41,564 bases of DNA from Niastella populi. Its GTDB lineage: Bacteria > Bacteroidota > Bacteroidia > Chitinophagales > Chitinophagaceae. Positions 1 to 41,564 of the stretch are shown piece after piece. The translations under genes and the position numbers were made by a program. The notes below the pieces were generated by a model, which did no database searches, was not told the origin of the DNA, and saw nothing but the letters and a program-made list of their open reading frames with translations. The first letter of the stretch is position 1, and each line of letters opens with the position of its first letter. The stretch spans positions 1-41,564 of the forward strand of contig NZ_LWBP01000224.1 of assembly GCF_002078015.1 (NCBI RefSeq). The letters run 5' to 3'.

Positions 1-118
1 ATTCGCTTACAGCTTACAGCTTGAAGCTTGCCGCTGTAATTGCCTTTCAGCTTTAGCCTGTATTTGTATTCGCTTACAGCTTACAGCTTGCAGCTTGAAG
101 CTTGAAGCTTGCAGCTGT
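1..118. repeat. Degenerate 7-bp repeat array A1 (downstream of the fucosidase)
   Basis: The stretch reads as consecutive heptamers of the form CTTnnAG (CTTACAG, CTTGAAG, CTTGCAG). It is split into two blocks by a spacer resembling CTGTATTTGTATT. The array stops just before the fucosidase stop codon at 124. The same units occur in opposite orientation at 1492-1735, so the fucosidase gene is flanked by inverted arrays. The array may continue to the left of the window. Confidence 0.85.
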
Positions 119-123
119 ATTCC

Positions 124-1476
124 CTATCCCTGCTCCACTACAATAATAGTATCCGGTCCATCGAAGGTGAGGCCTTCGGTTGAAAGAGTTATTCCTGTTT
201 TTTGTTTGGTGAATTTTACCGGGGTGCTGCTGCCAAGGAGTTTTACCGATTTTATTTTCAGTTTTGCATCGGGCAGTACGATGGCATTGCCTTCGGGCGC
301 TTTGAATACATGCAAATATATCAGTTTACCTTTTTGTGTGGTAACGCCCCAGGGCTGTGGCGCAAGCGGTCCGCCCCGGGTACCATAAACGCTTTCTCCA
401 TACTGTTGTAACCACTTCCCTGCCCTGGCGAGGGTATCGGCAAATTCCGATTGTATTAAACCGGTAGGCATGGGCCCTACATTCAGCAGCAGGTTGGCAT
501 CGCGGCCGGCTGCGCCTACCAGTAACTGCACCACCTGAGTTACCGTTTTATAATTGCGGTCGGTGATATTATACCCCCATGCGCCGTTGATGGTTTCGCA
601 GGTCTCCAGCGGCATGGCGTCTGATGGTTTTTGAAAACTCAGTCCCGATTTGTTTTCACCGGGCAGGTCTCTTTCGAACATCTGAAAATCTTCGCCTGCA
701 AACGGCGTCATGTGATGGTTGTTGCCGATCATACATTGCGGCTGCAGCTTATGAATAAGCGAATAGATCTCGTCATACTTCCAGTCGATCCGTGAACCGC
801 GGTCGGCATGGCCTTCAGGATTGGTTTGGTCCCAATGCCCATCGAACCAGATACACATGATATCGCCATAATTGGTGAGCAGTTCGGTGAGCTGGTCTTT
901 CATGAACTGCAGGTAAGATGCGTAGTTAGATTTCTCCGTTCTGCCCGTACCCTTTCCGGTGCGGCCGGTTTCCCAGGGATAATCGTTGCGGAACCAGTCG
1001 AGCAGTGAGTAATACAGTCCCAACTTCATGCCCTGTTTACGGCATTCTGCCGACAGCATTTTCAGCACATCTTTGCCATAGGGCGTATTGGTGATCTTCC
1101 AGTCGGAGTATTGGGTATCCCAGTTTGAAAAGCCATCGTGGTGGCGGGTGATGAAAACCATGTATTTCATGCCGGCGTTCTTTGCCGTGGCCACCCATTG
1201 GGCGGCATTGAAATCGGCCGGGTTGAATGCATGCAGCAGGCGGCTGTAATCAACCACTTTGATATTCCGGTTGTTCATTACCCATTCGCCGTCGGCCAGC
1301 ATGCTCGACAGCCCCCAGTGGATGAACATGCCATATTTATCGGCCTGGAACTGCTGGCGGGCCTGCAAATTTTCTGAGGCGGGTTTGTAACTGCCCGTTT
1401 CGGGCGCAGCGGTTTGCGCGGTTATTGCATTAATGGTCAAAAAAAGGCAGGTGACAATCAGTGTGATGGTTTTCAT
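124..1476 (-). CDS. Alpha-L-fucosidase, glycoside hydrolase family 29, secreted
   Basis: A 450-residue protein that should hydrolyse terminal alpha-L-fucose from glycans. A signal peptide covers about residues 1-20 (hydrophobic core after MKTITLIV, cleavage near ITAQ), so export to the periplasm or beyond is expected. GH29 hallmarks are visible. KYGMFIHWG is near residue 47 and FITRHHDGF near 108. The segment IWFDG places the likely catalytic nucleophile at Asp212, and LLLNVGPMPTG is near 330. Length fits the catalytic domain plus a short beta-sandwich. It is a single leftward gene whose 5' side begins 15 bp from repeat array A2. No carbohydrate transporter (SusC/SusD) lies beside it. The family is certain; substrate linkage is not visible. 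Confidence 0.95.
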   Translation of the reverse strand: MKTITLIVTCLFLTINAITAQTAAPETGSYKPASENLQARQQFQADKYGMFIHWGLSSMLADGEWVMNNRNIKVVDYSRLLHAFNPADFNAAQWVATAKNAGMKYMVFITRHHDGFSNWDTQYSDWKITNTPYGKDVLKMLSAECRKQGMKLGLYYSLLDWFRNDYPWETGRTGKGTGRTEKSNYASYLQFMKDQLTELLTNYGDIMCIWFDGHWDQTNPEGHADRGSRIDWKYDEIYSLIHKLQPQCMIGNNHHMTPFAGEDFQMFERDLPGENKSGLSFQKPSDAMPLETCETINGAWGYNITDRNYKTVTQVVQLLVGAAGRDANLLLNVGPMPTGLIQSEFADTLARAGKWLQQYGESVYGTRGGPLAPQPWGVTTQKGKLIYLHVFKAPEGNAIVLPDAKLKIKSVKLLGSSTPVKFTKQKTGITLSTEGLTFDGPDTIIVVEQG

Positions 1477-1491
1477 TGGGTGAAAGTAAGG

Positions 1492-1735
1492 AAAATACAG
1501 CTGTAAGCCATAAGCTGTAAGCTATAAGCAATACAAAATACAGGTGAAAGCTGAAAGCCGAAAGCTGAAAGGCGAAAGCAAATACAAAATACAGCTGTAA
1601 GCCATAAGCTGTAAGCTATAAGCAATACAAAATACAGGTGAAAGCTTAAAGCTGAAAGGCGAAAGGGAATACAAAATACAGGTGAAAGCCGAAAGCTATA
1701 AGCCGAAAGTCGAACGCAAATACAAATACAGGCCT
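1492..1735. repeat. Degenerate 7-bp repeat array A2 with an internal 61-nt direct repeat
   Basis: Blocks of heptamers (CTGTAAG, CCATAAG, CTATAAG; then CTGAAAG, CCGAAAG, GCGAAAG) alternate with a spacer resembling AATACAAAATACAG. A 61-nt segment at 1492-1552 recurs exactly at 1586-1646. Orientation is opposite to arrays A1 and A3. The array fills most of the upstream region shared by the divergent fucosidase and monooxygenase genes (1477-1943), so it probably lies in the leader or promoter of the fucosidase. Confidence 0.9.
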
Positions 1736-1813
1736 CGCTATACTGCAGGGAAGTGCCTGGCGTTGAACATATTTATTATACTTTTGGTTTTTAGAGGGTG
1801 CATTTACTTTAGG

Positions 1814-1885
1814 CTTTGGGCTTTGGCCTTTCGGCTTAAAACTGTATTTGCTTACAGCTTACAGCTTATAGCTTGTAGCTGTTTT
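1814..1885. repeat. Degenerate 7-bp repeat array A3, inverted relative to A2
   Basis: Heptamers CTTTGGG, CTTTGGC and CTTTCGG, then a CTGTATTTG spacer, then CTTACAG, CTTATAG and CTTGTAG, ending in a T run. This is the reverse complement style of array A2, so A2 and A3 could pair as a long imperfect hairpin. Between them (1736-1813) lies a TACTTTTG sequence at 1779-1786 that resembles a Bacteroidota -7 element for the rightward monooxygenase. No properly spaced -33 TTG was found. Confidence 0.8.
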
Positions 1886-1943
1886 TCGTACGAGATGAAA
1901 CTCTTCTAAAACAATCACCGTTAAAAACGAGGAACATAACTAT

Positions 1944-2990
1944 ATGGAAATAGGAATAAGCACATTCGTTGAACTTACGCCCGATCAGGAATCGGGAAAA
2001 TGTATTTCACAGCATCAGCGCATGAAAGACCTCATGGAAGAGGTGGCGTTGATGGAACAGGTTGGCCTGGATGTTTTCGCGGTTGGCGAACACCACCGGC
2101 CCGATTTTATCGCTTCTTCCCCGGCCGTAATCCTGGCCGCGGCGGCCGCTATTACAAAGAACATAAAACTCTCGAGCGCGGTTACGGTGCTTAGCTCCGA
2201 TGATCCGGTGCGCGTATTCCAGGATTTTGCTACCGTTGACCTGCTTAGTGATGGCCGGGCCGAAATTATGGCCGGCCGCGGATCGTTTATTGAATCGTTC
2301 CCGCTTTTCGGGTACGATCTGAAAGATTACGATTCGCTTTTTGCCGAAAAGCTCGACATGCTGTACCAGTTGAATAAAACTGAAAAAATAAGCTGGAAAG
2401 GAAAACACCGCGCCGCAATAGATAACCTTGGCGTTTACCCACGGCCTTTTCAGCCCGAACTGCCCATATGGGTAGCCGTGGGTGGAACACCCAACTCGGT
2501 TATCAGGGCCGCCTATTATGGCCTGCCGCTGGCCATGGCCATCATCGGCGGCAGCCCGGAACATTTTGTGCAACTGGCGCAATTGTACAGGGAGAACTAT
2601 AAAAAATACAACCAGGACGAAAGCAAACTGCAAATGGCCGTGCACTCACACGGTTATATAGCCGAGACCTCGCAGCAGGCCGCGGATGAGTTCTTTCCCT
2701 CCTATCAATATGTAATGACGCAATTGGGCCGCGAACGCGGCTGGCAACCCATGAGCCGCCAGCAGTTCGATGCCATGCGTACCAAAAAAGGCGCACTGCT
2801 TGTGGGCAGTCCGCAGGAAGTGACCGAAAAGATCCTGTATGAACAGGAACTGCTGGGCTTAACACGTTTCTTACTGCACATCAGCGTTGGCACCATGCCC
2901 CATGCTAAAGTGATGAAGGCGATCGAGTTGCTGGGGACTAAAGTGGCACCTGAAGTTAGGAAATATTCGAAGACGAATGTTGGTTCTTAA
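1944..2990 (+). CDS. LLM class flavin-dependent oxidoreductase (luciferase-like monooxygenase)
   Basis: A 348-residue cytoplasmic protein of the bacterial luciferase-like TIM-barrel superfamily. These enzymes use reduced FMN or F420 to oxidise small substrates. Visible family features are the N-terminal strand MEIGISTFVEL, the segment DVFAVGEHHRPDF near residue 42-54, SSAVTVLSSDDPVRVFQDFATVDLLSDGRAEIMAGRG near 76-112, and LPIWVAVGGTPNSV near 173. Length matches the family. The ATG at 1944 is used because the luciferase core starts immediately. It is a lone gene convergent with the pyrophosphatase, and its stop codon lies 4 bp before inverted repeat B. Substrate and flavin preference cannot be read from sequence. 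Confidence 0.9.
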   Translation: MEIGISTFVELTPDQESGKCISQHQRMKDLMEEVALMEQVGLDVFAVGEHHRPDFIASSPAVILAAAAAITKNIKLSSAVTVLSSDDPVRVFQDFATVDLLSDGRAEIMAGRGSFIESFPLFGYDLKDYDSLFAEKLDMLYQLNKTEKISWKGKHRAAIDNLGVYPRPFQPELPIWVAVGGTPNSVIRAAYYGLPLAMAIIGGSPEHFVQLAQLYRENYKKYNQDESKLQMAVHSHGYIAETSQQAADEFFPSYQYVMTQLGRERGWQPMSRQQFDAMRTKKGALLVGSPQEVTEKILYEQELLGLTRFLLHISVGTMPHAKVMKAIELLGTKVAPEVRKYSKTNVGS

Positions 2991-2993
2991 ATC

Positions 2994-3133
2994 GTGAAAC
3001 GGCAAACGTGAAACGTGAAAGTCCTATATCCGGGATTCATAATTATTTATCAGCGTTCGACTTAAATTTCAAGCTGCGCAGGGTCGTATATTAATTTCAA
3101 AGTGCGCGAGCTATTTCACGTTTGCCGTTTCAC
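2994..3133. repeat. Inverted heptamer array B between convergent gene ends
   Basis: The left arm 2994-3013 and right arm 3114-3133 are perfect 20-bp inverted copies separated by 100 bp. Both consist of 7-bp units (GTGAAAC, GGCAAAC and their complements). The right arm overlaps the pyrophosphatase 3' end and supplies its TGA stop (complement of 3130-3132). It may act as a bidirectional termination or mRNA-stability structure, but no T run is visible next to the arms. Confidence 0.85.
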
Positions 3134-3600
3134 GTTTCACCATTCAGTTTCTCCATCGCCAACCTCGCATTCAGGTTCTCTTCCCATTGAATGCTTTTAC
3201 CCTCCGCCTGAAGATACGTTGTAAAGAATAATTTAATACTGTCAATTAACGTATCGGGCAGTTCTTCCAGCGACATTATTCGGTCGTATTCGCTGCTTTG
3301 TTCAAGGATGCCTATATACCGGTCGTTGCGATAGGATCTTTTTCCACCCGTGGTTTGCGTGGCCTGTAAACAGCCAACGATACGCACATCCATTATACAA
3401 CCGGGAAAACCCTGGTACTCTGAAAGTACCAGTATATCGAGCGGGTCGCCATCTTCTCCTTTTGTGCCCGGGATAAAACCAAAATCGAACGGAAATACCA
3501 GTCCAGGCGCCAGTACTTTCTTCAACCTGAACAGTTTGGTTGCCTTATCGAATGCGTATTTCTGGCGGCTTAATTTGGGTGTTTCAATAACGACGTCCAT
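3130..3600 (-). CDS. ppa: Inorganic pyrophosphatase, family I
   Basis: A 156-residue soluble protein predicted to hydrolyse pyrophosphate to phosphate. The signature EDGDPLDILVL (residues about 49-59) carries the metal-binding aspartates. It is preceded by FPFDFGFIPGT and by ETPKLSRQKYAFD, which holds the conserved Glu and Lys. It is shorter than the 175-residue E. coli enzyme. The position matching E. coli Arg43 appears to be Lys (LKKVL), and the loop normally rich in acidic metal ligands reads TQTTGGKRSYRNDR. Some short Bacteroidota forms have similar loops, so activity is likely but not certain. The last residues (GET) and the stop are encoded by repeat B. Confidence 0.88.
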   Translation of the reverse strand: MDVVIETPKLSRQKYAFDKATKLFRLKKVLAPGLVFPFDFGFIPGTKGEDGDPLDILVLSEYQGFPGCIMDVRIVGCLQATQTTGGKRSYRNDRYIGILEQSSEYDRIMSLEELPDTLIDSIKLFFTTYLQAEGKSIQWEENLNARLAMEKLNGET

Positions 3601-3691
3601 GGCACAAGGTTTGATATAATTCCATCAAATGCTATGCCCTTATAATTAGGTAATAGTGATCATTATATATTCTTTTGTTGATATTAAAATT

Positions 3692-3699
3692 TATATTTG
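3692..3699 (+). promoter_or_regulatory. Candidate Bacteroidota -7 promoter element for the sensor kinase
   Basis: TATATTTG fits the TAnnTTTG consensus and lies 71 bp before the kinase ATG. TTG triplets occur at 3675-3680, closer than the usual spacing, so the assignment is tentative. Confidence 0.35.
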
Positions 3700-3770
3700 A
3701 CGTGCACTAATGAAAGCTGGGGGTGGTATGATTGGTGAATACCTATTAATAACTGTTAAAATACTTCCCT

Positions 3771-4925
3771 ATGCGTAGAGAGACCTTCGAAAACACTACG
3801 CTGTCTAATTTGTACGAGATGCTCAACGATTGCAGCATCGACCGGGTAATGGCCATCGATAATAATATGTACGTTATTGCCTGGAATAAGACAGCAGCGA
3901 AGGTTACCGGTATCGAAAAAGCAGATATTATCGGCAAACCTTTATTGGAGACATTCCCGCAATTAAACGACGACCCTGAAATGATGGAAGCTATACAATT
4001 TGCCTTTCAGGGTAAAAAATCATTTCTTCCCGCCCATGCGGGGTTATTGAACCGGCAGTCATACGAGAATCATTTTATCCCGCTTATCAATGAGAATGGT
4101 ACTGTGAAAGGGGTTATGAATATCATGCATGATGTGGCTCAACGCGAAAAAGCGGAAAAAAAATTACAGCAGTTAAATGAAGCGCTGGAACAGCAATACC
4201 GCCAGCTGGAAACGGCTTCCACTGAAATGGCTACGTTTACTTATATAACCAGTAATGAAATAAAGGAGCCGTTACGGCATGTGTATACGGCCTTTGAACT
4301 GCTGGTGAATTCGGAAGGAAAGAACCTGTCGAACGGCGGCAAGGCAAATATCAGGCGGATCCAGGCTTCCCTCAATCGCATCAACCTGTTGCTGGATGAC
4401 ATCTGGGCCCTGAGCCATATCAACAGTTTCAAACAGGTGCGTAATTCAGTTGACCTGAATGATGTCTACCGCGAAGCGCGTAATAAACTGCAAAAGAAGA
4501 TCAGTGAATCGGATGCCATCATCAATGCCGCCAACCTGCCGGTAATTGCCGGTTACAAAGAAATGCTGGAAACTTTGTTCATAAACATCATTGGCAATGG
4601 GCTGAAGTTTCAGCCAGCCGGAAACCAGCCTCGTATCAACATAGAAAGCCACCTCGTGAACAAGGATAATCTGCCGGCAGGTATCCGCAGTAATAAACCC
4701 ATGTTGCGATTAACGTTTTCCGACAATGGTATTGGCTTCGATCAGGCGCAGGCCCACAGGATCTTTATTATGTTCGAGAAACTGCATCCAAAAGGAGAGT
4801 ATCCTGGCTCGGGTACAGGCCTCGCCATCGTAAAAAAGATCATGGAGGCGCACGATGGTTTTGTACAGGCCACAGCGCAACCCGGCGAAGGTGCAACAAT
4901 ACAATGTTATTTTCCGGTTGAATAA
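3771..4925 (+). CDS. PAS domain sensor histidine kinase with Asn in place of the phospho-accepting His
   Basis: A 384-residue cytoplasmic kinase-like protein with no membrane segment. A PAS domain spans about residues 18-125 (DRVMAIDNNMYVIAWN, ITGI-like segment, HDVAQREK linker). A coiled coil covers about 125-155. A HisKA-like helix follows, then a HATPase domain from about 255. The ATP site is intact: IIGNGLKF (N box), DNGIGFD (G1), GSGTGLAIVKKIMEAH (G2). In HisKA the sequence is SNEIKEPLR where related kinases have SHDLxEPLR, so codon AAT at 4254-4256 puts Asn162 at the phosphorylation site. No partner regulator is adjacent. It may be a phosphatase, a pseudokinase or an allosteric partner of another kinase. 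Confidence 0.9.
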   Translation: MRRETFENTTLSNLYEMLNDCSIDRVMAIDNNMYVIAWNKTAAKVTGIEKADIIGKPLLETFPQLNDDPEMMEAIQFAFQGKKSFLPAHAGLLNRQSYENHFIPLINENGTVKGVMNIMHDVAQREKAEKKLQQLNEALEQQYRQLETASTEMATFTYITSNEIKEPLRHVYTAFELLVNSEGKNLSNGGKANIRRIQASLNRINLLLDDIWALSHINSFKQVRNSVDLNDVYREARNKLQKKISESDAIINAANLPVIAGYKEMLETLFINIIGNGLKFQPAGNQPRINIESHLVNKDNLPAGIRSNKPMLRLTFSDNGIGFDQAQAHRIFIMFEKLHPKGEYPGSGTGLAIVKKIMEAHDGFVQATAQPGEGATIQCYFPVE

Positions 4926-4928
4926 ATC

Positions 4929-5060
4929 AGGGTCGCCGATTTTGGGGATTGCTGATTTCGGGATTTCTGATTTCGGGATTTAAAGATTTGGGGATTTTGA
5001 GATATCATTGGGTTTAAGCCCGCAGCCAAAATCTCAAAATCCCCAAATTCCAAAATCTGA
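4929..5060. repeat. Repeat array C with an 18-bp perfect inverted repeat
   Basis: Units beginning GATTT (GATTTCGG, GATTTCT, GATTTGGG, GATTTTGA) repeat every 7-8 bp from about 4938. Arms 4986-5003 and 5031-5048 are perfect 18-bp inverted copies with a 27-nt loop. It sits between the convergent kinase and DUF892 genes and probably works as a bidirectional transcript end. Confidence 0.85.
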
Positions 5061-5074
5061 AATTGCATTCCGGG

Positions 5075-5710
5075 CTATACCACCCAGATCTTTTTGTCCC
5101 AATTGTACGCGCCTTCGTGTTCGGCTTCTACATTGATGTAATTTTCTGCGATATCTGTCAACACCTGGTCGGTCATTTCTTCTTCGGCGAGCGTTTTATC
5201 GAGGAGATCCGCTGCGCGCTCCATACCCATGGTTAGGGCCAGCGCCACCAGTCCGCCATAAGATGCAATCTCATAGTGTTCTATCTTTTGCGCGGCAATG
5301 ATCAGCGCTGCATCCCTTGTCATGGTATTTTCTTCTGTTTCGCGAAGGATGGTCTTCAGTTCTTTTACCAGTCCGTCCATGGCTTCGCATCGTTTCCCCT
5401 CCGGTTTTTGTCCGATCATTTGAAACACTTTTTCCAAACGTTTAACATGGCGTTGCGTTTGTTTCATATGTTCATCGATGGCGTCTTCCAACTCCTCGGT
5501 AGTTGCCGCGTTTTTCATTTCAGGCATTGCTTTCAGCAATTCCTGTTCGGCATAGTACATATCTTTTACCTGGTCAATAAAGAATTTTTGCAGGTAAGAA
5601 GGTGTTTCTTCCGGGCCTTGTTGGGTGCCCCCTTTTTTCCTGGTTTCAGTTTCGGGTGTGTTATGCCCGTTTTTTTTTCCTGTTTCTGTTGCGGTGCCCA
5701 TATGCTGCAT
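5075..5710 (-). CDS. DUF892 ferritin-like stress protein (YciE/YciF family)
   Basis: A 211-residue protein. The first 40 residues are low-complexity and polar (KKNGHNTPETETRKKGG). The DUF892 four-helix bundle follows (about 40-205), with LQKFFIDQVKDMYYAEQELLKAMPEM, HMKQTQRHVKRLEKVF and a central HYEIASYGG helix. Glu and His residues on helices one, two and four could bind a di-iron centre, as known for this ferritin-like superfamily. It lies 88 bp downstream of the KGG protein on the same strand. That repeats the yciG-yciF-yciE association of enterobacteria, where the genes belong to the general stress response. Family assignment is firm. Biochemical role is unproven for the family as a whole. 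Confidence 0.92.
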   Translation of the reverse strand: MQHMGTATETGKKNGHNTPETETRKKGGTQQGPEETPSYLQKFFIDQVKDMYYAEQELLKAMPEMKNAATTEELEDAIDEHMKQTQRHVKRLEKVFQMIGQKPEGKRCEAMDGLVKELKTILRETEENTMTRDAALIIAAQKIEHYEIASYGGLVALALTMGMERAADLLDKTLAEEEMTDQVLTDIAENYINVEAEHEGAYNWDKKIWVV

Positions 5711-5798
5711 TTTTATCGAAATTTATAATTGGTGAAAGAAAGGATAGAGTGTATCCACCCTACCCTTTTAATTAAAGCCCTCTTATGCACACCAGGTG

Positions 5799-6944
5799 TT
5801 ACCTGGAACTACTTCTGCTTCGGCTTGAACCTGAACGGCTTTTACGGCCGCTGTTTTCTGAACGGTTGCGTGATGAAGAACCTCTGTTTGAAGAACGTCC
5901 CTGGCCGGAGCTGCTGCCGCCCTCATGCGATGCGCGTCCGCCCATACTGGCTATCCGCCGTACCTGGTCTTTCGGCATGCTGGCGAAACCGCGGCGTGAA
6001 GTACCGGAACTGCTTCTTCCCGAACGGCCGCTCATGCCGCCCCTGTAATCGTGTTCAAATTCATTGCGGTTCGAACGGCCGCCCTGTTGTTGCCGGCCAT
6101 ACTGATAATCTTCTTCGCCCGACTGCATATTGCCCATGTGGCCCATGCGGCCCTGCTGGCTGCCGCCCATTCCAAAACCGCGGCGCGAACGGCCCTGCAT
6201 CTGGCTGCCATATCCTTCGTATTCATCTTCATCATAATCTTCGTCTTCTTCTTCTCCGTATTGTCCCTGCATATTATAATCATCATCATCCTGGTCTTCT
6301 TCTATATACCATTCATCGTCCTGGTCTTCCTGACTGCCATACCGGCCCTGCATGCCATATTGGTTATAGTCATCGTCGTCTTCATCTTCGTTATACCGCT
6401 GGCCATAACTTCTGTTCCTGTTATAGTTGCCGTATTCGTCTTCCTGGCGATTGCCCGACTGGCCATAACCGCCAAAACCGCCTTGTTGACCATAGCCGCC
6501 CTGACCGCCTTGTCCCCGGTTACTGCCCTGTTGTCCATAGCCGCCCTGGCTGCCCCAGCCGCCGCCTTGATTTCCGTAACCGCCGCCATAACCGCCATAA
6601 CCGCTTTGTCCGCCGCGGTGCTGGCCATAATCCTGATTATAATTTTCCTGTTCTCTGTATCCGCCCTGTCCATATCCGCTGTATCCGCCGAAACCACCTT
6701 GCTGTCCACGATTTCCGCCGTATTGTCCATATCCGCCATAACCACTCTGTTGCTGACCATATCCGCCTCTGTTTTGTTGACCGTAGTCCTCATTCTGACG
6801 TCCTCCCTGCTGCCCCCAGTTACCACTCTGTTGTCCCCGGTATCCTCCCTGTTCATATCCCCCCTGTGAGCCATACTGCCCACGGTTTTCTTCATTGCTG
6901 CGGCGGCCGTAATCCTGCCTGCCCTGGCGATCTCTTCTGTTCAT
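5799..6944 (-). CDS. Prion-like Gly/Tyr/Gln-rich protein with acidic block, KGG motif and Ser/Arg tail
   Basis: A 381-residue low-complexity protein with four parts. Residues 1-167 are built from GYGQ, GGY, SQGGY and NRG words. Residues 168-245 are strongly acidic with interspersed Tyr (runs of D and E). Residues 246-318 are Met/Gly/Arg/Ser-rich. Residues 319-341 (GFASMPKDQVRRIASMGG) match the KGG stress motif of YciG. A basic Ser/Arg tail (342-381) closes it. I find no Leu, no Cys and only two Lys, with Arg as the main base. Composition and block order resemble eukaryotic FUS-type condensate proteins, which is analogy and not homology. KGG proteins are usually very short, so the long N-terminal extension is unusual. 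Likely co-transcribed with the DUF892 gene. Confidence 0.88.
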   Translation of the reverse strand: MNRRDRQGRQDYGRRSNEENRGQYGSQGGYEQGGYRGQQSGNWGQQGGRQNEDYGQQNRGGYGQQQSGYGGYGQYGGNRGQQGGFGGYSGYGQGGYREQENYNQDYGQHRGGQSGYGGYGGGYGNQGGGWGSQGGYGQQGSNRGQGGQGGYGQQGGFGGYGQSGNRQEDEYGNYNRNRSYGQRYNEDEDDDDYNQYGMQGRYGSQEDQDDEWYIEEDQDDDDYNMQGQYGEEEDEDYDEDEYEGYGSQMQGRSRRGFGMGGSQQGRMGHMGNMQSGEEDYQYGRQQQGGRSNRNEFEHDYRGGMSGRSGRSSSGTSRRGFASMPKDQVRRIASMGGRASHEGGSSSGQGRSSNRGSSSRNRSENSGRKSRSGSSRSRSSSR

Positions 6945-7346
6945 AATTAAATGGTTTAATCGTTAGAAAATTAATGATGCATATACTGCAATTTTAATGC
7001 TCACTGTATTGATTGTTTTATTGTTGTAAACAATGATGTTGTTTTGAACACGGAGACGTACTGAATAACATATGGTGGTTCGCGTTATACTGTCAATGTT
7101 GTTTTAAAAGGCTTAAGCTTTTTGAATGAAATCGAAGTTTACTGTTGTTGTGTATGTACCGAACGGTTCGCTGTAATACGAGCCGTTAGTGAGTTGAAGC
7201 TATTTACATTTGGATGAAATATAAAAATAAACCACACAATTAATTTTTGTTGATGATGATGCGTATATAATTCCTCAATATGACCTGCTGTTTGTGGGCC
7301 TGCCGTTTAATTTCAATGGCATACAATTTTCAGATATACAGCAAAT
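6945..7346. other. AT-rich intergenic region without a recognised gene
   Basis: This 402-bp stretch separates the leftward KGG/DUF892 pair from the rightward TPP riboswitch. It should hold the promoters of both. I found no clear TAnnTTTG element for either direction, no repeat array and no convincing small ORF. Confidence 0.5.
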
Positions 7347-7472
7347 GTTCTTTACGGGGGTGGTTAAGTAAACAAGCGTTGTTCTGTTTTCGGAACAATG
7401 GCATGTAAACTAAACCTGAGATCATACTCCTACAACCTGATCTGGATAATGCCAGCGAAGGGAACGAAGAAC
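7347..7472 (+). promoter_or_regulatory. TPP (thiamin pyrophosphate) riboswitch aptamer
   Basis: The conserved THI-box elements are present in order: CTGAGA at 7416-7421, ACCTGA at 7435-7440, and TCTGGATAATGCCAGCG at 7441-7457 followed by AAGGGAA. Secondary structure supports it. P1 pairs GTTCTT (7347-7352) with AAGAAC (7467-7472). P2 pairs 7357-7361 with 7426-7430. P3 pairs GGTTAAG (7362-7368) with CTAAACC (7410-7416), and an extra hairpin at 7377-7400 extends the P3 arm. The aptamer should bind TPP and control the terminator at 7480-7506. No thiamin gene follows, which makes it an orphan. Confidence 0.95.
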
Positions 7473-7479
7473 AAATGAG

Positions 7480-7506
7480 GACTCCGGTACAGCCGGAGTC
7501 TTTTTA
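7480..7506 (+). terminator. Intrinsic terminator, expression platform of the TPP riboswitch
   Basis: A perfect 8-bp stem (GACTCCGG at 7480-7487 with CCGGAGTC at 7493-7500) with a 5-nt loop is followed by TTTTTA. It begins 7 nt after the aptamer, the normal place for a TPP-controlled terminator. A transcript from the riboswitch promoter to here would be about 160 nt. Confidence 0.9.
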
Positions 7507-7660
7507 TGCTGCCTTTCCCTAACTCCCTCCTGTCCGCTGTTAGTGTTTTTACATCCAGTACCTTACAAACTTATTTTAACGCCATTTCTATGCGTGCAGG
7601 GAAAAAGAAACCGGCGAAAGCCAAAAAGCCCCGCCAAAAAAACGGATAATTCTCCAGAAT

Positions 7661-7879
7661 ATGAGAGCTACAATTCATCGTCCCATGAAAAAGGTAATGA
7701 TCATTTGTTTTATCGGCCACGCCGTATTTGCAAAGCCGGCTATCGAAGCCGGCCAATGCGTTCCCTGAAAAACCATTTTCGAACACCGGCCTGTGCAGGT
7801 GGCTACTTTGCTTATCGAACGCGGCAAACTGCAGGGACAAAGGAAGGCAGGAGAGCATATATTTTATAAGAATAAATAA
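7661..7879 (+). pseudogene. Possible decayed small gene downstream of the TPP riboswitch
   Basis: One frame from the ATG at 7661 reads 72 codons with a single in-frame TGA at 7766-7768 and a TAA at 7877-7879. The first half begins MRATIHRPMKKVMIICF. The second half ends LLIERGKLQGQRKAGE and then HIFYKNK. I do not recognise a family, and nothing resembles a thiamin biosynthesis or transport protein. A 19-codon Lys-rich frame starts at 7590. The region could equally be non-coding. It is listed because it is the only plausible cargo of the riboswitch. Confidence 0.2.
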
Positions 7880-7886
7880 TAATCGA

Positions 7887-8054
7887 TTAAAAAATTGTAC
7901 TATTGGCGCCGGTAAATAATTTTTTTTCTCCTTTTGAAGTATCTATCTTTATAGAACCTACGGGTGCTCCTTCCTCCGTTTGATCATACATTTTTTCCTT
8001 TAGTGTTATTATATTGACTCCCATTTTAAACGTAAGAGGGAGTGTTCTGTACAT
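7887..8054 (-). CDS. Small hypothetical protein, 55 aa
   Basis: A leftward frame from ATG (complement of 8052-8054) to TAA encodes MYRTLPLTFKMGVNIITL, then KEKMYDQTEEGAPVG, SIKIDTSKGEKKL and FTGANSTIF. Residue use looks protein-like, and the opening LPLTF resembles many short uncharacterised Bacteroidota proteins. An AAAGG immediately precedes the ATG, too close to be an ideal ribosome site; an internal ATG at codon 11 is the alternative start. It faces away from the response regulator and towards the riboswitch region. No function can be assigned. Confidence 0.4.
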   Translation of the reverse strand: MYRTLPLTFKMGVNIITLKEKMYDQTEEGAPVGSIKIDTSKGEKKLFTGANSTIF

Positions 8055-8188
8055 CCTTTAACTTACAGTATATTTTTTCGCTTGCCTTTCATTGATTGAA
8101 ACATTACCCAATACCCAACCGGCCAGGGCTGCAATGATTTGCAGTCATAACCTATTTGCTACATAGAAGATGTAAAAGACCGTCGATT

Positions 8189-8578
8189 ATGCAGAAAACT
8201 ATCTTACTTATTGATGATGATGAGGAGGAGTTTTATATTTTTAAACTGGCTTTGGAACTTGCTGAAATAAATTACAATTGTGTTTGGGCCAATGGATTTG
8301 AGCAGGCTGCCCATGTGGTAAAGGAGCTTCGGCCTGATTTCGTTTTTATCGATATAAACATGCCTCGTTATAATGGCATCAACGTTTTACAAAGGTTGAA
8401 GCCAATAGAATCGTTACAACAGTCGACGTTTGTAATGTACTCAACCTATATCAGCGAGGATGACCATGAAAAAGCGATGGAACTAGGGGCTGAGCATTGT
8501 ATACTCAAACCTGAGAATATTAAGGTGCTGTTGAAACAACTGAACAGTTTATTCAATGATAAAACCCATTCTGCCTGA
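8189..8578 (+). CDS. Single-domain response regulator (CheY/Rcp-like receiver)
   Basis: A 129-residue receiver domain without an output domain. The acidic triad is at IDDDEEE (Asp10/Asp11), the phospho-acceptor is Asp55 in FIDINMP, Ser85 or Thr86 is the switch residue, and Lys107 lies in ILKP. I chose the ATG at 8189 because the receiver strand starts two residues later. An upstream ATG at 8156 would add an unrelated basic leader. Such stand-alone receivers in Bacteroidota often serve PAS-type hybrid or cytoplasmic kinases. The kinase at 3771-4925 is nearby but not adjacent. The 3' end overlaps the convergent GT9 gene by 30 bp. Confidence 0.9.
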   Translation: MQKTILLIDDDEEEFYIFKLALELAEINYNCVWANGFEQAAHVVKELRPDFVFIDINMPRYNGINVLQRLKPIESLQQSTFVMYSTYISEDDHEKAMELGAEHCILKPENIKVLLKQLNSLFNDKTHSA

Positions 8579-9604
8579 TTGAAAGATGGCATATTTCGCT
8601 ACCGCGTTCGCTTTTTTCATATCCGTTGCCAGCAGGTTAACAAGACAGTTATACACTTCGGTAAAAGATCGGTTTTTAGTCCAGTCGAATACATGATGCA
8701 GCGAACGGTTCATTGGTCCCCACCGGTGCGGCTCGCCGTCCATGCTAATGATCAAGCCGGGCGTTTCAGTAGCCGCTGCAATATGAGATACGCCTGTGCA
8801 GTTAGCTATCAGTAAATGGGCGTGTTTTATTAATGCGGCCACAACACCAAGGCTGGTTTTTCCGGCCAGGTTCACAGGGGTATGCTTCATAAGACCGGCG
8901 AGGTAACCGGTAATATACATTTCGTCGGGGGTTCCTGTAAGCACAACGTGATAACCGTGTTCGGCGCAATAATCGGCCAGGGCCGCAAAATAAGCGGGCT
9001 GCCACTGCCTTGCCTCGCTTCGTGATCCGGGGTGAACCACTACATAGGGTTCATGATGCACAAACGGCGCCACCTGTTGCAGGTCGGTTTCTTCCTGTTC
9101 GCTTACGGGAAATTCCATTTGAGCGTCGCCGGCGTCGATGCCCAAATGTTCCATCAGTGCCAGGTGCCGCATTACTTCGTGTGGCGATTCGGGATAGTTT
9201 ATAAACCATTGCGGGTCCATCATACAATCGTGGCGGTGAAAACCCGCCAGTTGTTTGGCCTGCAGCTGTTGCAGCATGTCGTTCACGATGGTGCCGTTGC
9301 CCTGCATTTGCAGTATGCAATCGAACTGCTCCTCCTGCATTTGGGCAACAAACCGGCGCCATGCCTGTTCGTTGCAGGGTTGTTCAGGCAGGCCGGGATA
9401 ACCGGGAAATACAATATGGCGGTTGAGGTATTTATGGTACCGTTGCACAAAGGAGGCCGCCCAGGGCAAACCTATCAATGCGATATCTGCTTGCGGGTAT
9501 GCCCGCCGCAAAGCGCGCAGGGCGGGAACGGCGCATAACATATCGCCCAGTTGCAGGGCCCTGAATACGGCGATCTTCGGTTGCTGTGTTTTGAATGACA
9601 TCAT
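8549..9604 (-). CDS. Glycosyltransferase family 9 (heptosyltransferase-like)
   Basis: A 351-residue GT-B fold enzyme of the ADP-heptose:LPS heptosyltransferase family. It carries LGDMLCAVPALRAL near residue 19, the nucleotide-binding segment VVVHPGSRSEARQWQ near 190, and NCTGVSHIAAATETP near 270. I start it at the ATG at 9604, whose ATGA overlaps the stop codon of the upstream GT2 gene. The open frame runs further upstream but only as antisense to GT2. It is the last gene of the leftward carbamoyltransferase-GT2-GT9 group. Donor sugar may be a heptose, but GT9 members with other donors exist. Confidence 0.9.
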   Translation of the reverse strand: MMSFKTQQPKIAVFRALQLGDMLCAVPALRALRRAYPQADIALIGLPWAASFVQRYHKYLNRHIVFPGYPGLPEQPCNEQAWRRFVAQMQEEQFDCILQMQGNGTIVNDMLQQLQAKQLAGFHRHDCMMDPQWFINYPESPHEVMRHLALMEHLGIDAGDAQMEFPVSEQEETDLQQVAPFVHHEPYVVVHPGSRSEARQWQPAYFAALADYCAEHGYHVVLTGTPDEMYITGYLAGLMKHTPVNLAGKTSLGVVAALIKHAHLLIANCTGVSHIAAATETPGLIISMDGEPHRWGPMNRSLHHVFDWTKNRSFTEVYNCLVNLLATDMKKANAVAKYAIFQSGRMGFIIE

Positions 9605-10581
9605 ATAAAAAAGGTCTTGAATTTTATAGCGCCATAAATGGTCCAGTATACCGATAACACCGGGATTATGGCTGAAGTAAAGATCATTTCGGTTATATGT
9701 GCGGGATCGTGCGAGGTATTGCGCAGCCGTTTCCAGGCAAACCAGGCGGTGAACGAGAGCCAAACGGCGAGGCAGGCTGCTGTCAATACCGGGTTGTTGA
9801 AGGCGAAGAACAGGGCCAGCAACAACATCAGTGTAATAATATAATAATATGCCGGCGTTCGTTCCATCCTGCTTTTCCTGTACAGCCATCCGTGTTTTTT
9901 ATATAACAGGGCATTGAACATGCCTTTCTTTTGTTCTTTGATGCTTACACCCCAGCTGGCTGCGCGTACAGGGTGCACAATAACAGCCGTCGGTACTTTT
10001 ATAATAGGAATATTTTTTTCGCTCAGGTCGAATTCGAGGGCGGTATCTTCCCGCCAGGCCATGGTAAACTCCTCATCGAGCCCGCCGGTTTGTTCCAGCG
10101 CGATGCGGCTGCAGGCGCAATTGGCGGTTACAAAACGCGCCTGTTCCAGCCGCCTGGTATTCATTTCATAATCGGTTGGAATGCCGGGTAAGGGAACTTT
10201 TATTTGTCCGCTAAAAGCGATGGCCGTATAACGGTACGGTATATATGCCTGCCAGTATTGTTGCAGGCAGCCGGCTTGCGGTACACAATCATCGTCGGTA
10301 AAAACGATGAGTTCGCCCAGCGCTTTGCGCCAGCCGGCATTGCGGGCGGCGGCGGGGCCCTTCTTCACCGGTAACGACATACAGGTTACGGCTAACCGGC
10401 CTGGATATGTGTTTAACCAGTACTTCATGTATTTTACCGTTTGGGGGTCGGGCCCGTCGGTAACGATGATGACCTCGAAACGGTTAGCGGTTATATGCTG
10501 GTTCATCAATGCCTTCAGGCAGCGGGCCAACAGTTCGGTACGTTGCCAGGTGGCTATTACGATTGAGATGTCGGGTTTCAT
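9601..10581 (-). CDS. Glycosyltransferase family 2 with C-terminal membrane segments
   Basis: A 326-residue inverting GT-A enzyme. It starts ISIVIATWQRTELLARCL. It has GPAAARNAGW at 75-84, the metal-binding DDD at 96-98, and the acceptor-side acidic motif WREDTALEFDL near 170. Two or three hydrophobic segments after residue 244 (YYIITLMLLLALFFAF, then AACLAVWLSFTAWFAW, and one near 300) anchor it to the inner membrane. It lies between the carbamoyltransferase and the GT9 gene, and its TGA overlaps the GT9 start. It probably adds one sugar to a lipid-linked or nascent glycan. The donor is unknown. Confidence 0.9.
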   Translation of the reverse strand: MKPDISIVIATWQRTELLARCLKALMNQHITANRFEVIIVTDGPDPQTVKYMKYWLNTYPGRLAVTCMSLPVKKGPAAARNAGWRKALGELIVFTDDDCVPQAGCLQQYWQAYIPYRYTAIAFSGQIKVPLPGIPTDYEMNTRRLEQARFVTANCACSRIALEQTGGLDEEFTMAWREDTALEFDLSEKNIPIIKVPTAVIVHPVRAASWGVSIKEQKKGMFNALLYKKHGWLYRKSRMERTPAYYYIITLMLLLALFFAFNNPVLTAACLAVWLSFTAWFAWKRLRNTSHDPAHITEMIFTSAIIPVLSVYWTIYGAIKFKTFFI

Positions 10582-10623
10582 AGAATGGCTGGTTTTTATT
10601 GATTAATTGTACACCTGGGGTTC

Positions 10624-10762
10624 AGAAGTAAGAAGTATGAAGTAGGAAGTATGAAGTAGGAAGTATGAAGCAGGAAGTATGAAGAACCCGAATTTTGAAG
10701 ATAAAAAATTATTAGCGAGTTATAAATAATAGCGCTCTTCTTACTTCCTGCTTCTTACTTCG
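10624..10762. repeat. Inverted 7-bp repeat array D
   Basis: Left arm 10624-10684 is made of GAAGTAT, GAAGTAG, GAAGTAA and GAAGCAG heptamers. Right arm 10737-10762 holds their complements (CTTCTTA, CTTCCTG). The middle is AT-rich. It lies between the carbamoyltransferase and the GT2 gene on the same strand, so a hairpin here could lower GT2/GT9 expression relative to the first gene. Confidence 0.9.
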
Positions 10763-10790
10763 TATTCTTATTTGTAAATAGAATAATTAT

Positions 10791-12491
10791 TCAATCAGGT
10801 GCTTTTTCCAACAAGAATGAGTTAATAACCAGCGCATCGAACGGGGATGTATAGAAACAGGCAATGGCATCTTTGGGTGTGCAAACAATAGGTTCGCCCC
10901 GGGTATTGAATGAAGTGTTGATCAGTACGGGCACGCCGGTGAGTTTATTGAACTCATGCAGCAGGTCGTAATACAACACATGCTGGTTCCTGTTTATGGT
11001 TTGAATACGGGCCGTACCGTCTACATGGCGTACAGCCGGAATTTTGTCTGCTTTATCGGGCTTTACATTATATACGAATAACATAAAGGGCGAAACCGTT
11101 GCATTCTCGAACCACTCCCCTGCCACGTCTTCCATTACCACGGGCGCTACCGGACGAAAATCTTCACGGTCTTTTATTTCGTTCAGCTTTTGTTGCATTG
11201 CTGCATCGGCCGGTGAAGCCAGGATAGAGCGGCTGCCCAATGCCCGCGGGCCAAACTCCATTCTTCCCTGGAACCACCCGATCACTTTGTTCTGCGCCAG
11301 CAGGGAGGCGGTTTCTGCAGCTATGTTATTCAACCGGCGGTAAGGGATCTTCATCCATTGTAATAATGATTCCACATCCGCATCGGAATAAGAGGGTCCC
11401 CAGTAGGCATGTTCCATTGTTTGGGCAGGAACACCGGCGTTGAATTTCCTGTCGACCCACATGGCTGCGCCGAGGGCGGTACCTGCATCGCCCGCTGCGG
11501 GTTGTACCCAGATATTTTTAAACGGTCCATTGTCGCGGATGACGGCATTCAATACGCAGTTCAATGCAACGCCGCCGGCCAGGCAGAGGTTGCCGGTCTT
11601 TGTTTCTTCGTATAACCAGTTAACCAGTTTCAATACGGTTTCTTCCAGCACTTTTTGTAATGAATGGGCAATGTCGAAAAAGCGTTGATCATAGTCGCCG
11701 CCTTTTGGGCGTGCCGGCCCAAAAACCGCTGCCGGGTCAAAATCGCCGATCGTATAACAGCCGTTATCATTTACATTGATCAATGACCTGAATTGCTGAA
11801 GGTAAACGGGTTTGCCATAAGAAGCGAGCGCCATTACCTTGTATTCATCCGATGAATGCAGGAACCCGAGGTAGGTGGTTATTTTTTCATATAACATGCC
11901 GAGGGAGTGCGGCATACAAACTTCGCCGATCTTCCCGAGCGAATTGCCCTCTCCCCTGAAATAACTGGTACTTGCCATTTCACCGCGGCCATCGAGCGTC
12001 AAAACCGCCGCTTCTTTAAAAGGCGATGGATAGAAAGCGCTTGCCGCATGCGCAATATGGTGTTCTACAAAATGCCATTTGCCAGAATTGAGCTTCCAGC
12101 CGGCAAGGCGTTTTTGCAGGTGGTGTGGATAACCATCGCGCAAATGCTGCGGCGCCTGCCGCATATACGAAAGAAAGAGATCGTTCAACTGGTCTGAAAA
12201 TACAGCGTGCGGCGCATCGATGTTGTCTGCTGATTGTTTACCGTTACTTTTAAGCAATGAAGGATCAAATGAATATGCGATATGATCCACATCGTTCATT
12301 GTTATACCTGCTTCCTGTAAACAATAATCAATTGCATGGAATGGTAATTCGTAAGCGGAAAATGGAACCGGCCGTTTGCCATGTTTTATATGTGTGAACC
12401 TTTCGTCTTCGACCGCTGCAATCAATACGCCGTCCTTTATAAGCGCTGCTGCCGAGTCATGGAATGCTGCGTTTATTCCCAATGTATACAT
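10791..12491 (-). CDS. Carbamoyltransferase, NodU/CmcH family
   Basis: A 566-residue O-carbamoyltransferase that should use carbamoyl phosphate and ATP to carbamoylate a sugar hydroxyl. The N-terminal Kae1-like domain begins GINAAFHDSAAALI, with His11 and Asp12 of the metal site. HHIAHAASAFYPSPF near residue 143, TLDGRGE near 166 and LCLAGGVALNCVLN near 300 are diagnostic. The C-terminal YrdC-like part has GWFQGRMEFGPRALGSRSI, followed by PVLINTSFNTRGEPIV. Length matches the family. It heads the leftward glycan group and is divergent from the GT4 group, so a carbamoylated glycan is the likely product. Confidence 0.95.
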   Translation of the reverse strand: MYTLGINAAFHDSAAALIKDGVLIAAVEDERFTHIKHGKRPVPFSAYELPFHAIDYCLQEAGITMNDVDHIAYSFDPSLLKSNGKQSADNIDAPHAVFSDQLNDLFLSYMRQAPQHLRDGYPHHLQKRLAGWKLNSGKWHFVEHHIAHAASAFYPSPFKEAAVLTLDGRGEMASTSYFRGEGNSLGKIGEVCMPHSLGMLYEKITTYLGFLHSSDEYKVMALASYGKPVYLQQFRSLINVNDNGCYTIGDFDPAAVFGPARPKGGDYDQRFFDIAHSLQKVLEETVLKLVNWLYEETKTGNLCLAGGVALNCVLNAVIRDNGPFKNIWVQPAAGDAGTALGAAMWVDRKFNAGVPAQTMEHAYWGPSYSDADVESLLQWMKIPYRRLNNIAAETASLLAQNKVIGWFQGRMEFGPRALGSRSILASPADAAMQQKLNEIKDREDFRPVAPVVMEDVAGEWFENATVSPFMLFVYNVKPDKADKIPAVRHVDGTARIQTINRNQHVLYYDLLHEFNKLTGVPVLINTSFNTRGEPIVCTPKDAIACFYTSPFDALVINSFLLEKAPD

Positions 12492-12847
12492 TTTGCCTTA
12501 TTTAGTGATTATTTGAGGTAGTTGTTTTGAACGCTTCAAATATCTTACCTCATCGTAAGATGTGAATTGTCGCGTCATATTGTGGACATAACGCTATATA
12601 AAAAATTGAAAAACAGGGAAGCGTTTCTCTATTTCCCCAGAAGCGAACGGCATTCTTTATGCTTAACGCTAAATGCGGAACGCAGGCAGAAAGGCAACGA
12701 GGCAGCGAGAGATCAGCCATTACAGCTAAGTACAGAAGTTCAACTTGGGTGTTTCTGATTTAGTTGAGAGACCCGGGATTCGGACGCAGGCGTTCAGCGT
12801 TGCGCGTTAAGCAAAAATTAGCGTTTGGCTATTAATCAACAATCAAT
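12492..12847. other. Divergent intergenic region with weak inverted repeat E
   Basis: This region holds the promoters of the two divergent glycan groups. Arms 12662-12687 and 12786-12811 are imperfect inverted copies (both CTTAACGC-rich, about two thirds matching) with GGAACGCAGG-like words. They look like a decayed member of the same array family. No convincing ORF or promoter consensus was found. Confidence 0.5.
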
Positions 12848-13798
12848 ATGAAGATTTTTACCTGGCATATTCATGGAAGCTATTTGTACTATCTCTCTCA
12901 ATGTGATCTTGACATTTATATTCCGGTCAATGAAAAAAAGAATGAAGGGTATTATGGCCGCGGGAAAACTTTTCCGTTTGGGGATAATGTTATAGAGGTG
13001 CCGGCCGAAGAAGTGAGGGAGCTGAATTTCGACTGCATTCTGTTCCAGTCGGAAAAGAATTTTCGCATCGATCAATATGAGGTATTGTCAGCGGAACAAC
13101 GATTGTTGCCTGCTGTTTACCTCGAACATAACGCACCGGGGCCGCATCCGGTCGATTCATCGCACCCGCTCTACGATGCTGCGGTGGTGCTGGTACATGT
13201 TACTCACTACAATAAGCTGATGTGGAACAACAATGTTCCCATGGTTAAAGTGATACAACATGGTATTCCCGAACCTGAGCATTTATATACGGGGGAAATA
13301 AACAAGGGCATCGTTGTTATCAATCATATTAAGGAACGGGGCCGTATTACGGGTTGGGATATTTTCGAACGGGTACGCGCCGAACTGCCCATCGACCTGG
13401 CCGGTATGGGCACAGAACATTATGGCGGTTTGGGCGAAGTGTTGTTTCCCCGCCTGAACGCATTCACTTCACGCTATCGTTTTTTATTCAATCCGATCCG
13501 GCATACCAGCTTCGGGTTATCGGTATGTGAGGCCATGATGGCCGGTATGCCTGTTGTTTCGCTGGCCACCACTGAATATGCCAATCTTCTGGTCAATGGC
13601 GAATGTGCATTTATCAACACCAACGTTGATATTTTAGTAGAGGGAATGAAGAAATTATTAAATGATCTGCCATATGCCACATCGATGGGGCAATGCGCCC
13701 GTGCGGTTGCGCTCGAACAATTTAATATGGAACGGTTCAACAGGGAATGGGAAGAGGTTTTTCAATTTGCTATTAACAAAAAAAATGTGAGTGTATGA
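12848..13798 (+). CDS. Glycosyltransferase family 4-like
   Basis: A 316-residue GT-B protein. The N-terminal half (MKIFTWHIHGSYLYYLSQ, then VYLEHNAPGPHPVDSSHPLYD near residue 98) would bind the acceptor. The C-terminal half has VINHIKERGR near 155 and the donor-binding motif TSFGLSVCEAMMAGMPVVSL near 221-240, with the conserved glutamate. It opens the rightward glycan group, and its last four bases form an ATGA overlap with the next gene. It is shorter than typical GT4 enzymes because the N-terminal domain is compact. Acceptor and donor are unknown. Confidence 0.85.
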   Translation: MKIFTWHIHGSYLYYLSQCDLDIYIPVNEKKNEGYYGRGKTFPFGDNVIEVPAEEVRELNFDCILFQSEKNFRIDQYEVLSAEQRLLPAVYLEHNAPGPHPVDSSHPLYDAAVVLVHVTHYNKLMWNNNVPMVKVIQHGIPEPEHLYTGEINKGIVVINHIKERGRITGWDIFERVRAELPIDLAGMGTEHYGGLGEVLFPRLNAFTSRYRFLFNPIRHTSFGLSVCEAMMAGMPVVSLATTEYANLLVNGECAFINTNVDILVEGMKKLLNDLPYATSMGQCARAVALEQFNMERFNREWEEVFQFAINKKNVSV

Positions 13799-15132
13799 TA
13801 AAGAAAAGGATCGCTTTTATTAGTGAGCACGCCTCGCCGCTGGCTATATTGGGCGGTATCGATAATGGCGGACAAAACGTATATGTTGCTGAACTGGCCA
13901 TGCAACTGGCGCGAAAGGGATATCATATAGATATATATACAAGAAGGGATAGTTCAACGGCGCCGGAGGTGGTTGAATGGAAACCCGGCATCAGGGTGGT
14001 ATATATTACCGCAGGCCCGCCTGAATACATACCCAAGGAACAGCTGTTGCAGTATATGCAGGAATTCACTTTTCATATGTTATATTTTATGAGCCGGAAT
14101 GAATTGTGGTATGAGCTCGTTCATGCACATTTCTTCATGTCGGCCCTTGTGGCATCGAACATAAAACAGGCAGCAGGCATTCCGTATGTGGTAACCTTTC
14201 ATGCATTGGGACTGGTGCGTAAACTGCATCAGCAATCGCAGGACGGGTTTCCGCCTGAAAGAACGGCCATCGAAAAACATATTGTGGAAGATGCTAACCT
14301 GCTGATAGCCGAATGTCCGCAGGATAGGGATGACCTCATGGAACATTACGATGCCGATGCCGATCGCATTGCTATTGTGCCCTGCGGCTTCAACCCAAAA
14401 GAGTTTCATCCGATTGAAAAAGAGGCAGCACGTGATTTTCTGCGCATTTCACAACGCGATAAAGTGATATTGCAGCTGGGCCGGATGGTGCCGCGCAAAG
14501 GTGTCGACAATGTAATAAGGGCTATGGAGTATGCCAACAGCTCCATCGACCGGTTGAAACTGCTGGTGGTGGGTGGTGAATCCGATTCGCCCGATCCCGC
14601 GCTAACACCCGAGATTGGCCGCCTGCAGCAGATATCGAGGGATTGTAATATAAGCGACCGCGTTATCTTCACCGGCCGTAAAGCCCGGTCGTTATTGAAA
14701 TATTATTACGCGGCTGCCGATGTGTTTATTTCTACGCCCTGGTACGAACCGTTTGGAATTACGCCGCTGGAAGCCATGGCCTGCGGTACGCCGGTGATAG
14801 GCAGCAACGTAGGTGGTATAAAATACAGTGTCGTTGACCGGCGCACCGGTTTCCTGGTACCGCCGCATGAGCCTGATCTGCTGGCCAACAGGATCATAGA
14901 GTTGTTGAACGATACGGCATTGCAACAGAGCATGAGCAAAAACGCCATCAAACATGTTCGCAGTAATTTTACATGGAGTAAAGTGGCCACATCTGTAAGC
15001 CAGGTATACAATAAGGTGTTGGCCGGCGTAAAAAAACCGGCAAAGCAACCGGTTAAACAACTGATAACAGATCATGCAGCCCTGCTGAATGTTATCAATC
15101 TGCTGCCCGGGTTTAAAAGTTCCGTTGTATGA
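13795..15132 (+). CDS. Glycosyltransferase family 4, sucrose-phosphate-synthase-like
   Basis: A 445-residue retaining GT-B enzyme. GGIDNGGQNVYVAELA near residue 20-35 is the glycine-rich loop typical of sucrose synthase and MshA-like GT4 proteins. VTFHALG (near 134), LQLGRMVPRKGVDNV (near 224), and EPFGITPLEAMACGTPVIGSN (near 320) with the E-x7-E signature follow. The basic C-terminal tail after about 405 is not conserved in the fold. It is translationally coupled by ATGA overlaps to both neighbours. It likely transfers a hexose or heptose from a nucleotide sugar onto the growing glycan. Confidence 0.92.
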   Translation: MIKKRIAFISEHASPLAILGGIDNGGQNVYVAELAMQLARKGYHIDIYTRRDSSTAPEVVEWKPGIRVVYITAGPPEYIPKEQLLQYMQEFTFHMLYFMSRNELWYELVHAHFFMSALVASNIKQAAGIPYVVTFHALGLVRKLHQQSQDGFPPERTAIEKHIVEDANLLIAECPQDRDDLMEHYDADADRIAIVPCGFNPKEFHPIEKEAARDFLRISQRDKVILQLGRMVPRKGVDNVIRAMEYANSSIDRLKLLVVGGESDSPDPALTPEIGRLQQISRDCNISDRVIFTGRKARSLLKYYYAAADVFISTPWYEPFGITPLEAMACGTPVIGSNVGGIKYSVVDRRTGFLVPPHEPDLLANRIIELLNDTALQQSMSKNAIKHVRSNFTWSKVATSVSQVYNKVLAGVKKPAKQPVKQLITDHAALLNVINLLPGFKSSVV

Positions 15133-15683
15133 AGAAGGCGGTTTTTATTGATAAAGACGGCACTCTTATAAAAAACCTTCCCTGGAACGTCAATACACAA
15201 CTGATACAGTTTGAAGAGAACGCAATCGCTTCCCTGCAGTTATTGCAGGAGAGCGGTTACCAGTTGGTGCTTATAAGCAATCAACCCGGTATTGCATTGG
15301 GTTATTTTACAGAAGAAGCGGTGATACAGGTTTTCAAATACCTCGAACATGCGTTGACCGGGCACGGCGTACAACTGAATGCGTATTATTATTGTCCGCA
15401 CGATGCCCGGGGAATTCAGGCGCCATATATAAAAACCTGTTATTGCCGCAAGCCTTTACCGGGCCTGTTGTTAAAAGCGGCCATGGAACTTGATATAGAC
15501 CTTGAACGATCGTGGATGATAGGCGATATCCTGCATGATACCGAAGCAGGCAACCGGGCGGGTTGTAAAACCATTTTACTGAATAATGGAAATGAAACGG
15601 AATGGGAACTGACCCCCTGCCGGCAGCCATCGTACATCTGTAAGAACTGGAAAGATGCTGCCGGGATCATCAATAGGCAATAG
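15129..15683 (+). CDS. HAD-IIIA phosphatase, GmhB-like (D,D-heptose bisphosphate phosphatase family)
   Basis: A 184-residue cytoplasmic phosphatase. The nucleophile motif FIDKDGTL gives Asp8 and Asp10, LISNQPGI supplies the second motif, and GDILHDTEAGNRAG the last. The structural zinc site of the GmhB family is complete: Cys89, His91, Cys104 and Cys106 (CPH followed by CYCRKP). GmhB removes the 7-phosphate from D,D-heptose 1,7-bisphosphate in ADP-heptose synthesis, which fits the two GT9 genes nearby. No heptose kinase or isomerase is in the window. The last three residues and the TAG stop are encoded by repeat F. Confidence 0.88.
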   Translation: MKKAVFIDKDGTLIKNLPWNVNTQLIQFEENAIASLQLLQESGYQLVLISNQPGIALGYFTEEAVIQVFKYLEHALTGHGVQLNAYYYCPHDARGIQAPYIKTCYCRKPLPGLLLKAAMELDIDLERSWMIGDILHDTEAGNRAGCKTILLNNGNETEWELTPCRQPSYICKNWKDAAGIINRQ

Positions 15684-15704
15684 ACAATAGACAATAGGCA
15701 AGAG
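15671..15704. repeat. 7-bp repeat array F overlapping the HAD gene stop
   Basis: Heptamers CAATAGG, CAATAGA, CAATAGA, CAATAGG run without gap through the end of the HAD gene. The TAG within a unit is the stop codon at 15681-15683. No clear inverted partner was found. Confidence 0.8.
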
Positions 15705-15748
15705 TTTGCGCTTAAGGCAGGCTAATACCAGTTAGGCAGATTTGTCAG

Positions 15749-16894
15749 TTGTCAATTGGTTTCAATATTCAAAAGCAACTACCTGTGTGGAACACGTGTA
15801 AAAAGATATTGTGTATACGGGCCGATAATATGGGCGACCTCATTATGACCACGCCGGCACTGAAGGCATTGAAAGAAACCTTTCATTGCCATCTTACCGT
15901 GCTTACCTCAACGATGGCGCAACATATTGCCGGTTTTATTCCCGTGATAGATGATGTGATCGTCAGCGACCTTCCCTGGGTAAAATCCAATGGCGCCCGG
16001 GAGGGGGCCGGGTTAATTGAACTGGCGAACAGGCTGCGCGGTTATGCATTTGACGCCGCCATTATTTTTACCGTATACAGTCAAAGCGCTTTGCCGGCCG
16101 CCATGCTCACCATGATGGCCGGCATACCTAAACGGCTGGCGTATTGCCGCGAGAACCCGTACGACCTGCTTACACACTGGCTGCCCGAAAAAGAGCCTTA
16201 CAGTTTTATACGCCACCAGGTGCAGCGCGACCTGAACCTGGTGGCCGTTACGGGCGCCACCACAAACGACGACAGCCTGCTGGTTACGGTAAAAGATGGC
16301 GACCGGCACAGCACTGCCTATAAACTGCAACAGGCCGGCATAGACACTTCAAAAGAATATGTCATTTTTCATCCCGGGGTAAGCGAGGAAAAAAGAAAAT
16401 ATTCCATGGATGGCTGGGTTGAATTGGGGAAACTGGTGGCCGGTACCGGGTTGCCCATATTGCTCACCGGTACAGCCAGGGAGGGCGAATTGACCGGCCC
16501 CATTGCCACCGGTATCGGGGATAATGCGCTCGATATGGCGGGGCGGCTGACCACTGGCGAGTTTATTGCATTGACAGACGGGGCGGCGGGCATTGTATCG
16601 GTAAATACCGTCACCATTCATATTGCCGCCGCCCGAAAAACGCCGGTGATCGTTTTATATGCCCTTACCAACCCACAGCATACGCCGTGGAAAGTGAACG
16701 GCAAAATCTTCCCGTTCAATGTAGATGAAGGCCTGCAGAGTAAGAACGAAGTGATCGCCTATGTGCGCAATCACCGGATGGTGCAACAACCGGTTCTTCC
16801 CCGGCCTGCCGAAATTGCGCAGGCGCTGGAAAACCTGTTGCGTGAAAGTTCATATCATGAACCTATTCCACCCGATACCCTGATACTGAGTTGA
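15749..16894 (+). CDS. Glycosyltransferase family 9 (heptosyltransferase-like), non-ATG start
   Basis: About 381 residues in the GT9 family. NMGDLIMTTPALKALK near residue 27, FHPGVSEEKRKYSMDGW near 209 and SVNTVTIHIAAARKTPVI near 289 match the conserved blocks. No ATG precedes the first block in frame. The candidates are TTG at 15749 and GTG at 15785 (protein then starts VWNTCKKIL). Either leaves an intact Rossmann strand. Repeat F sits just upstream, so the original start may have been altered by array growth. It is separated from the HAD gene by 65 bp, while its operon partners overlap. It probably transfers a heptose-like sugar. Confidence 0.85.
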   Translation: MSIGFNIQKQLPVWNTCKKILCIRADNMGDLIMTTPALKALKETFHCHLTVLTSTMAQHIAGFIPVIDDVIVSDLPWVKSNGAREGAGLIELANRLRGYAFDAAIIFTVYSQSALPAAMLTMMAGIPKRLAYCRENPYDLLTHWLPEKEPYSFIRHQVQRDLNLVAVTGATTNDDSLLVTVKDGDRHSTAYKLQQAGIDTSKEYVIFHPGVSEEKRKYSMDGWVELGKLVAGTGLPILLTGTAREGELTGPIATGIGDNALDMAGRLTTGEFIALTDGAAGIVSVNTVTIHIAAARKTPVIVLYALTNPQHTPWKVNGKIFPFNVDEGLQSKNEVIAYVRNHRMVQQPVLPRPAEIAQALENLLRESSYHEPIPPDTLILS

Positions 16895-16929
16895 CGGGTT
16901 AACAAGTTAACTAGTTAACTAGTCAACTT
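16890..16929. repeat. 8-bp repeat array G (GTTAACTA type)
   Basis: Octamers GTTGACGG, GTTAACAA, GTTAACTA, GTTAACTA and GTCAACTT follow each other. The TGA in the first unit is the stop codon of the GT9 gene. The units are themselves nearly palindromic. The same type recurs at 24417-24448 and 27829-27899. Confidence 0.85.
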
Positions 16930-17010
16930 ACATCCAGCTTCAGAAACTTAAATAACGTCGAGTGTAAATCAAAGTACTCTGTAATTTAATCAGTTCGAAA
17001 ATGAATCATC

Positions 17011-18513
17011 ATGTCATGGAGGCCTGAACCAATACTTACCGAAAAACAGGTGAACCGGGCTATGAAGCTCGTGATCGCCGATGGGCTGGCTTCAGAAGCT
17101 ATGATCGCACTTACCAGTGGCACCTTCCTGGTAGCCATGCTCGTATTGCTGGATGCGAATAACTTCCAGATCGGGCTGCTGGCCGGTTTACCTACGTTCA
17201 CCAATATATTCCAGCTGCTGTCTGTGTGGCTGGTGCGCCGTTTCAACAACCGGCGGGCCATTGTGGTCATCAGTTCATTTTTGGCGCGAACGCCATTGCT
17301 GATCATTGGGGTGCTAATCCTTTTTTTAAAAAGCATACCGGTAGAGACCATCGTGTTCATTCTTTTCTTTCATTATTTTTTTGGCTCAGTGGCCGGCCCC
17401 TGCTGGAATGCGTGGATGAAAGACCTGATACCCGAAAAAGCTTTGGGCGCCTATTTCAGTAAACGTACCAGTTATACGCAGTTGTTCAATATCGTATTGG
17501 GACTGCTGGCCGCTTTTGTGGTTGATTATACAAAGAACCACCGCATTACGGCGGAGGTGAATGTGTATGCCTGTTTGTTTATCGTTGGCGGTATAGCCGG
17601 TATTATGAGCGCCCTGTTCCTGTCGAACACCGCAGAACCGATGGGCAGGGTTACAACGGGTAATATACTGACCGTTCTGCAAAGGCCGCTGCGCGACCGC
17701 AATTTCAGAAAGCTGCTGGTGTTCAACTCGGCCTGGGTATTTGCCCTGAATATCGCCACGCCTTTCTTTGTGGTGTTTATGATGAAAAAGATGGGATTGT
17801 CGATCTCGTGGATCATCGGGCTTGGCATTGCCAGCCAGATCTGCAGTATTTTGACCGTACGCATGTGGGGCCGCTTTGCCGACAACTACAGCAACAAAAC
17901 GGTTATAGGCATTTGTGCCCCATTGTATATGTTATGCCTCATCGGCTGGTGTTATGTTGGCATCTATACCCGCGAATATCTTAACATTCTTTTGTTGTTC
18001 GTAATTCATGCGGGCATGGGTGTTTCCAATGCAGGCATCAATCTTTCATTAACCAATATCAGTTTGAAGTTGTCGCCGGCCGACGAATCGGTTGTGTACC
18101 TCTCTACCAAAAATATCATTACCGCCCTGTTCTCTTTTATAGCGCCGTTGATCGGCGGTTATATGGCCGATTATTTCAGTTCGCGCTCTTTGTCGATCGA
18201 TGCGCAATGGAAGAGCCCGGACTGGCAAAAGGTGATCCATTTGCTCGACCTGCATGAGTTCAAATTCCTGTTCCTGATAGCGGCCGGCCTCGCCTTTATT
18301 GCCGCCGAGTTACTGATTACAGTAAAGGAAACCGGTGAAGTGGCAAAGAATGTAGTGCGGCGCATGATGCGTACCAGTATTAAAAGCAATCTGAAAGAAT
18401 ACTTTCTTATAGGCCAGCTGATCGATCTGCATGATGCGTTCAGGAATTTGCTGAGAAGGCGAACTGAAAAAGTGGCTGAGGTGGAGAATGATCAACCGGT
18501 TAATAGTTCATAG
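17011..18513 (+). CDS. MFS transporter
   Basis: A 500-residue integral membrane protein of the major facilitator superfamily with about 12 hydrophobic segments, from ALTSGTFLVAMLVLL near residue 35 to FLFLIAAGLAFIAAELLI near 430. Between the second and third segments is VRRFNNRRAIVVIS, the cytoplasmic loop typical of MFS proteins. A polar region with FSSRSLSIDAQWKSPDW near 392 is an extra soluble loop. A basic cytoplasmic tail of about 65 residues ends it. It follows the rightward glycan group after a 116-bp gap, so it may move the glycan or a precursor; this is inference from position only. The final Ser-Ser-stop is encoded by repeat H. Confidence 0.88.
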   Translation: MSWRPEPILTEKQVNRAMKLVIADGLASEAMIALTSGTFLVAMLVLLDANNFQIGLLAGLPTFTNIFQLLSVWLVRRFNNRRAIVVISSFLARTPLLIIGVLILFLKSIPVETIVFILFFHYFFGSVAGPCWNAWMKDLIPEKALGAYFSKRTSYTQLFNIVLGLLAAFVVDYTKNHRITAEVNVYACLFIVGGIAGIMSALFLSNTAEPMGRVTTGNILTVLQRPLRDRNFRKLLVFNSAWVFALNIATPFFVVFMMKKMGLSISWIIGLGIASQICSILTVRMWGRFADNYSNKTVIGICAPLYMLCLIGWCYVGIYTREYLNILLLFVIHAGMGVSNAGINLSLTNISLKLSPADESVVYLSTKNIITALFSFIAPLIGGYMADYFSSRSLSIDAQWKSPDWQKVIHLLDLHEFKFLFLIAAGLAFIAAELLITVKETGEVAKNVVRRMMRTSIKSNLKEYFLIGQLIDLHDAFRNLLRRRTEKVAEVENDQPVNSS

Positions 18514-18646
18514 TTCACAGTTCATAGTTCACAGTTCACAGTTCATAGTTCATAGTGCATAGTTAGCTTTAAAACCTGCGATTAATTGCGAACTCACGAA
18601 CTTATAAACTGAATAACTGAACAACTGAACAACTGAATAACTTTCA
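18504..18646. repeat. Array H between convergent genes
   Basis: The left part (18504-18568) has the heptamers AGTTCAT and AGTTCAC, which also provide the TAG stop of the MFS gene. The right part (about 18595-18646) has 8-bp units AACTGAAT and AACTGAAC, roughly complementary to the left part. It lies between the convergent MFS and STM4011-like genes. Confidence 0.85.
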
Positions 18647-18647
18647 T

Positions 18648-19514
18648 CTATTCCTCCACCCGTTCCAGTTCCCGGCCTTTAAACACGTTGTACAGGTTCA
18701 ATTCATTCATATGCACATAGCCTATATGGCAGCCGCAGGTATCGTTGGTGCAGGTGCGGGGTTGTAAAATGCCATCGAGCGCATCTTCGTACAGGTTACC
18801 CAGTTTCTCCTTAATAAAGTGACACCGGAAAATATTGCCATCGCCGTCTACGCTTATAACGGTATGACCCGTACGGCAGGCTTTCCCCCTGCTTTCGTGG
18901 TACACCATGTTGTAGGGTACGTATGGGTCAACGGCTATCAAACGTTTACGCTCGGTTTCGTTATAGTAATCGGCCTGCTTTTTCAACGCATTCACCCACA
19001 GGTATCTTTCTTTTGGCAGCAGTGTGCGCATCGTCTCTATTTCTTCAATCGTTTCTTTGAAACCAACGATGCCCACGCTGTACATAACGCCCAGCGCATC
19101 GAGCTGGCGGCATTTGTTCAGGAAGGTTTCGCGGTCAACCTGTCCGGGATGCCAGGTGGCCCACAGGGCAATTTTATCTTTGTTGGCTTTTTGCAACCAG
19201 GTGAGTGTACAGGAAAGATTGGTTTGAATGGCCACTTTTTGAACATTGGGCATATTGCTGAGCTCAACCATGGCCTGCTGGTAATGTTTGCGGATAAGCC
19301 CTTCGCCCCAGGGGGTGAAGAAGATCTTAAAGTGTTCCACACCGTTAATGTGTGGCACACTTTGATGCTGTTGTATAAACGCTACGAAGCGTTCTACCTG
19401 TTGTTTATCGGTAGCCATGGTTGCCCGGGTATCTTTCCGTTTTGCGAACGGGCAATAGGTACAGTCGTAATTACAACTGGAAAGCACACCCCGGTATAGG
19501 ATCGATAGTGTCAT
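18648..19514 (-). CDS. STM4011 family radical SAM protein
   Basis: A 288-residue radical SAM enzyme. The SAM-binding cluster motif is Cys14, Cys18 and Cys21 (CNYDCTYC). A C-terminal set of Cys213, Cys231, Cys255, Cys260 and Cys262 (including FRCHF and CGCHIGYVHM) could hold an auxiliary iron-sulfur cluster like those of SPASM peptide-modifying enzymes. The family is named from its Salmonella member, and I know of no assigned reaction. It is the last gene of the operon and overlaps STM4012 by ATGA. The auxiliary cysteines suggest peptide or protein modification, which is inference. Confidence 0.9.
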   Translation of the reverse strand: MTLSILYRGVLSSCNYDCTYCPFAKRKDTRATMATDKQQVERFVAFIQQHQSVPHINGVEHFKIFFTPWGEGLIRKHYQQAMVELSNMPNVQKVAIQTNLSCTLTWLQKANKDKIALWATWHPGQVDRETFLNKCRQLDALGVMYSVGIVGFKETIEEIETMRTLLPKERYLWVNALKKQADYYNETERKRLIAVDPYVPYNMVYHESRGKACRTGHTVISVDGDGNIFRCHFIKEKLGNLYEDALDGILQPRTCTNDTCGCHIGYVHMNELNLYNVFKGRELERVEE

Positions 19515-20812
19515 TGTAATTCAAATTCGGTGATCAGTTGTTTTATGGGGGTAGAATACAGGGCCGGACCAATGGCGTCGGAATGATCGATCCCATGTTC
19601 CGTCAGGCGCAGGATGCCGTTTTGCACCAGGGCCATGCCGGCGGTTACCAGTTCCTGTAACAAGGGATATTGCTGCATGGCATCATTGCCATACAGGGTG
19701 CTGTACCTGTTGAGGTTGAGACCGGTGCCATGCAGCACCGATTTAATCACAAAACGCCGTTGCTGTTCTTCTTTATTCAGTTCGATGCCATAATCCACTT
19801 CGTTGAAATGCGGTTTGGCAATATATTTTTCAATGATGGAACGGATGTTATGCCTGGCAACGGCATATTCGGAAGAATAATGCACCGAGCGGGTATATGA
19901 CCTTGCCCCCGCTCCCAGCCCGATCATGCCATCTTCCTGGCAACTGTAACTGCGTGCGGTTTGTTTATGAATAAGCCCTTCTTTCCGGAACATGCGCATG
20001 GAAACCTGCCGGTAACCCGATGACAGCAACAACTGTTTTGCTTCGCGATAAAAAATAAAGCGGTTGTCTTCCTGCTGTTGTTCGAGTTTTGTTATGCCCG
20101 TAAGCGGCCGTACATACAGCGGGTACATAAACACTTCTTCCACGTCATACCTGATTACTTCCTGTACCGAATGCAGCCAGGAGTTCAGGGTTTGTGCGTA
20201 AGCGCCATAAATAAGATCGATATTGACCGTTTGAAAGGGATATTGTTTCAACAGGTCGAGCGCGGCATATACTTCGTTGTTCTTTTGCGGCCGGCCCAGC
20301 GCTTTTACTTCGGTTTCCACGAAACTCTGTACGCCCATGCTGATGCGGTCGATACCCTGTTCGTTCAGCAGCCGCAGTTTTTCGCGGGTGACAGTGGCCG
20401 GTGATACTTCAAAAGAAGAAGGCATGTCTTCGGGCCGGGCGCCCAGTTTGCGAATGATGGTAAAGAGTTTTTCCAGCTGATGCGGTTGTAGAAAAGCCGG
20501 GGTGCCGCCGCCAACGGCCATCTGGCCGAACGCCTGCGGCGCAATATGCGCTTTTATCGCCATTGTTTCCCGTTCCAGCGTTTGCAGATAGGCATCGACC
20601 ATATCGCTTTGCGGATTGGCAATGGTGAACAGGTTACAGAAGCCGCAACGCATTTCGCAAAAAGGCAAATGCACATACAGGAAAAGCGCGTCTTTTCTTT
20701 CTTCTTTCCACAGCAGGGGCAGTTGCAGGTTGTTCAACCGGCGATAGCTGTGTTTGTGCGGGTACGAATAAGCATACCCTTCGTAGATATTATTAAAAAT
20801 GGTTTTAACCAT
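19511..20812 (-). CDS. STM4012 family radical SAM protein (HemN/HemW-like)
   Basis: A 433-residue coproporphyrinogen-oxidase-like radical SAM protein. Cys52, Cys56 and Cys59 (FCEMRCGFCNLF) bind the cluster. GGGTPAFLQPHQLEKLF, DRISMGVQSFVETEVKALGRPQ and GLGAGARSYT follow the HemN/HemW layout. It is fused to nothing else. A second conserved C-terminal domain resembling the HemN C-terminus begins near residue 345. It overlaps STM4013 by 8 bp and STM4011 by 4 bp, implying coupled translation. HemW-type members bind heme instead of oxidising porphyrin, so a role in heme synthesis is not implied. Confidence 0.9.
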   Translation of the reverse strand: MVKTIFNNIYEGYAYSYPHKHSYRRLNNLQLPLLWKEERKDALFLYVHLPFCEMRCGFCNLFTIANPQSDMVDAYLQTLERETMAIKAHIAPQAFGQMAVGGGTPAFLQPHQLEKLFTIIRKLGARPEDMPSSFEVSPATVTREKLRLLNEQGIDRISMGVQSFVETEVKALGRPQKNNEVYAALDLLKQYPFQTVNIDLIYGAYAQTLNSWLHSVQEVIRYDVEEVFMYPLYVRPLTGITKLEQQQEDNRFIFYREAKQLLLSSGYRQVSMRMFRKEGLIHKQTARSYSCQEDGMIGLGAGARSYTRSVHYSSEYAVARHNIRSIIEKYIAKPHFNEVDYGIELNKEEQQRRFVIKSVLHGTGLNLNRYSTLYGNDAMQQYPLLQELVTAGMALVQNGILRLTEHGIDHSDAIGPALYSTPIKQLITEFELQ

Positions 20813-21605
20813 TGCCTGTTTTATTTAATACAAAGGTGGCCATCGGCACTTCCCATACCGTGGCGTGGCCAACGCGGTGGCCGTAATAGTTATCTTCGCC
20901 ATAAGCCGTTCCATGATCGGAACAGATAATGCAGAAGGTATCGCGGTCTTTTTTACGGAACGCTTCAAGCAGCAGGGGCAACTGGCTGTCTACATACTGC
21001 AGGGCCGCGCCATGCGATTGCAGGGTGTCGGTTTGTGCGCCCGGCTGATAAAAATAATTCGGCTGGTGAATGGCCGATACATTGATGAACATAAACAATT
21101 GTTCTTTTTGCGCTGTAGTTACCAGCGCTGCGGCCTTTTCAAACTGGTTGCGGGTAGAATTTGGGTCTGTAACGCCATAGGAAGGCCGCCAGTAGCTCTC
21201 CCGGAAAAGGGATGGCAACACCCGGCCCAGCGCCGTTTGTTTGTTAAAAAAGCCCACACCGCCTATACAGATAGTTCTGAAACCCATAGCGGCAAAACCG
21301 CTGACGATATCGGGTGTTTCAAACACCTGCGTTTGCGAACCGGTTGTTTCGCTGCCGGCAAAACGGGCGGCGAACAAACGGGGCGCTTTGGCATTCGCGG
21401 CAGGCGTTGGTAAAAAACCGGCAAAGAATGCATGATGCGCCGCATAGGTAAAATTGCCGGGTGAATGGCAGCGCTGCCAGCCCGCCTTACAGTACCGTTG
21501 AAAATGTGGCGTCGCTTTTTCGTTGAACAGTTTTACGGCTACATCGTAGCGCAAACTGTCGAGCGTAATGAAAAGCACATGCATATGCTTCACCACTTCA
21601 TTCAT
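20805..21605 (-). CDS. STM4013/SEN3800 family hydrolase (sulfatase/alkaline phosphatase fold)
   Basis: A 266-residue metal-dependent hydrolase. LFITLDSLRYDV places a metal-binding Asp at 16. The stretch CHSPGNFTYAAHHAFFAGFLP has Thr53 where this superfamily keeps its nucleophile. CSDHGTAYGEDNYYGHRVGH supplies the distal metal ligands. The Cys/Ser-x-Pro-x-Arg sulfatase motif is absent, so a phosphatase or phosphodiesterase is more likely. I start it at ATG 21605 because it overlaps the HAD stop as ATGA. An upstream start at 21719 would only add HAD antisense-frame sequence. It is part of the STM4011-4015 operon. Confidence 0.88.
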   Translation of the reverse strand: MNEVVKHMHVLFITLDSLRYDVAVKLFNEKATPHFQRYCKAGWQRCHSPGNFTYAAHHAFFAGFLPTPAANAKAPRLFAARFAGSETTGSQTQVFETPDIVSGFAAMGFRTICIGGVGFFNKQTALGRVLPSLFRESYWRPSYGVTDPNSTRNQFEKAAALVTTAQKEQLFMFINVSAIHQPNYFYQPGAQTDTLQSHGAALQYVDSQLPLLLEAFRKKDRDTFCIICSDHGTAYGEDNYYGHRVGHATVWEVPMATFVLNKTGNG

Positions 21606-22282
21606 ATCAATTGTTTGCTCCATGCACTTATTTCTGTAATGTTCCCAATGGTGATGGTTGGTTCGGTGCCGGTGTTCTTTACCCGCCCGTGCGATACCCA
21701 GCAGGTATACAAACCGCATTCACCGGCCGCCTTTATATCGTTGAGCAGGTTATCGCCAACAACCACCGTACTTGCAACATCCAGGCGCAGTTCGTTTACG
21801 ATCCTGTGAAAGTACCGGGGATCGGGTTTTTCATATTCCATTTCACCCGAAACGAAAATGGCCTCGGGTTGAAAGAACTGTTCCAGTTGCGTATGTTGCA
21901 GTTTTGCCCGCTGGGTGCGGCTGCCGCCATTGGTGGCCAGCACCAGCAGGAAACGGTTGCGGAGTGCCTGCAACAGCGTTTGCACCTGGGGGTCGGGTTG
22001 AACGTTCCGGCTGTTATTGATGTGCAGCAGCTGTTGTACCTGTTTGGCCGTGGTGTCTTTGCTTTTGCCGTATTTGCCCAGCATCCAGGCCGAAAACTCC
22101 AGCCGGTCGGCATAACCCCAGTTGTCGTGCTGCATACAATCTTCCAGCGCAGTTTGCAGGCGTTTTCCTTTACACCCCTGTTCGGTTAACCAGGTTTGAA
22201 TTGTCAGCCGCATGGCGGCGTTCCTGTCAATAAGGGTATTGTCAAGATCAAAAATGAGGGTGTCGATCGATTCAATCAGCAT
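21602..22282 (-). CDS. HAD superfamily hydrolase inserted in the STM4011-4015 operon
   Basis: A 226-residue haloacid-dehalogenase hydrolase. The nucleophile motif FDLDNTLIDRN lies near residue 10-20. VLATNGG is motif II near 115, the Lys of motif III lies near 147 (EYEKPDPRYF), and VVGDNLLNDIKAAGECG carries the final acidic residues. The helical cap between motifs I and II resembles the YjjG/N-acylneuraminate phosphatase group. It overlaps its upstream neighbour by 11 bp and its downstream neighbour by 4 bp, so it is a full operon member. Substrate is unknown; a small phosphorylated metabolite is typical. Confidence 0.88.
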   Translation of the reverse strand: MLIESIDTLIFDLDNTLIDRNAAMRLTIQTWLTEQGCKGKRLQTALEDCMQHDNWGYADRLEFSAWMLGKYGKSKDTTAKQVQQLLHINNSRNVQPDPQVQTLLQALRNRFLLVLATNGGSRTQRAKLQHTQLEQFFQPEAIFVSGEMEYEKPDPRYFHRIVNELRLDVASTVVVGDNLLNDIKAAGECGLYTCWVSHGRVKNTGTEPTITIGNITEISAWSKQLI

Positions 22283-23381
22283 AATGCATACGCTTTTGTT
22301 TTTTTACCATGGCATTGATCTGTGCTTCGTAACAGGTTTCGCCTTCATCGGCCAGGTTTGGCAGCAGATCGCCAAATGCATTTATTTCAAGCACTACTGT
22401 TTTGCGCAAACCGGCGGTTAGCAAAAGATCGATGCCCATGTATAATGATTTTGGAAAACAGGCGGCTGCCTGTTCGGCCAGTTGTTTTATTTCGTATAGT
22501 TTTCCGGCGCCGATAACAGCGATAAATTCATGCATATCGCCCCGTTTGTTGCCCAGGTGTAAATTGGTAATAACGTTATCGCTTGTTCTGATAACAGTAT
22601 GGCGGGCTTTGCCATCAATTACCAGTACCCGCAGATCGAAGAACCGGCCATGCAGAGTGGCCTTGGGCAGCCATTCTTCGGCAAATACCTGTTCGGGCAC
22701 GAGGTGGTTTACCAGTTGTGCAATTTCCGTTTCGCTGGTATACGTGCGAAGCTTCAGTGAATTGTACAGTTGCCGGCCGTTGGGCGTTGATCCCATTTCC
22801 ACCGGGGTAACCGCCTGCACCCGGTGGCCTGCCCGGCGAAAGGCAATTACACCCGAGGCTGAGGAGGCATGTGCGGGTTTTATAAATACTTTATGCAGGC
22901 CGTGGCTGTTCATCGATGCAATGAGCTCATCATAATGGCTGAAACCGGATAGCCGGTGCGGTACGGGTACCTGGTGTTCCTGCAACCGGGATTGACAGGC
23001 CGGTTTATCGAATTGTAAGCGGATATCGGCCGGGTGGTTCATTACATGCAACAGGCCCTGTTCATCGATGACCGTTTGCATTTCCTGTAACCATTTACTA
23101 TAGCCGGCGTACCAGTGCCGCATATTTTTTATGATGCCATGTTCGCCGGGTGGCGATGAAGGGCCGCCTCCCCTTTCTACCAGCATTTGCCGTACGGCAT
23201 CGTTCTCGCCGGGTGAATCGATCTTTACGATGTTTGCTGCAGGGATCACGGGGCGTTCACTGCCACTTAACCAACCGGTATAGGAAATAACCCGGGGCAT
23301 TGCATACCCCAGTTGCTGCACGGTTTCGCAAAAAGCGGTCACGCGCCGGTTCTCCCGATTGCCGATGATGGTAAACTGCAT
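22272..23381 (-). CDS. STM4014 family protein with ATP-grasp domain
   Basis: A 369-residue protein. The N-terminal 130 residues form a Rossmann-like pre-ATP-grasp region (FTIIGNRENRRVTAFCE). An ATP-grasp ligase fold follows: KVFIKPAHASSASGVIAFRR with the ATP-binding lysine, VFAEEWLPKATLHGRFFDLRVLVIDG, and GIDLLLT followed by VVLEINAFGDLLPNL with the metal-binding Glu and Asn. ATP-grasp enzymes join a carboxylate to an amine or thiol, often on peptides (RimK, microviridin ligases). It is separated by 6 bp from STM4015 and overlaps the HAD gene. A ligation step acting on the STM4015 protein or a small molecule is plausible but unproven. Confidence 0.88.
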   Translation of the reverse strand: MQFTIIGNRENRRVTAFCETVQQLGYAMPRVISYTGWLSGSERPVIPAANIVKIDSPGENDAVRQMLVERGGGPSSPPGEHGIIKNMRHWYAGYSKWLQEMQTVIDEQGLLHVMNHPADIRLQFDKPACQSRLQEHQVPVPHRLSGFSHYDELIASMNSHGLHKVFIKPAHASSASGVIAFRRAGHRVQAVTPVEMGSTPNGRQLYNSLKLRTYTSETEIAQLVNHLVPEQVFAEEWLPKATLHGRFFDLRVLVIDGKARHTVIRTSDNVITNLHLGNKRGDMHEFIAVIGAGKLYEIKQLAEQAAACFPKSLYMGIDLLLTAGLRKTVVLEINAFGDLLPNLADEGETCYEAQINAMVKKQKRMHYAD

Positions 23382-23387
23382 GAAAAT

Positions 23388-24299
23388 TTATTCAGCTACT
23401 TCTACATAGCGGTAATCGCCGTCCTCTTCTTCCCTGTCATCGAGATTGATGGAAATGCCGAGGTCTTTCAATTGTTCCATCATGGCCCCGGAAAGAAAAT
23501 GGTGCCGCAGGTTGAGGTGTTGCAGTTTGCGGATGCCTTCGCTATTCAACAGGGCTTGGCCGCCTTTGTCGGTTAGAATACCCTTCGACAGATCGAGCTC
23601 TTTCAATTGATTCAAAACGGGCGCCTGTGCAACAGCAATGGCAATATCGTCCTGGATGATGCTGTTCATAAGACCCAGCCAGGTAAGTTTGGGGAAAAGC
23701 GTACCTGATAAAATGGGTGTAAACTCCTCTATGGTTGAATCGAAACCATAATCGTCGGACCCCAGCCACAATTCGAGTTTTTGCAAATTGGGCAGGCGGG
23801 CGGTATTTACCTGTTCAACCACACTGGGCGCCATACCGCCGGTTTCAATAATGAGGGTTTGTAAATTATCGTGGGCCAGTTCGCTGAATTCCAAACCTTC
23901 GCCGCCCCTGATCTGCAGGTGCTCCAGTTGCGGGAATGCCTGTAAGATAGGCGTTATATCTGTTTGGTTGATCCAGGAGATCTCGCACTCTTCATATGTA
24001 ATATCGCCGATAAACAATGCCTTTAGCGCAGGGAAACTGTCTTTCAGGGCAACCAGTTTATCAACTACTTCAAAACTGCTTTCAGAAACATCTGTATTGA
24101 ACTGGCCTATGATCAGTTCCTTTACTTTGCCCGCCCGGGGATCGCGTACCAGCGCTTCCAGCAGGTCGGTAATGGTAACGCTTTCATCGTCGTAATCAAC
24201 GCGCAGCCGGTAAACGTAATTGTCGGGATCGATAGTGGTTGGCGGGGAGTAATTTTGTACGGGCTTATTTAGGAACGTTTGTAGATGTTCTGAAACCAT
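23388..24299 (-). CDS. STM4015 family leucine-rich-repeat protein
   Basis: A 303-residue protein and the first gene of the operon. Residues about 80-275 contain leucine-rich repeats of the ribonuclease-inhibitor type (LKALFIGDI, LEHLQIRGG, LQTLIIETGG, LQKLELWLG, LKELDLSKG, LQHLNLRHH). The tail LDDREEEDGDYRYVEVAE is acidic and ends in Ala-Glu. No signal peptide is visible, so it is cytoplasmic. LRR proteins bind partners, so it may be the scaffold, sensor or substrate of the radical SAM and ATP-grasp enzymes. No catalytic motif is seen. Confidence 0.88.
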   Translation of the reverse strand: MVSEHLQTFLNKPVQNYSPPTTIDPDNYVYRLRVDYDDESVTITDLLEALVRDPRAGKVKELIIGQFNTDVSESSFEVVDKLVALKDSFPALKALFIGDITYEECEISWINQTDITPILQAFPQLEHLQIRGGEGLEFSELAHDNLQTLIIETGGMAPSVVEQVNTARLPNLQKLELWLGSDDYGFDSTIEEFTPILSGTLFPKLTWLGLMNSIIQDDIAIAVAQAPVLNQLKELDLSKGILTDKGGQALLNSEGIRKLQHLNLRHHFLSGAMMEQLKDLGISINLDDREEEDGDYRYVEVAE

Positions 24300-24385
24300 A
24301 GGAATTTGTTTTTTGTAAAAGTAAGGGTTTTACCCATTGAACCATAGCCCGTTACAAAGTGACTAAATTAATTTTTGGTAAAGAA

Positions 24386-24414
24386 GGTGAGCCGCCCGGA
24401 AAGGGCAGCTCACC
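24386..24414 (-). terminator. Terminator of the copper operon
   Basis: Read leftward, the stem GGTGAGC/GCTCACC plus an inner GCCC/GGGC stem and a 5-nt loop is followed by a T-rich stretch (TTCTTTACC). It lies after the HMA gene stop. The outer stem sequence is the same as in the terminator at 34944-34978. Confidence 0.65.
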
Positions 24415-24416
24415 TG

Positions 24417-24448
24417 GTTAACAAGTTAACTTGTCAACTAATCAACTT
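24417..24448. repeat. 8-bp repeat array I (GTTAAC type) at the HMA gene end
   Basis: Octamers GTTAACAA, GTTAACTT, GTCAACTA and ATCAACTT. Read on the minus strand, the array encodes the last Val-Asp and the TAG stop of the HMA protein. It is related to arrays G and K. Confidence 0.8.
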
Positions 24449-24653
24449 TCACCGCCTTATACCCCACTTCCTGTAACTTTTGTATCACTTCCTTTTCTTT
24501 TTCTTTGTCTGTTGTATTTACACTTAAGATCTTTTCGGGCGATTGCAGATCAACCTGCCAGTTATTGGCGCCTACTGCTTCATCGAGGCCCGGGGTTACG
24601 GTGGCCACACAGCCACTGCATTTGATCGTTGTTTTAAATTTTACTGTTTCCAT
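24438..24653 (-). CDS. HMA-domain copper chaperone-like protein
   Basis: A 71-residue single HMA domain with the ferredoxin-like fold. The metal-binding loop is KCSGCVATV with Cys12 and Cys15. The usual Met before the motif is replaced by Thr-Ile, and EVGYKAVKVD forms the last strand. It should carry Cu(I) to or from the adjacent ATPase. It follows the ATPase by 10 bp and is surely co-transcribed. The last two residues come from repeat I. Confidence 0.92.
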   Translation of the reverse strand: METVKFKTTIKCSGCVATVTPGLDEAVGANNWQVDLQSPEKILSVNTTDKEKEKEVIQKLQEVGYKAVKVD

Positions 24654-24663
24654 ACTGATGAAT

Positions 24664-26958
24664 TTATAATTGAGTTGTTTTTAAACGTAAACTGTTGGTT
24701 ACAACCGAAACGGAACTCAGGGCCATGGCGGCGCCGGCGATCATGGGGTTTAACAGGAAACCATTGAATGCGTAAAGAACGCCTGCTGCCAGTGGAATTC
24801 CGATGAGGTTATAAATAAAGGCCCAGAACAAATTTTGTTTTATAGTGCGTACCGTTTTACGTGAAAGCACCAGCGCTTTGGGTATCGATTGCAGATCGGA
24901 TGTGATGAGCGTCATTTTTGCAACGTCCATGGCAATATCGGAACCTTTACCCATGGCGATACTTACATCGGCCTGCGCCAGCGCATGTGAGTCGTTGATG
25001 CCATCGCCTACCATCGCTACCACTTTATTTTGTTGTTGCAGTTTTTTTACGAAGCCGGCTTTATCGGCCGGCAACATACCTGCCACGTAATGTGCAACGC
25101 CGGTTTCTTTGGCAATGGCCGCCGCGGTTTGTTCATTGTCGCCGGTAAGCATATACACTTCTATGCCCATGTTTTGCAATTGCCTGATGGCATTGGGCGA
25201 ACTGTTTTTTATTTTATCGGCAATGGCTATGATGGCCAGCACTTCCTGCTCATTGGCGAAGTAGATCACGGTATTGGCCTGCCGCTGTAACTCCTCTGCA
25301 GGTTGTACCAGGTAGCTATCGATCTTAATCGCCTTCTCGTTTATGAGCTGTTTGTTGCCAACATAATAGCGGGCGCCGCCAGCCACACCGGTAACTCCCC
25401 TGGCGGTAAGGCTTTCAAATTGTTTTAGTTCGCCGCCGCCGGTTACCTGTTCTTTTTTCAGTTCATTGATCACCGCTTCGGCCAGCGGGTGTTCCGACTG
25501 AATTTCGAGGCTGTACAACACCTGCTTCAACGCCCGGTTGTTGGCCTTTGCGGGCAACCAGATCATTTGCGACACAACGGGTTTGCCTTCGGTAATGGTG
25601 CCGGTTTTATCAAGGATAACAGCATCCACTTTATAGGCCAGCTCGAGGCTTTCTGCGTCTTTGATAAGGATATTGTTTTCCGCCCCTTTACCAATACCCA
25701 CCATAATGGCGGTTGGTGTGGCAAGGCCCAACGCACAGGGACAGGCAATAACCAGTACCGTTACTGAAGTCATGAGGGCATTGGTGAAAGCATTGTCGCC
25801 ACCGGCCACCATCCATACAATAAAAGTGAGTATCGAAATACCTATCACTACCGGCACAAAGATGCCGGCTATTTTATCGACCAGTTTTTGCACCGGCGCC
25901 TTGCTGCCCTGCGCTTCCTGTACCATTTTTATAATATGGGCCAGCATGGTATCATTGCCTACTTTTTGCGCCATAAACTGAAAGCTGCCTTTCTGGTTGA
26001 TGGTGCCGGCAAAAACCTTGCTGTCTTTTTCTTTTTGAACGGGTACGGGTTCGCCGGTGATCATGCTTTCATCAACAAATGAGGAACCGGAGGAAACAAT
26101 ACCATCGACCGGGATCTTTTCGCCGGGGCGCACAAGAATGGTATGACCGGGCTGCACATTCGCAACCGGTAGTTCCTGTTCATTGCCATCGATAACAACG
26201 CGGACGGTTTTGGGCTGCAGGCCCATCAATTTTTTGATGGCCGAAGACGTATTTGATTTTGCTTTTTCTTCGAGCAGTTTTCCCAATGAAATAAAGGCAA
26301 TGATCACTGCAGCCGCTTCGAAATAAACATGCGGATGAATGCCCCGCGCATGCCAGAAGGCGGGGTTAACGGTATTGAATGCGCTGAACAAAAATGCGAT
26401 ACCGGTACTGAGCGCTACCAGCGTATCCATATTGGCCTTTCCATGCCGTGCCTGCTTCCATGCGTTGATGAAGAAAGAACGGCCAAACCAGGCGATCACC
26501 GGCAGGGTGAGGATCATAGAGATATAATTGCCGTAAGGCAGATCCATAAAGAACATGCCAATGACAACCACCGGCACCGATAAAACCGATGCCCAAATGG
26601 TGCGTTGTTGTAATGATTTGTAGTGGTCGTGCTGCGCCGCTTCTTTTATTTCATTGCTGTTGGCTTCATCGATAACGAGGTCGTAGCCAATGGAGCGAAC
26701 GGTTTTCTGCAGCTCTTCTACAGTGGCAATATCGGGGTTATATTCAACCCAGGCGCTTTGATTGGCAAAATTTACGCCGGCGGCCTTCACGCCTTCCACC
26801 GATTGTAACATCGATTCAACACTTACGGCGCAGGCTGCGCAGGTCATTTCCAATACAGGAAAGGTTTTCTTTACAAACGTGGTGTGCCACCCTTCCTGGC
26901 CAGGGCGTTGTAGGTGTGGCACACCTTCATTCCGTTTTTTTTCAATTGAAGTTGACAT
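24664..26958 (-). CDS. copA: Copper-translocating P1B-type ATPase
   Basis: A 764-residue copper exporter of the inner membrane. One HMA domain has [11 protein letters not shown] (Cys40, Cys43). Six to eight membrane segments include [12 protein letters not shown], the transport cysteines. DKTGTITEG carries the phosphorylated Asp, SEHPLAEAV is the nucleotide-domain HP motif, and [20 protein letters not shown] the hinge. The last membrane segments hold [16 protein letters not shown] and [20 protein letters not shown], typical of Cu(I) pumps. I start at ATG 26958; the open frame further upstream needs a TTG inside the palindrome. It lies between the HMA-AraC regulator and the chaperone on one strand. 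Confidence 0.95.
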
Positions 26959-26965
26959 ATGCGAT

Positions 26966-26979
26966 CCTTTGTACAAAGG
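26966..26979. promoter_or_regulatory. Palindrome upstream of copA, possible operator
   Basis: CCTTTGTACAAAGG is a perfect 14-bp palindrome 7 bp before the copA ATG. Its CTTTGTAC core is shared with the regulator promoter at 27817-27824 (minus strand). It overlaps the expected -7/start region, where a copper-responsive regulator could bind. Confidence 0.4.
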
Positions 26980-27101
26980 TCAGTCTATGTCGATGATCCA
27001 TTGTTATACAATAGGGAGATAGTTGTATATAATTTTAATGAGGTGATTCCCTTTGGTAATCGTGAATCGTGAAAGGAAGTTGAAACGTTAGCAGGTTGAC
27101 A

Positions 27102-27236
27102 AGTTGATAAAGGACATGAACTTATGCATCCTGACTAATTTATTAACACATCAGTTTTTTTGCTACTCCTGGGTTTCCAGCGCTATTTTCCCTGTGAATC
27201 TGTTAACTGTATTAACCTTTATTACCTTTATCAACT
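27102..27236. repeat. Inverted repeat J between regulator and copA
   Basis: AGTTGATAAAGG at 27102-27113 and its perfect complement at 27225-27236 enclose an AT-rich loop of about 110 bp. GTGAATC/GTGAAAG and GTTGACAA-like units flank the left arm. It lies between the regulator stop and the copA start and may end the regulator transcript. Confidence 0.65.
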
Positions 27237-27253
27237 CTATCATCTTTTCAATT

Positions 27254-27814
27254 TCATACTTTATCCAACGGCTTGCGGGTATTTTCCTTCAGCTCGCGGA
27301 ACTGGGTGGGTGTTAAACCGGTCTCTTTTTTAAACTGTTGTGAAAGATGCTGTACGCTGCTGTACTCCATCTGGCCGGCAATTTCGCTCAGGCTTAATTC
27401 ATTATATGTTAACAATTCTTTTACACGTTCTATACGCTGCCGGATGGTGTATTTTTCGATGGTAAGGCCTTCTGTGGAGGAAAACAGGTTCGAGAGGTAA
27501 TGATAATCCATTTGCAGTTTTTCTTCCAGAATGGCCGACAGTTTTTTGTTATTACCGTCCTCGTTCCTGTGTATAAGAGAGATGATGATATTCTTTATTT
27601 TTTCGATCAGTTTTTCCTTTTTGTCATCGAGCAGTTCAAAACCGATTGCCGTAAGGTTCCGGTTAAGGTTATCGAGTTGTTCGGGGGCCGGTTCATGATC
27701 GAGCGTAATTTCACCAAGGCTGATATTGTTATATGCAATGCCCGCTTTTTCCAGTTGTTCCTTTATGACGAGGATACAACGGTCGCACACCATATTTTTT
27801 ATATACAATTGCAT
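27254..27814 (-). CDS. AraC-family regulator with N-terminal HMA-like metal domain
   Basis: A 186-residue fusion. Residues 1-65 resemble an HMA domain: MQLYIKNMVCDRC with Cys10 and Cys13, then a strand ending AIGFELLDD. A helical linker follows. Residues about 85-182 are an AraC DNA-binding domain with two helix-turn-helix units (LSLSEIAGQMEYSSVQHLSQQFKKETGLTPTQFRE). Standing directly before copA and an HMA chaperone on the same strand, it very likely senses Cu(I) and controls this operon. It replaces CueR or CsoR, neither of which is present. Metal identity is inferred from context. Confidence 0.9.
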   Translation of the reverse strand: MQLYIKNMVCDRCILVIKEQLEKAGIAYNNISLGEITLDHEPAPEQLDNLNRNLTAIGFELLDDKKEKLIEKIKNIIISLIHRNEDGNNKKLSAILEEKLQMDYHYLSNLFSSTEGLTIEKYTIRQRIERVKELLTYNELSLSEIAGQMEYSSVQHLSQQFKKETGLTPTQFRELKENTRKPLDKV

Positions 27815-27818
27815 GGTA

Positions 27819-27826
27819 CAAAGATA
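27819..27826 (-). promoter_or_regulatory. Candidate -7 promoter element abutting the regulator ATG
   Basis: Read leftward it is TATCTTTG, an exact TAnnTTTG match ending 4 bp before the ATG at 27814. Transcription would start at or within a base or two of the A of ATG, so the mRNA would be leaderless. Array K occupies the -33 region. Confidence 0.45.
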
Positions 27827-27828
27827 CG

Positions 27829-27899
27829 GGTTAAGAAGTTAACGAGTTGACTAGTTAACGAGTTGACAAGAAGTTGAAATAATGAAAAAGTTGATAGAG
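27829..27899. repeat. 8-bp repeat array K upstream of the HMA-AraC gene
   Basis: Octamers GTTAAGAA, GTTAACGA, GTTGACTA, GTTAACGA and GTTGACAA, then decaying GAAGTTGA-like units. Same type as arrays G and I. It fills the upstream promoter region of the regulator. Confidence 0.85.
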
Positions 27900-28040
27900 G
27901 TTTCTGTGCAGCGGATCGACTTATAGCTGTTTTCGCGTTAATACTTTACCCGGGATTTCAGGTTATACAATTTCATGTTGCTAACTTGTTACATTCCGGC
28001 TCTCTTTTTTTCTCTAAATTAGTATTAAAAGAAATTAGCC

Positions 28041-29354
28041 ATGAATGAAGAACGACGCACCGCATTTATAAAAGCGGCCACCTGGCATGGTTCGCTGGAG
28101 GAAGCGGAGCAAATGCTTGCTGCGCATCCTGAAATAGCTGCATGTGATATTTTTACCGCGGGTATTACCGGCGATGCGGAAGCTGTACGCCAGTTCCTGG
28201 CCGAAGACCCGGAAAATGCCACCGCCGTTTCGGATCCATTTGGCGGTAATGCACTGGTGTATCTTTGCCTGTCGAAATACCTGCGTCATAATAAAGAAAA
28301 AAGCAATGATTTTATAGCGGCAGCCACTGCCCTGCTCGATGCCGGCGCCGACCCGAATTCAGGGTTCCTGGTAAAAGGCGATTATCCTGAATTTGAAACC
28401 GCGCTATATGGTGCGGCCGGTGTGGCGCATGATGCAGCGCTCACCAGGTTGTTGCTATCGCGCGGCGCCGACCCGAACGATGAAGAGGCCGTTTATCATT
28501 CGCCCGAAACCTATGATAACGACGCCATGAAAGCGCTTGTTAATACAGGTAAGCTCATGAAAGAGAACCTGTCGGTGATGTTGATACGAAAAATAGACTG
28601 GCATGATTACGACGGATTGAAATACATGCTCGACCATGGCGCCGATCCGAACGGGGAAAGAAAAAGGGGCTGGTACGCGCTGCATCATTCCCTGATGCGC
28701 GCCAATGCATTGCCGTTCATTGAACTGCTGCTCGATCATGGGGCCGACCCCCTTTTGCTTAAGAACGGTTTCAATGCCATTACACTGGCCGCCTGTGAAG
28801 GCCGGGCAGATGTGTTGCGGCTTCTGGCACAAAAGGGAGTGAACATTCACCTCGAAGGTATTTATGAATTGATAGCCGCCTGTGCACAGAGCAATGAGCA
28901 TGCGGTAAAAACCATTGTAGCCCAAACTCCTTCCCTGGTTCAGCAATTATTATACATGGGCGGAGAACTGCTTTCGCGCTTTAGCGTGGGCGGTAATACG
29001 GTGGGTGTACAACAATTACTGAAAATAGGTGTGCCGGTAGATGCGCCCTACCGCATGGGCGATGGCTATTACGGCATTCCGCCCGGAAGCCTGGCCATTC
29101 ATGTTGCCGCCTGGCGCGGATTCCCCGCTATTGTACAGGTGCTGATCGATGGAGGCTCACCTGTTGATGTGCCGGATAAACACGGGCATACGCCGCTTGC
29201 ACTGGCTGTGAAGGCATGTACAGATTCCTATTGGAAAGAAAGGCGTTCACCCGATTCGGTGAGGGCATTGCTGGCGGCGGGCGCTTCTGCAAAACAAATT
29301 GCATTACCAACAGGTTATAATGAAATCGATGTACTGCTACAGGCTGCCGGCTGA
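28041..29354 (+). CDS. Ankyrin-repeat protein
   Basis: A 437-residue protein without signal peptide or membrane segment. Ankyrin-type helical repeats run through most of it. The best are ATALLDAGADPNS, LTRLLLSRGADPNDE, LKYMLDHGADPNGE, IELLLDHGADPLLLKNGFNAITLAACEG, VLRLLAQKGVNI and IVQVLIDGGSPVDVPDKHGHTPLALAVKA. The middle repeats (about 300-345) are degenerate. It is a lone rightward gene, 123 bp before the ABC-F start. Binding partner unknown; ankyrin repeats mediate protein contacts. Confidence 0.88.
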   Translation: MNEERRTAFIKAATWHGSLEEAEQMLAAHPEIAACDIFTAGITGDAEAVRQFLAEDPENATAVSDPFGGNALVYLCLSKYLRHNKEKSNDFIAAATALLDAGADPNSGFLVKGDYPEFETALYGAAGVAHDAALTRLLLSRGADPNDEEAVYHSPETYDNDAMKALVNTGKLMKENLSVMLIRKIDWHDYDGLKYMLDHGADPNGERKRGWYALHHSLMRANALPFIELLLDHGADPLLLKNGFNAITLAACEGRADVLRLLAQKGVNIHLEGIYELIAACAQSNEHAVKTIVAQTPSLVQQLLYMGGELLSRFSVGGNTVGVQQLLKIGVPVDAPYRMGDGYYGIPPGSLAIHVAAWRGFPAIVQVLIDGGSPVDVPDKHGHTPLALAVKACTDSYWKERRSPDSVRALLAAGASAKQIALPTGYNEIDVLLQAAG

Positions 29355-29369
29355 TTAAAAAACAATTTG

Positions 29370-29377
29370 TATCTTTG
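29370..29377 (+). promoter_or_regulatory. Candidate -7 promoter element for the ABC-F gene
   Basis: TATCTTTG matches TAnnTTTG, 116 bp before the chosen ABC-F start. It gives a leader of about 110 nt containing the hairpin at 29440-29464. No good -33 TTG is visible. Confidence 0.4.
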
Positions 29378-29439
29378 CCGCCTCCTAATTAAAGTTCGTT
29401 CAATGTAACAGATAATTTCTTTCAGACGATAACATACGG

Positions 29440-29464
29440 CAGACCGCAGCGCGGACTGTTTTTT
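29440..29464 (+). terminator. Terminator hairpin in the leader of the ABC-F gene
   Basis: CAGACCGC (29440-29447) and GCGGACTG (29451-29458) form an 8-bp stem with one A-A mismatch and a 3-nt loop, followed by six T. It lies 28 bp before the ABC-F start. A start-stop ATGTAA occurs upstream at 29403-29408. The arrangement suggests attenuation control. Confidence 0.65.
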
Positions 29465-29492
29465 ATTTGTTAACTATTTGAAGAAAGAAATT

Positions 29493-31091
29493 ATGCTTTT
29501 TCTGCAGCATTTGTCATACCTGCATCCCAACAGGGAACTGTTGTTCGGGAATGTAGATCTTACTGTACATAATCGCGATAAAATAGCTTTAACCGGTAAT
29601 AATGGCACGGGTAAATCAACGCTGTTGAAGCTCATTGCCGGCGAACTGGAACCGCATGAAGGAAAGGTTATCTGCGAAACCATCCCTTATTATATCCCGC
29701 AACTGTTCGGGCAATACAATGCGCTCACCATTGCACAGGCTTTGCGCATCGATAGCAAACTCACCGCGCTGGAAGAGATCCTGGCCGGTAATGTAACCGA
29801 ACACTACCTGAACGGGCTTAATGACGACTGGACGATCGAAGAGCGAAGCGAGGAAGCGCTTCGATACTGGCAGCTGCAGGAGTTTGACCTTTCGCAACCA
29901 ATGGCAGCATTGAGCGGCGGACAGAAAGTAAAGGTGTTTCTCGCCGGCATTCATATTCACCAGCCACAACTGGTTTTACTCGATGAGCCCAGTAACCACC
30001 TCGATGCGGCAGGCCGGGAACTGCTTTACCGGTATATTGAAACAACAACGAACACGCTGGTGGTAGTGAGCCACGACAGAAAATTATTGAACCTGCTAAA
30101 CACCGTTTGCGAATTAAGTAAACGCGGCCTTACCGTATATGGCGGTAACTATGATTTTTATTGCGAGCAGAAACAGATAGCCGGGCAGGCGCTGAACCAG
30201 GATATTCATAGTAAGGAAAAAGCGTTACGCAAGGCTAAAGTGAAAGAACGGGAAACCCTTGAGCGGCAGCAAAAACTGGATGCACGTGGCAAACGCAAAC
30301 AGGAAAAAGCAGGTGTTGCCCGCATAATGATGAATACGCTTCGGAACAGTGCGGAGAACAGCACATCAAAGATCAAAGGGGCTCATGCCGAAAAGATCGA
30401 TGGCATATCGGGAGAACTGCAGGCCCTGCGCAATGAACTGCCCGATGCAGACAGGATGAGGTTCGGGTTCGACAATACTGCTTTGCATAAAGGAAAGGTC
30501 CTGTTCAGAGCAACCGGCGTCAATCATGCATATGATAATGGAAAACGCTTATGGCCCGGTAACATGGATATTCAAATAACCAGTGGTGAACGTATTGTAA
30601 TCAAAGGATTGAATGGATCGGGTAAATCAACCCTTATAAAGATCATTCTGGGTGAACTGGAACCATCGATGGGAGATGTTTACCGGGCAGACAATAACCA
30701 TGTTTATATTGACCAGGATTATTCATTGATCAATAATAGGTACAGTGTTTATGAACAGGCGTTTCAATATAATAAAACCGGTTTACAGGAACATGAGATA
30801 AAGACCAGGCTGAACCGTTTCCTGTTCTCAAAAGGAGATTGGGAGAAACCCTGCAGCGCCCTCAGCGGCGGTGAGCGCATGCGACTGATACTTTGCTGCC
30901 TTACCATTGGCAACCGGGCGCCCGATATCATTGTGCTGGATGAACCAACCAATAACCTCGATATTCAGAACATAGAAATATTGACGGCGGCCATCGATGA
31001 ATACGAGGGCACGTTGATCGTTGTATCGCATGATGAGCAATTTTTAGCCGGGGTAAATGTTGTTCGAACAGTTAATGTGTTAGCAGTGTGA
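29493..31091 (+). CDS. ABC-F family ATPase (ribosome-associated, possible antibiotic resistance)
   Basis: A 532-residue soluble protein with two ABC cassettes and no membrane segment. Cassette one has GNNGTGKST, LSGGQKVKVFLAG and VLLDEPSNHLD. Cassette two has GLNGSGKST, LSGGERMRLILC and IVLDEPTNNLD. The linker between them (about 230-315, rich in Lys, Arg and Glu) is the helical hairpin that reaches the ribosomal tRNA sites. I start at ATG 29493 after GAAGAAAG; a TTG at 29478 would add five residues. The family includes both translation factors and resistance proteins. The leader terminator favours a drug-inducible resistance type. Confidence 0.9.
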   Translation: MLFLQHLSYLHPNRELLFGNVDLTVHNRDKIALTGNNGTGKSTLLKLIAGELEPHEGKVICETIPYYIPQLFGQYNALTIAQALRIDSKLTALEEILAGNVTEHYLNGLNDDWTIEERSEEALRYWQLQEFDLSQPMAALSGGQKVKVFLAGIHIHQPQLVLLDEPSNHLDAAGRELLYRYIETTTNTLVVVSHDRKLLNLLNTVCELSKRGLTVYGGNYDFYCEQKQIAGQALNQDIHSKEKALRKAKVKERETLERQQKLDARGKRKQEKAGVARIMMNTLRNSAENSTSKIKGAHAEKIDGISGELQALRNELPDADRMRFGFDNTALHKGKVLFRATGVNHAYDNGKRLWPGNMDIQITSGERIVIKGLNGSGKSTLIKIILGELEPSMGDVYRADNNHVYIDQDYSLINNRYSVYEQAFQYNKTGLQEHEIKTRLNRFLFSKGDWEKPCSALSGGERMRLILCCLTIGNRAPDIIVLDEPTNNLDIQNIEILTAAIDEYEGTLIVVSHDEQFLAGVNVVRTVNVLAV

Positions 31092-31344
31092 GCAGGGCGA
31101 ATGCCTGCCATTATTATAGCAAATACAGGGTTAAACGTATTTGTAAATTTCTTGATTCAAATCACTTTTTTTCAAAAATCGACTTAATCAATTGTAACAA
31201 AAACACTTAAAGTGAATATACTTATATAAATCTGTTAGGAACTTCAAAAACAAACTTTATAAAACACTTTACTTTATTTTAATTAGTTATTATATTTGAA
31301 TAGCTCTGGAGCATCCCAGAACTTCCTTCGAGATGGCCCCGTTT

Positions 31345-31410
31345 TGTCCGATATCTTATGTGTTGATCCATTATTCTATGAATATGTCCAATGTCTTATG
31401 ATTTGATCCA
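31345..31410. repeat. Pair of 26-bp imperfect direct repeats
   Basis: 31345-31370 and 31385-31410 agree at 22 of 26 bases, with a 40-bp period. Both run from TGTCC through TCTTATG to TTGATCCA. They differ from the heptamer arrays. Multiple directly repeated terminal sites occur at ends of IS21-type elements, but no transposase is present. Confidence 0.7.
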
Positions 31411-31460
31411 ATACCAATGAAAAGGCTGGTTACACTCTATTAGTGCAAATAATTAAACCC

Positions 31461-31484
31461 AAAAACCCCAGTACTGGGGTTTTT
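31461..31484. terminator. Bidirectional palindromic terminator
   Basis: The 24 bp from 31461 to 31484 form a perfect palindrome: AAAAACCCCAGT and its complement, with T runs on both strands. It ends the fecR transcript on the minus strand (stop at 31530) and any rightward transcript. Confidence 0.88.
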
Positions 31485-31529
31485 TTGTTGCCGCTATGTT
31501 TGTGACGATCACTTATTCAATGAACCGGT

Positions 31530-32558
31530 TTATTGCCTGCTTATGGTTAACGTTTTGCCAGTGATGGTGATTTTAACCTCCAGCATATTCTCCAACGCTT
31601 TGAACAGGATCTGTTCATTTTCCGAAGAAAGGGTTCCGCCAATAGTGCGGGTCAATAATGAGCTGTCGGTGACTTCCACTTTGTAACCGTAATTATCTTC
31701 TACCAGTTTTATGATCTCGTTTAAAGGGGTATTATCGAACTTTAACTGGTTTTCTTTCCATAAGGCCGCATCGGTGGCGTTGGCAGTTGTTTTCGAAAGT
31801 TGCTTTTTATCGCTATTATAACTGATCGATTCGCCGGGTTTCAGGTATACGGTTTCGTGTTTCGGTGTTACCTGTACTTTCACGCTGCCGGTTTGCAATA
31901 CCACCTGTTCCTGTTCCCGCCGGGTATTGATGGTAAAGGTAGTTCCCAATACTTCCACGTTCATGTTTGGCAAATGCACAATAAAGCGTTCGGCTTCCTG
32001 CACCGGGGTACCCGTTCTATTTTTATGCACCACTTCGAAAAATGCTTCCCCGTGCATCCATACTTCGCGGGGGGCGTTTTTTTGGGGATGCGGGTCGAAA
32101 GCTATTTGCGAATTGGCATTGAGTACTACCAGGCTGCCATCGGGTAAGGTAACCGATCGTTTTTCACCCCAGGCGGTTTTTATCGATTCCAGATCGGTTT
32201 GCAGGAAACGGTACGCGACAAAACCGCCAATAATGAGGATAATAGCTGCGGCGGCCATCCACCAAACGGAACGTCTCATTGCAACCACATTACCGGCCGG
32301 GAGTGCAGCTTTGGCCAGCACCGACTGCCAGATCCTTGTTTTTTCAGATTCCGCAACTACATCTTTTTGCATGTTCAGGGCGGCGGCCAGTTTGCTGGCA
32401 TCGGAAATATTACCGGTCTGATGGGGATGGGCCAGGGCCAGTCCATTCCAGAATGCATCGCCCGATGCATCCGGTTGTTTTATCCAGAGAAGAAAGTCTT
32501 CGTCCAACATAAAGTCGGCAACCGAGTATTGATGATATTTTGCGTACTGATCCGGCAT
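31530..32558 (-). CDS. FecR family anti-sigma factor
   Basis: A 342-residue inner-membrane regulator. About 95 cytoplasmic residues precede a single membrane helix (WWMAAAAIILIIGGFVAY). The periplasmic FecR domain follows (SVTLPDGSLVVLNANSQIAF, then GEAFFEVVH and VEVLGTTFTINT). A C-terminal DUF4974-like domain ends in FKALENMLEVKITI. I chose ATG 32558 because the family begins with a short helical cytoplasmic segment. Eleven more residues are possible from 32591. It lies downstream of the ECF sigma gene on the same strand. The usual SusC/SusD or TonB receptor genes do not follow. Confidence 0.92.
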   Translation of the reverse strand: MPDQYAKYHQYSVADFMLDEDFLLWIKQPDASGDAFWNGLALAHPHQTGNISDASKLAAALNMQKDVVAESEKTRIWQSVLAKAALPAGNVVAMRRSVWWMAAAAIILIIGGFVAYRFLQTDLESIKTAWGEKRSVTLPDGSLVVLNANSQIAFDPHPQKNAPREVWMHGEAFFEVVHKNRTGTPVQEAERFIVHLPNMNVEVLGTTFTINTRREQEQVVLQTGSVKVQVTPKHETVYLKPGESISYNSDKKQLSKTTANATDAALWKENQLKFDNTPLNEIIKLVEDNYGYKVEVTDSSLLTRTIGGTLSSENEQILFKALENMLEVKITITGKTLTISRQ

Positions 32559-32671
32559 AAAAATCGTAGCCCTTCCTGCAAGCTGTAACACTTCAAAAAG
32601 GGAATTTAGGAGGTTTGGCGATTAGTGTAAATGATAAAACGACTATACCTCACATTTTTACCCCATCATTT

Positions 32672-33292
32672 TTAAAAAATATCTGAGAAATGGTATAATA
32701 GCCCTGCCGGCACCAAAATATGCCAGGCCGTGCCCTTCATTTGTTCCTTTAAGGCATCGATGGCGCGGGCCATCAGCTTATAAGTGCCTTTGGCTGTGAG
32801 GTCCATCATTTCAGCTACCTGCTCATAGGAGAACCCTTCCATATAGCGCAAAAATATCGCTTCCCGTTGGCGGGGCGTCAGCGCATCCATCGCATTTGAC
32901 AACCGTTTCTGTAATGTGCGAACTTCTTCCTGCATGATCATTTTCTTTTCGGGCGACAGCTCAAGCACAAAAAGCGATCTGCCCGCTTCATCGAGGAAGG
33001 CGGTCTTGTTCTTTGATTTCAGTTTGTCGAGTACGATTGACCTGAATGCCCTGAAAAGATAGTATTTGATAGAGGTAGTGCCGGAAAGGTTGTGCCGGGT
33101 GCGAAGCAGTTTTACGAACAGGTCCTGGATGGAATCTTCAGTGAGAGAAATGTCGTTAAGCCATTTATTTCCGTAATTATACAACTCGTCAAAATAGCGC
33201 CTGTAAATGATCTCAAGGCTTTTGTCGTTCCCTTTCAGAAAGGTATCCCATAACTTTTGTTCTTCTGTATGTTCATTTTGGCTGGTGTCCAT
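32672..33292 (-). CDS. ECF RNA polymerase sigma factor, FecI-like
   Basis: A 206-residue sigma-70 family factor. Region 2 covers about 25-95 (IIYRRYFDELYNYGNKW, DSIQDLFVKLL). Region 4 covers about 130-185 (LTPRQREAIFLRYMEGFSYEQVAEMMDLTAKGTYKLMARAID). It lies 113 bp before the FecR gene, so the pair should form one surface-signalling switch. A C-terminal hydrophobic stretch (AWHILVPAGLLYHF) is often present in Bacteroidota members. Its target genes are not beside it. Confidence 0.92.
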   Translation of the reverse strand: MDTSQNEHTEEQKLWDTFLKGNDKSLEIIYRRYFDELYNYGNKWLNDISLTEDSIQDLFVKLLRTRHNLSGTTSIKYYLFRAFRSIVLDKLKSKNKTAFLDEAGRSLFVLELSPEKKMIMQEEVRTLQKRLSNAMDALTPRQREAIFLRYMEGFSYEQVAEMMDLTAKGTYKLMARAIDALKEQMKGTAWHILVPAGLLYHFSDIF

Positions 33293-33522
33293 GAAACCTT
33301 AAAAGTGGCCCAATATTAAAATAAAATTTTTAAAACTCTTATTTCTTCCCTGGGGTAAAAAAATGCAACTGCCCGTTTATCTTATTGCGGAACGATGCAT
33401 TGGTCATCAGATCTTTATCCCTTAAGCTGGTGATCGTGCGGCTTTTTTTAACGATCGTAAACCAAACAGGCTGCAAATTATAGGATCTGCACGCAAACAA
33501 CTATTATTAAAATAACTATTAA

Positions 33523-34917
33523 ATGAAAATCAGGGTTTTCTTTATTCTTAGTTTTTTCCTGGCTGCTTTGTTCGCATCGGCACAAGGGAAGCTGACCATT
33601 GTTCAGGGAACAATGACAAAAGAAAAAGCGCAATCGATTGTTATTTTCGATGTGATGTATGGCGAAAGGATAGAACTGGCCTCCGCACGCCTCAATAAAA
33701 ATCAGGAATTTGCTTTTGCGTTACCCGGTATAAAGAGCGGTTTCTATTACCTGAGCGATCAGAACAGGAGATCGCTTGCGCGCATATACATGAAGCAGGG
33801 CGATAAAATAAACATCGCTATTGCAGATGATGCGTATCAACTGATGCAACCTACGCCCGAGAACAGGATCCTGAAAGAGTGGGTCGATCTTTCTTATCCC
33901 GTTACGCAAATGAGTGTTTTTCCACGGAAGGACACAGCTACTTATACCAGCTTCTTCCCTACCCTTACTGCATTTCTGCCCAAAGCCGAAGCATTTAAAA
34001 AGAAGATCATTACTTCAAACGCTTCATTCAATGCCCTGATGAAAAAAAGTATCGATGCGGAGATAGAACATGCCGCATTGAAATTCCTGTATACTCCCAA
34101 TTCAAAACATCCGGCAAAGGAAGATTTCGTGCCTTACTATGCCGGCGTTTACCAGCCACACAAATATGCAGATGGCGCCATCCTGAATTTCGCTTTTGGC
34201 ACCGACCTGGTAAGATTGTATACGAACTATGTTTTTACAAGGGTTAAATTGCCCGACCCAATGGTGAAATTGAAACTCGAAGACATACTACCCTATTTTG
34301 GCAATGATACTATCAGGGGTATTTATGTAGAAGGTTTCATGGGCAGCTACAAAACGCTTGAAACGTTTACAGCTGAAATAGGTCCTTTTAAAAAATACCT
34401 GGTAAGCGATTCCATGCAGGCACGGTATTTCCGCATGTTGAAGAAAGTCAGCTCTTTCAAAAAAGGCGACATGGCTTACAATTTTTCTTATCCCGATATA
34501 AACGGCAACACGGTGACGCTTGCCAGCCTGAAAGGTAAAGTAGTGCTGGTTGATGTATGGGCCACCTGGTGCGGCCCCTGCAGGGCGCAGATCCCCCATC
34601 TTAAAAAAATGGAAGAAGAATTAAGGGACAAAGACATTGCCTTTGTTTCCATTTCGGTAGATGAAGAAAAAGATTTTGAAAAGTGGAAGGCCTTTGTTGC
34701 AAAAGAGGAACTAAAAGGCATTCAGTTGTACGCAAAAGGCTGGAGCGATTTTTCGAAGTATTACGATATCAGGGGCATTCCCCGTTTCCTGGTATTTGAT
34801 CAGAACGGAAAGATCGTAACGGTTGATTCGCCGCGTCCTTCCCAGCCTGAATTAAAAGAATTGCTGTTGAGCACGCTGAACAGCAAGGCTGCTGCCGGCA
34901 TTGCCGAAAGTAAGTAA
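33523..34917 (+). CDS. TlpA-like thioredoxin-fold protein with N-terminal DUF4369-like domain
   Basis: A 464-residue exported protein. A signal peptide spans 1-20 (FFILSFFLAALFASAQG). The N-terminal half (about 25-110) looks like the DUF4369 beta-sandwich seen before many Bacteroidota thioredoxins. A helical middle follows. The thioredoxin domain (about 320-450) carries WATWCGPC near residue 345 and IPRFLVFD with the cis-proline. It should act as a periplasmic disulfide reductase. It is divergent from the sigma/FecR pair by 230 bp and ends at a strong terminator. Confidence 0.92.
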   Translation: MKIRVFFILSFFLAALFASAQGKLTIVQGTMTKEKAQSIVIFDVMYGERIELASARLNKNQEFAFALPGIKSGFYYLSDQNRRSLARIYMKQGDKINIAIADDAYQLMQPTPENRILKEWVDLSYPVTQMSVFPRKDTATYTSFFPTLTAFLPKAEAFKKKIITSNASFNALMKKSIDAEIEHAALKFLYTPNSKHPAKEDFVPYYAGVYQPHKYADGAILNFAFGTDLVRLYTNYVFTRVKLPDPMVKLKLEDILPYFGNDTIRGIYVEGFMGSYKTLETFTAEIGPFKKYLVSDSMQARYFRMLKKVSSFKKGDMAYNFSYPDINGNTVTLASLKGKVVLVDVWATWCGPCRAQIPHLKKMEEELRDKDIAFVSISVDEEKDFEKWKAFVAKEELKGIQLYAKGWSDFSKYYDIRGIPRFLVFDQNGKIVTVDSPRPSQPELKELLLSTLNSKAAAGIAESK

Positions 34918-34943
34918 GCCCTTCCATCATACGCAGTGGTACA

Positions 34944-34978
34944 GGTGAGCTGTTCTTATGGAACGGCTCACCTTTTTT
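34944..34978 (+). terminator. Intrinsic terminator of the TlpA-like gene
   Basis: The 12-bp stem includes GGTGAGC with GCTCACC and GTTC with GAAC around one G-T wobble. The loop is 5 nt, and six T follow. It starts 26 bp after the stop codon. Confidence 0.92.
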
Positions 34979-35019
34979 GTCGGCGGCCAGGCTTACCTAT
35001 ATGGGTAACCTTTAATTAT

Positions 35020-38000
35020 TTAAGCTTTTTTCGGTTTGCCAAGTGACACTTTATAGTCTTCGGGGGTGCCCGAAATAGTGAGGTTCATAAAGCGGACCCG
35101 TTTGTCTTTATCGCGGTATTCGATGGCATCAACCTGATCGGGATCAACTTCTTCTTTCTTTTTATTGAACAGCATACGCCAGCCGACCTGGGTCACCATC
35201 TTTAAGGGGATGCGCACATAATAGGCCATTTTCAGGTCGAGCGACTGGGTACCTGAAAGCTCCATGAAACCCAGAGAGGTATTGATGTTCATAGCCGGAA
35301 TGTTCAGGGTATTCTCTTTAAACGTAAGTACGTTGTGCAGGGTGTCGAAGCGCACCCGCATCATGTTTTTGTCTTTGAAATAAGCCGACATGGCCGTCAT
35401 TGGCGTAAAATTGATCAGCTCGCCATTGAAGATATTTACATCGAGCTCGGCCCTCGACTGATCGAGCATGGGGGTAAGATCGGGATGTATGCGCATATAC
35501 GCTTTTACCTGTCCGGTCAAACGCCCCCTGATGTTTTTGTTGATCACATAGTCCTGACCGTAATAGTCGAGCTTCAGCATCATTTTTTCAAGGTCTACGT
35601 TGTTCACTTTGATGCGGCTTCGCAGGTATATTTTTTCGGGGTTATTACCATTGAAGTGCGCGCGGGCGTCGATGGCCCCACGGGCCACTTCCACATGTAA
35701 TGTATCGAGGTACAGGTGATGCGTTTCCAACATGCGAACATTGGTATTGAGGTTCTTTAACCAAAGCCTGTGATACTTTACTTTTCCAATGCTTACCGAA
35801 GCATTGAAATTCAGGAAAGGCACCTGGAAAATATTAAAAGCTTTTGCGTGCGCTGACGTGGAAACTGGATGCGCCGGCGCGGCAGGCGTTGCTGAAGGGG
35901 CGCCCGCTATGTCGGTTGCCGGTTCTTCACTGCCGGTAAATTTGTAATTGGTCAACTGGTCAACATCGAGGAAACGCGAAGAAAACCTCAGGTAGTTCTC
36001 TCGCATTTTCCTGGCGCTGTCGGCTCCGGTATATAACCGCATATTGAGGTCAAAATCGCTACGGCCGATTTTACCGGTCAGTGTATCGATCTTGATAAAG
36101 TTACCGGTATTGAATTTCACATTGCCTTTGATACTGTCGAGCTCAAGGCCATGTTTCGCCAGCTTTCCGGAGATATTGGCAATTTTTACATTGGCAAATT
36201 TGAAGACGCTGTCGTACCGTAGCTGAGTTTTGGAACGCAGCCATAAGTGCGAGGCTACTTCGTCGTGCCAGGCTTTCGGCACCAGTTTTCTGCTCTTCCG
36301 GCCCAGCAGGTCGCGCAGGGCCAGCCGGGTTGATTTCAGGTCGAAAGCGATCTCGGTTCTGCCCTTTTTCACTTTATCGAACCACAAAGCGTAATTGTTC
36401 ACCCGGCCGCTGAACAGGATGTCGGTACTGTCGATGTGGCCGCCGAAGTTTTTCAACCGCAGCATCGTATCGGCGATCGTAAGTTCCGCCCCAAATTCTT
36501 TAAATGCGTGCGGATATCTTTTAAAGGCAGCATTGAGGTGTTCGATCTTCAAAAGTCCTTTAGGCAAAGGTTTTGGATTTAACAACTCTTTCACCGAGGT
36601 TGTGAGCGAGGCGCCAATGGTGAACCCATAAATTTCTTCCCTGCCTCTGCGGCTTTTAGTGGTATCGATATTCAGCAGTTCGCGCAGGATCATTTTACGG
36701 CTACGCGCATTCACTGTTGCTATTACCGGTTTGCTTTGATGGTGGAAGATAGCAGGCAGATCGCTCAGTGAGCCATTTATATAAAAATCGGATTGCCCGA
36801 TATTACATGCCAGCGAGTCGAGCTTTACATAACCATTTTTCATGTTGGCATGCAGGTTCAGCCGCTCTATATTATAAGGATAATTGGGGATACGGAAAGT
36901 GAGGTTGCGTACGGTAAGTTCGCTTTGAATACCCTCGGTAAGCCGCCCCATCGATTGTTCGGGCATACTGATATCGACCAGTTCTTTAAAATTCATTTTA
37001 AGACTGATCTGCCCGGTAAGCCGTTGCAGGTCTTTTATCCCAAGGAAGGCGCCAATGAATTCGAGCTCCAGTTGAGAATTTACCTGCATGAGCATTTTGG
37101 GATTTTCGAAATTCCGCATCACGAAGTTGGCATCGAAAATGCCGGAGCCCGGGCGGGCATGCATGCCCAGCAGGTGCAGTTCGGAAGTCGTAAGGTCTTT
37201 TCCATCGCCATTGGTATAATAACCCCTGAACGCAAGGGAATCGAGTCGTTTATCCGATTCAGAATTGTGCAACCAGGCCTCAGCGCAGCCGAAGTGAACG
37301 TCTATTCGTGGCATTTGTCCACCGGCCAGACTACCTTTTACCGAACCTTCAAAATTTACGTGCCCGTCATAGCGAAAATGCTTCAGTTCTTTGGTTACCG
37401 ATTGCGGAACGAAAGCAAACAGTTGCTGCAGATCGGGTTTGTCGCCGGCGAATTTTATGTCGATAGCATTGTTATCCTTTTTCAGGCTGTAATTTCCGGT
37501 AATGTTGAAGACGGCATCTTCAATCTTCAGTTTTCCTTTATTTACGGTGAGCAGTTCGGTGTTTTTTTCGTAAGTAAGTGCAAAATCCGTTTCCAGGTGT
37601 TTTTGGCGGAGCAATGCTGTATTGCCGGGGCTGGTATAATCAACCATCAGTTTACCTGTAAGGCCGGCGCTTATTTTCAGGCTGTCGTTTTGAACTGATG
37701 ACTGAATACGCCCGATTTGCGTGGTTACGTGACTTCCGCTTTGTTTATCAAGAAAGGAAACCGCCATATTCTTCAGCACGATCTTTTTAATATCGAGCTT
37801 CAGCACTGCTTCGGTGGTGTCGGTTTTGGCGGTTGTATCGGGCGCTATGCGGCTGGCCTCTACAATATTCAGTTGTCCGTTTTTATCCTGCACCATATCG
37901 AGGTGGCCGTTCTTAACGCCGATCACCTTTACATTGTAATGCTGTTTCAGGATATCGGGTAAGCTAAAACCGGCAAATAGTTTTTCGGCTTTGAACAGGG

Positions 38001-38262
38001 GCTTCTCTTTGATACTTTTGGTAGCATAGAATTGCACATTGTTCAGCCGGATGGAGATATACGGAAAATTATCAAATGAGATGTTGCTGCCGTCGATTAA
38101 GATAGTGCCGGGAAGTTTTTTGTTGAACTCTTTAACAGCCAGTTTTACCAGTCGTTGTTGCTGGGTAAGCAAGATTGTAAATGCCACACCTATCAAAACA
38201 ACCAGTACAATTACCGGTATTAACAGAAAACGAACAAGCCTTTTACGCTTCTTGCTTTTCAT
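35020..38262 (-). CDS. AsmA-like protein (large, inner-membrane anchored)
   Basis: A 1080-residue protein. A single N-terminal membrane helix spans about residues 9-30 (FLLIPVIVLVVLIGVAFTILL). A long periplasmic beta-rich region follows. The N-terminus shows the AsmA pattern (ISFDNFPYISIRLNNVQF, then LFAGFSLPDILKQHYNVKVIGVKNGHLDMV). The C-terminal 300 residues contain the AsmA_2 type fold (LDVNIFNGELINFTPM, MAYYVRIPLKMV, LTISGTPEDYKVSLG). A Pro/Ala-rich spacer lies near 795-815. AsmA-like proteins are linked to lipid transport between membranes. It is a lone leftward gene; substrate is inferred from the superfamily only. Confidence 0.85.
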   Translation of the reverse strand: MKSKKRKRLVRFLLIPVIVLVVLIGVAFTILLTQQQRLVKLAVKEFNKKLPGTILIDGSNISFDNFPYISIRLNNVQFYATKSIKEKPLFKAEKLFAGFSLPDILKQHYNVKVIGVKNGHLDMVQDKNGQLNIVEASRIAPDTTAKTDTTEAVLKLDIKKIVLKNMAVSFLDKQSGSHVTTQIGRIQSSVQNDSLKISAGLTGKLMVDYTSPGNTALLRQKHLETDFALTYEKNTELLTVNKGKLKIEDAVFNITGNYSLKKDNNAIDIKFAGDKPDLQQLFAFVPQSVTKELKHFRYDGHVNFEGSVKGSLAGGQMPRIDVHFGCAEAWLHNSESDKRLDSLAFRGYYTNGDGKDLTTSELHLLGMHARPGSGIFDANFVMRNFENPKMLMQVNSQLELEFIGAFLGIKDLQRLTGQISLKMNFKELVDISMPEQSMGRLTEGIQSELTVRNLTFRIPNYPYNIERLNLHANMKNGYVKLDSLACNIGQSDFYINGSLSDLPAIFHHQSKPVIATVNARSRKMILRELLNIDTTKSRRGREEIYGFTIGASLTTSVKELLNPKPLPKGLLKIEHLNAAFKRYPHAFKEFGAELTIADTMLRLKNFGGHIDSTDILFSGRVNNYALWFDKVKKGRTEIAFDLKSTRLALRDLLGRKSRKLVPKAWHDEVASHLWLRSKTQLRYDSVFKFANVKIANISGKLAKHGLELDSIKGNVKFNTGNFIKIDTLTGKIGRSDFDLNMRLYTGADSARKMRENYLRFSSRFLDVDQLTNYKFTGSEEPATDIAGAPSATPAAPAHPVSTSAHAKAFNIFQVPFLNFNASVSIGKVKYHRLWLKNLNTNVRMLETHHLYLDTLHVEVARGAIDARAHFNGNNPEKIYLRSRIKVNNVDLEKMMLKLDYYGQDYVINKNIRGRLTGQVKAYMRIHPDLTPMLDQSRAELDVNIFNGELINFTPMTAMSAYFKDKNMMRVRFDTLHNVLTFKENTLNIPAMNINTSLGFMELSGTQSLDLKMAYYVRIPLKMVTQVGWRMLFNKKKEEVDPDQVDAIEYRDKDKRVRFMNLTISGTPEDYKVSLGKPKKA

Positions 38263-38580
38263 TGGACAAATTGGTTTGGGGTTTCAGTCGTTTTGGACAA
38301 TGCCGGTGCAAAAATAAATGTTGATTCTCAAAAATCTACGGCATACCATTGAATTAACATTTCAAACGGCAGTGTTATTAACGAAATAACGAGGACATAA
38401 AGTATACGAAAAGACGTTAAACAGCGTTGGGTGACAAAAATTATACATGTGTACCCGCTTTTATGCTAATATTTCATAAACTGTAATGTTTGTTCCGCCG
38501 CCGGCTCGGCCTGTTTGGAACAAGCATTGGGCTGGTGATGTTTTGTGCGGGAAGCAGTAAAATGAACGATGAAGCAGGGA
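38263..38580. other. AT-rich intergenic region between AsmA-like and PorP genes
   Basis: A candidate -7 element (TATTTTTG, minus strand) lies at 38309-38316, 46 bp before the AsmA-like ATG. A weak hairpin TTGTTCC at 38490-38496 with GGAACAA at 38517-38523 may end the PorP transcript, but it has no T run. No heptamer array and no credible ORF are visible here. Confidence 0.45.
38309..38316 (-). promoter_or_regulatory. Candidate -7 promoter element for the AsmA-like gene
   Basis: Minus-strand TATTTTTG fits TAnnTTTG, about 46 bp upstream of the start codon. The -33 element is not clear. Confidence 0.35.
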
Positions 38581-39591
38581 CTATTTCCATGGGCACCAGA
38601 TGACGCCGTCTTTATGATCGTCGCCCCTGATGATGAATGAGAGTTCAAATGTTTTTGGTTTTTGTTCGGCCTCACTGAGTTTTGAAACTGTTATGTCGTA
38701 CGTAACTCCAAACTGCATGTTTTTATATTTAAGGCCTACGTAGGGAATTATGGCATTTTTCGACCAGTACCAGACACCGGTGTAAAGTATCTGGTCTTCC
38801 CCGGTTTCATTTATAAAGAATCCCAGTGCGCCACCTACGGAAAAATAGCTGGCTTTTGATTGTTCCTGGTAAATACCGTTGGTATTTATCAGTACAGCGT
38901 CATTGAGGTAGGTTTCAAAATTTGCATGAACCACTTTGCGCATGGCGAGGTATTTATTGGGATCGTCGAGCACGGTTTGCTTGGGCTGGTTCAAATGAAA
39001 AACGGCAACGCCCATATCGAAATTGGATCTGTCGTTTGTATAACTATAAGTTGCGCCTGCGCTGGAAGAAATATACGGTTTCATGTTCGAGAGGGCAGCT
39101 TCACCTGTTGGCAAACTGGTGTTAAAACCATTTCCAACAAATTGTTCGGGATATATGAGCCGGTGAAATTCTATACGTTTGCTGGCAGCAATGCCCCCCA
39201 CTCCTATTCCGAGGCGGTGATCGCCTGAATAATCAGACAAAGTGATATTGTACGACACGTTTAATGAGCCATAGATACTTCTGTGAATGCCTGCCTGGGC
39301 GTAGTCATACATAAGCATGCCGCCTAAGCCAAGCACGCTGGTTTCGGGCAGTTTGTCTTTCATGATCTTACTATCGAATGAAACGGTGCCGGTAGCATAT
39401 GGACTGGCGGGACCGATCCACTGATCGCGGAAATTGGTGACCAGCCGCCATTTGCTATTGATGTTTGCGGTGAGGCCCGGGTTTATGTTTAATGGAGATG
39501 AAAAGAATTGCGAGAAACTTGGGTCCTGGGCACATGCGAAGCCCGGGATCAATATCCACAACACGACTGCTTTACAAATTAGATGTTTCAT
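38581..39591 (-). CDS. PorP/SprF family type IX secretion outer-membrane protein
   Basis: A 336-residue outer-membrane beta-barrel protein. A signal peptide covers 1-21 (CKAVVLWILIPGFACAQ). The family opening QDPSFSQFFSSPLNINPGLT follows. Strands typical of PorP/SprF include WRLVTNFRDQW, LGLGGMLMYDYAQAG, HRLGIGVGGI and QFGVTYDITVSKL. SprF-like proteins work with one adhesin, such as SprB, to move it across or attach it to the outer membrane through the type IX system. It starts 12 bp after the adhesin stop on the same strand, matching the sprB-sprF gene order. Confidence 0.93.
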   Translation of the reverse strand: MKHLICKAVVLWILIPGFACAQDPSFSQFFSSPLNINPGLTANINSKWRLVTNFRDQWIGPASPYATGTVSFDSKIMKDKLPETSVLGLGGMLMYDYAQAGIHRSIYGSLNVSYNITLSDYSGDHRLGIGVGGIAASKRIEFHRLIYPEQFVGNGFNTSLPTGEAALSNMKPYISSSAGATYSYTNDRSNFDMGVAVFHLNQPKQTVLDDPNKYLAMRKVVHANFETYLNDAVLINTNGIYQEQSKASYFSVGGALGFFINETGEDQILYTGVWYWSKNAIIPYVGLKYKNMQFGVTYDITVSKLSEAEQKPKTFELSFIIRGDDHKDGVIWCPWK

Positions 39592-39603
39592 AACGCAAAT
39601 TTT

Positions 39604-41564
39604 TTATCGTAATAACATTGCATTACCTGCTTTTTTGAATACGGTTCCATCGTTACCAACGGCTTCTACCGTCCAGGTATAAGTATCCATAACCTGTTGT
39701 ACGCCTTTATAGATGCCATCCCAGCCATGATCCAGTGTCTTTGTTTCAAATACCAGCTCGCCCCAACGGTTAAATACCCTGAAGTACCGCAGTTCGACAA
39801 TATTTACATGGAACGGATAGAGGAAGTCGTTATGTCCGTCTTTGTTATGCGGCGACCAGGCGGTGGGCACCCATAAGTTTGGCGGTTCATTTACCTGGGT
39901 TCTGGCGATCACTTTTACAGTTTGGGTATCAACGATTATACAGCCGCTGCCATCGTCTATAAAGATGAGGTAATCCATTCGTTGTCCATAGTTGAATACA
40001 GGGTTCATAATATCGCTCTTGCTGAGGCCGGTTGCCGGAGTCCACTTATAAGCGTAATTACCTGTAAGCGGGCGGGCCCTCAATGTTGTTGGTGTGTTAA
40101 CCCCGGTTACTACTTCTCTGTACCGGATCGAAGGCGGTGGCTGGAGGATGTTTACGCTGGCTGCAGCATTTATAGCGCTGTTTGTACACAGGGCGTCAGA
40201 AACGCTGGTAATGGTGTATGTCGTGGCGGCTGTTGGTGTTACTTCAAACTGGTAGGTTGAAGAGGTAATACCAACAATGGTTTGACTGGTTGATCCATTG
40301 TTATAGGTAATAGCAAACGGTGCTTTACCGGAAAGGTTAACGGTTAGTTTGGCTTTTTGGCCCGGACAAACGTTGGTACCGGTAATAGAGGCCGTTGGCG
40401 GTTGGGTAAATTGAATGGATACCGGTTTGATAGTAGCGCATCCGGCGGCGTTTGTTGCTTTGATATAATACGTGCCGCTGGTAGCAATTGCTTTTGGAGC
40501 TGCGACTGGCTGGGTAGCTGCAGCATCGGTGAAATAAGTATAGGTAAGACCTGCATCGCTGCCGGCGGTAATTGCCGGGGCGGTAAGATCTATTGTTGTC
40601 TGGTTACAACCCGGGGCCGGGTCATTGATAACCAGATTAGGAGACGACAGCAAGGTGAGGTTGGTGACAATGATGCTGTCGCAACCTGCCCGGTTGGTAA
40701 AGGTTGAGGTGTAAGCGCCGCTGGCGGTGGCTATAACGCCGTTTGGTAATTTATAGGTTGTTTGGCAGGTTGAGATATTTTCAGTTGTGGATGTTGATGG
40801 TTGTATATTCAGGATAAGTGTGATAATAGAATCGCAGCCAGCGGTGCTGGTGAGGGTGTCGCTGTAGGTGCCTGCGGTGTTGATGGTGGTACCATTCCAG
40901 GTGTATGGTAATTGGTTGGGACAGATGGTTACGGTTTGGCTGGAATTGAGGGTTGGACTAACGGTAAGGATGAGGTTGATGATGGAATCACAACCGCCTG
41001 CGCTGGTGAGCGTGTCACTGTAGGTGCCGGCGGCAGTAATGTTCAAGCCATTCCAACTATATGGCAATTGGTTGGTACAAATGGAGGTGCTTGTAGTGTC
41101 TCTTAATATGTTGTTTACGGTTAGTATTAAGTTGGTGATAGAGTCACAGCCACCGATGCTGGTGAGCGTGTCGCTGTAGGTGCCGGCGGCGGTAATGGTA
41201 GTGCCATTCCATGTGTATGGAAGCTGGTTAGCGCAAATGGTGGTTGGTGTAGTGTCTCTTAATATGTTGTTTACTGTTAAGATTAAGTTGGTGATAGAGT
41301 CACAACCGCCTGCGCTGGTGAGCGTGTCACTGTAGGTGCCGGCGGCAGTAATGTTCAAGCCATTCCAACTATATGGTAACTGGTTGGTGCAAATGGTGGC
41401 AGTGGTTGTATCGCTGAGAACATCATTTACAGTCAGAATGAGGGTGCTGATAGAGTCACAGCCATTGCTGCTGGCGAGGGTATCGCTGTACGTACCAGCG
41501 GCGGTAATATTGATGCCATTCCAACTGTACGGTAATTGGTTGATACAGATAGTGGCGGTGGTCG
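39604..41564 (-). CDS. Repeat adhesin with gliding-motility-type C-terminal domain, N-terminus outside the window
   Basis: The open frame continues to the window edge at 41564, giving at least 652 residues of the C-terminal part; the start lies outside. From the edge inward there are about five 52-residue repeats, each with CxNQLPYxWNG, then AGTYSDTL and a GGCDSI. A unique region of Ig-like or PKD-like segments follows (near ISIQFTQPPTAS). The C-terminal domain has WVPTAWSPHNKDGHNDFLYP and FNRWGELVFETK, the CHU_C/TIGR04131 type that directs export by type IX secretion. It is paired with the SprF-like gene downstream. Likely a surface adhesin for gliding or attachment. Confidence 0.92.
   Translation of the reverse strand, partial: TTATICINQLPYSWNGINITAAGTYSDTLASSNGCDSISTLILTVNDVLSDTTTATICTNQLPYSWNGLNITAAGTYSDTLTSAGGCDSITNLILTVNNILRDTTPTTICANQLPYTWNGTTITAAGTYSDTLTSIGGCDSITNLILTVNNILRDTTSTSICTNQLPYSWNGLNITAAGTYSDTLTSAGGCDSIINLILTVSPTLNSSQTVTICPNQLPYTWNGTTINTAGTYSDTLTSTAGCDSIITLILNIQPSTSTTENISTCQTTYKLPNGVIATASGAYTSTFTNRAGCDSIIVTNLTLLSSPNLVINDPAPGCNQTTIDLTAPAITAGSDAGLTYTYFTDAAATQPVAAPKAIATSGTYYIKATNAAGCATIKPVSIQFTQPPTASITGTNVCPGQKAKLTVNLSGKAPFAITYNNGSTSQTIVGITSSTYQFEVTPTAATTYTITSVSDALCTNSAINAAASVNILQPPPSIRYREVVTGVNTPTTLRARPLTGNYAYKWTPATGLSKSDIMNPVFNYGQRMDYLIFIDDGSGCIIVDTQTVKVIARTQVNEPPNLWVPTAWSPHNKDGHNDFLYPFHVNIVELRYFRVFNRWGELVFETKTLDHGWDGIYKGVQQVMDTYTWTVEAVGNDGTVFKKAGNAMLLR
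40797..41564 (-). repeat. 156-bp coding tandem repeats of the adhesin
   Basis: Copies recur every 156 bp (52 codons), visible near 40845, 41005, 41160, 41315 and 41470, and run off the window. Some copies are nearly identical at DNA level, which points to recent duplication or gene conversion. Each copy has one pair of Cys. Confidence 0.88.

Follow-up and report, generated by a model that had tools for sequence, protein, structure and literature searches.

Intergenic tandem arrays of 7- and 8-bp units are a genuine feature of Niastella and of at least two related genera, and their units point inward from the edges of the neighboring genes. The period is quantized, the arrays prefer 3' edges, units recur among loci, and orthologous sites differ between species; in one unit family, both arms of a site change jointly. 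We judge the chances to be about even that these are dispersed noncoding fold-back elements with both arms built from tandem copies of a 7- or 8-bp unit.

Arrays in the window and across genomes

The window (the entire stretch analyzed, 41,564 nucleotides of Niastella populi contig NZ_LWBP01000224.1) has arrays at more than 10 intergenic places between positions 5 and 27,864. They lie at or near the coordinates given in a preliminary description, with the unit words listed there, and some encroach on a gene end by a few codons. The elements are listed below, all with strand '.'.

5..30: 7-bp array GCTTACA/GCTTGAA, an outer arm at the contig end (TRF and lag scan).
72..116: 7-bp array GCTTGCA, adjoining the 3' end of gene 124-1476(-) (TRF and lag scan).
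1494..1731: compound arm of 7-bp AAGC(TGT/CAT) and GAAAGC(C/T) units, punctuated by six copies of AATACAG (TRF, sequence, and lag scan); a 79% related copy lies on contig C45.
1807..1880: arm facing 1494..1731, with CTTTGGG and then GCTTACA units (TRF, lag scan, and inverted BLAST matches).
2994..3020: 7-bp arm GTGAAAC/GGCAAAC, starting right behind the stop of gene 1944-2990(+) (TRF and lag scan).
3114..3140: facing arm TTTCACG/TTTGCCG, which runs into the 3' end of gene 3130-3600(-) (TRF and lag scan).
4941..5003: 8-bp arm GATTTnGG behind gene 3771-4925(+) (TRF and sequence; the lag scan does not reach it), with many matches in several Niastella species among the matches listed.
5026..5066: facing 8-bp arm CCAAAATC, preceding the 3' end of gene 5075-5710(-) (TRF and lag scan).
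10624..10684: 7-bp arm GAAGTAn (TRF and lag scan); G002, G006, and G007 lack the gap, their genes overlapping by 4 bp.
10713..10719: loop motif TAGCGAG (reverse complement CTCGCTA), common to loops of other unit families.
10737..10770: facing 7-bp arm CTTCTTA/CTTCCTG (TRF and inverted-partner search).
15671..15701: 7-bp array CAATAGR, taking in the stop codon of gene 15129-15683(+) (TRF and lag scan), with a weak facing arm at 15742-15758.
16898..16928: 8-bp self-complementary array GTTAACnn behind gene 15830-16894(+) (TRF and lag scan); the orthologous gap has a GAAGTAR hairpin in G002 and none in G006/G007.
18499..18563: 7-bp arm GTTCAYA, taking in the stop codon of gene 17011-18513(+) (TRF and lag scan).
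18607..18642: facing arm of 8-bp units (AACTGAAY) beside the 3' end of gene 18648-19514(-) (TRF and lag scan).
24417..24440: short GTTAAC(nn) array at the 3' end of small gene 24438-24653(-), found by eye and word search only, on neither the TRF list nor the lag-scan list.
27058..27073: two-copy AATCGTG (TRF, and lag scan at the lowest threshold only).
27830..27864: 8-bp array GTTAACGA/GTTGACTA (TRF, and lag scan at the lowest threshold); by eye, this place has a GTTAAC-type array in G007, a weak one in G006, and none in G001.

At its lowest threshold, the lag scan also returned intragenic two-copy 8-bp repeats at 9834-9850 and 11613-11629 and nothing in the window past 28,000; TRF added another intragenic two-copy 8-bp repeat at 35949. 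Inverted partners claimed earlier were confirmed at 2994-3140, 4941-5066, and 10624-10770, with RNA fold z scores of -6.3 (for 2990-3135), -3.8, and -6.8, respectively. The pair previously placed at 4986-5048 is real but is only the inner part of 4941-5066, and the earlier label A2/A3 has two candidates, 18499-18563/18607-18642 and 5-30/72-116. As a BLAST query, 1477-1943 had 130 matches in its own genome, self and overlapping matches counted.

A sample of 1.23 Mb, 14% of the host genome, came from contigs that match the query array 1477-1943 and is thus possibly biased. In it, intergenic tandem periodicity appeared as 91 segments at 7 bp and 75 at 8 bp and as none at lags of 4, 5, 6, 10, and 13 bp; shuffled sequence gave means of 0 to 0.25 segments. 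This comparison had been set beforehand as the one that could overturn the observation, and in the sample scanned the signal stood well above the shuffled control. Arrays were present in 120 of 776 intergenic regions, and one array, in keeping with expansion, is 702 bp long and consists largely of AAGCGGC. The same periods occur in six further Niastella, where, as in the host, 8-bp units are nearly as common as 7-bp units. A property confined to a single genus is refuted by G071, where 240 kb gave 78 arrays at lag 7 and 8 at lag 8, and by G025, where 140 kb gave 40 at lag 7 and 8 at lag 8. G013 had two arrays in 140 kb, and 40-kb stretches of G010, G011, G020, G022, G026, and G045 had none at either lag. 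The stretches of G066 and G026 were picked around GATAAT matches already known.

Genes were called with a purpose-made caller, not a published one. The array threshold was 12 for the period scan and unit-recurrence listing in the host sample; 11 for the scans of other genera and the edge, stop codon, flank-copying, and polarity analyses; 10 for the unit network; and 9 for the orthologous-gap, polymorphic-gap terminator, and window lag-scan analyses.

A recurring unit vocabulary

The preliminary description proposed that the unit usually changes from locus to locus. That is true of the window only and is a sampling effect, as a limited set of units recurs in the larger sample. One 12-mer of the GATAATnn family was found in 37 gaps, and three-unit GATAATnn patterns had 174 matches in the host genome, overlapping matches counted. 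Across nine near-complete Niastella genomes, one three-unit pattern matched 174, 173, 167, 64, 62, 9, 8, 0, and 0 times. The 424 arrays of seven Niastella comprise 147 different units, typically a fixed core with one or two variable columns, as in GATAAT(GT/TC/TT). Period-7 units form a mutational network, with 97 of 101 connected through single changes (the largest component of the null averages 67.75). A vocabulary shared between genera was rejected, as the overlaps, 5/33 (null mean, 2.7; maximum, 8) and 5/20 (null mean, 1.6; maximum, 6), fall within the null range.

It had also been suggested that arrays are built by copying neighboring sequence. Of 170 arrays, 60 have their unit word in flanking coding DNA; permuting units among loci gave 62.2 (337 of 500 permutations were at least as high), and local copying from flanking genes was rejected.

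Inward polarity, facing arms, and gene ends

New in this analysis is the inward polarity of the units. Counted from the gene edge, inward and outward directions stood at 99:3, 49:1, 39:2, and 29:0 in four data sets from three genera, with edge arrays lacking informative partners left out (11/113, 8/58, 3/44, and 5/34) and with P values that overstate significance because votes share partners. As units point inward, paired arms face each other as hairpins. Facing order was +- in 40 cases and -+ in 0 when families were oriented by eye, for which reason the polarity vote was made; the vote gave 38 to 1 with 3 undecided, and the order within one unit family was 30 to 1. An inverted partner lay within 150 bp of 94 of 183 arrays, against 10 of 183 with shuffled flanks, and together with the polarity this gives the arrays the inverted terminal repeats of MITE or fold-back elements.

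The joint change of arms is seen in the GATAAT family. At core position 3, no site had A in a single arm: 4 had it in both and 25 had it in neither (P = 4e-5). At core position 2, the arms agreed at 21 of 29 sites (P = 0.02). Unit order is weakly mirrored between arms (mean rank, 0.427, where 0.5 means none). A unit was common to adjacent arrays in direct orientation in 42/99 and in inverted orientation in 44/99, about equally often, so that joint arm change may partly be sharing within a site.

Array position was mapped against gene ends for all but 13 of the 183 arrays (8 inside called genes and 5 without a neighbor). Distances to a 3' end of at most 10 bp numbered 53, versus 15.3 with random placement, and the edge arrays of the host genome comprise 83 at stop edges and 30 at start edges. 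The stop codon is an in-phase unit word in 39 of 166 cases, versus 8.3 expected, four data sets summed. At the host's stop edges, stop words have a density of 0.099 per nt inward versus 0.053 in reverse, approximately twofold. Stop codons in all frames were rejected as the reason for periods of 7 and 8, as 23 of 65 stop-edge units contain none. Homology to another gap outside the array itself was found for 42 of 120 array regions, 94 of 590 regions without arrays, and 2 of 710 shuffled ones; most loops of array regions are not common to other gaps.

Orthologous gaps

As originally described, the arrays form a 7/8-bp class whose architecture is kept, and this part of the description is supported. 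Arrays occurred in three or more species at 10 of 73 orthologous gaps versus 3.3 expected, and in two or more at 19 versus 16.0 permuted, which is not significant (221 of 2,000 permutations were at least as high); gap length was uncontrolled in this test. Species differ in array presence and in unit, with array-free orthologous sites read by eye, and unit identity matched in only 19 of 66 comparisons. The claim that the unit changes while the architecture is kept is nearer the mark between species than between loci of one genome: site and layout can persist while the repeated word is often replaced. The GC terminator at C187:212642, scored in all six species, is enclosed by arms, and at C187:223709, by eye, one loop core has different arms.

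Known repeat systems

STRR heptamers of Calothrix and Nostoc are short 7-bp tandem repeats dispersed in the genome, and the Niastella arrays share with this type head-to-tail 7-bp units at many intergenic loci. We know of no octamers or facing arms among STRR, which are set apart here by description, not by sequence. REP, BIME, and REPIN elements are extragenic, dispersed, and hairpin forming and lie near gene ends, and the Niastella arrays are likewise extragenic, close to gene 3' ends, and foldable. In Niastella, no constant palindrome was seen, and Y1 transposase genes are few (see PMC3116915 and PMC8266576 for the REP, BIME, and REPIN literature).

Heptamer arrays are reported for Xanthomonas (GGGAATC) and Nostoc [GGGGA(C/T)T] by Rehm et al. 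(2015, PMC4692102), whose text, as excerpted, also mentions three heptanucleotides in Calothrix. Those arrays, as the excerpt presents them, are similarly intergenic, 7 bp in period, and present at many loci, with fixed and variable columns [(GGGANTN)n], and gene pairs are kept while length and sequence vary between relatives. That study focuses on one G-rich unit per organism, examined for quadruplex formation, whereas Niastella has units by the dozen, octamers besides heptamers, and facing arms of fixed polarity. GGG or CCC, which a quadruplex with at least three G per unit calls for, occurs in only 8 of 183 units.

The preliminary description knew of no Bacteroidota counterpart, but TAACTGA direct repeats are described from Beggiatoaceae, Cyanobacteria, and five Bacteroidetes, some sites in the last having other heptamers (MacGregor 2015, PMC4679880, as excerpted). 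Like the Niastella arrays, these are, in that excerpt, patchily distributed intergenic 7-bp arrays, with relatives that have no array at the same gene pair. In the main organism of that study, they are a single word mostly just upstream of starts, whereas the Niastella arrays have many words and lie mostly behind stop codons, not a few nucleotides upstream of starts. TAACTGA in period 7 was found in 0 of 183 arrays in the 14% sample; the octamer AACTGAAY does occur. Archaeal Borg elements also have many tandem-repeat regions, rapidly evolving and independently arising; they are extrachromosomal, and the excerpted account does not mention facing arms (PMC9879509). Rfam at gathering score gave 0 matches in the window, L013, L019, L046, and L057, and a known RNA family was thus rejected for these five sources.

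Origin of the arrays

If the arrays are fold-back elements, their arms would grow and shrink by replication slippage in steps of 7 or 8 nt, and the likeness of two arms may be upheld by copying across the hairpin, through template switching or gene conversion. Units would move between loci via recombination or another copying step. Insertions probably persist chiefly just behind stop codons, and an array may itself provide the stop codon. Such elements would be repeats that the cell mostly tolerates; their effects on mRNA 3' ends would be incidental, and they would not serve as dedicated regulators. Counting against this reading, one-piece insertion poorly explains the arms around the GC terminator at C187:212642, no enzyme was found (Y1 transposases gave only two hits), most loops are not shared, and the mirroring of unit order is weak. 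Somewhat more tentatively, we propose an unrecognized element class, present in at least three genera of one family and defined by a grammar: a 7/8-nt step, G-over-C units pointing inward, and outer edges placed at coding boundaries. A process either dedicated or linked to replication, with 7/8-nt amplification and arm-to-arm copying, would then replace the words while the structure is inherited.

It seems unlikely that armed hairpins act as transcription stops or shield mRNA 3' ends, with selection holding the hairpin while the unit drifts. Such a gene-end signal would suit the covarying arms of one family and the higher share of arrays in convergent gaps (28/128, versus 15/141 in divergent gaps; P = 0.013), although divergent gaps hold arrays too. 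It also suits the appearance of the 4925-5075 site, where by eye G006 and G007 have plain GC hairpins and then T runs and G000 to G003 have armed hairpins. The idea of arrays as terminators or their replacements, prompted by that site, was not borne out; there, the terminator scorer is positive in G007, is positive in G003 for a terminator beside the arms, and is negative in G006. A terminator was scored in 13 of 28 convergent gaps with arrays, against 62 of 98 without (P = 0.13) and 45 of 67 without when these were at least 90 bp long (P = 0.07). Where orthologous gaps are array polymorphic, the counts with and without an array were 10/16 and 13/16 for convergent gaps (P = 0.43) and 9/39 and 14/56 for co-directional gaps (P = 1.0). 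A T run, which in an intrinsic terminator follows the hairpin, stood behind 20 of 79 armed hairpins, versus 18 of 79 random spans and 20.2% of 1,000. A strict order of stop, array, and terminator was rejected (43 versus 33 in reverse, with 3 overlapping).

Mobilization of REP/BIME/REPIN-like or MITE-like elements by a Y1 (RAYT) or other transposase appears improbable. Dispersed extragenic hairpins close to gene ends, the words CTCGC[GT]A and AATACAG common beside arrays, and an AATGGT-type array hairpin upstream of one Y1 gene are in its favor; yet 8.6 Mb contains only those two Y1 hits, candidate RAYTs at most and with no clear link to arrays (at the other, the 3.2 kb viewed contained none), despite arrays in so many gaps, and the single loop core at C187:223709 bears different arms. 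Plain polymerase slippage on local sequence, in which the polymerase footprint favors heptamers as proposed for long simple sequence repeats, would explain the 7-nt preference, one long and nearly perfect array, and the heptamer excess in other bacteria (excerpts of PMC4679880 and PMC4692102). We find it distinctly improbable given identical units at many loci, inward polarity with facing arms, and flanking coding DNA that is not the source of units. Clustered sites for a protein that binds DNA or RNA, the variable columns serving as spacers, would match the constant core of units such as those of the GATAAT family, but the large number of different units and the null-range overlap of unit lists between genera make this very improbable indeed.

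Notes on heptamer repeats have been scattered; the arrays yield rules that can be measured. The period is quantized at 7 and 8, with 6 or 9 rare; the polarity has few exceptions across the three genera; and an array recurs at a site with a changed word. With many sites and alignable orthologous gaps, the question of why seven bases are favored in bacterial long simple repeats becomes testable. They also carry a warning for these genomes, in which repeat arrays often extend over gene ends and stop codons.

Intergenic arrays with a period of 7 or 8 bp

Tandem arrays of 7- or 8-bp units lie between genes at more than 10 places in the window, from 5 to 27,864, as confirmed by TRF, a lag scan (identity of the sequence with itself shifted by p bp), and the raw sequence. 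The host genome, that of a Niastella (Bacteroidota, Chitinophagaceae), comprises 8.61 Mb in 263 contigs, the window being one whole contig (C223, 41,564 bp). The period count covered seven stretches of it, including the window (1,234,613 bp; 180,530 bp intergenic by our own gene calls), with a segment defined by a lag-p identity score of at least 12. The excess over shuffled sequence anticipated in the preliminary description was found: there were 91 intergenic segments at lag 7 and 75 at lag 8, versus 0 to 0.25 per lag in four dinucleotide shuffles. Coding DNA of the same stretches yielded 5 and 3, respectively. Intergenic segments were absent at lags 4, 5, 6, 10, and 13 and numbered 4, 7, and 11 at lags 9, 11, and 22; the multiples 14, 16, 21, 24, and 28 gave 62, 67, 37, 21, and 18, and the remaining lags up to 30 gave at most 6 each. 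Arrays occupy 120 of the 776 intergenic regions in the host stretches, and lag 7 and/or 8 arrays also occur in stretches of six other Niastella genomes.

Array edges cluster where genes end: random placement within the same gaps would put 15.3 of them ≤10 bp from a gene 3' end, and 53 such distances were observed. The stop codon is itself an in-phase unit word in 39 of 166 stop-abutting arrays (8.3 expected; four data sets summed) and, by eye, in window arrays 15671 and 18499. The window (5-30) and host contigs C187, C191, and C199 start or end within an array or at most about 40 bp from one, so arrays probably break short-read assemblies.

Recurrence of units and adjoining words

The proposal of a different unit at each locus mostly holds inside the window but fails in the 1.23-Mb sample, where units recur between loci. 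Recurring units in the host stretches include the octamers GATAATnn, AACTGAAY, AAGGCAAC, GATTTnGG, and GTTAACnn and the heptamers AAGCTGY, AACCAYA, AATGGTS, GTGAAAC, GTTCAYA, and TGAANGC, among others; a majority of the 60 most frequent intergenic 12-mers resemble fragments of such units. The pattern GATAATNNGATAATNNGATAAT has 174 matches in the host genome, overlapping ones counted (reversed control, 0). Across ten genomes of the genus it has 174, 173, 167, 64, 62, 9, 8, 0, 0, and 0 matches, one of the three without matches being only 61% complete, and it occurs in 4 of 59 genomes of the family's other genera, with two matches each. When units from 424 arrays in seven species were linked by single substitutions, 97 of the 101 period-7 units fell into one component (null mean, 67.75) and the 46 period-8 units formed 6 components (null, 35.25).

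Adjoining arrays, AATACAG is enriched relative to other intergenic DNA (78 versus 9.0 expected), as is CTCGC[GT]A (25 = 13 + 12 versus 1.7), which often lies at an arm's inner end and is common to different unit families. The non-array part matches another gap in 42 of 120 array regions, 94 of 590 array-free regions, and 2 of 710 shuffled ones.

Several other repeats were seen. At C187:438140-438841 of the host genome, a nearly perfect 702-bp heptamer array, mostly AAGCGGC in about 100 copies, is followed by a GTGAAAC-type loop core. At 26881-26925 lies one copy, with changes in one arm, of the dispersed palindrome AGGTGTGCCACAC...GTGTGGCACACCT, which forms a second repeat family separate from the arrays; within the 1.23-Mb sample its word AGGTGTGCCACA occurs in 10 gaps, and copies match one another. 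Longer-period TTGTAATTGAATTGAACAGTG-like repeats, unrelated to the arrays, are common to two host gaps, C187:265471-265719 and 65457-66098. At 41002-41555, a 156-bp tandem repeat (3.6 copies) lies within a long open frame that is cut off by the contig end and possibly encodes a repetitive surface protein, although this is a guess.

Inward polarity and facing arms

Units run inward from the gene edge, at stop and start edges alike. In an orientation vote judged from similar units at other loci, with no manual orientation, agreement was 99:3 in the host, 49:1 in six other Niastella genomes, and 39:2 and 29:0 in G071 and G025, two genomes of other genera. In families oriented by hand, stop edges carried 111 sense and 6 antisense runs, whereas ahead of start codons 47 runs were reverse and 2 were sense; neighboring runs stood in the facing, hairpin-like order 40 times, in the opposite order never, and in the same direction 47 times. 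The opposite order occurred once versus 30 in a looser one-family count and once versus 38, plus 3 undecided, under unbiased ordering. G exceeds C on the inward strand in every data set (skew, 0.11 to 0.79).

Because units point inward, paired arrays are able to form hairpins; RNA fold z values of nine window elements range from -1.4 to -6.8. Units of neighboring arrays of the same period match within two bases in inverted orientation in 44 of 99 pairs and directly in 42 of 99, versus about 14% inverted matches for random same-period pairs. In the GATAAT family, both arms at a site change jointly. At L114 (C145 of the host, ~136308-139643), an AATGGT-type array hairpin lies immediately upstream of a 142-aa Y1 transposase gene, whose neighbors on both sides resemble, by eye, aromatic amino acid biosynthesis genes.

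Turnover in orthologous gaps and other genera

Comparable gaps between adjacent orthologous genes numbered 73, each with at least two of five relatives. Arrays were present in 55 of 293 regions (shuffled, 0/293; threshold 10). At threshold 9, 10 of the 73 gaps held arrays in at least three species (permuted mean, 3.3; 0/2,000 permutations as high), and 19 held them in at least two, close to the permuted expectation of 16.0. When orthologous gaps were compared in pairs, the units differed by at most one base in 19 of 66 cases, versus 8.6% for unrelated gaps.

Individual gaps were also read by eye. Between the divergent genes at 1476|1944 there are AAGC units in the host (G000) and G003, GTTGACGA in G002, AATGGTS in G001, GTTGCCG in G006, and AACGC in G007, preceded in five of six species by a similar stretch ending TTTGGTT. 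Gap 4925|5075 has GATTT arms in G000 and G002, GTTACC arms in G001 and G003, and a plain GC hairpin with a T run in G006 and G007. Gap 10581|10790 spans 209 bp including arms in the host, and the genes overlap in G002, G006, and G007. Each of the six species has a scored terminator at C187:212642; GATAAT- or GCTAAT-type arms flank it in four, G001 has none, and in G003 AAGCTGT-type arms that do not reach the scan threshold are visible by eye. At C187:223709 a single loop core carries arms that differ among several species (by eye).

In 40-kb samples of other genera, G071 held 12 lag-7 arrays, G025 three lag-7 and one lag-8, and G013 two lag-7 (still two arrays in 140 kb); G066 held one lag-8 array, in a stretch picked around a known match. 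No lag-7 or lag-8 array was found in G010, G011, G020, G022, G026, or G045 (40 kb each). Larger samples confirmed the arrays in G071 and G025, whose unit lists overlap those of Niastella within the null range.

Discussion

Heptamer arrays as such are already known. Those of Xanthomonas (GGGAATC) and Nostoc [GGGGA(C/T)T] are described in PMC4692102, and PMC4679880 reports TAACTGA arrays from Beggiatoaceae, Cyanobacteria, and five Bacteroidetes, so the earlier view that Bacteroidota have no described counterpart is not supported. Within the accessible portions of the open-licence literature, we found no description of octamer arrays, facing arms, or inward polarity in Niastella or its family.

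We have established the period, place, polarity, recurrence, and turnover between species of these arrays, together with joint arm change in one family. The preliminary description suggested that they are built by copying neighboring sequence, which was unsupported when tested, as was a role as terminators. Arrays may change length by slippage in steps of 7 or 8 nt, an arm could be copied from the facing arm across the hairpin, and units would spread from locus to locus. What is common to the genera is the grammar (step, inward polarity, and edge position), not the words.
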